Translations under genes and position numbers: made by a program
The notes under the pieces: model-generated
The model's input: only the letters and a program-made list of their open reading frames with translations
Database searches by the model: none
Told to the model about the DNA's origin: nothing
Part shown: positions 1 to 64,000 of the stretch, piece after piece
Layout: each line of letters starts with the position of its first letter
How positions within the stretch are numbered: the first letter of the stretch is position 1
Source: Asterochloris sp. CNOR1
Taxonomy: Eukaryota > Chlorophyta > Trebouxiophyceae > Trebouxiales > Trebouxiaceae
Length of the DNA: 64,000 nucleotides
Direction: 5' to 3'
NCBI GenBank assembly: GCA_963969365.1
Contig: OZ017762.1
Location: 1,302,001-1,366,000 of the forward strand

Positions 1-284
1 TCTCCACCCACTGCAGGCAGCGCATCTTGGGTGCATCCGCAGCGCTTCGTATTAGACAGCTGTCTGGCAACTGGGGCTGTGACCTGGGCGACAGGCATGT
101 GACGACAGCTGTGCATGAGCAACTAATAGTGTGCAGCTGCCAGCACCTCAGTAAGGCCAGGCAGTGTGTGAGGGGAGTCAGTGCAAAAAGCTGCCTGCGT
201 ATTGCTGATACTGCCTTATGGGCAGGCAGTGCCTCACAGCAAGTAGCCAGACTGCACAAAGGTGCAGCACCTGCTTGATCTTAC

Positions 285-1312
285 CTACTGAGCCCACGTA
301 TCTCCTTGCAGCCGGGTCAAGTTCCTCAAAGGACCTTCCAACTGCAGGGCAGCAGGGTAGTGTCAGCACACAAGGCACAACAGCAGCCGCCACCAGCACC
401 CAGCTTCACCGTGCTACAATGAGTGGTGTGCAGAGCGATGAGCAGAGGCACATGTACGCTCTGGCAATGTGCACAGGCACATGGATGCTCTAGAGCAACA
501 AGCTACCCATGCCCTTGAAAATGCAACGCATCAACAGCCTTGATGCCCGCCACCCTCAACAGATGCTGGCCTGGCCCTCAGTCCTGACTAGAATTGAAGG
601 ATTGCGCATGCTCACACAGCTCATAGGAAACCTGCCTGCAGGGCAGACAGCAGCAGTGTGTCGTTGGACTGTCTTCCTTCTGCAAGGTGCAGGGTGTTCC
701 TCAAAAGGGAAAGTAGCAGACCAGCTGCTGCCACAGGCGCATCAGAGGGGGACTCGTGTCAGTGTCCATACTTGGCACGGTGCTGCACACAAGACATGCA
801 GCACAGCTTGCAAACAGATTGTGGCTGCAGGAGTGAGGAGCTTACTCAGTGCAGGCCTTGCCAGCAGGGCAGGCCGCAGTATGCTGTCTGTGCGGGTCAC
901 ACAGAAGCAACACAGTGCTGAAAGCAGCAACTCAGCGCGGGAAAGCCGCACAGCCCATGCGCTTGCTGCTGGCAATTGTTGCAGTAATGGGCAATCAGGT
1001 CATGCACCGTGCCATGCATGTTGTACGCCCTGAAGTGTGTACCCCAAGAGGCTCTTGCACGGCGCACACAAGGACGGTAGCGCGCCCTCAGAAATGCCCA
1101 CAAAGCTCTTGCAGACCAACTGCTGTGGTTGCAGACTGTAGGTGCTCCCAACAATAGGCAAGTTGCAGCTTGTTTAACAGCAACCTGTCCAGAAGCAAAG
1201 GTGTCACCAAATCACATGCCACAAACAGGCCACTGCAGATTCTGGCAGGGGCTGCTCACTCTTCACGCTCCTCCTTGGAGCAGGTGGCGATGTCCTTCCC
1301 AGTGGCAGACAT
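285..1312 (-). CDS. partial gene of unknown function at left edge (5' exons)
   Basis: Two exon-like blocks are supported. The first, 1312-1260, starts with ATG and reads MSATGKDIATCSKEERE before a GTGAGC donor, leaving phase 2. The second, 341-285, follows CTGCAG and reads GRSFEELDPAARRYVGSV before GTAAGA (phase 1 in, phase 1 out). The phases do not join directly, so at least one exon between them is missing from this model, and the gene continues past the left end of the window. The protein is hydrophilic and charged at its N-terminus. I do not recognise the family; small stress-type hydrophilic proteins look broadly similar, but that is only an impression. Confidence 0.35.
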
Positions 1313-2334
1313 GGCTGTCCTAAGCAGTGGCCTCCTCCTGCTGGCTGCGCTGAGTTGCAGGCGTGTGGCTCTGCTGGTAGGGTAGCTCCTGAGCTGCACA
1401 ACAAGGCGGCGTGCACCAGACAGGGAGTGCATTGCTGAGGTGACTAGGCTGGTCAACAGACGCCTACTGTGCAAGACTCTGGCTACTGTCAAGATGTGTT
1501 TGCTGGGTGCTGTCAGCTGCTCATGCTGCAGGTCAGTGCAGCAGAGAGGCCATACCATGCAACAGTATGCAGCACTGCATGCGCTTGCTTGGTGTGGCCT
1601 GTCATCCCTGCAAGAAACCCACGTGTGGTTGGAACCAAGGTTCTGTTATGTCCTTGAGGGCTTGTTGCAGTGCATGTGTCTGCCAAAGCTCTGCTGCAGC
1701 TGCAGGCTATTTGCTAGTACATGTAGGTTAGTCCTGTCACACTCAACCATAGGGCACTGGCAATCAGCTGATCTGCAGAGGTCCTCAGTCCACCCATCCA
1801 GCAGCAGTGGGTCATCCAGTTCTGCAGTGGACAGGCTTCCTCCTCAAAGGCCAACATTTCCTAGACATGCTGCTCACAAATCCAACTGCGACCATTCCTT
1901 TCCGCAGGGTACACCAATAACTGGAGCATCTGGTCCAGCATTGCCACCCAGGCCTGGCCACTCACGCTCAGGGACTTGTAAAGCAAGTCTCAGCCAGGCT
2001 CCTGCAGCCCCTACATACCCATCAGATACTGTGCTTGCAGCAGCTGAGCTGCCCTGTGTGCTACAACAAGCATGTCTGCTACAACAAGCCAAAAAGTTTG
2101 TGTCTGAGGTGAGACCTCCTCAGTGTAGCAGCCTTTGTGACATACAGAATCACTCAAAGAATCCACCAGCTTATAGGGTGCCTTGCTTACATTGCTACCT
2201 GTGTTCCTGAAGTGCTCCACTGCATGATGGCAAGATGAGAGTTGAACACCATATCATGAAACTGACTTCTCTGTGCATCTAAGCTACAGCAGGTCTATAG
2301 CATGCATTAGGGCAGCCCCAGGGAGGCCCGCAGA
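1313..2334. other. intergenic region, no supported gene
   Basis: This stretch holds the putative promoter of the left-edge gene and the 3' flank of PACRG. A plus-strand open frame of 256 codons (1440-2210) is Cys- and Ser-rich, has no recognisable domain, and looks like chance in TGC/CAG-rich sequence. Confidence 0.5.
2187..2191 (-). terminator. TGTAA polyadenylation signal, PACRG
   Basis: TGTAA on the minus strand (TTACA on plus), about 145 bases beyond the PACRG stop. TGTAA is the usual polyadenylation signal of green algae. Confidence 0.55.
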
Positions 2335-5300
2335 TCATGCTGTCAGGCAGCTCTCATAGGTAGGGACCATGTACTTGATGTTAATGAATGCGTCCTCGCC
2401 ACCCTTCTGCTCGAACAGCGCTAGTGTGTCAGAAATGAGCTCCCCTAGGCAGGTGGCCTCCCGCTGCCCGTAGTCAATGCGGTCCCCCATGTTCTTGTTC
2501 CTGCAGGGCAGGGGTTGAGGAGGATCAGAGCAAGGACCAAGAATGTGGGGTGCACCTATCATTTGCGCCGCATTACATCCTTGCCTCCGATGCCCCCACC
2601 TAGCCATTCAGGAGCAGTGTCATGCTGTGTTCAGTGTGTGTGCTGACTTCTTGATGCACGCCAAACAGCAGACATGCTGCAGAGGAGAGCGGTACTTCAA
2701 AGCTGTGCACAAGGCAGCAAAACATGTCAAGGCCACCAACATCCTGCAGCTGTGCACCAAAGTTGTTGTGTCCAAAGGGTGAGGCCTCACCTGTTCTTGT
2801 ACAGGTTAAAGATGGGCAGGATCTGGCGGTAGTAGGGCACGAGGGCCTCGCCTACCAGGTCCGCGCTGCACACCAGCTTCTGCAGCAGCTGCAGCGTGAT
2901 GCACATCACCTGCAGTCAGAGAATTAGGAATCGTCAGCCATGCAGGACAGTACGCTGTGCAGTGAGTTGTGGTGCAATTGCAGAATGCTGCACACCAGCT
3001 TCTGCACCAGCTGCCGTACATTGCCTGCCGAGGGGCAGCAGAGCGTGGAAGAGGGCTACACCCATGCTGAAAGCCACCTGCATGCAGCTGCTGGCTGGAT
3101 GCAGCCGTGCGCTGCACATGACCTTCTAGTGTTCAGTGAGAGCTGCTGGGCTGCTGGAAGTCAAGGGGCTGCAGGGGCTGGCCGGCTGGCTGAAGCTGCA
3201 CTGTGGCGCCTGCCCCACCAAGCAAAACAAGCTGCAAGGTGGTAGCGCGTGGGCAGCACCCACTACAGCTGTCTGAATCCACCATTCAAGTTGTGAGACC
3301 TGCTGTTGCTGTCTGGCCTGCTGCAGCAGCTGCAAGCACCATGCTGCAAACAGTTGTTCCCTCATCCTCTGCAAGCTCAAGTTGCAGTTGCCCCACCAGC
3401 AGCCAAGCACTACACCATAGCCAGCCTAGCAGCCACAGCTGCTTTCGGAGCTCTTGATGAACAAAACCGCAAGCATCCACCCAACGATGGAGGCAAGCCT
3501 GCCTTGCGCAGCCACAGCCTTGCAAGGCCTCATGGTCCCATTAGCACATTCAGCAGCTGAGGCCCATCAGCAGCAGATCATTGACGATGTAAAGCCCCCA
3601 GAGCCAATATCTGGCGCACCTCCTGGTTGCATGTATTGCCGGTCTTTCTGCAGGGGATAATGCAAGCAAAACAGTCCCTGACGGTTGGCAGCCTCCCGAA
3701 TCGCTCTTGACCATCACCTGAGAGTTATGCCTGCTGACCCAGGGGAGCATGCTGGCGTGTGACAGCCAACCTCGACAGGTCCTGCTCCAGGAATGTAAAG
3801 GCAACATTGTGGCCTCCTTTCCCCAAAGCCCACCTCATGGTCCCGCGTGTTGAGGGCTGTCTTAATGGGGATGATGAGCTGGGGGATGACCGGCAGGATC
3901 TTGCTGCCCCCCGCCTTCAACATGTCCTCCACACCCTGCAGGCAGCAGCACGGGCTGTCCTTGGCACACGACACAGCCTGCTGCAGCAGATCGCCTCTGG
4001 CATGACAGCTACGGCCCTTGTACACTTTGCAGCAGTGGCAGCAGCACTCCAAGTGAGACAGCACAGTTTCCGGCCGCCGCTCTGCAGGACTGAATTGTGT
4101 ACTTATCGACATGTGTGTACACATTGCTGTAGGGCCCTGCAGCTGCCGTCCCAGAGGCAGGGCAGTTTAGCTGGCTGGAACAAGGCGTCCAGGAACTGGT
4201 GCATTATTCAGTTGCAGCTGCCTCTTCAGATCAAGGGGTCCCAGCAAATTGCCAGAAGGCATGGGCTCTGAAGCTTGCTGGAAAAACACATATACAAGAC
4301 GCGACTGTGGCTGCCAGGAAGCGTTTGGGCTTCTCAGCATCACGCAATATCTCAGAGTACCAGCTTGCTTATCACTAGCTGTGCAGTGACCCTGACATAA
4401 ACCACAAGTGCCGAGGTCCAGTCTCACCTTCACTGCCAGGAAGCGGTATGGCTCCTGAGTCTCCCTGATGCCATCAAAGAAGATGGGCAGGTAGTGGTGG
4501 TAGTCCAGCTTGGCCACATCCACCTGAACAAGCACAAAGGAGGCAGCATACATTTTGTCGCACTGTGACAAACGGCAAAAGGGCCATGCGCTGGGGCAAG
4601 TGCAATGCTTTTTGTGAAAAGCTGGAGGCAGACAGGCAGCTCTAGCAAACAACGCCATTGTCACACAGCAAACTACCAATAGGACCAGCAGCAGCCTTAC
4701 CCTTCAGCATATGGCAGATTCGCCCCCAGGTCATAAGGGCCGCACCATCCCAATGTCTAAGCCGCTTCAGATCGCCCATTTGAGGGTGCCACTCACCTTC
4801 CAGCAGATCACGTTCTTCATGCCCCTGTGCTCCACGGCCACGGGCAGGTCCCCCCGCTCGTAGAAACGCCGGAAGGCTGTGTTGGGTGGGTTCTGGCGCA
4901 CCTCGAAGGCCCCGGCACGTGGCGGCTGGGGCTGCCTGCGGCGGGTGGAGGGTGCTGTGGCAGGCGCCGGCGCTGCTTTGCGCCCCCCCTGCAATGCATG
5001 TGAACATGATGGTCTCAGCTGACAATCAGCATTTCCAGAAGCCACAGGCAGTGGCAATGGGGCTGCCTGCTGCAGGGGGCTGGCGCTGGCACCGTTGCTG
5101 CCCTTCACGGGGGAGCAGCCAGAGGCCAGTCACTTCAAGCTGAAGGTCACGCCGTCCCTGCGTGCAGCAGCTGGAGGTTCCTGTGACACCTTCAGGGTGA
5201 AGGTGCTGGCACTGTGCTGCCCCTGCAGCAGCACTCCAAGGGAGTGTAGGCAATTATCTCACCTGTGCTGCCTGGGTGGTGGCCATGGCTGCCCCCTTGG

Positions 5301-6304
5301 CCTTGATGAGGTCTCCCTCCCCCTTGCGAAGGTAGTGGTCTGGGCGTTGCTTCTCGCTGGGCAGGCTGCAAGCACCAAATGAGGGTGCATTTCCAGCTTT
5401 TGCATGCCAAAGTGAGCACCGCTAGCTGCTGGCGAGCAGAAGGGTACAGACACACTAGCAGTATTCAGCAGGGTCCACGTCTTGCTGGGCAGATTGCAGG
5501 CACCACAAAGGGGAGATATTGGATTCAGGCATGTGCCTACAAACAGCTCTTGGTCAATACACCCTGAGTCTAGCCAATGGCTGCAGTGACCGCCTTGCCT
5601 GAGACATGCGGCTGGTGCCCTGCTCACAAAGCCTTTGCCCAATGAAATGTGCTGCTTCATGGATCATGCGAAGCTAGCCCTTCCACACCTGTAGGAGCAT
5701 GTGGCCTTGGACCAGGTGGGGGTGTCCTGTTTCGTGGCTGCCTCATGGGGGAACTGGGTGCCCGCACGCAGAGGGGAGTTGAGTGCCTCACTGGTGTCAA
5801 AGCACTGCAGGCAGGTGGAGAGGGACCTCAGGGAGCGACCATTGAGGCGAGCAAGTGCAGCATTGCTGCGGAATGCAGTCAACTAAGCTGCCTGCTGCAA
5901 GTGCTGGAGAGAGCAGCATGGCCAACTTGTGTCCTGCATCAGCATTAGGATCAACAGCAATGCTTGGCACTTAGGACATCAACAGCCAGCTGTAGGCGCC
6001 ATGACAGAGCCTTGCTGCACTCCCTGACCTAGCAACTATTGATAGTTGCTGCCTGCATGGGCTTCCATGCAACATGCTGCCCACGGCACAAGCAGTTGTA
6101 CATGCCCACCGGTGCCTGGCAGGCACCAGGACTGAACACCCCCTGGCCTCCCTCCTTAACTGCCTGACACCAAGCACCAGGCCACAGCGTACTCACCGAC
6201 CCTGTGCCTGCCAGGGCTGTGTGGCGCTTGGGCTTCCCGGCCAGCTTCACGGCGCGGTATTGACTGGTGAACAGGGAGCCCGCAACATCTGGGAGGTCAC
6301 TCAT
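2335..6304 (-). CDS. PACRG: PACRG, parkin co-regulated gene protein (ciliary inner junction)
   Basis: PACRG is a microtubule-binding protein that joins the A and B tubules of ciliary doublets at the inner junction. Eight exons sum to 1002 bases (333 aa): 6304-6197, 5804-5689, 5365-5263, 4988-4797, 4523-4428, 3935-3834, 2909-2791 and 2500-2335. Diagnostic stretches in order are [79 protein letters not shown], and the C-terminal [20 protein letters not shown]. The first roughly 130 residues are a variable N-terminal extension, as in other PACRG proteins. All introns have GT-AG ends and phases agree throughout. The start is the ATG right after a CTGCAG, so a 5'-UTR intron may precede it. Human PACRG is slightly shorter. 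Its presence suggests the alga makes, or recently made, cilia. Confidence 0.93.
2865..3014 (-). repeat. exon echo of PACRG exon 7
   Basis: Bases 2865-2892, inside exon 7, recur at 2987-3014 in the adjoining intron. The first 20 bases are identical (starting GCTGCACACC on plus), followed by a diverging tail. The copy is upstream of the exon on the coding strand and is not an exon itself. Confidence 0.7.
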
Positions 6305-6762
6305 CTGCAGCAGCCAGGGACCAGGCAGTTAGTGGCAGGCAGGCGGCACTTCATGTGCAGGAGGGGTCCAGCGTCCTCAGGACAATCCATCTGCAGGGCA
6401 GGGGCAGGAATATTGTGGCAACTTTCCAAGCATGCAGCAGCAGCTGTCCAGGGTTGCCACTCAGTTGCAGGTCACGAAACAGGCCGTTTTGATGAGTAGC
6501 ATCTGAGGAGCAGGTGATGAGCAGCCTGCAACATCGGTCATCTGCAGAAAGAAGGGACTGCATGGCTTCTCAACCACACAGCAGCAGAAGCCGGCAGTGC
6601 GGTGTCAATATCTGCCAAAGCAAACAACAAGATAATACTGTTCAGCCATTTGTTGTTGCCTGCAATGCATCTCCACATTGCTAGCTGCATGGGCAGGCCC
6701 GGCCATACTGGCAAACATGCCCTACCTCACCTGCGCAGGTCCTCAAGCCGCGAAAGGTGTGA
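6305..6762. other. upstream region of PACRG, with an echo of its first exon
   Basis: No gene is supported. Bases 6521-6546 repeat, in degenerate form, the junction at the start of PACRG exon 1 (6277-6310): both read GCAACATC...TCATCTGCAG on the plus strand. Confidence 0.4.
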
Positions 6763-8892
6763 GCGCCAGCAGTAGATGGCCGCGAAGTGAATCCAGACAG
6801 CTGGGAGGATTGCTCGATGCACCAGAAGGCGGAACACAGCGCAGCAATGCTTGACCTAACCCTGCATTCAAACCCTGTTCCTGTTGTGGAGGGAAGAGAC
6901 ATGCAGACCCCTGAGTCAGCCCTGCAACAGCTGCTGCAGCAACATGGCGCCAAGCAACAGCCTCTAGCTGCGCCCATTCTGCAGCCTAGTGGTGTGCAGG
7001 CCCCTGCAGCAACTGCCAATGAGCAGCAAAACAGCCCTGGAGCTGCAGATTCAGGCAGGAAGCACGGCGGCAGCCGCAACTCTGGGCGAAGGCATGGCAG
7101 AAGGCCTTCACGGTGGCAAGATGATGATGAGGCACAGGCCTCCACCTCTGATTCAGACGCAGAGCACTGGAGCATGTCACCAATCGCGCTGCAGAGGTGC
7201 GCCAGGGTGCTGCCTGCTTGGCACCTGCCATAGGCTGCAGACACATTGGGCAGAAGCAATTGGAGGGCCTCTCAGAGTTGCAGGCTGTTAACCACAGCCA
7301 CATACCTGTGGGCCTATCACTGTGGGTAACAGCATACTCTTTCAGCTGTAAACACTCTGTTCATCAGCAATGCTGCTCTTAGCTTGACAACCTGTGACCG
7401 CTGCCAATGCACAGGCCTGGTGTGGCCCCTTTGAGTCCCGTTTTTAAGGGCACCTGGCATCTGCACCTGTCTGCTCCCAGCCCAAGTTGTGTCACCCTCA
7501 CCACTGCGCCTGTGCAGGCCTGACGTCCCCACATCAGCAACATATCGCCTCCTTGACACATTGTCTGGCTGCCACCACCACTGCATTAGCGGGTGAGTGC
7601 ACTGAGCACTGCAGGCGCCACCACTGGACAGTCCCCATGAGCACTGCCACCACCACTGCGCTAACAGAGGTGGCCCCTGGGCTTTGACGCTGCCTGAGCT
7701 GCATGGCCCTGAAGCCCTTGGAGCTCAGTCAGCATGGTTTTCACAGACCCCTCCAGCACCTTCAAGAACCCCTGACTTGCCCTGGTGCAGCGTCCCTGTG
7801 CACAACACCTCAACTCATACAGCGCTGGCCTGACTTGTGCATCAGCTCTCCAGCAGCTTCCCAAAGCAGAACTGTCTTGCCTTCAGTGAAGCGTCAGTTT
7901 GCACAGTCATGGCAGTGCTGGCCTGCATTGCTTCCAAGGTCTCCAGGCCTTCAGCGCCAAACGTGAACCTGTTCTGCCTCAGGCAGGCCTCCCTGCCATT
8001 TTGATAAGTGTGTGAACCTGTGCGCAGGTTCTCGCTGGCTGCAGGACTGGGTGTGGGGATCCGCATGTGCTCAGATTACTTTGAGGTGGCAGGTCAGCAG
8101 GGGGCTGAATGCAGTTGTGACCTCACTGCAAAGCTTTGCTGCGGCGTCGAGTGCAGCGCTGCAGCAAAGGGCCGCAGATGGGTTGTGGCCTCCTGAACTG
8201 GATGCAGGAAATGCAGCAGTGTGATGCAGTGCTGACCTGGATGGTGAGCTCTCTCCTCACATCAGCTCGCTGCTCTTCAGGGCAGCTCTGGCGGCTGGAA
8301 GTCTATCCCTCAGGTACGTGCTGACCGGGCAGGGGCTGCTGCATGACGGTGGCAGTAGCGCAGCCATCACCTGCCTCAGCACATGGGCGAGACTTGAATG
8401 GATTGTTTGTGAGCTGCGCCATCCTGCCGCAACGTCACACCTTTGTCATGATTGCCCTCCAGCTGCAGCGCCCCTGCAGCCAGGAGGCGTGCAGGGCCCT
8501 GCACTGGCTTTCCAACTGCAGCAGGATGGCCCTGCAGCTGCAGAAGCCATGCACTTGTGGTGACAGCTCCATCCAGCACTGGCAGTATACTGGGGTCTGT
8601 CTCTGCTGCAGCTGGCGCGCATGACGTGTAGGGGCAAGTCAGCACGTGCTGTCGACAACTGCCTACATAGGCCTTGCATGTCTGCAGGTCATGCTCAAGG
8701 GAGGTGCAGAGCTGCTGTAGCATTCTGCTGTGCACCTGCTGTCAGCAGTGCCCTCCCCACAGCCAGCATTTGCATGCCTTGTGCCCTGCAGTTCTTACGC
8801 CCAGTGTGATTCAGATCCAGTGATTGGCTCACTGTGAGCCGTCCACCCACCAGCGGCCAACAAGTGCTCCTCATGCCCTGCATGCCCTGCAG

Positions 8893-10655
8893 GTGTTGCC
8901 CACGACGTCCAGGGACACGTCAGCGTCTTCCTGACCACACCTGGCAGCCTGATGAACATGCTCCATGTGCTGCACAAGGTGGCCATCCTGGACCAGGTGG
9001 GTCAGTTGCAACATACACTCCCCTGCTATCCTGCTGTTGGGTTGTAGTTGACGACATGCATGCCAGCAAATTTGTCCCAGCATCTTTGCCAGGCAGGTGA
9101 GGGGCTTGAATGGGCAGGTTGCACCAGCTGACAGGTCTTCCTGTGCACCTGTGGCTAGGTGAGTGCGATGCTCAGGCAGTGCAGGCAGCAACGACAGGTG
9201 CTGGGGACCTTGGCTGCGTCTGCTTACACGGGCGTGTTCAGCATGCTAAAATTCGCTTGCTGCGCAATTGCTGCGCCAGGTGGTCATATGACCAGGGCCT
9301 CTTATAGGATTGGTTAAAAGCTGGAATGGGACCACCTTACAGCAACACGCATTCATTTGGAGTGGGAGGTGCTGTTGTCCCATTCTTTCCCTCTTGTCAC
9401 TCTCATCCAGATAACATGCTTGCTGGAGGTCTACAGCTCCACCCTGCCCCTGCTGGGATTGACCTGCTGCACAAGGTGGCCTTGCTGGACCAGGCCACAG
9501 ATGTCGCCTCACCAGCTGTGATGCATTGCTGGCATCTGCCGCCCAAGATGGGCAGGCGGGCAGACAACTTCTCAGCTGCAGATGATGGTTCAGCAAGGGT
9601 CTGTCAGCAGACAGGGCGTCCCCTGCCAAAACCCTGAAGGGGTTGAAACAATCTGTCAGCCGCGCTGTGCATGTGCAGCAGGCTCACATCTTGTCGACGC
9701 TGCAGCCCCATGCATTGGACTGGTGCGTCTCTCACACAGACGAACTATTCATCAGCACAGACCCCACGCACCCTCACCCCTGACATTGCAGCCTTGCACA
9801 GGCCACAGGGCACCACATTGCGCAACATCAGACCGGTCCACGGGGTTCATATCTGTGATCACTGCTCTTGCGCTGCAGAGCGGCAAGGGGCACCACATCG
9901 TGCAGAAGCGCCCCCGACGGCTGGGCCCGCTGCTGGGCAGCAGGGGTGTGGTGGCCGCCTGGCCACGCGCAGCAAGCCTGCGGCACCTGCAGCAGCATGC
10001 ACGTCACTACCTAAGAGGGGACACCTTTGTCGTCAGGTGATTTGTGACTGCGCACCGTCAATTGGAGAGTTTGCCTGCCGTGTGACCTGCTGTGGGACTG
10101 CATGTATTGACGCAACGCTGGCAGCATTCTGCTGGCCACATTGATGCCCATCTGGTTGCCTGGCCCCAAGCCTGGCTTTTGCTGTGTCATGGTGCTGTCA
10201 CGCAAAGGCACTTGGCGCCATGACTTCACCTGCTGCCTCTGACTTGGTCCCCTGGGATCCATTGCACTGCATTGTTGCAGCTGGAGAGCATGCACTACAG
10301 ATGGCTGCTTGGTTCTGGCAGGCGCTGCGCTTCCTCATCTTGCGGTGCATTGCAAACAAGATACCACTGCTGCTGCATGGGTTGTAAACCTTCTGGAAAG
10401 GTCACAGATGCGCTTGCAATGCACCCTTGCAGCGCACAGTATGTTCTCAGTCAAAGTTGTCCTGTCTGTTTGGACTGCAGCGCCACAGTGGAAGTGGTCA
10501 GGAGCTGGAGCTACCGACCTCAGGAGTCACCACCATTACAAGGCACAAGAGAAATCACCAGTGGTGGCAGTCTTGGCCCTCCAGAGCCCTACAACGATTG
10601 GGGCTATGCAGCTGAGGCCAAGGAGGCTGTGCTGGAACAGTGGCAGCAGCCCTGA
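8893..10655 (+). CDS. 3' part of an unknown multi-exon gene
   Basis: Three exons join with consistent phases. 8893-8996 (phase 1 in, 0 out) includes VSVFLTTPGSLMNMLHVL and HKVAILDQ. 9879-10036 (0 in, 2 out) is basic and includes SGKGHHIVQKRPRRLG. 10481-10655 (2 in, ending in TGA) includes REITSGGSLGPPEPYNDWG and ends AVLEQWQQP. TGTAA lies at 10779-10783. Upstream exons must exist, because the first block needs one base from an earlier exon. Candidates are a Gln/Ser/Arg-rich open block at 6763-7196 ending in a GTGCGC donor, and a short block at 8281-8313. I do not recognise the protein. The exon at 8893 has a decayed copy at 9461-9493. Confidence 0.5.
8964..9493 (+). repeat. exon echo of the 8893-8996 exon
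   Basis: The end of the exon (8964-8996) recurs at 9461-9493 inside the next intron, sharing GCTGCACAAGGTGGCC and TGGACCAG. In the copy the GT donor after CAG has become GC. Confidence 0.65.
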
Positions 10656-10778
10656 ATAAGCAAAACACCTTTCACTTACTGAGCATTGTCAATGACATCT
10701 CATGCCGCCCAACATTCATTGCTGAAGACCTTTGTCTACACATTTACATATGGCGGTCTGAGACTGTGCTAGGAGGTC

Positions 10779-10783
10779 TGTAA
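10779..10783 (+). terminator. TGTAA polyadenylation signal of the 8893-10655 gene
   Basis: TGTAA followed by an AT-rich run, about 125 bases past the TGA at 10653-10655. Confidence 0.6.
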
Positions 10784-11015
10784 TATATATCTCAAGACGG
10801 AGAGTGAAGGTACACCCTAATGAACAGCAGGCGGGTACTCTTTGCTGGCAGGTGCAAACTCAAACACAAGTCTGACACTTTCGCCACCCTCAACCCAGTT
10901 GCCACTGTGTGCAGCAAGCCTACCCAATGCAGGCTTCATGTTTCATTTGCGTTGTCATTGTCTTGCATGAGGATAGATTCACAGTTGTGGCATCAGCAAA
11001 AGATGAAACACTGAT

Positions 11016-11020
11016 TTACA
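11016..11020 (-). terminator. TGTAA polyadenylation signal of the small membrane protein gene
   Basis: TGTAA on the minus strand, about 95 bases beyond the stop at 11114. The 10655-11114 interval is the shared 3' flank of two convergent genes. Confidence 0.6.
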
Positions 11021-11113
11021 CAGAACAGACATACACAAATGCAAGAAAACGGTGCACATCATACACATCATCGTGTTCAAGCCAAACGCAGGCACACGAC
11101 GGGCACGTTTGCT

Positions 11114-12181
11114 TCAAGAAGACACAGCAGGGCCGGACTTTGCTTTGGTTAAAGGGTCAGAGGGCCGCAGTGCTCGTCCGAACTCCTCCCTGAATTTCTT
11201 GGAAAAGATGGCCAAAAAGGGCCACAGAACCGCCAGCTGCCACCGCTTGTCCTGGCGGAATCTGCAAGTGCCACATTGGAAATCACACTCTTTGGCACAT
11301 TTTGCCCACTTATGGCACCCCTAGTGGACCAAGCAACACTACAGGCCCTTTGACTGCTCAGAAACGGCAGTGGGATCAGCATTCGGCATGACTCTTTGAC
11401 TTCAGGAGGACTTGTCACGCACAAGGCAGCCTTGAGACCTGTGCTCGCCGCCACCAATTTGTACTGCCCTGCAACACCTTCCCCTAGCCTACCAGAAGTC
11501 AAAGCAATACTTGCCCTTGAAATGTGGAGGCCTGCAAATGACATGGCAGGCAGGCAGCAGTCCCCTGGTAGCATCGCAACTTTGAACGTCGCCAGCATTG
11601 CAGCAGCAGGCAGGTAGACAGCCAGCCACTGTCCTGATGGCCTTCACCCCAAAGACCAATGCTTCAGCCAGCAACACACACTCCAAGCAGCAGCGCACTG
11701 CCAACATCATCCTGCCTCTACTCTGCCAGCAGGGCCAGCATGTGAAGCAGTGACACAGTTCATGCCCTCACTGTGCCTTTGTTGCAGCCAACAAGGATGC
11801 AAGCAGCTGCATACCCAGCAAGCAGAGCATCTTCTGGCAACATGCCCGTCCCAGTACAGCCAGGGAAGGTCAAGAGTCCCTGTGGGCAAACCAGTGTGGC
11901 TCAACCTAGCTCCTCACATGCCGGCCCTGACTTGCAAATGCTGCCATCATCCAAGCAACACAAGGGCTACTGCTTCCTGCCACTCACTTGGTGGCCTGGA
12001 TTCCAGCGGCAAACGCTGCCGCAACCGAAGCATAGATGCCCAGCAGAAGGGCGACCCCCAGCATCAGCCCTGTACCCAGTCCGCCGGCAAGGGCCGGTGG
12101 GTGTGCGTGATAGACAGCCTGCGGGTGGCCAAAGGGGCCATAGCTGACCGTGCTCTGGTAGCGGTAGCTGTGGAAGTCCAT
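11114..12181 (-). CDS. small predicted membrane protein, unknown function
   Basis: Two exons, 12181-11988 (194 bases, phase 2 out) and 11261-11114 (148 bases, TGA), give 113 aa. The N-terminus is Tyr/His-rich (MDFHSYRYQSTVSYGPFGHP). It is followed by a strongly hydrophobic Gly/Ala/Leu segment at about residues 36-60 (GLMLGVALLLGIYASVAAAF) and a second hydrophobic stretch at about 72-85 (WQLAVLWPFLAIFSKKF). A basic amphipathic tail ends the protein. The intron is GT-AG with a TTGCAG acceptor. Two membrane passes are likely. I cannot place it in a family. Confidence 0.7.
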
Positions 12182-12722
12182 AGCTGGAGACTGGGAGCAG
12201 GAGGATGTCCAGGACTCCTCCCTGCAGATGACAGGGATGAGCGATGTTGGCAAAGAGGGATGCCGCCTGATGTGCCAGCAGCCACTCTGGGTGACAAGCC
12301 AAGGGGCAGGCAAACCAAGCAGCAATGCTCTAGGTAGAGGCAGACCAAAATGCCCTCTGCCACCAAAGCAAGCATGCCTGAGCTCAACCTCACCTGCGGG
12401 CCTGCCAGCCGTCAGACGCCCAAGAGGATGACCCTGCAGGCACAAATGCAGCTGGTGAGAGCCTGTGGGACCAAGTGACAGTACACCAGCACAAGCAAGA
12501 CGCTTGACACTCCCATGTCTGTCAAAGGACAGTGCCACTGGCAGCAGGGTCGAGCAGCCCCACAGGGATCTGCTGGATACCGCCACATTGCTGTGGAAGT
12601 GCAGACTGGGATCAGGATGCTTTGCGCCAGTGCGGCTTCAGGAGGCTATCTGAGCTGCAATGATTGCGAGGCAACGGCTGTCGCAGTGCCTCTGCTGCGT
12701 TGCCCCAAATGCCCAAATGCAG
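12182..12722. other. intergenic region, nothing recognised
   Basis: This is the 5' flank of the small membrane protein gene and the 3' flank of the gene ending at 12723. No exon-like block with coherent splice sites was found on either strand. Confidence 0.5.
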
Positions 12723-13072
12723 TCATGGCTCACTGCTATTGTGGTGCGCATCCTGGTCTTGTGCACTTCTGGTCAGGGCATTCATCTGAGCCTCAGCCTG
12801 CTGCATCTGAGCCTCCATGTTTCTGACCATGGCATCCATGTCCCGGTCAATGGCATCAAACAGCGAGGCTCTGCAGGCAGTGCCATGCTGCCTCCCAGAT
12901 CTGCCCCTGACCTGCAAGTGACCAGGCCTGCTGTTCAGCACATCTGCTCCTAGCCTCAAGGCCAGGGGGTAGCTCCGAAAGCAACTCCACCTTCTGGCCT
13001 CTCCCTGGCCAGCCAAGGCTGGGGAATGCCACGGGTCCTGAGTGCACACAGCTCGTCATCGTGAATGCAAAT
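12723..13072 (-). CDS. 3' exons of an unknown gene, coiled-coil C-terminus
   Basis: Two exons join in frame. 13072-12991 (phase 0 in, 1 out) includes HDDELCALRTRGIPQPWLA. 12868-12723 ends in TGA and includes SLFDAIDRDMDAMVRNMEAQ followed by a Gln/Ala/Met heptad-like stretch. The splice uses GAAG|GTGGAG and CTGCAGAG|CC, so the acceptor AG is two bases past the more obvious CTGCAG; other joins are possible. Upstream exons were not resolved. A hydrophobic open stretch near 13150 (LFALLLMICILATG) could be a signal peptide of the same gene, but its phase does not fit any join I tried. Confidence 0.42.
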
Positions 13073-14491
13073 CTGGCGATGCAGCAAGAAGACACAGCAG
13101 AAGCAAATGAAATCTGTACCCACCCCTGCCTGATCCCGTTGCCAAGATGCATATCATGAGGAGGAGTGCAAACAAATGCAAGTGTGAAGGCCTCCCCTGC
13201 ACTTTCAGGTTGACGAGGGATGGTGTACCTGGCTCCTCCTGCAGGCTGCCTGTGGCCAGCTCACCGTGTCCGATTGTGCAGAGTCATAATTCTATGAAGT
13301 ACAGCACAGTGTTGCTCACTGTGCAGTTATGTGCACGGCCTGGATGGCCCACAGCACACCTAGCCATGCAAGCCTCACCCATGAACAGCAACCTGGCCAC
13401 GCTCTGAGGCCACTTGGGCATGACATCAGGCAGCAGTCACAGGCCCGGCTTGCAGCACTTTGAACACCTGAAGCTGGGACTGGCCCAGCCTTATACCAGA
13501 TGTACCCATCGACTGGTGTCTTGAACAGCGGTAAGTCCCTGGGAATGGTGAGGCACTTTGCACGCCTTCCCTGTTGCCTGGTGCTTGCTGTCAACGTGCA
13601 TGCTGGCTGTCGCTGGTGTGCCCATTTCTGGTATGCCCAATGCAGGCTGCGCATCCTGTTGTCAAGCACTTAAGCTTGAGCAAGCTGCTGCCAGTGGGAG
13701 CTTGAGGCAGTGGGGTGATTGTTGCAAGCCTTCACAGTGTGCTGCCAGCTGCTGGTGACCCAGGTCAAGGCCTGCGGTGCCAACCACGGCTGGCACCCGT
13801 CTGTTTGGTACCTCTTGATATATGTTTGTCAGTGGCTGGGACAGATGCACAACTCTGGCCTGCTTCAGCAGGACATCAATCAATTTTGTGCAGCCGTGCC
13901 ATAGCCCCTGCACAGAATTGGATGCAAGTCAATGCAGCAATCTGACCATGACCATGGTGTGCAAGAGGCCACCTCAATCTGTGGACTTGTAGCACCACCT
14001 CCAGGCAGAGTCTTGACATGCTCATACCCTCCCGCAGCAAAAGTTAGGTGTCATGCATGTCATACTCAGCTGCTGCCTCAGCTGCCATCAACGTGTAGTT
14101 TGGAAGGCAGTTAACTTGTAATTGAGCCCAAAGTCACAGCTGCAATAGAGGGATTGAGTGAGAATCAGCTGGCAGCTGCTGCTCTTTACAAGCATGCAGT
14201 GAGGGTGTCTTTCATGCAGTCCATGCATTCAGTCTTTCGATTTGAAACAGAAGTGTGGAAGCATAAGTTGTTATTCCATGAGGCAGCACATAAGACTGCC
14301 TGGGAGCCCCTGGTCTCAAAATCTCTTTCCAGGGAGGGACAGGCAATGGGCTGCCCTCTGCTGAGTTGTGACTGGAGGAACAGTAATGCTGCTACAGCTT
14401 ATTTGTGAACTTTTGGGCTCAGCACCTCTTCTGGTGTTGTTTGCTGACATCAGCGCACCTAGCAGTGCTATGGGTGGCTGTGTGCGGTTGC
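13073..14491. other. unresolved region and HSP70 3' flank
   Basis: This holds unresolved 5' exons of the 12723-13072 gene and the 3' untranslated flank of HSP70. A minus-strand TGTAA lies at 14186-14190, about 300 bases beyond the HSP70 stop. No other coding block is supported. Confidence 0.45.
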
Positions 14492-22133
<7,642 letters not shown>

Positions 22134-22301
22134 GATGTTTGCTGTGCTGCCTTGGAGGCCTCAAGGGTTATGCAAAGTACTTGATACGGGGATGGCGTTT
22201 GTTGCTGCCGCAGAGGTTTGTCTTGGAAGATCTCTGGGAGATTGTGCTGATGTGTGCTTGTTCAGGTTCACTGTTGCGTGGTTCGGGTTTGATATGAGGT
22301 G

Positions 22302-22374
22302 CCTTATAGGGCTTCTGGAACGTGGTCGACGCCTTAATCGAGAATACTCTACAAGCTCCTGGAAGTTTCAGGAA
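22302..22374 (-). promoter_or_regulatory. heat-shock elements and TATA-like box of HSP70
   Basis: A perfect three-unit heat-shock element, GAAgtTTCagGAA, lies at 22362-22374. A two-unit element, TTCtgGAA, lies at 22313-22320. A TATA-like CTATAAG (minus strand) is at 22302-22308. In transcription order this is HSE, HSE, TATA, then the ATG at 22133, about 170 bases on. The inverted nGAAn arrangement is the binding site of heat-shock factor trimers, so the gene is probably heat-inducible. Confidence 0.7.
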
Positions 22375-22550
22375 GGGTCAAACGTTTGACTCGCATGGTT
22401 TCAGACATCTACCCTCCTCGCTCAGCACCGGCAGGAAAGATGTGACAGGCAAAACGTTCAGCATCGGTAGCATTCAAACATCTCACCGAGCGCCAGACAG
22501 ACACCTAGCGTGCGTTGGCATGTAGCTTTAGTTTCAGCAACCAACAGCGG

Positions 22551-22740
22551 TCATGGCCAAAAGTGCACCCTGATGCCATGCCATCGCGATACAACGCAAT
22601 CTGAACATAGTACACAGGAAAAAGTTCTAAGGTTAAGGAATGCTGCTCAAAGTGGAGCTCGGCCAGCACAATGGGGTATCTCTCCTCACGGGCCCCCATA
22701 GTGGCCTGGTCCAGCCACACGTGCTGCCAGGCACCCACTG
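22551..22740 (-). pseudogene. decayed 3' fragment of the neighbouring methyltransferase-like gene
   Basis: On the minus strand the right part reads HVWLDQATMGA, then VLAELHFEQHS, matching the penultimate exon of the 23851-27770 gene (EWLEQAIMGA, VLAELYFEQHF). The left part ends GIRVHFWP followed by TGA, matching that gene's C-terminus GIRIHYWP. The upstream exons, including the SAM-binding motif, are absent, and the preceding coding sequence does not align. It lies about 1.1 kb beyond the stop of the intact gene, so it is a local partial duplication that has decayed. Confidence 0.65.
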
Positions 22741-23850
22741 GTGTTGTAGTGCGGCAGGGGCCTCACAACTTACGCCTTTCCAGGTAGATTGAGCCATGGC
22801 ATCCTGTCTCAACTAGTGTTCTTTTCACACATCCTGCTGCTCAAAAGGAGACACGAGTCCTTGGCTTCTGTGCAGCTCAAGCTGGAACAAGCACTGCTGT
22901 TGAGGTGATGAGTGGCCCAGGCAGTGCAGCCCTGGCCTGACTGCCGCAGGTGCTGCCTGGTGTGCAGGCGTCTTGGCCCACTCTGTGCATAGTGACTTCA
23001 GAAGACACCTGCTCTGCATGTGTAGATGGCAATGCTTGCAGGGTGCTGTCCCTGTTGACCAAGTGCAACACTGCAGCTCAGGCGTGCGGGCAGAGGTGTC
23101 TTGTGGTACAGAATAGTGCTGCCCATGGCACATGCTGGCCATGGCACGTGCTAGGCACTTCAAAGTAATGTGATGGTAACATCGCCCTTGATATAGTCCT
23201 TGTCTGTGCGACACAACTCCTTCAGATACACCACAGTGCTAACAAGTTCCAAGTGTGTGGACCAATGCACATGCCATGCACCTGTACACATAGAGGAGTG
23301 TAATGGCCTTGAGTCTCATGAGTGACTCAACAACCCTGCATTGTTATTGGGCCGTGAATCCTGCACAGGCCTCCCGCTTAGGTGCTCGCACAGGCTCTCT
23401 AAGGTCTGCCAGAGCACAACCCCGCTCAAAGCGTCTCATTTGCAGCACAGGCTTACTCTAAACTCCAGACACCCATGCTTGTCTGGTTCTCTCTAGCTGA
23501 TAACGCCTGCGCGGCCAGAAACAGTCGCGCTGATTGCCAGACCTTACAAAATGCCCTGTGCAGGTGCTGACATGGTGGCCAGGACACCTGAAAGACTTCA
23601 AAAGGGTACGGTCAAGACATGAAGGCTGTGGGTTTACAGGCACAGATAGTGCCATGCGCTCCGCGATCTGAGGGGGTTATTACAGTCGTGCAAAGGAGAA
23701 TGTTGGGGCAACTGAGGGCAGGCCAATTGGTAGGGCAACTGAGGGCAGGGCCAAATAGCATCCGAGGTCTGGGGGCAGCCTCTGCCAGAATTCACCTCCA
23801 TGGGTAATGACCCTTTAAGGTAAAGCAGGGCTACAAAATAACAGAGGAGA
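22741..23850. other. intergenic, methyltransferase 3' flank
   Basis: No gene is supported. A minus-strand TGTAA at 23634-23638 is about 210 bases past the stop of the methyltransferase-like gene. Confidence 0.5.
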
Positions 23851-26800
23851 TCATGGCCAGTAGTGTATCCTGATACCACGCCGCCGCAATGAAACAAAAT
23901 TGTGCATTGTGTCCTTGAGAGTAGTCTTGAGGTCATATCCAAAGTAGGGATTCATCTCATCAGTGCCTGTAAGAAGCAGATGTATGCATTGACATCAGCA
24001 GCCACAGGTCAGGCTTCTTCAGAGCACACATTGTTGTACGCTAGCTCCATTATCTGCATTGCTTCTTTGTGTTGCAGCATTTCTTGTCCAGGTCAGTGTC
24101 TGCTGCGTCCTGTTGCAGCACAAACCAAGAACATCCCAAAGCAGCTCCCCACCAGAGAAATGCTGCTCGAAGTAGAGCTCTGCCAGCACACTGAGAAGAT
24201 GCCTCTCCATCAGGGCTCCCATGATGGCCTGCTCCAGCCACTCTGTATCTATATCCTGCACAGCAGGTTGACAGGCCCAGCCAGTCAGTGCCGCCGGTCT
24301 GTATCAGCAGCTGCCTCAACCGTTATGATGATTTAGCATGATGCCCTCGCCAGAGGTTGGTACGCCAGGGCGATGTGACTTGTGAGCTCTGGACTGATAT
24401 TGCTGCACATGTGTATAACAGGCTCCTAGCACCAGGTAGCTGCCAGACTCAGTCTGCCTTTTGCAGCTGATCTGCAACAGGGGTGTGGCTTCTTTGTGCT
24501 GCAACAAAAGCCACTGCACATGCGTGTATGTGGCATACCAGCTGGCTCCCAACATATTACACATGAAGCTGGTAGAGTCAGTCTGAGAGCGTGCTGCTTG
24601 CTGCAACAGGAGTCCAATGCTCGAATGCAAGCTTGTCCCATGCACCTAAAATTGTTGGTGTAACAAGCATAGCAGCAGCCAACATGGCGCTGAGAGGCTG
24701 GAATCAGCAGCTGAATTGTGTTGCAGGTGGGGTCCCAGCAGCCAGACAGGCCACCCCAAGCATGCCAACCACCCGCCAGGTTGTCAGGGTTGACCTTGCT
24801 TAGCTTTGCTCTGCGATGGCCTGGCCTGATACCTCAGGTTGTGGGCCAGGTCAGCTTTTGCAGAAGGTCTGTGTGATGCAGCAGTTGCTTGGTGCAGATT
24901 GAGTGGCTGACCCCCAGCCAGCTGCCCAGCGCTCACCAGCTTGACGACCACCATGTCCCCCGGTTGCACTATTGAGCTGATGATGTTCACTGGGTTGGCT
25001 GGACTCTTGAAGTCATCACCTGCACCAGTTGTCAACTTTACTTCAAGCCAAAGCTTGGCATGAGACAGGTGACAGTCCAATCTCCTTGGTGGTGCAGCAC
25101 ATCAGAGCCACGCTGTGAGGGTGAGAACAGGGCAGCACAGGAGGACAGCAGCATCGCTTGATCACATAGCTAGTAAGAGGGAAAACACAGGGCTACACTG
25201 CACAGATCGGGGTGTACAAACGGTGCTATGAGTGTTTGCAGCCAGCAGTGGGGTGATGCCAATTCGAAAAGGCCTAGCATTGCAAGGGCACACAGCAGCA
25301 GAGAGCACAACACATTTACAATCCAACCCCAATTGACCCAAAGTCATCTGACTCACTAACATAGGCGTTGTAGAAGTGGAGCTTAGGCATGACATCTGGC
25401 GGCACGCTGGCCCAGAACGCTGTAGCATCCACTTGTGCTGCCTCCCAACCCCACACCTCATCAAAATCTAGCCCTCGCATGTGGTACTTGTCTGCAACAG
25501 GCAGCAGGCTGGCAATGTTGTTGGGGAGAATATGCACTTGGGGAAGGCAGAGCTACAGACAAGGCAGAACGCAATCTGTGACTGATGGGAAGGCTGTTGC
25601 AAGCAATCTAGGCTGGGCAGCTACAGCTGTGCATCTGCACAACAAAGCAGCTTCCCCAACGAGTGTCTGCCTGCAAGAGGCAACAGCAGGTCAAACTTGT
25701 AAGTAGGTTGGAGACTGGACAGGGTGTTTCGTCGCCGGTGCAGGTTTGTCATTGCTAGGTCTTGCAAGATACCAGCAACGATACGCTCCTGTGCGAGGCT
25801 TGCACCAGCCAGCCCCGAAGCATCAGCATTTCCTACACTAAGATCCATCAGGGCTGAGTGTGGCACAGCCACAACAGGTCCATGACAAGGTAAGGGCTGC
25901 TGTCTGAGTAACCTGCTCATGTCACAGGCAACGGCAGCGCTTGGGTATGCATGCAAGATGCGGCACCCCTGCATGCCCCCAGGCTCATGGACTCACCAAC
26001 AAACCATGCCAGACTCGAGCCATAGCTGCCGCCGCAGCCCAGGTCCAGCAAGTACTTCTTCCCCGGGAAAATCTTGGCGGACAGGGGTGCTGACATGGGC
26101 ATCGCCAGCAGGTGGGAGCGGTTCTCTATGTTGTACTCCATAAACTCTGGCGTGTAGCAGTGCGGGTGGCCAAAGGGGTGCCGCAGAAGCCCCACCTGCA
26201 GGTCAAGGCTGGGAGCTGCTCTCTGCATGTGAGGCGCAAGCATTGCTTGGGTGGGCGGGCATGTATATTGAGCTGAGCAGCCGCAGCCTGGCACTGAGGC
26301 TCTGGGGCTTACACATGAGCAGCATCAGGTGAGGGCCGCTCGGCAGCTGCATACACGCAGCAGCAGCCTGCAATGGAGGCGCATCACAGCAGCAGCCGGC
26401 ATGAAGAGCCAGGACATCTTGCCCCACTGGTGATATATGGCAACCTGCTACAACCCTTCAGCATTGCCGCTCACCAGCGGCTCGACAGGCACAAACAGGG
26501 GCAGTGACCTGTGGCAGGTGTTGCTGTACTCCATGTAGCTCCAGATAGTGCTGTTGCTGGGCAGAAAGCGCAACTCATGGGCCAGGGCTGCCTGCAAATG
26601 CCGGGCAGCTCTCTGGCAAAGTGCACACGCAAGACCACTCAGACTGCAGGTTGCGATGGGCACCAGCTGATGCCTGGCAATGCTTGCTGCGGCATACTGC
26701 TTGCAGTTGCCTGCAGCACACGCAGATGTACGCTGATCAGATACTCTACATCCCTGGCTTAGGTGGTGCACGATGGCAGTAGTCAGCGCACAGCCCAGAC

Positions 26801-27770
26801 AAGACCAAGCATTCTTTTTCTGTCACCTGCTGCACCCAGCCCCTGCCCAGGTCTGCATCCTGCTTCATGGCTTCGCAGGCGCCCTTCTGCAGGGTGTCCA
26901 CATCTTGAAGCCAGCGCTGCTCCCAGTCACTGCTGTGGTATCCCTGCAGGCAGTGCACTGCTCCAACCCCAAAGCTGTGGCAGGGCGTCGCCCTTGGCAT
27001 CCCTGCAGCCAGCAGCCCGGCAACCTATGGCGACCTGTGAGATGGCCAAGGGTGTCAGGCAGCAGTGGTACTGTGACATCCCCCGCAGCAGGGTGTGTCC
27101 AGGCCCTGGCACGCACCCGCCGCAGAGAGCTGCATATGCCGTACCTTGCCCCGCCCAGCCCCCTACCTCCATCTGAGCCAGTGCATGGGGTCAGCTCTAC
27201 TGTGCTGAGGAAGCTGTGCTCATCTCTTGAGGCAGCATGAGGGCGTGGCACCATTATTGTCATTTGCTGCTGGACAAGATAGTTTAAACTTGCACTAAGC
27301 AAGAGCTGCCGTCAGGTGCGCCCCCGGCCCCTGCATTGCTCTGATTGCCTGACGATACGGAGGTCAGCTTCTGCAGACTGACAGCAGTCATGCACCCAGT
27401 GCTGCGACCCTCAATCAGACAGTGCAGCCCGACTATGCGCGGCTGATGTGCAGGTCTGAGCTGGCAGTCCTTGTCCTCTTGCGGCTGACTGACGTGAAAT
27501 GGCCTTGTAAAATGTCAGCTGCCCCACCGTCTCACCATAAGCATCGATGCTTGCATGACGATGCAAGGCTGAGCAATGCAGACTCAGATGGCCTTCAGAC
27601 CGGCATACAGTTCCCTGAAAGCGCCAATATGAGGCGCTGCTGTGCATGCTCACCCTGAACTCCAGGCATCCATGCTCATCAAGATCCTTCAAGCTGATGC
27701 CAGCGACGCTTCCCAGAATGGCAGCGCCAAGAGCTAGGCGGCGCACAGATGCATCCCAAGGAAGAGGCAT
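23851..27770 (-). CDS. predicted SAM-dependent methyltransferase-like membrane protein
   Basis: Eight exons sum to 1014 bases (337 aa): 27770-27654, 26943-26827, 26591-26475, 26195-25997, 25491-25357, 25019-24937, 24255-24126 and 23966-23851. The N-terminus has one hydrophobic segment at about residues 12-26 (LALGAAILGSVAGIS), suggesting a type II membrane or secretory protein. YLLDLGCGGSYGSSLAWFV, in exon 4, resembles the SAM-binding motif I of class I methyltransferases. Later come GLDFDEVWGWEA, PVNIISSIVQPGDMVVVKLD, and the C-terminal YDLKTTLKDTMHNFVSLRRR. The order of these blocks recalls FkbM-like plant and algal proteins of unknown substrate. The upstream frame stays open to an ATG at 27977, but that stretch contains a good donor and acceptor, so I start at MPLPWDAS. 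The substrate is unknown. Confidence 0.8.
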
Positions 27771-28236
27771 GCTCTTTGTGGTGTTCCTGCAGGACCAGTC
27801 ACGAGGACTTTGGTCAGCTAAATCCTTGTCACGTGCATAAGCAGATAGACTGCTGTCCACCTCACAGGATTGCCACCGTATTCCTGCGTATAGAGCTGCA
27901 CTGTCGATCGCTGAAGACGCGGCGACTGCCACTGAGCTGCTGACAACGTGACCTATCAAATCTCCAAGTACGTTCATCAGAAGCTAGACTACAGTGCGAT
28001 GATCGTACTTGGAGAAGTGACGGGAGCACCAGCAAAGATCGAATTGCTGCGCTCGGGCATTACAAAGTTATTTGATCAGATAATGAGCTTGTAAACTTCA
28101 GAAACGCCTGCTGGTTGTCTTGGCAATTACTTGTGAATGTTGCACTCAATGAGACCACTCTTCAACTTTCATGTTGAAAATGTTGCACATTTGCTTTCAT
28201 CACCGCTCCGTGTACAATGTAGTGTCATTATAGCGT
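27771..28236. other. methyltransferase 5' region and PEX13 3' flank
   Basis: Upstream of the methyltransferase start an open frame with an ATG at 27977 may be a 5' exon. A possible GTGGAC...CTGCAG intron separates it from MPLP. TGTAA on the minus strand at 28060-28064 is about 175 bases past the PEX13 stop. Confidence 0.45.
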
Positions 28237-31200
28237 TCACCGACCCCATACATTGTCCCAGTTGCTGCCACCTTGCACAGGGGCTTTCAGCACAGATGAC
28301 TGGGGTGCTGATCCCGGCAAGCCTGGCAGGTTGGCACCTGCAGGCAAGCACCCCTTGTCAGCCATGTGCAGCAACAGATGCACCCAAGACAATGCTTGCA
28401 GTGAAAGCAGCGAAGATCTTGCCAATGCAGATGTGCACGCTAGGTCAACTGCACAGCACACAAGACTAAAGATGAGAACACTGCAGCACACCAGCAGCGT
28501 CTTCTGCAACCCAAAGATACACTCACCTCCGGGTCCAGGCCTGGGCTGGCCCTCAGTGCCAGGCACAAGGTGCTGGGCTGGAGCCTTGTCCTTGGGCTTG
28601 TAGCCCAACAGGCGCAGCACAAAGCGGGCAAGCTCGCCATACAGTGAGCCAGCCCTGCAGTCATGGCATTGCACAGGCCAGTGAGCACAACAAAGATCAC
28701 CAGCAGAAGTAACACAGTGCAGGGCTGTTGATGCTGTGAGTCCTGCAAGCACTACAGGGCAAAGGCCGGTCAACACATATGGAGCCCAGATTTTCTGGTC
28801 CACAGCTGGTCTGTGTCAGGCTACTGACGAGTGCTTTCCTGCTTGCCTGCAAGCGAAAGCAAGAGGCAGCTCACAACAGCAGGATGGTGCATCATATTGC
28901 ACTCATGTAGCTCTTTGTTCCCAACTGCTGTGCAGGATTGTGGTCCAGGGGCAGCAGTGTACACAACCTGATGAGACTCAGGACCAACTTGCTACGAAAT
29001 ATGGGAACAGCCTGCCTGCCGCAGCTAGGCAACACGCAAAACATGAATGCTGCTCATGCCAGAGGCAGAGACCGAGGACATCTACTGGCCACTCAACCAA
29101 CAGCTGCAGCAGCAGAAGTGCACATCATCAACGCCTCGCCAACCAGGAGCCAAGACGTCACAGACGATGCATAGCACACAGCCGCAGCCAGTGCCACACA
29201 GAGTGACGGCCAGGGCGGCTCAGAACCACAGCTGCCTTGAAAGTGAGCAGCAATTGAACAAGCCAGCCCCACAGGCAGGTACAGCAGCTTAGCCTCTCCA
29301 GTAGTGCATGCCTCCTCCAATCCTCGACGTCACAGCACAGCATCACACAAGCCATCCCTGGCAAAAAACAAGACCGACTGCAGCTCTGAGCCTTCACCTG
29401 TCCAGGAGCCGCAGCAGTGCCGACTGTCTGAAGGACTGCTCTGCTAGTCACTATGGAGGGGAGGCACCTAACATCCTGCTTACGTGTGGCACTAACTCAC
29501 AACGGTCTCAAGTTGGTAGAAGCTTGCACATGCTCGACTTCTGATTCAACAGCGATTGCTTGTGTTCTTTGTGCAAAGCAAGTTCTTGCTTGGCACTAGC
29601 AACAAGTTGCTTGTGCTTACTGTCTGATCACAGGTGCCAGGCCCACCGTCAAGGCACAGCGGCTTCACCTGTCCATTAGTGGCAGCAATGTGGCAAGTAG
29701 AAGTGATCAGTGTTTGGAGAATCAGCCAGCTCAAGCAGAACTAGAGAAGTGAAGTGATCACCTGTCCAGCAGCTGCAGCAGGGCCGAGATGAAGAAGTGC
29801 ACAGCGTGGGCGTTCTCGTCCACCAAGAAGGAGAGGCGCCCAAAGAAGTGCATGACCCCCCCGATGCCATGTAGCAGGTGCTGCCAGGCTGACGGGGGCT
29901 GTGGGGGAGGCGCATCAGGGTTGTGGGGGTCGTAGGGGCCTGCAGGCACACATATGCTGGATGTACATCTTCTGAGTGGGGTGAGGCAGGTCACGGCAGA
30001 CTGCAAGTCCATGGGCGTTGCAGGGTCTGCAGGCGGCGAGCAGCAGACGGGCATGCAGCAGGCGCTGCCAGACCTGAAAACACAGCAGACAGCGCAGAGA
30101 ATGCAGCAGACAAAAATGGTATGCTGCCATGGTGAGGGAGCAGACTGTGCAATGTCTCAAGGACTGCCGTGCAGTCAGACGCCTACTCCAGCCAGGGTGA
30201 GGTCTTGGCAGTGCAGAACAAGCTGCTGACAGCTATGTTGGTGCAGCAGAGGTTCTCTAGCAGCAGCCTGCCAGGGCAATGCTGCTCTCCAAACGTGCTT
30301 CCACACCAATGAGCGCGGAACAGTTATGAGGTGCAGCTGATCACCTGTCTTCCGCACTAGCCTGGCCATTACAAGTCCTCATGTGGGTCATCCACAGACC
30401 CCTGACAGGGTTGTCATGCACTGCAGGCCCTCCTGACTGCAGCAACAGCTGCAGCCATGCACCATGGCGATCACCTGGTGGCCCAAGGGCACCCATCTGG
30501 CCACCATACGGACTCTGGCCATAGGCCCCTCCGCCATAACCCATCCTCTGGCCGTAGGGAGATCCATAGCTGCTGCCATAGCCGCCACCCATCCCACCTG
30601 CAGCAGCAAGAGCATTGGTGACTTTGAAGGGCATTGATTTGCAGTCCCATGTTGGATGTTGGATGTGCAGGCCCAGGCTAAACCACAGCACTTTTTATGG
30701 GCCACAGGCCACAACTTTCAGGCAACAGCATGAGTGGTCCTCAGATGGGCTGTGCTGCCGAGCAGCATAGAACCCTCCCAGGAGGCAAGCACCATAAGGC
30801 ACCTATAAAGCATTGACCAGCATGCATGGAGTAATTGGTGGCTGCTTGCCTGGCGTGCCGCGCTCCTGAAGATTTGGCAGCCCCACAGGAAACGCGCAGC
30901 ACAAGGCAGCCCCACCCTTCATGTCTGGCAGGCTGTCCTGCTCAGCAGAGCGTCGACAGGCACCCCAGCAAGAAAGGGGCGCACACCACCTGCTGTGCAG
31001 AATGCAAGATTCAACACGCTGCTCCCCACAGCCTCCACCTACCATATGTGCTGCAGCCACAACAAGCACACTGGACATGCAGTGGGTTTTCAACGGAAGC
31101 ACTGCACCCACAGGAGGGCAGCTGCTCACCAAAGCCGCTGCCTCCATACAGGCTGCTGCTGCCATAACCTGAGCCATAGCCCGTATTCATGCCATAACCG

Positions 31201-32920
31201 CTGCTGCCATACATGCTGGTGCTGCCATACATGCTGTTCCCACCATAGCCAGAGCCGTATGAACTGCCATAAGCGCCTGCACAGCCAGGAGAGAAACCTG
31301 AGCAACCAACCTTCTTGTACCTCTGCTGTTGTACAAGAAGCCTGAAGCCACAAATGCTTGGAGACATGACGACCCCTCTTAAAGCATGCATTGCACACAC
31401 TGGCATAAGCTGAACCAGAACTTGACAAGGCACCTCTATGGATGGTATCACCAAGTGCTAGCCAGCTGTACTGACTGCTGCAGAACACTGTTCTTCATGG
31501 ACACAAATGCATTGTCATGGCCCAAGCATGGGCACTCACCAGCTGCTGGCCTTCCATACATGCTGGCGCTGCCATAGCCTGGGCTGCCATACATGCTGGT
31601 GGCGCCGTAGCCTCCTGAACCATATGACCCCACGCCTGTGCTCAAGCCAGTCCCGTAGCTGCTGCCGTAGGCACCTGAAGGCATGTGCAGTGCTTGCAAC
31701 AGGTGGGAGGTATCGTGCAGGAAGCAGGCTGTTGCTTCAAGCATGCAGCTGCGGCAGCCCTGTGTGCTGTGCATGGCGACTGGCTGGCCTGGCTGTGTAG
31801 AGTCTTCACTCCTTCTGCAGGTGAGGCTGGAGTGCTCTCAGCCAAACTCAACTAACTGCTCGATGCAACATCCTTGCTGCTGTGTAAATCCACAAGGGAG
31901 CGCACCTGAGGTTGAGCCGATGCTGTTGCTGGTCACGCCTTGTCGCTCCCAGGGTCTGGCTGTGGCCGGCCGGGCCAGCGCCCCTGCTGCTGGTGCTGTT
32001 GCTGCGGTGCCAGCAGCCCCTGCAGACCACATCGATGATTGTGAGCTGTAATCAGGGTGAAGCTGATGCTGGTGCAGTCCTGTCATTGACCCTGCAGGAT
32101 GGCTGCAGAGTAGTCAGTGTGCAAGTGCTGTGCCCCTGTGCGGCCGGCATCCTCTCCAGCAGGTGAGTCAACATGATGTGGCAACAGAGCATGAGTAAGA
32201 TCGAGCAGAAGGTTGGAGTGCTGTGGCAGGCCTGCCACCAGTCATCTGGAGGGAAGCGAGCAGCACAGGTAGCCTTCTGATTTGCAGTGCGCCTGCTGGC
32301 CCTGCAGATTGGGCGCAGAAGACCCAGCGCCCTGGCCGCTGCCGCAAATGCCAGCAGCCACTGCAAACTACTTGCAGCATCTGTGAACATTGCCTTGCGC
32401 CTCATCCGAGGGCTTGGCAATACACCTCTGCAAGCTGATGTGGCTGCGTAAAATGGCCAAGCTCCGTAACTGTGTCAGCTGCCCCTATGCGGCCCAAAGA
32501 TGGGGACGCTGCATACAGCACCCACCGCCACTACTTGCTCTTGGCCTGCTGGCGGGCCACCAAGCGCGGCGAACAGCAAGGAGCAGACGGGCCAGCACGA
32601 TGGGCCAGCACAATATGCGCACCTTGGGGCTGCTCCCACGGCTTGGGCTGGCCATTGCTGGCTGTGCTGGGCCCCAGGGGGCTGGCACTACTGACGCCGC
32701 TGCCACCGCTGCGCTCCCATGGCTTGGCAGGCCGTGCTGCAGGCAGGAACAGGGTGTCAGGTGTGCACCAGACTGGAGGCCAGTCCGCAGCCCAAGGTGG
32801 TGTTGCTCTGAGTGCAGGAGGACCAGACAAACAGCAACAGGACTGAGCCAAGGTCCTGATTCTGGGTTGCCTGAGGTTACACATATGCATGAGCGTCGCC
32901 ACTTTGAGCTCACCTGACAT
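28237..32920 (-). CDS. PEX13: PEX13, peroxisomal import docking protein
   Basis: PEX13 is a peroxisomal membrane protein of the docking complex that receives PEX5 and PEX7 with cargo. Nine exons sum to 1047 bases (348 aa): 32920-32914, 32736-32623, 32019-31906, 31674-31540, 31276-31130, 30597-30475, 29939-29762, 28654-28527 and 28337-28237. The start exon is only seven bases (ATGTCAG) and gives MSARPAKPWERSGG, matching the PKPWE-type N-terminus of plant PEX13; three such motifs occur (AKPWE, PKPWE, ARPWE). Three exons encode Gly/Tyr/Ser repeats of the AYGSSYGSGYG type. The conserved membrane domain follows: MHFFGRLSFLVDENAHAVHF, ALLQLLDRAGSLYGELARF and VLRLLGYKPKDK. The protein ends GGSNWDNVWGR, as plant PEX13 does, without the SH3 domain of yeast and animals. 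Every phase matches. Confidence 0.93.
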
Positions 32921-33371
32921 GAGTCAGCAGGCCTGCAGCTGTGCTGGTGGGAGGGCTTCCCCTGCTGACTGGCACTTGTCACAGCAAAACCTAGAGGCTG
33001 CCGTGCAGCCTCAATCTGTACCTGTCAGCGACCAGTGAGACTCGTTAAACTCCTGGAGGAGAAGCCAGTTCGAGCTGAGATTCCGAGAAGACAAGTAACG
33101 GCGGACAGTGTCAAACAAGCGGTGGAGCAACACTCTTTGTCTCACTCCTGATTTACAGCTCCTTGTCAGGTGTTCTGCTCAGTCATATACTGAGTTGCTG
33201 CACATCGACTCAGACTTTCTTGAGCTCTGCCAAGATCCCTGCACATCAATTCTGCCTCACTGTTGTAAAAAGGGCTGCAGTGATAGTTGTGCCGGCAGCA
33301 GAGCTGGACAGCAGAAGTCTGGTTGGGCAACATAAGTTTCCATTTTGTGACAGGACTGACTGTCAATCTGC
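32921..33371. promoter_or_regulatory. divergent promoter region of PEX13 and SCAMP
   Basis: The two start codons face away from each other 451 bases apart, so this interval must hold both promoters and 5' leaders. I see no convincing TATA box or named element. Confidence 0.5.
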
Positions 33372-36300
33372 ATGCCCACCTCCAACGACAATCCATTTGC
33401 CCAGCGATCACCATTTAGTGTGAGTCATCACAGCATCTCCTGCTGATTGTGCTGGAAAGCAATGGTACCAGGACATTTGCTGGCCTGTCCCTGACCATTA
33501 TTGTGGCCCTGCAGGATCCCTCTGTCAGTGCCTATACCGGCAAGCATGGCCACAGCGTGAGCAACCTGCTGCGTCTGAATAGTTGGCCTGTGCATGCATT
33601 GCTCCAAGCGTGTATCCTCAGCCACCTTCTGTGACTTTCACCATCTAGCAGTGCCTATCTAGCAGTGCCTAAAACATCAACGGGACCGGCTCCAGAGGTG
33701 CTGCACATGGCTGCATCATGCCTGACTCTGCCTTGCACAGCCATTGAATAGGTGGTCTCCCTGCTACAGGGCAGTGGCGTGCCAGCAGCAGGGCCGTGGG
33801 GCAGTGGTGGCAATGGTGGCGCCTGGGGCTCAGGGGCTCCAGTGGTGGCTACAATTCAGGCTGACGCAGACACTGGGGTGAGGTTTGGGGCTTGACAGGG
33901 CCACAGGACAGCAAGAGCGCAGCCTCAGCGCCATTAAACTATAATGCAGACTTAATATAATCTGGGGTAGAAGTGGAATGGCCTGGCTCATGTGCTGCAG
34001 GAGGCCTGGAGCCATGGCCTCCATTGTATAATCTTCCCGTGCACTGCAGAGCGATGTCGTACTGCAGAGCAAGCTTTCTTCAGGCGGCAGCCTCAAGTTG
34101 AGGGACCTGGAATGATGACAATGGGAGCTCGCAGCCAAAGAGATTGAGCTGCTGGTGCGCCTCACATGCAGCTTCTGCCCTGCCTGCAGAGCAATCTCCC
34201 TTCAGGCAGCCCCCTCAATGTGGAGGACCTGGAAAGGCGAGAAAAGGAGCTCGCTGCAAAGGAAGCTGAGCTGCAGCGGTGGGAAGCTGACCTCAGAGCG
34301 ACAGGCGGGCTGAAGCCTAAAAACAACTGGCCTGTGTGCTTCCCCATAGTCTACCTGGACATCGATGCAGAGGTGGGTCCCAGGGATGGGATGTAGCGGT
34401 GGGATGTCTCCAGCAAGGTGTCAGGCAGTTACTGACAAGGTGTCAGATCACTGGCAGCGGCCATATGTGTGGAAGGGACTATGCGCTGTTTTGGTGCATG
34501 TCAGCCATCTTGCAGGGCTTCTGGCTTGTAGTAAATGCCCTGGTGTCTGCTGGCCTCCAGAGCTCCTGGAGTCAACAGTAATCTCTTAATTGGGGTTGGA
34601 CTGAGGTGGTGTACTTGCTGTAGGTGCTGGCAGATCTGCAGAGATCCTGGGCTCAGCGTAACCCTCAAGATGCGTGACACCCAAGCAGCCCTTCTGCTGC
34701 AGGTGCCAGCAGATCTACAGAGCTCTGTCCGGAAGGCTTACTGGACCTACCTGGGCATGGCCGCCTGCATGGTATGGAATTCTTTTGGGTCCCTCATGGC
34801 GCTCATCATCATAGGCAATGGCGACGGGCGCCTGACAGGTGATCTTTGGCCTGATTCTAGAGCAGTCTGACAGCAATTGTGGAATTGGCGCTGTGCCTCT
34901 TGGCGACAGCTCTGAGCGCCTGACGAGTGACCGATGGAGCACACAAACCAGACCTTTTGCCAGGGCATTTTCGCACAAGCTGTGTGGTGCTGCCTCTCGC
35001 TGTACCTTGCCCGCCTGCATATGCTCTGCACCCCACACCATGCCTGCGGTACAGCATTCCCTGGGGCTGGACCAGTGCACAGAGTTCTGCACCTCTTTGT
35101 ATCCGGCAGGGAAGCCAAAGGCATGCTGCAGCCAGTGAAGCAGGGTCTAGGACACTTACTGGGGCAGGGAAGGCTATGCCCACTTGGTGCCTGCTGATGT
35201 GTCATGTTTGTGTGCAGGCTGGTTCTTGGCGATCATCTACATGGTGGCTGGCATTCCTCTTGGATGGTGGCTTTGGTGAGGACACCTAACTGACTGGTGG
35301 CTGGCATTCCTCACTGGCTGCTGATTGACAGCTGCTGCACGCACGTGCCTGTTTACCAGCAATTCCAAGGGATGGTTCTCTCGAAGAGCTGCAGCCACAT
35401 CTATCAAGCTGCCGCCGGGAGCTAAGGCTTGCACAAGCTCACCCGCTGGCTGCTGTAAAGCGTGCATGGGGCCCACTTTGTGCTCACGGCTGCAAGTAGC
35501 AATTGAGATCTGGCTTCTGCTTTGTTAGCAGCAGCACCAGCAGCAGCACTTTGAGTTCTGCTGCCCAGCCTCCCGCTCTGCCTGCAGGTTCAAGCGCCTC
35601 TACAACGCCGCAAAGAAGGACAGGGCGCTCAGCTATGCAGTGTTCTTTCTGATCTTTGCAGGCAAGCCCTGACCTGATGACGCATGCCTGGCCTGTCAAC
35701 GCTGCAGGTCGCTGCTGCTCATTTGTGTCCAGCAGCCCAGCCTCTGCTGCATGTTGGGCTCATGCTGGTCATGAATGCTTGCAAGCACTGATTTCTGACC
35801 AGTGTGCTGTTTCCTCTCTTGCATGAGCCCATATGTTTCTGTTTCATTGCAGTGCACTGCGCCTTTTGCGTATGGAGCGCAGTGGCGCCCCCTCTGCCTA
35901 GCGTCAACAATTGGTGAGGCCATGCAGTGCTGCGTGTGCCAAGCTTGTGGGCAGTAAGTGCGCTTGAGCTCATCTGTTGCGTGTGCAATGCAGCCCGCCA
36001 ATGCACAGCTGCACCTGCAGCACAGCTGCAGTTTGGTAGCAATGCACTACAAATGTGCTGATGCTGTGCTGTGGAATTTGTTTTGGCGCTCTGCACTGTG
36101 CGAGTCATCTGCGGACTGGCAGCAACGCTTCAAAACAAGCTGATGCTGTGTGGTGTGTTCCCTGCAATGCTCAAAACCTGGACCAGCATCCACTTATTAT
36201 GGTCACCATCAGTGCACCTGCTGCCTGCAGGTCCCACACAGGCTTCATCGCCTGCATCTCAGCTTTCAAGGCCAACAAGTTTGTGGGCGTGCTGTATGTG

Positions 36301-36950
36301 ATTGGAGGGGCAGCCTGGACTGTGGAATCGCTGCTTAGCATCTGGGTACTCAAACTGGTGAGGCTGCTTGCCATGCACAGTGCAGTCCATGTTTGTGTCA
36401 GCGGGGGTGCCTAGCTATGCGCACAAGCGAGTTGAGGCCGCCTGGACATTGGACTCCCTGCTCAACTTCTGGGTTTCTAGTCTGGTGGGCAGATGCGGCA
36501 GTGACATATGATGGAATTCAGACTGTATCATTGCCGCATCTGCCCACCAGATTGAAATCCAGAAGGATTTGTGAACACGGCATTGCTTTCAAAGGCGGTT
36601 TGTTTCACCTGAGCAAAAGGTGCAGAGCTGCATTTGGGAGCTCAGGTGGGGCAGCCTGTAAACTGTGACTTGAGCCAGGGGCAGACTTGGTCAGTGTGGG
36701 AAATAAAAGCGCAGCCTGATGTGCAGCTGTGTCTGGCACCAATCTGGCTTCAACATTGAAGAGCATCTGTAATGCTCTCCGCACTCACACCATGTATGCA
36801 TCCTGGACCGCTCTCTTTGATCAGGTGACAATTAAGGACATGACCGCCCAAACGCAGATATACTCAGCTTTCCGCGGAGGTGGGGGTGAGCAGCGGCTGC
36901 GCAGAGAGGTCGCCTCAACAGCAGCTCGCCATGCAGCCTCACATGTCTGA
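33372..36950 (+). CDS. SCAMP: SCAMP, secretory carrier-associated membrane protein
   Basis: SCAMPs are four-pass membrane proteins of post-Golgi and endocytic vesicles. Ten exons sum to 963 bases (320 aa): 33372-33419, 33515-33556, 33770-33877, 34190-34372, 34703-34838, 35218-35275, 35588-35661, 35853-35913, 36231-36357 and 36825-36950. The N-terminus carries an NPF motif (SNDNPFAQRSPF), used to bind EH-domain proteins, then DPSVSAYTG. A coiled coil (DLERREKELAAKEAELQRWE) precedes NWPVCFPIVYLDIDAEVP and four hydrophobic segments. The cytosolic tail is short and basic. The intron after 35661 has a GC donor (GCAG|GCAAGC); the others are GT-AG. Four introns contain decayed copies of an adjacent exon part. 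TGTAA is at 37125-37129. Confidence 0.93.
34045..34285 (+). repeat. exon echo of SCAMP exon 4 (coiled coil)
   Basis: 34045-34152 repeats 34180-34285: CTGCAGAGCAA, TTCAGGC, CCTCAA, GGACCTGGAA, GGAGCTCGC and AAAGA/AAGGA..GAGCTGC occur in the same order. The copy keeps the CTGCAG acceptor but has in-frame TGA codons after GACCTGGAA, so it cannot be used as the coiled-coil exon. Confidence 0.75.
34618..34727 (+). repeat. exon echo of SCAMP exon 5 start
   Basis: 34618-34650 (TGTAGGTGCTGGCAGATCTGCAGAGATC) mirrors the acceptor and first bases of exon 5 at 34697-34727 (TGCAGGTGCCAGCAGATCTACAGAGCTC). Confidence 0.7.
35242..35312 (+). repeat. exon echo of SCAMP exon 6
   Basis: TGGTGGCTGGCATTCCTC at 35242-35259 inside exon 6 is repeated without change at 35295-35312, about 20 bases into the following intron. 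Confidence 0.75.
36308..36486 (+). repeat. exon echo of SCAMP exon 9 end
   Basis: 36434-36486 copies the end of exon 9 (36308-36360). The copy would read AAWTLDSLLNFWVSSLV against the real AAWTVESLLSIWVLKLV, and it still carries CTGGTG at the junction. Confidence 0.75.
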
Positions 36951-37124
36951 GCCTCAGCTGGCATGTGCCTGTCAGACGGCACCCAATGATCACTTGGGCC
37001 AACCCTCAGACGTGCTTCAGTTTGTGGTTCAGTTGTGGCTTTAGCAACGAGCAGCCTTTGATTTGCACCTGTTCCATACATGCTTGGCCAAAGAATCATA
37101 TCTCAACCCTTGTTTGAGTGGTGT

Positions 37125-37129
37125 TGTAA
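37125..37129 (+). terminator. TGTAA polyadenylation signal, SCAMP
   Basis: TGTAA 175 bases after the SCAMP stop and 62 bases before the convergent lipase stop at 37191. Confidence 0.6.
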
Positions 37130-37190
37130 GTAGCTGTGCCAGCTGTCAAGATTTTGACATCACAGTCAAGTGTACGTGCTGCTAGTGACA

Positions 37191-40100
37191 TCACAATCTT
37201 GACATGATCATGGTTGAATTCAAAGCTTTGACAATGTGTGCCAGAAGGGCTTCGATATGGAGGGGGGGGCCTTGTGCATCATTGCGCCAGAACACATGCT
37301 GTGGCTTGTCTTCCACACAAGCAACTGAGAGGCAGGGGATGTGGCTATCCTGTGCACCGGCTAGGGTAGCTTGCACGATGGGTGCAGGGCGGGAAAGCCA
37401 TGCAGAGGATGGCACATTAGAGGCTACATGCAGCACAAGACTGACAGGCAGTGGAGTTTGGCCAGCTGGATATGCTGTGCGTACTTCAAATTGAGTGTCC
37501 TGATGCACAACACGCAGGGGCAACATCATGCGTTCCCGCAGTCGCAGAGCTGCTGCGTTCATGAAGAGAATCTGGAAGGTGCTAACGGCCAACTGCTGCC
37601 AGAGAGCCTGAGCAGCACGCAGCTCCCCAATGATGAGCACACGAGGCGCCTGCAGCTCCAGTGTGCAGGCTGCCGTGGCGAAGTGGGTTCGCAGCTGCAG
37701 GCGGCACAGGCTGGCCTGCAGCTCTGGGCTGTGCTGCAGACGCCTAAGATCAGAGACCACATCCTCGGCTGCTGCCAGCTGCAGACGCAGGCGGCTCTCT
37801 GGCAGGTGAGTGTTTGCCTGAGCATCTGGAGCCGCACCAGCGGCAGCAATGGACGCTCTGGCCACAATGCCCAGAGCCCGTCTGAAGAGCCTGCTGCTGA
37901 TAGGTGCTGTGGTAGGCGAGCTCTGTGAGGCATGCAGTGCGGCCTGCATCACAGCCGAGCACTGTGCCATGCTCTCTGCAACTGTCACAATCTGCATGCC
38001 CAACCTCAAAAAGCCCTGCAGGCAGCCTGTGTGCTGCCAAGGATTGCCGCCTTGCAGAGGCCACTCACATGCAGCGGCAACTTTCACGCCTGTGGCAGCC
38101 AGCCCACCTGCACAGCGTCATGCCCCGGCAGCATCACGGCCTGCAGCCATGTACCGACAATCGAGACCTGCGCTTCCAGGGGCATGCCCCCTGTCACAGC
38201 CACCAGCTGCAGACGTAGGAGCTGTGCCGCCTGCCTGCGCCGCTGCAGATGCATCCTCCACTGCCTGCCGCGGCTGCCACTGCCAGCGGCAGGCTTTGGT
38301 TGCAGAGACGCTGGCACCTGCTGGGAGGCAGCAGGTTGCTGTGTGCTGCTGCTGCCAGCAGCGGGGCTGCCTGCAGCGTGCTTTGACAGCAGGGCCACCG
38401 GCATCTGCCGATTGGCAGCAGGCGCCTGCGCATCGCTGCCCAAACCTTGGGGAGGCCCTGCGTCAGCACTCATGGACCATTCTGTGCGGAGTGAAGCCTG
38501 TGTTGCAGGCTGGCTTGGCGCGCCTGCCGGGCCACTGCGCTGCACCTGCCAGCGTCTCGCTGCTGCCAGGCCCAGCAGGGACTGCCTCTGCATGACAGGC
38601 TGGCGGGCTGACGACAGTGGCATTTGCTTGGCCTGCCCCTCTCCTTGTGGCTGCTGGATCAGGCCACTGCCCCGAGCCATGCCGCCAGGCATCTCAGGCG
38701 GTAGGACCAGGGCAGCTCGCAGGACTGTCAGCGGCGGTGCCAGCTCCAGCACTGCCTGCACGGCTCCAGCACTGCCTGCCGACAGGCTTTGCTGCTGCTT
38801 GCCAGGCTCAGCAGCGCCCGCAAGGCCGTTGCGCAGGCCCCTGCTGAACTCAGCCTCTGCCTGCTGCTGCTGACCCTCCAAACCCTGTCGTGCAGCCTCG
38901 CTCTGCTGTGTTCCTGCGGTAGCAGGGCCTGTCGGTTTTGAGCGGAGGTGCTGCCAGCAAAGTGCAGCAGCTGCATCGCGATAGGCAGACATGCGATGGC
39001 GCGCGAGAACCCCCTGGGGCCATACGCTAGCTCTGCCTGCTTCCACCGCTGTGGCTCCTGCTGAGGTGTCCCCTGCAGTCAATTGGGAGTTGTCAGACAG
39101 CACTAGCCGCCACTGGCTGCACAGCATACACATACATCAGGCAAGCACCATCCAGCTGAAAATTGCCGCTGTGGCCTGTCTGCTGCTGTCCCCTGCAGGC
39201 AACACATCCCGTCAACCAGCAGCAGGAGGGGTTGTGGCCATGAGCAGCCCGCTCATGGCCATCCTGTCTGATTGGTCTGCTGCGGCTCCACCTGTAGTCT
39301 GCCCTGCAGTCAATGCCAAACATCTGATCAGGAGCAGTGCCGGGAGGTGAGAGCAGCAGCACCCAATCAAGGAATTCAGCTTGTCCCTCTCGCTGTCGCT
39401 GCGGGTCATGAAGGACCTCTGATCAGACACGAAGTGGCTGCTCAGCGGATGCGGCTATGCAGCTGGCACGCCTGCAGGCCAAGCCTTTGAATGGAGCAGC
39501 ATGGCATTCAGCGTACCCAGCTACAGCAGCTCAAACTGCAGCTGTAGCCCTCCTGTCAGCTCTCTAGAGACTGCAAGCGCAAGCCTGTATACAACAGCAA
39601 CAGCTAGGAGCACAATATAGCGGACACGGCTGAGCCTGCTGGCGTCGAGAGTGGCGACCATGCCCATGCAGCACAGGGAGTCCGCAGCAGCAAAATCTGT
39701 GCCATGTACTGCCAGGCTGCAGAACATTGCCAGGCCGAAGAAAATACCCACCTGCTGCTTCAGTCTGCTCCAGGCCACCTGCTGCATCCAGCACTACATG
39801 GTGGCCCAGATGTGCATACCTGCACAACAAATGGTGAGTGAGACATGCTTGGTCACATTGACAAGTACCACAAGAGGAGCACAGAGCAGGGCACTTGAAA
39901 GGGACAAAGGCAGAAAGCAAGGCAGCAGCCTCTACCCTTGTGCATCAGCACAAAGGCATTCATGATAGCTCAGGCACTACACTGCTGGCATGGCCTAGGC
40001 TGACCTCTAGACAAGGACAACCAGACATACCAGATGGCGGACTCGTTCCTCACGCAAAGATGTCGGCCCACAAGCAACGATGCTCATCTTGGGCCATCGA

Positions 40101-43100
40101 CAACAGCAGGATGCAGCTTGCCAGCAGTGAGGAGCAGCGTCATACTGCTACAACCGACCCACGACACTCCAAGTGCCTGCCCCTGTTGTGCTTAGCATTG
40201 CTGTCCTTGGCCAGGTCGCCCCCCTTAGCTTGCCCACAGCAGGATGAACCAGCATGCAACACCCTGCTGCAAGCCTGTATCAAGGCCTGCACAATGCACC
40301 CCTTTTGCCCTCCGTGTGCATGGCATCGCTGACCTGGGCCATGATGCCCTCCAGGGCAGCAGTTTGCTGGCGGCCCCCCACAGCGAGGCGCCCCAGGCTT
40401 GCCCAGCCCGGCCTTGCACTGACGGTTGGTTTTGAGCGTCCATGGAGGCGGCTATCTCCAAGGTGGTGCTCTTTGCTGCATCCTGATTTTCAGCCTTGGT
40501 GGCCTGGACCAGCGCTGAGCCCAGATTATCAGAGACTGGGTCTGGCGTGCTGCTCTCAAGTTGGGCAGTGCTGGCTGCCGCATTGGAATTCACTGAGGAT
40601 GCAGCTGTGTTTGTTCCCCTAGGACAACTTAGCACCTTCCACAGCTGCTGTACTCTGCTGGGAGGGGCCAGCTTCTCGGGGCTGACTGGGACAGTGTGGC
40701 CTGTCGACTGGGGCTCCCTGTGTTCCTGTCCTGAGAGGTAAGCTACCTCGGCCTTGGGCTGGCCAGCCTGCTGCTGTGCACCGGTCTGAGGCTGGCTGGG
40801 GGCAGCCTGGTCCCCTGCAGCTGCCTCTGTTGCCTCCACGGCTCGGGAGGTGGGTGCAGCCAGCAGGCGGGGCACAATGTCACCTGCGGCGGGATTGGCG
40901 GCTATGTCAGCCACCGTGCACAGTTGGCATCCAAAACAGTAGCAGGCTGTTTAACCTGCAGCAGAGTTGGCGCCCATGTCGAGCCCCCTGCCTTAGCCAG
41001 GGTCACCTTGCACAAAGGTGAGTAGCAGGCCGATCAGACAGCATGTCTGTCAACTCGTGCCATCAGTCGGCAGAGCAGTTTGCCTGTACTCATGTGCAAG
41101 CTACTGCGGAGAGGGATCTCTCATGGATTGCCAGTCAAAGCCAGGAGTTCCGGCTTGACTTCCCATGCACAGGATCGCCCTGTGCTTGGGCTAGAATCAG
41201 ACTGCTTGCTGGCACACTGACCTGAGTGGAACAGACATCACAGACCAGGGCCCATGGCCTAACAGGCTAATGTGTCCACAGCGACGCAACAGCATACAGC
41301 TGCCACTGTGTATGATAGAACATGTCTGGCCACGCAATCCCCTGCATGAGTTTTATGCAGGGACGTGTGCAGTATTGGACTCAGCCAACTCTCCCACCTG
41401 CCAGAGTATAGAAAAGAATGTGGTCCTGCCACCCTGCCTCTGCCACTGCGGCTGCCAGGGCTGCGTCCCCGACTGCAGGTGTGCCAAAGCAGATACAGCG
41501 CAGGCCTGCGGCACCTGGCGGGAGGCTGCTGCTGTGCAGCAGGCGCAGCATGCACAGCAGGGCCACCGCGCCGCCGAGGGAGTGACCTGCAGAGGTTGGT
41601 GGAGGCTGCTTGCGGTCTTGCTTTGTGGGGATGCAGCATGCACAGCAGGGCGACCATGCTGCCCAGGGAGTGCCCTGTTTTACGCCAGAATGAATGCTTC
41701 CCATGCAAAACCCGGCACGTATGCACAGCAGCTGCCCAGGGAGAGACCTGCAGGGGCAGCAGGGGAGGCTGGCAGCCTGAGGTACGGCATGAATTCAAGC
41801 AAGGGTCTGTCATCAAGCTTTGCCCAACCCTTGCCCGTAAGGGTGCAGGTGAGGGTGGTCAGCAGGTGTGCGCACTGCTGTAGAGCTTCACTGAACCAAG
41901 CAGCAAGATCACTCGCACGTTGTAATGCTGGTGCGCTGCAGCCAGTGGAAAGGAGCTAGGCGGCCCTGAACCACAGGGAGCCAAACACACCATGTAACCA
42001 CTGCTTCCTGCATTCAGTTGGCTGGTATCAAGTGCAGAAGGGGCTTACACAAGGCCCCCCTTGCAACTTGGCACTCTGCATCTGCAGGGCATAAAATGCC
42101 TGCTCAGCACACAGGATGAGCGCATTCCCCCAGCAAGCCGGTGTTTGCAGCAGCGCCTCCGCAACATAGTTTGCACGCGCAAGAGATGGAAGCCGCTCTC
42201 ACCGCACAAGATGAGCGCGTGCCCCTGGCGACCCGCTTGTTGCAGCAGCACTTCTGCAGGGACGCTGCGAGCGCGCTGCAGGAAGCCACGATGGGCCAGG
42301 GGCCCTGCCTGCAGCGCAGCAGGAGGTGTGATGGTGCTTGTTGGCTTTCACTTGTCTGCAGGTGCTGGGATGCTGGGGCATTGCGGGTTTGCTGCAGGTA
42401 CACCCGGTGGGCCAATGAGCCCACCTGCAGTGCAGGCACACCTGTGGCTCCCCAGCTGCCAAGCACTGGTTACTCAGCTTCTGTCCCCTGCTGAGCCATT
42501 GTTTCATGTGATGGGCTTGCACTGGGCTGCCCTGCCTCTGTCACACTGCTGCAGCCACACTTGTAACGTGTCACCTATCACTACTCCAGGGCTCAGGCTG
42601 ACCGTGCGTACACCTTCCATCAATCAGCCACGTTAGTCCCTTGGCAAGCATGCGCTCATTATATGCTGCCAGGCTCAGGCCACCCCATCCCCAGGATTGC
42701 GCCCTGCAAGCCCTTCTGCTTACTATCATTAGCAAGTTGTTGCTAAAATCTGCAAAAATGCTGGTGCAGACCTCACAAAGATCACGCTCCCTTTTCTGAC
42801 CTGCGCAGCGCCCCTCCCACTATTCCCCTCAGCCTACCACTGGCTCTCCCATTCATCTCCAGGCCCACGTTGGCGTCTGCCAGGCAGCGTATGCAGCTTC
42901 CCTCACATCAGTCGCCGACAGTTTTGCACCAGGCAGCCTTGGCCCACACCTGTGCAGCACCGTCTTTGGGCTTGGCGTCAGCCTGCCACAGGCTCTCCTG
43001 GCCCCAGTTGGCATCTGCCAGGATGTCGCGGAGTACCTTGGTGCCCATCAGTGCACAGTACAGATTGCCGGCTGCATCCCTGCCCAACAGGAACCTGCAG

Positions 43101-43631
43101 GGTGGTAGGGCAGGTGGTTTGTTGGCAGGACTGCATCTGCTGTCATGAGCTAAGCATATTGCTAGGTGGTGCACCAACTGAGCTCCTTGCCTACCTCTGG
43201 TGCACATGTGGCAGCGTGGACTGCACCTGCTGCAGCGTGCACAGCCCAGGAGGGAAGCCCTGCTGGAAGGTGCTGGCTGCCTGGGCTGCATACTCCTGCC
43301 CCTGCTCAGCTGCCTTGTACGCGCACTCGCTGAGAATCAAGGCATTCAGCGTCATCTGCGCAGCGGCATCGCGGGTGACTGCCATGCCATCTTTATACAG
43401 ATTGGTCAAGTTTAGAGCCTCCGGCTGCCTGTGGACTCAAGCAGATCAGGCATGTATGAGTGCTCCATCAATAAGCTTGGCGTGCCCTACCTGCAGCTGT
43501 GTGCGTGAGGCAATGCCAAATGCATCAAGGAGCTCTTTTGGGACAAAATACTCTGCTGAAGATTCCTGGAGGGCTTGGGGATTCCTGCCCAAGGCACGTC
43601 TGGCAAGATCCACAAGATTGAGCCTCTGCAT
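37191..43631 (-). CDS. class 3 lipase (plant-type, with long C-terminal extension)
   Basis: This is a predicted acylglycerol or phospholipid hydrolase of the lipase_3 family. Supported exons are 43631-43491, 43424-43195, 43094-42950, 42308-42203, 41586-41398, 40883-40334, 39819-39752 (probable), 39072-38108 and 38015-37191. About 1070 residues are covered. Family marks are LILSECAYKAAEQ, CALMGTKVLRDILADAN, AHRGFLQRARSV, the nucleophile elbow GHSLGGAVALLCML with its catalytic Ser, ICFGTPAVGDAAL, and GDIVPRLLAAP with the likely catalytic Asp. A long Ala/Gln/Pro-rich part follows and then about 600 residues without a named domain; I recall plant class 3 lipases with a comparable extension. The stretch 39073-39751 is not resolved: an open block at about 39375-39440 (DQRSFMTRSDSERDKLNSLIG) is probably another exon, but its phases do not fit my joins. 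Substrate and location are unknown. Confidence 0.82.
41537..41754 (-). repeat. two echoes of the lipase nucleophile-elbow exon
   Basis: The start of the exon carrying GHSLGGAVALLCML (41537-41592) is followed upstream on the coding strand by two decayed copies. One at 41630-41676 would encode GHSLGSMVALLCML, keeping the catalytic Ser motif. One at 41718-41754 keeps the CTGCAG acceptor (CTGCAGGTCTCTCCCTGGGC) but has lost most of the coding part. Confidence 0.75.
42109..42261 (-). repeat. exon echo of lipase exon 4
   Basis: 42109-42166 repeats the end of exon 4 (42205-42261): ACA(G/A)GATGAGCGC, CCCC, GC and TTGCAGCAGC recur in order. The copy lies in the intron after the exon. Confidence 0.65.
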
Positions 43632-43857
43632 GGCATGCCTGTCCTATGCCCGTGCCTTATGTCCAAAGTCCATCCAGGTGCATAACTGCCTGCAAAGGTG
43701 GCGTCACAGCAGCTGTCGAAACGGTCAAAGGCCTGCTGGCACTTGCATTCTTGGCTGCACTCAAAAAGCAATAACATTCCAAACAAGCGATTGAAAGACG
43801 ATGTGGCCACCTAGCGTGGCATAAAATGCAATGACACTGCAGTAGAAAAGCTGCTGA

Positions 43858-45072
43858 TCACTTATGTGCTGCCTTATCAGCTTTTGACTGCTCTTTCCTC
43901 CTCAGGATCTCCTCCTCCTCTTCCTCAATCTACACAGAAAGCAGAGTTGGTCAAGACGGGAGCCTACATGGTGTTCTGTGGAAAGTGCGTGAGAGGAGCA
44001 CCTGCAAAGCATGTTTGTGCACTCCCAACTTGGGTCACAAGCCCTGCCCAGGGGAAGACTGCAACACAAGACACATGATTCAAGCAGGAGAAGCTGCCTT
44101 GGTAAGTGCCGCAGGCTTAAAGGAGGTGTTGCAGGAGGCCTGCATTGGTGCACGGCACTGCATTATGTCAGTGCTGCAGAGGCAGCAAGCTAAGTTAATG
44201 CATGGCAGGCCAGTGGCCCATGCTGAAGAGCGGGAGACCTCTCAGCTGCTGCCCTGTCTGCTGCATGCACCTCAGCCCTCTGACTCAGGGTGTACAGGCA
44301 GTCCAGGAGCACAGGTGGGGCATGAGCTGCCCAGGCCAGCTCCCTGCTTTTCATCATGTGAGCCTGGCTACAGGGTACCATGCATGAGACAGTCAGGCTA
44401 AGCTGCACCGCCTCTGTGCATGTAAAACACCACTGCTGCGTCAATGACACAAGAATAGAATTGGTGCATATTGCCAATCTGCAGTCATTGCTGCTGCCTC
44501 CAGAACAAGATCTAGTCCCCTGTGAAGCGACCCCTTGCTGCTGCCCAGCCACCTCCTGTCCTGCCAAAGTAACAGTTCTCCCTTGAGCTGAACAGCAGGC
44601 CACGCCTGACTGCTAACTGTTGCTGCCCCTGCTGAATTTAAATAAGCTGTGCAGCATGTGAGATAGTACAGCAGGCTGTACAGCATCATGTATCTCCACC
44701 TCTGCCTCCTTCTTGCCTTCTCTTTCAGCTGCAAATTGTGCTCAGTGCAATGCTTCATGTCCCAGTGCAGTGAGGCATCACCGCTGGCACCAGCTGGCAT
44801 GCTCCTATTACTGAATCATGCAGTCTTACCTCTGCGTCCTTTGACTGCTTTTTGCTCAGGTCCTCGCCTGCCTTCTTGCGCTCCAGGGAGGAGGGCTGTG
44901 TGTCAGGGTTGGGCCCTTCATTGAGGAGGACGCTCTCCTGAAGCAAGCATGTCAAGCTCACCATGGGACTGCAGTACGGCAAATGGCCTGATCTGAGGAA
45001 ATGCATTACACCTACCGCTGTCTTGGGGTCCTTCTCAATCTCCCCTTGGACCTTGGGATCGATCTGAACCAT
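43858..45072 (-). CDS. small highly charged protein, unknown function
   Basis: Three exons, 45072-45016, 44937-44830 and 43929-43858, all start and end in phase 0 and give 78 aa. It begins MVQIDPKVQGEIEKDPKTA, continues with a Lys/Asp/Glu-rich stretch (SLERKKAGEDLSKKQSKDAE), and ends with an acidic run (IEEEEEEILRRKEQ) followed by a basic tail. No hydrophobic segment is present. It is probably soluble and largely helical or disordered. Because every exon is symmetric, exon skipping would keep the frame. I do not recognise a family. Intron 2 is about 900 bases and shows nothing recognisable. Confidence 0.6.
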
Positions 45073-46154
45073 CTTGTGACGAGGTGTTTAAGGGAGGCAG
45101 TATTTGGTGAGGAGCTTGGATGGATAGGGCAGCAGCCAGTCTGACAGTGAGGGCCCCATGCAGTGGGGACATGAGACCTAACAAGCCTAGATGTCTGCAG
45201 CAGCATGCACCTGCCTGCAGGTATCTGCAGCTCCGATTCACAGATCCTTGACTGTGAGCGACATTGCATTGTGTTACTGGCTGTTGCTTCGCAGCCTGCT
45301 CAGCTGTTGGTGACAAGCTGAGTTGTTGTCAGGCTTCAGTGGGGACATTTCACCCCTGCAGCGCCAGCGTGACTCATGGCTGGCAACCCATGAGTGTCAG
45401 TTCAGCTGTAGTGCAGCTGGAGAAGAGCAGCTGACTTGCATTGGGCTGGTGGTGTGCATTGGGCTCTGCAACAGGAGCCACCCTGCTGATGAGGCCCACA
45501 TACCACAAGTGATTACGATGAAGGCCGTACCGTCAGTCTGGCCAATGATGTTGCTGCTTCTGACACAATAGCATGCATTTGAAGCCTGATGAAGCTCAGC
45601 TGCAGCCAGTCTCTCGCCAGGATTGACACATGCAATCCCGTCACTGTCCATTTGCTGCCACCTAAAATTGCTAACAGTACTTTGTGGCCCTGTCTCCGGG
45701 TCCTCCGCCAACTTAAACAGTGGCAGTGGCTGTAGCAACATCTGGCCAGTGCTTCTGGACAGGCCAGCACTTGATGGAAACAGTATGCTGGACTTCACTG
45801 TGTTAAAAATTCCTTTTGACTGCCAGCCATACTATCGACTTGTTCCAGGTTTACATCACGCTGTGCTGTACATTTCTTCACTCACTGCAAAGGTTGGCAG
45901 GCATATGTTGTTTGATCAAGTGGCCTGTTGAGGTGTGGTGTCACTCACAAAGGCAAGCTGCGTCAAAAAAGAGGTGTGGTAGAATGCACTGTGGAGCTGT
46001 GGACACAGGGGCAACAGAGCGAGCAGTTTGAAAGACTGGGGTGAGGCACGACAAGAAGTGCCAGCTGAAGCTCTCAGGAGCAGAAGCAAAAGTCTCCCTT
46101 GAGAAGTGTTCGGAGTCCAAAAAGGGGGAAGAGGGGGGGTGGGGGGGTGAGCTT
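45073..46154. other. intergenic, no supported gene
   Basis: This is the upstream flank of the small charged protein and the downstream flank of the sugar transporter. Minus-strand TGTAA at 45851-45855 is about 300 bases past the transporter stop. A run of G at about 46130-46147 lies just outside the transporter stop. Confidence 0.5.
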
Positions 46155-49100
46155 CTACATCTGGGTTGCCTCGCCCAGCTTGGGGTCAGGCACAGCGCCC
46201 AACTTGGGGTCGGCAACCTGCAGCAGGAGATTGGCTGGTTTGTGACCAGAGGCAGTGCTTCAGCTGACCCAGTCCTGAGGCCTGCACTTGTTGGGAGGCC
46301 TGCTTTCGAAGGCAATGCAGCAAGCAGATGCAGTGAAAGCAAGCGCAGGAGGGGAGGCACGGCGGCCGTTAAGCAGTGTGGAGTGAGTGCACACCTGTGT
46401 GGTGACAGGCCGGCCGCCAGTCAGCTCGGTGGCTCCCATGCCGGCGCCCAGGAGGTCGCCCTTGCGGAAGGCGATGCGCTGCTCAGGGGTCATGATCACG
46501 CGGGACCAGAACCAGTGCTTCCTGCAGGGCAAGGAAGGTCGCTGGTGCAGAAGGGGCTGCACCTGAGGTCTGCTGCGGGAAGCTGTGCAAGAGAGATACC
46601 TGGATTTTGCTGCAGGAAGCTGTGCAGAATGGACAAACTGCTGCAGCCATCTTCCAAAAGCGCATGAGCAGCCCTCACTATGATTGTGAGCCGGTGCAGC
46701 ACATCAAGCTGACAAGCAGAAGACGCGGCTTGGCCAGGGCATGTTGCTGCAGTACACAGTCAAAAATGCAAGGCTTCCAACAGCAGTATCTGCTGATGCA
46801 GCAGTGTGTGCTGCATGCAGCCCATCCTCTGCTGTTTCCAGACCACAAGCCTACCTCCACACAAAGCCCATCTCCTCCACTGGCACTCCCTTGGTCTCGG
46901 GCAGGAAGAACATGGCGTACAGGGTCATGACAGCCACCCAGAAGGCAAAGAAGATGTAGGTGCCAAACTCCAGGTGGCACAGCATGGTCAGGTAGACTTG
47001 GCCAATGACAAAGGAGAAAATGAAGTTGACAGAGGTGGTGATGGCCTGCAGAGCCAGGCAGCAGGGGTATTGAGTCCAAGGTGAGACGAAACAGGTGACG
47101 CAGGTCAGGGTGATGAACAATATGTGGCAGGCTGCATGATGCAGCCTGGGAAGGCATGAGGCGCAGGTACAGCAACCAACTGTGGTCTCGCACAGGAGCA
47201 ACAGATCTGGCGAGCCGGGAAATGTGGAGCAGGCTGCACTCTGCTGCACCTCAGGCCATGGTGTGCAGGCGCAGCAGCACACACAGCCATGCAGCGAGGC
47301 GGCATTATGAACAGTAAGCAACCGCAAGTGCTGGCTGCGGCCACCTCTGAATATATCTAACCTGGCCCAGGGATCGGGTCTCGATGTTGTGGAACTCTGA
47401 AGGCACCAGCCAGCCGAGGGGGCCCCATGACCAGGCAAAGCCCGCAGTGAAGAGGCACTCGAAAGCCAGGATGGCACCAGCAGGCCCACTGGGGATGTTG
47501 CCAGTGTGCTTGTTGAAGGAGGCCCCCATGACAGCGGCCACCACGACGAAGCAGATGAACATCTGAGTGCCACCCTCGAGGAAGAGAGCCTTGCGACCAA
47601 TCCTGCACGTGGGGCAGCAGTGATGAGCTGGGGGCTGACAGGCTGGGGCTCACACAAGCAGGCAGCGCAGTGGGGGACAGCTTGAGCAGGTCTGTCCCGC
47701 TCTGTGCACATGGGCTTTAGTAAGATTGTTTTTACAAATGGCTTGTCAGCGCGGAGCAGCATTAGTCGATGGCAATCTGCCACTGTGCACCGCAAGGGCA
47801 CTCCAAGCAGGAGCATGCAGCACAACCGCCAAGTGCCCCACCTGTCAACCAGCACGATGGCTGCAATGGTGGACCCCACGTTGACAGCACCAATGATGGC
47901 TGTGTTGAGCAGGGCGGAGTTCTGGCCAGCGCCCAGCACCACAAAGAGCTGGCTGGCATAGAACATGATGGTGTTGATGCCGGTGAACTGCTGGAAGAAG
48001 GGGATCAGGACTGCAAGGGCAGGGGCAGGCAGGGGGTCAGCAGCAGAGCGCATCATGTGGGGAGTGGATGGCGGCTGGGGCTTGGCAGGGTTCCATGCCA
48101 GAGCAGGCAGTGTCTGCCAGTCAGCAAGGTCTGTTGCTGGTGCTGACCAGAAGGAGAGCGGCTGGTGCAAGACGAAGCACAGCCAATCAACTTATTGGCA
48201 GGTGCTCTGCATGAGCCCCAGTGCACAGACATGACAAGACTGGGTCCACCGGCAATATTGACACAAGGCAATTTTGCTCTCACCTGAGCCGACCAGGACA
48301 GGACGGTACTTCTGTGTGAACAGCACCTTCCACTTGCCGGCCAAGGCGTGGGAGATGTCGCAGGCCTCCAGGATGTCATCGTACTCGGCATCCACGTTGG
48401 GGGTGCCACGCACCTTCTCTAGGACCTGCAGGGCATGGTTTTGTTTGAAGTGGTGAGTGAATGCATGTTGAATAGGTCATCTGGATGGGCAGTGTGCAGG
48501 GCAAGAGGTGGAACTCAGCGTGGGAAAGGCTTACATTAGGCATTTCACATGTGCTCTACAGGATGCAGAGGTGCGACTTCCTTTCGTCATAAACAATGCA
48601 CCTCATGGCAGGCGGTCCTGCATAGGCCAGGCACACAGCAGCAGAACAGGTCCTCCACCCACCTGGCGAGCCTTCTTGGTGTGGCCACGGTGGGCCAGGG
48701 AGTTGGGGGTGTCGGGCAGCAGCAGGGAGCCCAGGAAGAGGATGAGGGCGGGGACGATGGCCAAGCCCACGGACAGCCTCCAGCCGTGGGGGTGCATGTG
48801 CTGGGTGCCATAGTTGATCCACTGTGCAACCCAGATACCTGCAGGACAGGGGAGGCACGGCAGGTTGAGCGATGCTAACAGCACCACACCAAGCAGAAAG
48901 TATCAGGACTGGCAGTGTAACCTGGGCCCACAGGGCCGCCATGCCAAGCAAATCGTGCACAAGCAGGGTGGGCACAAAGTGCCCTGCACATCGTGCACAA
49001 GCAATGTGGAGAGAGCAGGGCTGCCAGGCTGCTAAGCTCAACTTAGCTGTGGCCATGAAGCCCTAGTGCAGCTCTGAGCCCGGAACCAGGTAACTCACCA

Positions 49101-50887
49101 ATGGTGGTGGCCATCTGGAACATGATGTTGAGGGTTCCACGCACATGGGGAGGGGCAATCTCAGACAGGTACAGGGGGACTGCCTGGTTAGCAAAGCCCA
49201 CACCCCAGCCCAGCATGACACGACCGATGACCAACATGGCCAGGTCCTGCAGCACAGAAGGGGCTGGGAAGTCAACACAAAAGTGCTGCCTCACAACTGC
49301 AAAGGGTGGCAGGGTGTCGTGGCTAGCCAACAACGTCTGCACTGCACGGCTTGGTGGTATCAAAGTGGCCAGCAGCAGCACGTGATTACCATCATGTGTC
49401 CCAGCCACATCAGTGCTTCCACACAGCTGCGCAGGCAGGGGTTGGCTGGCTAAGTAGAAGGACTGTCAGCACCATCCAGCCAAAGCCACATGCCCCACCT
49501 GGGCGAAGGCGCAGAGGATGGCTCCAATGCAGAAGGCGGCCCCTCCAATGAGCATGGTGATCTTGCGGCCCTTGCGCTTGTTGACAATACCAGCGAGGAT
49601 GGAGAAGAAGGCACCTGCAGGGGCCAGGCGGGAGGAGTCAGTGGGGAGGACACAGCAGCAGCCTTCAAAGCTAATGAGCACGGCAGCAGTGGCTGGGTAT
49701 GCGTGGCAGGGCCCACTGATGCCAGCCGAGGAGGTCATCAAAGTGGCTAGGCACATGCTGCAGGGCCCAGTAATGTCAAACCCTTGAACAGGTGCTGGTG
49801 GGCATGCAGGCAAACAAGTGGCAGGGGCCACCAGCGCTATCAGCAGCACCCTCATGGCAGCTTTCAGGTAGGACAGAGGGCACCTTTATCAGATTCAGCG
49901 CTGCTCAGCTCAGGTTGACCAACTTCAGATTCTACAAGTCTGCAGGACATGCTGTGTGCAAGCCCAACTGCCAGACCAGCTCAGCATGCCACCAGACCCA
50001 ACTCTGGCGCCTTGTACTGGCTAAAGCATGTAGCCTCACCAGACAGGAAGAGGGTAGAGGTGAAGGCAGACAGCTTCTGGCTGTCAAAGCTGCAGTAGGG
50101 GTCAACGCTCTTGGTCTGCTGGGCCCGCAGCACGTCAGGGAAAAACTTCTCAAGGAAGTCTGGCATGGCTGTGACGCCACCGGTGACACCCTGCAGCCGT
50201 TGCAACGAGGGTGTGAGTGGCCAGCATGCAGAGCAAGTATAGACGCAGCAGACGCGGCAACCTTGGGCATTCCAAGCCCAGACTGCACGGTTATGCAGCC
50301 CACATGCCAGGAGGGCCACCAGTCAGTCAAATTACTCACCAAGTCATAGCCAAAGAGGAGTCCTCCAGATGATGCAATCAAGGCCACGATGATGACATAA
50401 AAGGTTGTCTGCAGGCAGCACGCACAGTTGCTCAGAGACTCTGACCCAAACTCAAATGAGTGTGCAAAACAAGGGTGCAGGCAGCAGGTGGCCTCAAGCT
50501 GTCAGCTGGACCAACAACACTTGCTGGGTCTGGACTGACAACTTGCTGGACAGTGAGCTTGGCAGCATGGCAGTCAGGCGGAGCGCTGACAGCAGTGACC
50601 TGCAGGCTGCAATGTAACAAGTTTGCTAGCATGGCAGTTGCAGGCTCACCTTTGCCTCATACTGGGCTGCCCTCCCCCCTGCAGCATGGCCAAGCAGGGT
50701 GACCACTTTGGCTTTGTCATGGGTTGCCCATGACCACTGTTGGCTGTCAACAGCATAGCAGGCCCCACGGGTTGCTGAGAAGCGGCCCAACACCGAGTTT
50801 CTTGACATTGTCTCAACAGCAGATTTTTGGCACATGACAACTAAAGTTCTGCTTGCCTGTGTTGGCCACTACCAAGCCCCCTGCCAT
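46155..50887 (-). CDS. sugar/H+ symporter of the Chlorella HUP / plant STP family
   Basis: This is a plasma-membrane hexose-proton symporter of the major facilitator superfamily. Thirteen exons sum to 1653 bases (550 aa): 50887-50857, 50678-50650, 50408-50340, 50190-50040, 49614-49499, 49246-49099, 48838-48663, 48425-48284, 48010-47842, 47602-47362, 47045-46855, 46521-46395 and 46217-46155. The N-terminus is [20 protein letters not shown], then [17 protein letters not shown] in helix 1. Others are [11 protein letters not shown] in the long first loop, [50 protein letters not shown] and [12 protein letters not shown]; all are STP/HUP marks. Twelve helices are expected. Intron 1 has a GC donor (ACAG|GCAAGC). 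The last exon encodes two DPKLG units. Which sugar it carries cannot be told from sequence. Confidence 0.95.
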
Positions 50888-52818
50888 GTCTGCTGCTGGA
50901 AGTGGCTGACTGGGGGGCTGAGTGGTGCAGGTGGTTGGATCAGATGATGAAGTCCGAGCCGAGAGGGCAAGGGCCGCGGTAAATGCTGCTGTGGCTGCCG
51001 GAGGCCTGGCTGATGTTGACCAGAGGTTGTCGTCCGAAAGGTGAGCGGTGAAAGTGAGATGTGCGCCGTTCCTTGTGCCGCAGTCAACCCTGCTTTTTCA
51101 TATTTATAGCAGTTAATCTTCTCAGACTGAGTAAGCTCAATCCTGAGCTGACTCATACACCATTCGTGTGCACACTTTATGCACACGAACATGAGGCAAA
51201 CAGTGTGCCCCATTGCAGGGGAGCAAGTGTGCAATTGATGGGCAGCTGCAGATAGAGTTTTCGTTGTGTGCAACAAGTGTGTGAATAGTGTGCAATAAGT
51301 GTGTGCGCTTGTGAAAGTGTGCTTCATTGTGTGTCAAACTGGCTAGGAGCCAGCAGCATGCACATGCCATGCATGGCAGCTAGCAGGGCTGCAGGCATCT
51401 GGAACAGGGAACATAAGAGACTGTCATCATAGGCTAGCGAGTTTTGATGTATAGACTGCTGACATTGCTCGGTCCAACAGCTGCTTCTGCATCTGAAAAG
51501 ACGCCACGAGGATCCGTGCGCATGCGCCTAGGTATACATTGATTGCACTTAGGGGGTGGGGCTGCCTGCAGTGCAAGAGGCACCGTTGCATGTTGCTACA
51601 TATGTTCAGACATTGCGCGCTGCCAGGTTCACGACATGCAAGAGGTCCAGGGTTGCCTTGACCATGCACAACAGGTGTAGGGTTGCTAACTCTCACAGTG
51701 CAGCACATACAGCCCAAGCGCTGGCGCACAGTGCTGTACAGGAGGGATACACTGATGGGCAGCACTGCAAGCTCTGGCAGAAATTCAAACCAACATCCCA
51801 CCTTGCGGCCATGCAATAAGGGGCCCTCTGCCTCACTTGCATTGAGGCTCATTGCTGCCTTGTCAAATTTTGTGCTACACTGCCCTGCCGCAGGCAGAGG
51901 GCTCAGCTTTCTACGACAGACAGATGTGGGGCATTGTGAAGGCAGTACACCACATGCAGCAAACCACACCTGCAGGCAGTCTGGACACCAAGGGCTTCCA
52001 GATATAGGAGTAGCCGCCGGGTAGACAGCTGCTGTGGCATCGACAGCCCCATGATGGCGGTCACACGTCCCTACAAGGCAGTCAAACTTGTTGTTAAGCA
52101 GGGCTGAAGCAAGGCAGAGAGCTCACATGTACAGGCTCACCTTATAAACATTTCAGATTGAAAACATCTGCCCTCATGATGAATCACTTGAGCAGGGCTC
52201 TGACTGGTGTGCTGCATGAACGTGTGGTGGAGTGCATCCCTATGAATGGTTCTCTGTGACCAGGCAGCTGTTTGACTGTCCAGACAAAGGTGTGTGCTGC
52301 AGCATGGCAGGCTTGGCAGTGGTCACAGCTGCAGTCTGCTGGAGCTGTGCACTGCACCATGCCGCTATGCTGCAAGGGGCTTGGCGAGCATGAAGGACTG
52401 TTGAGGGTAAGACGTGAATGATGACAGCAAGAAGATAGTGTACGACCCTATCTGACACATGCAACCCTGCCGCCTGGTTTACAGTCAACGTCTCGGGTTA
52501 TGCCGCGTGTACAGGTGAAGCTCGGCTGCTTGCTGCATCAAACAAGCTTCATTGTCACTCCCTGCATCTCTCACAGCGGTCTGCCGATGCTGCACTGAAC
52601 CGGTGATCTTTGAACGACACCCCTTGTTCTGCACAGCAACGTCCAGAGCGGCATCCTCCAGCTTGTATGTGACAAGTCGTAACTGATGCATCTGGGGGCA
52701 GAGGACTAGCCCATCCCTACTTGCTCTGCCAGCTGATCTGTGCCTGATCCTGGTTGAGCATGACATGCACTGGCACAGTCTGATCACTGTGGCGTCTCAA
52801 GCCCGCCCTTGCCTGCAG
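50888..52818. other. upstream of the sugar transporter; no supported gene
   Basis: This contains the transporter promoter. A short GT-rich tandem stretch (units like AGTGTGTG and GTGCAATAAG) lies at about 51263-51325. Open frames on both strands are short and show no family features. Exons leading into the twelve-block array, if it is transcribed on plus, would have to lie near its right end. Confidence 0.45.
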
Positions 52819-55262
52819 GCTGGCACCACATTCACAGAGCTTCCCATGCCCACTCCCGAGGGCCTGCGCCAGGTGAGCTTTGCAGGGAGAGGCACTGATC
52901 TTTGCTGTTGGGCACCTGGCTCCCAGTCTGCGCTGCAGCCCACTGCTGGCTGGAGGCTGGACGGCTGCAGCCGCTGTGACTCTGCTCCAGTGAACACCAT
53001 ACCCCGTTGCCTGCAGGCTGGTGCCTCATTGACAGCGTGCACCATGCCCATTCCCAATGGCCTGCAGCAGGTGAGCTTTGCAGGGAGAGGCACTGGTCTT
53101 TGCTGTTGTTGCACCTGGCGCCCAGTCTGCGCTGCAGCCCACTGCTGGCTGGAGGCTGGACGGCTGCAGCCGTTGTGACTGTGCTCCAGTGAACACCATG
53201 CCCCGTTGCCTGTAGGCTGGTGCCTCATTGACAGCGCGCACCATGCCCATTCCCAATGGCCTGCAGCAGGTGAGCTTTGCAGGGAGAGGCACTGGTCTTT
53301 GCTGCTGGGCACCTGGCGCCCAGTCTGCGCTGCAGCCCACTGCTGGCTGGAGGTTGGTCGGCTGCAGCCATCATGAATGTGCTCGAGTGGACACCATGAC
53401 CCGCTGCCTGCAGGCTGACACCGCATTCACAGCGCGCACCATGCCCATTCGCAAGAGCCTGCGCCAGGTGAACTTTGCGACAAGGGCACCGATCGTCACT
53501 GTTTGGCACCTGGCTCCCAGTCTGCGCTGCAACCCACTGCTGGCCGGAGATTGGACGGCTGCAGCCGCTGTGAACGTGCTCAACTGGACATCATGACCCG
53601 CTGCCTGCAGGCTGGCAGACTCCTCACAGAGCTTCCAATGCCCACTCCTGAGGGCCCGTGCCAGGTGAACTTTGCAACGAGGGGCACCAGGCTTTGCTGT
53701 TTGCCACCTGGCTCCTAGTCTGCGCTGCAGCCCACTGCCGACTGGAGGCTGGTCGGCTGTGCTTGGTCTCGCTATGTGCCCCTCCACAGCTGCAGCCGTT
53801 GTGAATGTGCTCGAGTGGACGCCATGACTCGTTGCCTGCAGGCTGGCAGACTCCTCAAAGAGCTTCCAATGCCCACTCCTGAGGGCCTGTGCCAGGTGAA
53901 CTTTGCAGCGAGGGGCACCAGGCTTTGCTGTTTGGCACCTGGCTCCCAGTCTGCACTGCAGCTGACTGCTGGCTGGAGGCTGGTCGGTTGCAGCCGTTGT
54001 GGATTTGCTTGAGTGGACACCATAGCGCGCTGCCTGCAGGCTGACACCACATTCAAAGCGCGTACCATGCCCATTCCCAAGAGCCTGCGCCAGGTGACCT
54101 TTGCGACAGGGGCACCGATCTTTGCTGTTTGACAACTGGCTCCCAGTCTGCGCTGCAGCCCACTGCCGATTGGAGGCTGGTCGGCTGTGCTTGGTCTCGC
54201 TATGTGCACCTCCACAGCTGCAGCCGTTGTGAATGTGCTCGAGTGGACACCATGATTCGTTGCCTGCAGGCTGGCAGACTCCTCACAGAGCTTCCAATGC
54301 CCACTCCTGAGGGCCTGTGCCAGGTGAACTTTGCAGCGAGGGGCACCAGGCTTTGCTGTTTGGCACCTGGCTCCCAGTCTGCGCTGCAGCCGTCTGCCGA
54401 CTGGAGGCTGGTCGGCTGTGCTTGGTCTCGCTATGTGCCCCTCCACAGCTGCAGCCGTTGTGAATGTGCTTGAGTGGACACCATAGCCCGCTGCCTGCAG
54501 GCTGACACCACATTCAAAGCGCGCACCATGCCCATTCCCAAGAGCCTGCGCCAGGTGACCTTTGCGACAGGGGCACCAATCTTTGCTGTTTGGCACCTGG
54601 CTCCCGGTCTGCGCTGCAGCTCACTGCTGGCTGGAGGCTGGTCGGCTGAACTTGGTCTCGCTATACATATGTGCACCTCCACAGCTGCAGCCGTTGTGAA
54701 TGTGCTTGAGTGGACACCACAGCCCGCTGCCTGCAGGCTAACACCACATTCAAAGCGCGCACCATGCCCATTCCCAAGAGCCTGCGCCAGGTGACCTTTG
54801 CGACAGGGGCACCAATCTTTGCTGTTTGGCACCTGGCTCCCGGTCTGCGCTGCAGCTCACTGCTGGCTGGAGGCTGGTCGGCTGAACTTGGTCTCGCTAT
54901 ACATATGTGCACCTCCACAGCTGCAGCCGTTGTGAATGTGCTTGAGTGGACACCACAGCCCGCTGCCTGCAGGCTGACACCACATTCAAAGCGCGCACCA
55001 TGCCCATTCCCAAGAGCCTGCGCCAGGTGACCTTTGCGACAGGGGCACCAATCTTTGCTGTTTGGCTCCTGGCTCCCGGTCTGCGCTGCAGCTCACTGCT
55101 GGCTGGAGGCTGGTCGGCTGAACTTGGTCTCGCTATACATATGTGCACCTCCACAGCTGCAGCCGTCGTGAATGTTCTCGAGTGGACACCATGACCCGCT
55201 ACCTGCAGGCTGGCAGACCCCTCACAGAGCTTCCCATGCCCACTCCCGAGGGCCCGTGCCAG
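52819..55262 (+). repeat. tandem array of twelve exon-like 54-base blocks
   Basis: Twelve blocks of exactly 54 bases start at 52819, 53017, 53216, 53414, 53611, 53842, 54040, 54270, 54501, 54737, 54973 and 55209. Spacing is 197-199, 230-231 or 236 bases. Each is preceded by CTGCAG (CTGTAG once) and followed by GT (GTGAGC, GTGAAC or GTGACC; GTTAAC in the last). Each block is open for 18 codons from its first base, so each would be a phase 0-0 exon. Two peptide types occur: AGRLLTELPMPTPEGLCQ-like (blocks 1, 5, 6, 8, 12) and ADTTFKARTMPIPKSLRQ-like (2, 3, 4, 7, 9, 10, 11). Blocks 9-11 with spacers are nearly identical, so the array is still growing or being homogenised. Whether it is expressed is unknown. 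The minus strand also has long open frames here, in different frames from each other. Confidence 0.85.
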
Positions 55263-56546
55263 GTTAACTATGCAACGAGGGGCACCATTCTTTTGTCATT
55301 CTCAGCTGAGTCGTAGGGATGCAGCTAGGACCATTCTTTGCTTGCTTCAGTTGCTGAAGAGTTACTCTAGCTGCTGCCATAGGCATGGCAAGTCTGTTTG
55401 CCAGTAGGCAGCATTTCTACAAGCCAGTACCTGAGCAAGCAAAGTGCGGCAGCTCAGGGATACAATGCAGCTTCTCCTAGTGACTAAATCATCTGGCTGC
55501 TGCTCTGCTGCTGCAGGAGGGATGCTGTACAACCCAAGTGAAGCTACTCAAGCAGGCATGGGCGCTAACTGCATCCAGCCATGCTGCTGAAGGGGGTCCA
55601 GCATCTGCAGGGCAAGCTAATATATGAGTAAGACCACACAGACCTCATCACTTGCCAAGGCAGAGGCCTCTGCTCACACCGCTGAGGCCTGGCACAGGTT
55701 GCTGTTGTTTGTCTGCTCTTTGCAAGCCTCTGGTCGACCAAGCTGGCATGTAAACGTACAGCGTCGTGCTGTAGAATGTGGGACCAGCATATGGGTCTGT
55801 GCTGACATGGCAGGCATACCCAGCAGGTGTAACAAGGTGGCCACTGAAACAATGCAGGCTGCGGGAAGCCCTTGCAGCTGATGGTCGGGTCATGCAAGTG
55901 TGGCATGATCATGCTTTCTGGAGCCCTGTGACCATGGATGGCATGGCGCCCCTGTGCTCCCTGGGTGGACATCTGAAACCTGGTACGGGCCCTGCTGGAA
56001 GCAACATCGTCACCACGTGGGGTGCGTGAGATGTGCAAGGGAACCGCCACGAAGCACTTCACACTAAGGAGCCCCTCCTATCGCCTCAGATTGCTATACA
56101 GCTGGACAGGTACTGTGCTGGCAGCATGTGAGTGGCAGGGCAGTGGCCTCATGCAGTGACAAGGTTTTCTCTGCAAACAGCACCAGATGAGCACGAGTGA
56201 TAAGTCTCAAGCATGTCAAGACCTTTGCTCTGCAGCATGCATGTGGCGGGCCCACATACTGCCTCCTGGGAAGCCTTCCACTGCTGCTCAGCTGCAGCTA
56301 CCTGCAGCCACAGCTGCCTGGTCACCACGTACTGTGATTTGGCACACGACCCAGGTGTCGCATGAACCATATATAGGACTCTCCAAAAGCATTAATATCA
56401 ATTTTCCATCAAAGGTGGCTTTTCAATGCCCAGTGAAATGGACAGCAGCCAGTCAATACAAACACCATAACAAGAATGCCCTGTGCTCTCTGCAAGCCAC
56501 GCCAACTGCCCTGCCTGATACATAGCGCTCATGAAATGCTGCTTTT
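55263..56546. other. intergenic, nothing recognised
   Basis: A minus-strand frame of 165 codons at 55565-56062 has no recognisable motif or splice context. Minus-strand TGTAA at 56545-56549 would serve the DUF2177 gene, about 195 bases past its stop. Confidence 0.45.
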
Positions 56547-56810
56547 ACACAGACCTGTACCTGTCAGCCTCCTGATGAGGCCCTATGCTCAGATCAAAGT
56601 GGGCAGCAGGTCACTAATATTTCTGGGGCAGACACATGAGCGCTGCGCCAGTGATGGCACACAGAGACGTGCTGGGAAACACACAGACCTGTACCTGTCA
56701 GCCTCCTGATGAGACCCTGTGCTTCGATCAGAGTGGGCAGCAGGTCACTGACAAGTCTGGGGCAGATAACTGAGCGCTGCGCCAGTGATGGCATACACAG
56801 ATGTCCCCCA
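56547..56810 (-). repeat. 134-base tandem duplication over the DUF2177 last exon
   Basis: 56547-56680 and 56681-56810 are two copies of one unit starting ACACAGACCTGTACCTGTCA, with scattered substitutions. The right copy contains the real C-terminal coding sequence and stop. The left copy keeps AITGAAL and an in-frame stop a few codons later, so it is an echo downstream of the gene. Confidence 0.85.
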
Positions 56811-58542
56811 GCACATGTCCAGCAGGGCGACCTGCAGGGCAGTGCAGGAAGCATTAATGTGAGCTCTCCATGCCAGTAGCAGGTGCCTTCAGCAGTCAGT
56901 GCCCCACCTGCTCTCAAGTTTCCAGCAGGGCATTGCACATCTCAGGGAGTTCTGTGCAGGTGCGCATGTTTCAGTGCAGCGTGTGAGCGCTTCATGTTTG
57001 CAACAGGTGCTTAGATTATCTTCAGCAAAACCATATTTTGGTGCAAATGCAACTGCACGAGTGTGCTCGTCCAGTGCTGCCTGACCTTGGCTGTCCACCC
57101 CTGGAACATGAAGTAGTTGGTGAAGTCCACCTGCACCCATGGCACTACATCATGCCACCACCAGTCATGTGGTGGTGACGCATGAAGGATGCAGGAGCCT
57201 TGCTGGCTGTAAGGCTCAGGATGGTGCAAGCAGCATTGGGGCACTCACAATTGAGTATATAACAAAGCCCACTTGGGCAGCCTCCAGGGCATTGTTGCAC
57301 ATGAAGGCGGCTGCGTACGCCATACTGAGGTAGGCTAGAAAGCCTGCAGGCCTCTCTGCTGCAGGGGCATTCTGGATGGAGTTAATCACCTGCACAGGTG
57401 GGGCAGCACTGCTGGTGAAGGATGACAACAATGGCTGTGGGTGGGGTGGTGCATAAGACTTCTGGGTGGCCTCCAGGATGTGTAGGGCAGGCTGTGCTGT
57501 ATGGCAGAGACAGAAGGGGCTGAATACATTGGCATACCTCACTTTGCCAAGCAATAGCAGTGCTTGCTGGCGCAGCATCATGTGCGGTGCAGACCAGGCA
57601 GCAGCTGCGGTCAAGTGATGCAGCACTGTTCCCTAAAGTGCATAGCATACAAGTAGGGCAACCCTTCGGCAGCCAGCATTGGCAGCATGCTGCACTTAAA
57701 GAGCTGCTGCACATGGGACAGCAAGTAAAGGGGCTTGAGGTGGCTCCATTGCCAGCTGCAGCACTCACGCCGAAGTAGTCAAGCCTGCAGCAGGGCAATG
57801 CTTCATCAGGTGGTGCCAGGACGCCCACCAGGCAATGGGGGCAGGCCTGCACAGGAGTGCTCAAGCAGAGCAGCTTCTGCAAAAGGTCCGCAGCCAGCGA
57901 ACAGTAGGTGCTTCCCACCTGAAGATGTATTTGGCAATCACTCCAATCCATATGGCATCTGCACAACAGAGTCATTAGCTTGCATCAGCGTGTAAGGGTC
58001 TTCAGGGGTTGCAACTTGCACACCATCAGATTGTGTGACTGGCCCGCAATTGGATGAGGAGGACTGCAAACAGCAGTCGTCAGACACTCTGACCAGCAAG
58101 CTCTGCTTTGTGCAGCATCGCGGGTCACATAATCAGGTTCGAGCTTGAGAACAGCATGGAACTCGAACTACACGCTGAAACAATTGTTTCACAAGACCTA
58201 GCTGCTGCTGCTGCTGCAGACTGGCACACAAAGCGCTTGACAGTGCTGCAGCCAGTGCAGGCTCACCCAGGACGCCCAGTAGCACCAGGGCAGCCACGTA
58301 GCGCATCAAGATGCGGCCCCAGGTCTTCCTGTCCTTCAGCCTGCTGCCCAGGCTGGTGGCCTGTGCAGCTGATGAAGGTGGACCTGCACTAACGGGATGG
58401 CCAGCTCAGGGAGCGGATCAGGGGAGTACCGGCTGTCAGGTATGGCCCCAGTGCTGGATTGCTCCCGTGCGGGGCCACACATTGTCATGGCGCTGTCGAG
58501 ATGCTTACCGTCATAGAGCCTCTCCCTTGGCGTTTCAGACAT
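56745..58542 (-). CDS. DUF2177 family membrane protein
   Basis: Seven exons sum to 480 bases (159 aa): 58542-58509, 58383-58267, 57958-57919, 57784-57769, 57389-57249, 57130-57086 and 56831-56745. The fourth is a 16-base microexon (LDYFG). Conserved DUF2177 blocks appear in order: MRYVAALVLLGVLDAIWIGV (helix 1, with the D-A-I/L-W core), AYLSMAYAAAFM, YSIVDFTNYFMFQGWTAK and ALLDMCWGTSVYAITGAALS (last helix). The family is mostly bacterial, about 130-140 aa with four helices, and its function is unknown. The alga adds about 39 residues before the usual start, Ser- and Lys-containing (MSETPRERLYDGPPSSAAQ). All phases agree and all introns are GT-AG. Location could be plastid, mitochondrion or another membrane; the short N-terminus is not a clear transit peptide. 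Confidence 0.87.
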
Positions 58543-59305
58543 GGGAATAATAGGAGGCAACGTCCTACGCATGCACAGCACCACTCAAAACAAGAAACCG
58601 TAGGTTCACCATTTAGAGTCTGTTTAGCTTGCCTTCTTCTTTCCCTGCCTGGACAGGCAGACCCAGAAACCCAAGCTACATCGCTGCTCGCTGGTCTAGG
58701 TGATGTTGCATGCACAGATTGAAAAGGACGACATTGCTGCTTTAAATCGCGTGTCTGTACAGTTGGCTTGAGCTCCTGCTGGTGCCTCTGCAGGCCAGCT
58801 GAGCGCGTCCCTGCATTCCAAGCTCTCCTCTCGAAGGCAACCCTTTACATCCAAATACATTCGTGAATGCTAGGCAGAGCAGCCAAGTGTGCCCAGCAGG
58901 TCGCTTCATCAGGTGCGCTTGACATTGCAGGCGCCGCAGAACATCTAAGTCGGGGCTTTGTTGGGCCGCCTGGACTCTGTGCCTCCATGCATGACGTGCA
59001 TGCATCCCCACCCCTCAGCTTGGTGAAGTCAGCTCGTGTCAAATGTCATTGGCGGCTGAGTGCCAAGGTGGCACAGTCAGCCCCCAGAGCGAAAGTGGAC
59101 TTTGCCTGGCAGCTGGCGCAGGACTCGATGACTTTGCACCTGGATTTGCTCTGAGCATCTAGCATCTGCACTCAACAAGCAGAGGTCGCACAGCAGAGTT
59201 TGAGCAGCTCGCGCAGTTGTGCCTAGGTGACAAGCCGCAGTTCAGTGTCGCGCCCTGCTTGTCAGTGCTCTTACACACTTGTTGGCTTGTTGTATCCGCC
59301 TGCAG
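58543..59305. other. divergent region between DUF2177 and thioesterase; 5' exons unresolved
   Basis: This must contain the DUF2177 promoter and the start of the thioesterase gene. A possible first exon is ATG at 59045 reading MSLAAECQ then G|GTGGCA, which would join the exon at 59306 in phase. An alternative exon end is at 59226 (FEQLAQLCL, then G|GTGACA), also phase 1. Confidence 0.35.
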
Positions 59306-62300
59306 GTGCCAAAACCCTGCAGCAGCATGTCACCCAGGAGTTCACCTGCGACCAGGCGGGGCAACTGCTGCACCGGCAGATGCGCCTGCACCGCACCTCC
59401 AGCGGGCGTGGGGGCACTGCCGCCCAGGCAGCTGTTCTGATGGGTCAAGGAGGGAGCGACGGCCAGGCTGGACGCAAGCTCATCCTGCTGCCGGCTGCTG
59501 CTGTGGCGGCAGCTGCTGCAGGTGGGTGGTCTGTCCCTGAGCAGAAGTGGGTGGCCAGCTTGCTACACGTGTCGTTCCGGTGAATGAGGGTGCAGCTGCT
59601 CTGATGGGCAGTGGCAGTGCCAAGGGCCAGGGGTAAGGGTCAGGGTCGTGCAGACACAACCTGTCTTTTCCAGCCTGCTGCTGCTGTACAGGTGGCTGCT
59701 GCATATATATGCAGGCTAGTGCGTGCTGCTGCACAGTTGAAGCAGGCATTGCCATTGGAAGCTTTGGCTGCATGTTTCAGCCATCTTCTGTTGCCGCCAC
59801 ACTCTTTGTGTATGGTGCTCAACTCCGCCCTCAGCTGCTGCCGTTGCGGTGCACTCAACTCTTGGCTGCAGCTGCTGTGGCGGCTGAGCACGGCAACTAT
59901 GGTCACACTCTGTTGCTGCATTAGCCTGTTTCTTTTGTATGCTACTACGCTGAGCCCTGCATCTGTTCCCTGCTGCAGCGGCGGCGGCAGCTCAGGCCCA
60001 TCAGTCTGAGATCGAGCCCCCTCAGGCATTGGCGCTGAAGCAGCACATGGCAGAGAGCAGGTGAGGACCGCACACTGGGTAGAGGTGTGCTGATCACTGC
60101 ATTTGTTGAAGACAGCCAGCGGGGAACTGCACTGTCAGCAGGAGCTGTACTGCTGAGTGCCATGCATGACTGAGAGTTGGTGGGCGGGCAGGCTGCATCT
60201 GGGGGATTCTGATTACATGTGCAGGCTGGCTGTGACATGCCTTGTCCTGCAGTGTGCTGTGTTGTCTGTGTTTCCTGACTCAGGCCTGCAGGTTGAGTCA
60301 GTCTAGGATTGCACCTCCTGCAGCATGCAACGGGGTGGCAGCGCCAGGCATACCTGACTTCACAGCCAGCTGCTGCAGCTGAGTGCAAGCAAGGCGACCC
60401 TTTGCGGCCCTGTCATTTTGTGGGCGCCAAAACAAGATGATAACAGTGAACAGCTATAGGACTCCGTGAACAGCTGCTGCACCCCAGGGTTGGATTGCAG
60501 CAGCCCTGAATATGACGTGCCCCACAAGCGTGCCCCATGCCCGCAGGTGGTTGCAGCAGCTGTCTGAGGAGGAAGGTGTGCTGGCAGTGCTGGATGCGGC
60601 CAGCATCCACAAGCACCCCCTGCTGGGGCAGGACCACATGGTGAGGCGAGGTGTGGGTCAAGCTGGCTTCTGATGCAAGGATTGAACAGAGTCCTGGCTG
60701 CTGGGCAAGCCATATGGTCAACCCAGCTGTCAAGTGGTGAACCCTGCTGGGACATTTGAACCCTGCTGACAATGGCTTCTGCTTGGCTACTGAGCGCATG
60801 CTGCCAATGTGTAGCGCAACAGTGTACTGTGGTGTCTCTTCAAGCCATGGCAGTTGCATCTACATGGACTGCTGTGCTGAAAGCCCGTCAGGCATTCCAC
60901 TGTCGTGATGCAGATGATCTAGATAAGATTGTTGCAGATCTGCCTAGCGAATTCTGTCTGAACACGTCTGCATGTGTGCGCTATCAGTGGGGCACCAAAT
61001 TGCATTCATTGCTGTGCCCTGTCATAAACTGCATTGTTGGTTGCACTTCGGCACAAGCCACACCTGCTCCCCCTGCACTGCAAGGCCATGCTGCAATGCA
61101 TCTTGTGGTGGGCTGGGGCCTAGCCATATCCTCATTACGCTCTGCCCTGCAGTTCAGTGCCGAGCTGTAGTGCAGTGCAGAGCTGCTCTAGGCCCCAAGC
61201 TGCCTGCTGACCATGTGTTGCACTGCACCTCACAGACCCCTGCTTGTGCCCTGCCTGCAGCTTAGCGCCAAGTTGCTCCAGGGGCTCACCTGCCTCGTGC
61301 TTGCAGACAGCCTGTGTTGGGCTGCACCTCAGCAAGGCCTGTGCTCTGCCTGCAGTTCAGCGCCATGCTGCGCCAGGGCGCCCTGCGCGACATGCTGTGC
61401 TTCTATGACAGCCAGAAGCGCAAGTTCCACACCGTGCTCCAGCTGGGTCGCGAGGTCTGTGGCTTCCCCCGCATCGTGCATGGAGGCCTGACGGCTGCAA
61501 TCATGGACGAAACATTTGGCTTCCTGCTGTTTGCCCTCAAGGTGAGCCACTGGGCTTGTATGTTTGATGTAGTTCACCTCATACGGATCTGAACTCCAAA
61601 GTAGCTTGGGCTCCTGCGATTCAGCCTCAGAAAAAGCCACCTGCAACCATCAAAGCTGCCTGCACACAAAGCCGCTGTCAGCCGTCCTTCTGGGCAGTCT
61701 GCCAATTACAATATATGTCAGTCTGCATCTATATGGACTGAACCTTGGCCTATCCGGCCCACCTGGATGTACGAATGTGCAGCATTCACATCCGATCTCA
61801 GCTGGCCCCGCAGGAGCACAAGCAGCTGCCCTTTTGGGGGCCAGCCTACACAGCCCACCTCGCCGTGGACTACAAGGCCAAGATCAACGCTGGCTCCACC
61901 ATCCTGTGCACCTGCTCAGTTGAGAGCATGGAGGGGCGCAAGGTGTGGATGCAGGCTACCATCTCGGATGGACCCACAGGTGCGCTGCGAGCAGCTTCTT
62001 GTGCCTGTGTGCGTCTGGGCTGGGCTGTGCTGGCCACGCTGGGCTGCCATCAGCTTTGACAGCTCTACAGGTTTGTTGGCAGAGACGCTCTGTGCCACAA
62101 CCTTGCAGGGCGCTTCAGCTATCAATGGGCTGCCTACGGCGCAGTCTGCCTGTTCATGAATCACCTGCTGCGCAGTCTGGCTGCTGTACATAAGCTGCTT
62201 GGAGCTCCACAGCAGACCATTGCTGCTTGGGAGCTGACTTTCATCCGGCCTGCTTTTGCAGTCCTTGGCAGCTGACACTATATGTATGACTGACCACATG

Positions 62301-62485
62301 TGCAGCAGCCTGCAGTAGATAGCCCTCCGGTCCCTGCAGGCAAGATCTACGCCAAGGCTAGGGCACTCTTTGTGGCTCCCAGCAGCCAGCGCCTCGCCAA
62401 GGACGTTTTCAACTATCTCAAGGATGGAATGGTGATCAAGGCCCCAGCCGCTGGCGCTTCACCCATTACTACAGGCTCTATGTAG
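59306..62485 (+). CDS. hotdog-fold thioesterase (4HBT / THEM4-like)
   Basis: This is a predicted acyl-CoA (or acyl-ACP) thioesterase. Six exons are supported: 59306-59521, 59979-60060, 60547-60640, 61356-61541, 61814-61979 and 62340-62485 (TAG). They give 296 residues plus an unresolved N-terminus. The first two exons are Gln/Ala-rich and look like a linker or targeting region. The third carries a helical segment (WLQQLSEEEGVLAVLD). The hotdog core begins with GFPRIVHGGLTAAIMDETFG, which holds the HGG-x-DE active-site motif of 4HBT enzymes. It continues with YTAHLAVDYKAKINAGST and SMEGRKVWMQATI, and ends GKIYAKARALFVAPSSQRLA. Phases agree throughout. The intron before 61356 contains two decayed copies of the acceptor plus exon start. 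Substrate is unknown. Confidence 0.85.
61139..61375 (+). repeat. two echoes of the thioesterase hotdog exon start
   Basis: The real junction at 61349-61375 (TGCCTGCAG|TTCAGCGCCATGCTGC) is preceded by copies at 61139-61168 (CTGCAGTTCAGTGCCGAGCTG) and 61248-61289 (CTGCAGCTTAGCGCCAAGTTGC). Their spacing is about 107 and 93 bases, so the intron end looks like a diverged tandem repeat. The copies hold an in-frame stop or a changed frame, but their AG acceptors are intact. Confidence 0.75.
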
Positions 62486-62680
62486 ACAATCAATGGTGGA
62501 CCATAAAGATCTTGAGAATACTATTCAATTGATTGAGTTTGGCAGATTATTTGCCATTGGATTTGGTACTATTGCCTGTGCGGTGTTACGAAGCTGCACT
62601 GGCTGCTGCAAAGCCAGACTGAAGAGCCAGCTCATGGGTCTGGTGAGCTTAACGCTGAAGCTGTTGCTGTCATTGCTTGT

Positions 62681-63423
62681 TCAGACCATGTCTGCAAGCC
62701 TGGGATCATTCTGCAGCTGCTCTCGCAGGGCTGCCTCAATCTGCCAGTCACGCAGGATCCAGCTGCCTTGAATGAGAAGACACAGGATGACAAGGATGCT
62801 TGCTGCTCGAACAATCAGGTCCACTTCCTTGGGTGGCTGCCAGCCACTCCCTACCCACAGCACGTTCACCAGGGTGACCGCCAGCAGCAGGGGCATTGCC
62901 GTGCACAGCCACCTACCAACCTGCACAGCAGAGGAGTGTGCAGCACTTGGAGGCCTCTGCTGAGTTTGCAGAGTGTATCTGCACCCTCTGGTGCCGATAT
63001 TTTAACACAAAACAGCGCAAGAAAAAGAGGTGCATAAGGGCCAACAAGCCCAGCAGCAGCACCTGGCTTGGGCTGGTACAACCCACCTCAGGCGGCGCTT
63101 CACTGTAGTCTGATGAGCTGCTGGCCCTGCTCCCTGCAGCAAGAGACCTGCAGCAGCACGGAACTGGTGCATAGCCACCAGTGGGGCTATTCCCAGGTGA
63201 CCCGCAGCCTTGCAGAGGCGGATGGCTCTGTGCCGGCTATCAAAGGAAGTTGCCCAACTCACTTTTGTCCCTGTGTGAGCAAAACCGCTGCCTTTGACAG
63301 CATGTGCCTGTGCGCCCCAGAGCTGCTGCCAAAAGGCTCCAAGACACACCCACCTGCTGCTGCCTTCTTGGAGGCGACTCAGATCAGAACCAAATGTTTG
63401 TTCAGCCACCAAGCAGCAGAGAG
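62681..63423 (-). CDS. 3' exons of a predicted two-TM membrane protein
   Basis: Three exons join in phase: 63423-63354 (2 out), 63117-63087 (2 in, 0 out) and 62920-62681 (ending in TGA), covering about 112 residues. The first part is acidic and Ser-rich (SDLSRLQEGSS, then SSDYSEAPPE). Two hydrophobic segments follow: WLCTAMPLLLAVTLVNVLWV and VDLIVRAASILVILCLLIQG. The tail is amphipathic (WQIEAALREQLQNDPRLADMV). The 5' exons were not resolved; open stretches at 63690-63770 and 63880-63999 may belong to it and could run off the right edge. An acidic Ser-rich part ahead of two helices is common in plastid membrane proteins, but I do not recognise this one. It converges on the thioesterase with a 195-base gap. 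Confidence 0.6.
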
Positions 63424-64000
63424 CTGCAACTTGTAGGAAGCCACAACACGTCAGTCACATCTGCAGTCATGGCTGTTCCCACTAGCACTCTTTGGACACC
63501 ACTGAGGGGCTCAGCACTAGAGCACTGATGTCAAAAGTACTCGAAGGGTGCCCTGAAGCACGCAGAGAACCATGTGTAAGCAGCATCCGCACCCATGCCC
63601 AGGCCTGTGCCTCCCCAGAGCCTCCATGGACTATGCAGGCTGGAAGCACCCACACACATGTCTGCTCCCTCACAGAGGCTCTCAGTGCGCAGGGTCACCC
63701 TCAGCAGGTCCTTCAAGGATGCAGGGGCCATCTGACAGGCCCTCTGTTGCCATCTGCATCTGCAGGGTTTGCAGCCCTTCGTGTGCTGCCCCATTGCCTC
63801 CCGACCTTGCAAGGCAAGCAGGGGAGCAGCTGAAAGCCCTTTGCTCTGCCAACCGCTGCCATCCGCACCTGCGCATGTGCCTCTGCCTCCCCAGGACCTC
63901 ACTGAGCTGCCGCCGAAATGCCCTGCCCCTCCGAGGACGCTCTGAGTGGCGGGTGAGCTCCCTCACCCTTGCGGCGATGGCAGCTGGCAGGACCACCATC
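63424..64000. other. right edge, unresolved
   Basis: Possible 5' exons of the minus-strand membrane protein gene. Blocks with CTGCAG acceptors and GTGAGG or GTGACC donors exist, but no join could be confirmed. Confidence 0.3.

Follow-up and report, generated by a model that had tools for sequence, protein, structure and literature searches.

Several described processes bear on sequence that is shared between exons and introns. Error-prone break repair in rice gives partially tandem or non-tandem local duplications (Vaughn and Bennetzen 2014, as summarised in a passage of the review PMC7407515), which are short, draw their insert from no more than 200 bp of the break, and leave the duplicates set apart by other sequence. 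CST-Pol alpha fill-in at staggered breaks gives direct, local and contiguous duplications of tens of base pairs (part of PMC8355091). Introns themselves can be gained by tandem duplication of AGGT-containing exon segments, in which exon and splice signals are duplicated locally, the duplication makes the intron, and a copy of the upstream exon's end is then found at the acceptor (passages of PMC3443670; for potato, of PMC4974935), while intron gain in Daphnia through staggered break repair leaves direct repeats flanking whole new introns (PMC3443670, same passages). Introners and transposon-derived introns supply intron sequence across diverse eukaryotes (part of PMC9860276).

The exon-edge copies, or echoes, that we find in introns of the green alga Asterochloris sp. 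CNOR1 share something with each of these, being short, local, direct, tens of base pairs long and a contribution to intron sequence, but they also differ from each. The passage on rice does not tie the duplications to splice junctions, whereas here exon edges are over-represented at least 20 times relative to exon interiors. Echoes are mostly separated from their source by unrelated sequence and mostly have one end in or at a splice signal, unlike the contiguous CST-Pol alpha products; copies of the upstream exon end reappear nearer the donor than expected of AGGT intron gain, and three testable introns are older than a gene duplication; and they pair an exon edge with an intron interior, rather than flanking a whole intron as in Daphnia. 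Unlike introners, they are tied to a single locus, every echo resembling its own exon.

The window, a stretch of 64,000 nucleotides of contig OZ017762.1, was analysed together with 259 kb of the same genome, and self-trained, conservative ab initio models gave 34 genes with 249 introns and 498 junctions. In a strict test, the last or first 60 nt of each exon was compared with the adjacent intron by ungapped matching, the controls being swapped exon edges, reverse complements, and the intron at the exon's other side, with composition shared with the real edges. Of the 498 junctions, 30 have a match to the exon edge in the adjacent intron; swapped edges give 0.20 on average, reverse complements 1/498, and the wrong-side intron 0/430 (right versus wrong side, Fisher 7e-9). 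A 50-kb hold-out has matches at 8 of its 104 junctions, and nine genes with predicted products that score above the Pfam cut-off (HSP70 twice, Cpn60, glycosyl transferase family 3, GFO/IDH/MocA, AAA, PACRG, sugar transporter, and thioesterase) have 11 in 156 junctions, against 0.05 for swapped edges. The window alone contributes 3 of 70 because only four usable genes were recovered there by the gene finder. Exon-edge copies in adjacent introns are thus confirmed as real and far above chance, and the claim in a preliminary description of this DNA that local duplication in the same orientation is frequent and respects exon junctions is upheld.

Counts of exact words in the raw sequence, with tandem arrays masked, show a short-range excess on the same strand: at separations of 100–500 bp, words at least 13 long form 13 direct versus 4 inverted pairs, and those at least 16 long form 4 versus none. 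Junction-centred 60-bp queries, compared with introns of their own gene at most 600 bp away (score of at least 28), found matches for 19 of 197 donors and 22 of 197 acceptors, with 1.1 and 2.3 respectively expected from swapped junctions. Fewer matches are seen for query windows 60–90 bp into the exon (3–7 versus about 0.5–1.4); windows within the intron also show an excess (7–13 versus about 1–2, and 12/194 versus 0.42 for donor-side windows placed 100 nt inside it), because introns hold duplications of their own. With the same intron as target, the hold-out gave 7/51 donors with the window centred 10 nt into the exon (swapped 0.04) and 7/51 acceptors with the window on the junction (swapped 0.42), and no reverse-complement matches for either. 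At a score of at least 32 and within 1 kb there are 149 direct matches (46 exon-intron, 50 intron-intron, and 53 exon-exon) and two inverted matches of any class; the 46 exon-intron matches stem from 38 junctions, five of which give two or three each. Part of the duplication process is therefore not splice-linked, as the 50 intron-intron matches are of similar length.

The placement of the copies follows simple rules. All but one of 53 exon-intron matches (score of at least 30, within 1 kb) lie in the adjacent intron and on the correct side, and 43 of them lie 80–350 nt from their source. Echoes cover 6–8% of exon sequence at 0–30 nt from the edge and 0–0.4% beyond 60 nt, a drop of about 20-fold or more, and exon interiors, with or without CTGCAG, have almost none. 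Donor-edge shifts are 91–308 nt in 22 of 26 matches and 413–589 nt in the other four, within introns of 250–1052 nt, and acceptor-edge copies lie upstream, near the acceptor. At a score of at least 32, no exon-intron shift is below 80, whereas 22 of the 50 intron-intron pairs have one. The inner end of the match falls in or at the splice signal in 28 of the 46 matches at this score, with 14 of 25 donor matches ending between −3 and +5 and 14 of 21 acceptor matches starting between −19 and −1. The copies had been described as nearly always including the junction; they mostly stop at or near it, but 10 of the 25 donor matches stop more than 3 nt short and 7 of the 21 acceptor matches start within the exon, with no shared splice signal left in the ungapped match.

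Similarity rarely continues into the intron. Only one of the 25 donor matches extends past +5, and the intron flank past the splice signal is clearly homologous in one of 29 echoes, that at window position 61242; it scores at least 16 in four of the 29 (swapped 95th percentile, 15), and in none of 15 donor echoes, even with an exon copy that is 92% identical. Permissively scored gapped alignments hint at longer intron-side similarity in some cases, which we judge unreliable. Over the 10 nt past the junction the echoes have 5.48 matches to the intron, mostly in the splice signal, and 3.24 to the next exon, as compared to 3.29 at random (n = 29). The echo thus resembles the intron rather than the next exon, so the template was unspliced, and the continuation into the next exon expected of cDNA- or mRNA-mediated insertion is not seen. 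The copies decay neutrally and without regard to codon position: mismatches number 70/481, 70/471, and 96/472 at the three positions (0.146, 0.149, and 0.203), and the synonymous fraction of changes is 0.308, with a neutral expectation of 0.273. Mean identity is 0.84, and in echoes that come within 5 nt of the junction GT is intact in 7/15 and AG in 9/14. A perfect GTGAG or CTGCAG is kept in some copies.

The window loci (Table 1) illustrate these features. The echo reported for PACRG exon 7 is present, and a gapped alignment extends it to a CAG matching the acceptor; the one reported for exon 1 is absent at the threshold used, and the acceptor edges of exons 3 and 4 do have echoes. Echoes of HSP70 exons 3, 4, 10, and 13 were all recovered, that of exon 13 spanning the junction, with one of exon 15 in addition, and the thioesterase exon at 61356, said to be echoed twice, has two or three. 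The intron flank of the 61242 echo scores 28 (swapped 99th percentile, 17), and since its intron side is homologous too, this is a genuine duplication across the junction, about 95 bp long. Outside the gene models, reading of the sequence agrees with a lipase exon echoed twice, and with an echo of an exon of the gene at 8893, in which the similarity stops at the presumed donor. For SCAMP one repeat stands (35242 and 35295), just past a GTGAGG; the identity of the source exon as SCAMP is the preliminary description's naming, and a SCAMP family match lies nearby at 36202–36363. The name given to a DUF2177 gene is doubtful, because a genome-wide search for PF09945 gave no match.

Table 1. Genes, exons, and exon-edge echoes in the window (window coordinates).
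Feature	Position	Strand	Source	Shift	Match and basis
PACRG gene	2335..6304	-			8 predicted exons; self-trained model; Pfam PF10274 Parkin co-regulated protein, E 2.8e-81
PACRG exon 7	2791-2909	-			gene model
PACRG exon 4	4797-4988	-			gene model
PACRG exon 3	5263-5365	-			gene model
Echo source in PACRG exon 7, 17-45 nt inside exon start	2865..2892	-			27/28 identical to 2987-3014; 20-mer exact
Echo of PACRG exon 7 in upstream intron 6	2987..3014	-	2865-2892	122	27/28
Echo of PACRG exon 4, 31-62 nt inside exon start	5058..5088	-	4927-4957		25/31
Echo of PACRG exon 3 acceptor edge	5480..5505	-	5352-5377		22/26
Echo of exon end, unnamed plus-strand gene	9465..9481	+	8968-8984	497	17-mer exact; exon by reading only
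HSP70 gene	14492..22133	-			15 predicted exons; Pfam PF00012 exon by exon; gene model
Echo of HSP70 exon 15 acceptor edge in intron 14	14819..14854	-	~14604-14639		28/36; hand-converted coordinates
Echo of HSP70 exon 13 donor edge in intron 13	15690..15724	-	~15791-15825		gapped score 31; hand-converted coordinates
Echo of HSP70 exon 10 acceptor edge	17283..17300	-	17217-17234	66	17/18
Echo of HSP70 exon 4 end in intron 4	20303..20361	-	~20444-20500		gapped 45/59; hand-converted coordinates
Echo of HSP70 exon 3 start	21494..21517	-	21142-21165	352	22/24
Echo of exon end, SCAMP by earlier naming	35295..35312	+	35242-35259	53	18-mer exact
Lipase_3 exon, GHSLGG near its start	41435..41590	-			PF01764 match C17:1343435-1343590; start ~41586 by reading; without gene model
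Echo of lipase exon start	41633..41651	-	41545-41563	88	19-mer exact
Second, weaker echo of lipase exon start, CTGCAG included	41714..41753	-			by eye
Thioesterase gene	59380..62485	+			6 predicted exons, exon 4 = 61356-61541; model; Pfam PF03061 4HBT, E 4.8e-8
Echo of thioesterase exon 1 end	59673..59703	+	59490-59520	183	25/31
Third echo of thioesterase exon 4 edge	61065-61094	+			24/30
Second echo of thioesterase exon 4 edge	61146..61167	+			19/22
Echo of thioesterase exon 4 acceptor edge	61242..61283	+	61337-61378	95	35/42

We tentatively read the echoes as neutral scars of local duplication anchored at splice-signal-like motifs, a reading that draws on the observed excess, adjacency, same-strand bias, depth limit of about 60 nt, inner ends mostly in or near a splice signal, and neutral decay. 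We infer that a polymerase engaged in break repair or replication would jump ahead from an intron motif resembling a splice signal (a cryptic CAGGTGAG or a pyrimidine-CTGCAG) to the genuine splice signal, continue some way into the exon, and then return. In this way the outer ~25–65 nt of the exon, in many cases together with the splice signal or a part of it, would be placed on the same strand in the adjoining intron, mostly 80–350 nt away. Since the motif shared by the two sites has a direction and the jump is a forward one, copies would be same-strand and confined to the intron across that junction, and because they are spliced out they would be tolerated and would decay afterwards. CTGCAG-rich junctions are a plausible anchor, CTGCAG being the most frequent hexamer. 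A minority of echoes are ordinary duplications across the junction. When donors were simulated, anchored copying gave an intron flank score of at least 16 in 7–8% and extension past +5 in 22–24%, whereas junction-spanning duplication with neutral decay gave 40–69% and 62–79%, the observed values being 0/15 and 1/25. Weighing against the anchored reading are the donor and acceptor matches whose inner ends retain no splice signal, the duplications internal to introns, the repeated contribution of five junctions to the 46 matches, and the hints of longer intron-side similarity in gapped alignments.

Ordinary local duplication at random places, whether tandem or with break-repair filler DNA, is possible, though somewhat less likely. 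Only junction-spanning events would put exon sequence into an intron and survive, and conservation of the functional copy while the other decays would make exon edges conspicuous. This accounts for the adjacency and the side rule, and for the depth limit if segments fall between the simulated settings of 30–70 and 40–100 bp; introns often hold internal duplications of this size class, in humans short insertions most often take the form of small tandem duplications (part of PMC8355091), and clear junction-spanning cases are found at window 61242-61378, C9 gene 1 intron 9 (a 49-bp unit), C1 gene 9 intron 4, and the acceptor of intron 4 in C1 gene 19. However, it predicts a ratio of exon-intron to intron-intron matches of 0.11–0.43 in simulation, where 46:50 is observed, and donor copies running past +5 in 57–79%; the scarcity of such donor copies and of donor echoes with homologous intron flanks, like the lack of short exon-intron shifts, departs from its expectations. 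Short tandem duplication, the mechanism originally suggested, therefore explains some clear cases and fits copies that are same-strand and local, but is not supported as the main mechanism, with only one of 29 intron flanks clearly homologous. It is unlikely that splice junctions themselves direct local copying, the template or point of entry being either pre-mRNA bound by the splicing machinery or the structure of DNA at splice signals during transcription. A further reading, in which ends of nascent unspliced pre-mRNA that the splicing complex protects are turned into cDNA, or act as break-repair templates, at the locus they came from, would give the strict junction dependence, the restriction to the same strand and the adjacent intron, the unspliced continuation, and the position of the inner ends, but donor and acceptor copies would require different protected fragments, and we consider it quite unlikely. 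Templated insertion of the polymerase-theta type gives a mixture of direct and inverted copies; here direct copies are seen at 30/498 junctions and inverted at 1/498. The exon stretch near splice sites is the usual location of enhancers, and copies could have been kept as decoys whose additional splice-like sites would help control splicing or intron retention; they do hold a splice signal with an exon stretch, some perfect in the former, but the decay of GT, AG, and overall identity shows no constraint beyond neutral, making selection very improbable. Ab initio, conservative models, and the rank of CTGCAG as the commonest hexamer (253 occurrences), might suggest an artefact of the models or of TGC/CAG-rich composition, which is scarcely credible given the same-composition controls and the persistence of the effect in the Pfam-matched genes and the hold-out.

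The further suggestion that such duplications supply new introns and spare exons finds no support. Intron gain by tandem genomic duplication places the upstream exon end at the 3′ end of the intron, with a shift equal to the intron length, whereas donor-edge copies lie near the donor, not the acceptor. In the one gene compared, HSP70, three of the five echo-bearing introns (4, 9, and 13) coincide exactly in position and phase with introns of a paralogue (451/593 amino-acid identity), and therefore are not new at those positions; intron 2 lies beyond the paralogue model, and intron 14, which has no counterpart, could have been gained or lost. The copies are partial and lack the coding constraint of a retained alternative or spare exon. 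The exon-edge sequence does not recur across the introns of many genes, as it would for an introner, swapped edges matching other introns at 0.20 per 498.

If general, the echoes would represent a measurable, directional mutational process that extends introns from the ends of their exons and plants cryptic splice sites in them. They would also provide a dated series of splice-site near-copies with exon context, usable to ask when cryptic sites work. Since similarity between exon and intron can pass for intron birth, they could confuse both annotation and tests of where introns came from. With rules as strict and sharp as these (adjacent intron, correct side, outer 60 nt), any well-annotated genome could serve for a test. 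If splice junctions do direct the copying, introns would gradually accumulate fossils of the exon ends beside them, and splicing would be a source of intron growth.

Exon edges recur as decayed same-strand copies (echoes) within the introns that adjoin them, and they do so beyond what chance or composition would give, as the preliminary description had proposed. In a strict test, the 60 nt at either end of each exon were compared, without gaps, with the intron adjoining that end; because these queries are exon sequence only, splice consensus makes no contribution. Matches were found at 30 of 498 junctions (16 donors and 14 acceptors), compared with a mean of 0.20 for swapped exon edges (20 permutations, maximum 2), one of 498 for reverse complements, and none of 430 when the edge was compared with the intron on the exon's other side; these three controls rule out chance or composition as the cause. 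The matches comprise 3 of 70 junctions in the window, 19 of 300 in a block of a second contig (C1:500001-700000) and 8 of 104 in a hold-out region of a third (C9:480001-530000), with none at the 24 junctions of an HSP70 paralogue; the nine genes recognised by Pfam account for 11 of 156. Queries centred on junctions were also compared with introns of their own gene; of 197 junctions of each kind, 19 donors and 22 acceptors matched at a score of at least 28, versus 1.1 and 2.3 for swapped junctions. In the hold-out, where donor windows were centred 10 nt into the exon and acceptor windows on the junction, 7/51 donors and 7/51 acceptors matched, versus 0.04 and 0.42. Of the 53 exon-intron matches scoring at least 30 within 1 kb, 52 lie in the neighbouring intron and on the correct side, and 41 of the 249 introns carry at least one match. 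Echo-bearing introns have a median length of 599 nt versus 330 nt for the others, which fits both more room for copies and growth by copying.

All exon boundaries are ab initio predictions in a single genome (56.4 Mb, 21 contigs), in which the window is C17:1302001-1366000 and whose gene content and intron density point to a probable trebouxiophyte green alga. The predictions were made with a self-trained hidden-Markov gene finder that was seeded with HSP70 and kinase exons found by Pfam and iterated on the window, the C1 block and 9 kb holding an HSP70 paralogue; the third-round model was adopted, those of rounds one and two being overly conservative. The hold-out, picked for its HSP70 gene and not randomly, was obtained after training and annotated with the frozen model; exons from this gene were already among the coding-model seeds, and later training rounds were run without C9. 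The data set consists of 34 genes, each 120 codons or longer, with 249 introns, 45.5 kb of exon and 102.8 kb of intron, from which shorter predictions and a seven-exon call within a tandem array of the window (52.8-55.3 kb) were excluded; permissive gapped extensions were kept out of the counts. The adopted model still misses genes, and the window counts rest on PACRG, HSP70, the sugar transporter and the thioesterase only. A Pfam search with eight of the predicted proteins recognised Cpn60, a glycosyl transferase family 3 enzyme, GFO/IDH/MocA, AAA, PACRG, the sugar transporter and the thioesterase, and gave a RAD50-like domain below the cut-off; the HSP70 exons also match Pfam.

The copies are limited in depth and end close to the splice signals. 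Echoes cover 6-8% of the exon sequence within 30 nt of the junction; coverage is 5.5% at 30-40 nt, 2.9% at 40-50 and 1.2% at 50-60, and only 0-0.4% deeper than 60 nt. At a score of at least 32 there are 46 matches, tracing to 38 junctions, those inside one intron being partly non-independent. Among the 25 donor matches, 14 end at -3 to +5, 10 end earlier and only one extends past +5, while 14 of the 21 acceptor matches start at -19 to -1 and seven start inside the exon. Beyond the splice signal the flanks are mostly unrelated, with clear homology in one of 29 echoes; a flank score of 16 (the 95th percentile for swapped flanks being 15) is reached in 4/29, and in 0/15 among donor echoes. For example, in intron 5 of C1 gene 18 the exon end occurs three times within the intron as a 40-bp tandem, and the last copy (45/49 identical) ends at CTGCAGGTGAG, with unrelated sequence beyond. 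Source and copy are separated by 80-350 nt in 43 of 53 matches (score at least 30), by 66 nt in one and by more than 350 nt in nine. Shifts below 80 nt are absent from exon-intron matches scoring at least 32, yet present in 22 of 50 intron-intron pairs; the shorter shifts seen in weaker matches or beyond the gene models are those of HSP70 exon 10 (66), SCAMP (53, by eye) and one donor (49, from an exon-seeded gapped search). This scarcity possibly reflects selection against nearby competing splice sites. Copies were found at one of 33 stop ends and none of 34 start ends, counts too small to tell whether the process is splice-specific or general. At the stop end of C1 gene 17, the 50-nt stretch lying 18-68 nt before the end recurs 30-80 nt downstream (43/50), outside any predicted intron.

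Short direct duplications inside introns are also common (50 pairs with scores of at least 32, tandem arrays included), and many are flanked by unrelated sequence, as in C9 gene 5 intron 7, C9 gene 6 intron 12 and C1 gene 4 intron 8. Inverted matches of all classes number only two at this score. Near acceptors, the ends of intron-intron matches number nine versus 3.7 expected at -30 to +8, and two versus 7.2 at 8-40; nothing notable was seen near donors. The window contains a tandem array of approximately 198-236-bp units with a recurrent CAGGTGA-like donor motif, through which the gene finder threads seven tiny exons, and near it a 134-bp unit in about two copies (88% matches).

Coordinates of repeats, copies and a predicted gene
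Feature	Position	Strand	Pfam
Sugar transporter gene, ten exons	window 46155-50166	-	PF00083
Tandem array	window 52809-55293		
134-bp unit	window 56547-56801		
Thioesterase exon copy	window 61242-61283		
Stop end of C1 gene 17	C1:654343		

We favor local copying in which the inner end of the copy would be fixed by the splice junction, probably because the longest directional motif open to a forward skip of the template would be the one common to splice signals and cryptic signals within the intron. The main rival is plain duplication of short segments spanning the junction. When short segments were simulated as duplicating anywhere, surviving only if splicing stayed intact and then decaying, the process yielded both the adjacency and the depth limit (when segment lengths fell between the 30-70 bp and 40-100 bp settings), and plain duplication across the junction explains a handful of clear cases, among them the thioesterase copy in the table, which truly duplicates about 95 bp across its junction. 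However, the simulated process predicts that intron-internal pairs should greatly outnumber exon-edge ones (an exon-edge to intron-internal ratio of 0.11-0.43 versus the observed 46:50) and extension on the intron side in most donor cases, which the donor matches do not show. The short local tandem duplication proposed earlier thus holds for those few cases, and is rejected as the sole cause by the simulations and the unrelated intron-side flanks. In flank simulations, which cover donors only, copying anchored at the splice signal and stopping there matches the data more closely than junction-spanning duplication does, although many copies end even before the signal. Because breakpoints were taken to be uniform and tolerance neutral in the simulation, junction-spanning duplication remains the main rival to anchored local copying. 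Two other origins were rejected: random copy-and-paste of nearby fragments predicts exon-interior copies, which are almost absent, and wrong-side copies, which are absent; and sequence past the junction in echoes matches the intron at 5.48 of 10 positions versus 3.24 for the next exon (random, 3.29), so that the template was not spliced mRNA.

Individual echoes described earlier in the window fared variously. The start of the lipase exon with the GHSLGG motif is indeed copied twice upstream, and the thioesterase exon is echoed in two or three copies, while the proposed DUF2177 gene finds no support, PF09945 having no match anywhere in the genome. The sugar transporter gene has no adjacent-intron echo at a score of at least 28 among the exon-majority matches listed. 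In the literature searched, which also took in repair-born duplications and the species and in which coverage of subscription papers was thin, we found no account of exon edges copied into the introns next to them; the Chlorella NC64A genome paper reportedly discusses repeats common to exons and introns, so a prior description is possible.

The copies had been suggested to supply spare exons and new introns. Echoes differ from their exons at 14.6% of first, 14.9% of second and 20.3% of third codon positions, a pattern indicating that the echo changes freely and the exon mainly at third positions, and coding constraint on the copies is therefore rejected. Among echoes reaching within 5 nt of the junction, GT is intact in 7/15 and AG in 9/14. 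These mismatches and partial losses are what neutral decay would give, which speaks against both spare exons and maintained decoys. A search of the genome with HSP70 and a 20-kb stretch of the window for recent paralogues that might reveal empty sites found none with alignable introns, yielding, the window itself aside, only short matches (39-184 bases) read as single exons. HSP70 has a paralogue on its own contig, with 451/593 identical amino acids, and 7 of the 14 HSP70 introns match it in position and phase, including echo-bearing introns 4, 9 and 13; echo-bearing intron 2 lies before the point at which the paralogue model begins, and intron 14, which bears an echo and has no counterpart in the paralogue, could be young. 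At least three HSP70 echoes thus entered introns that were already present, which speaks against echoes as the source of those introns.
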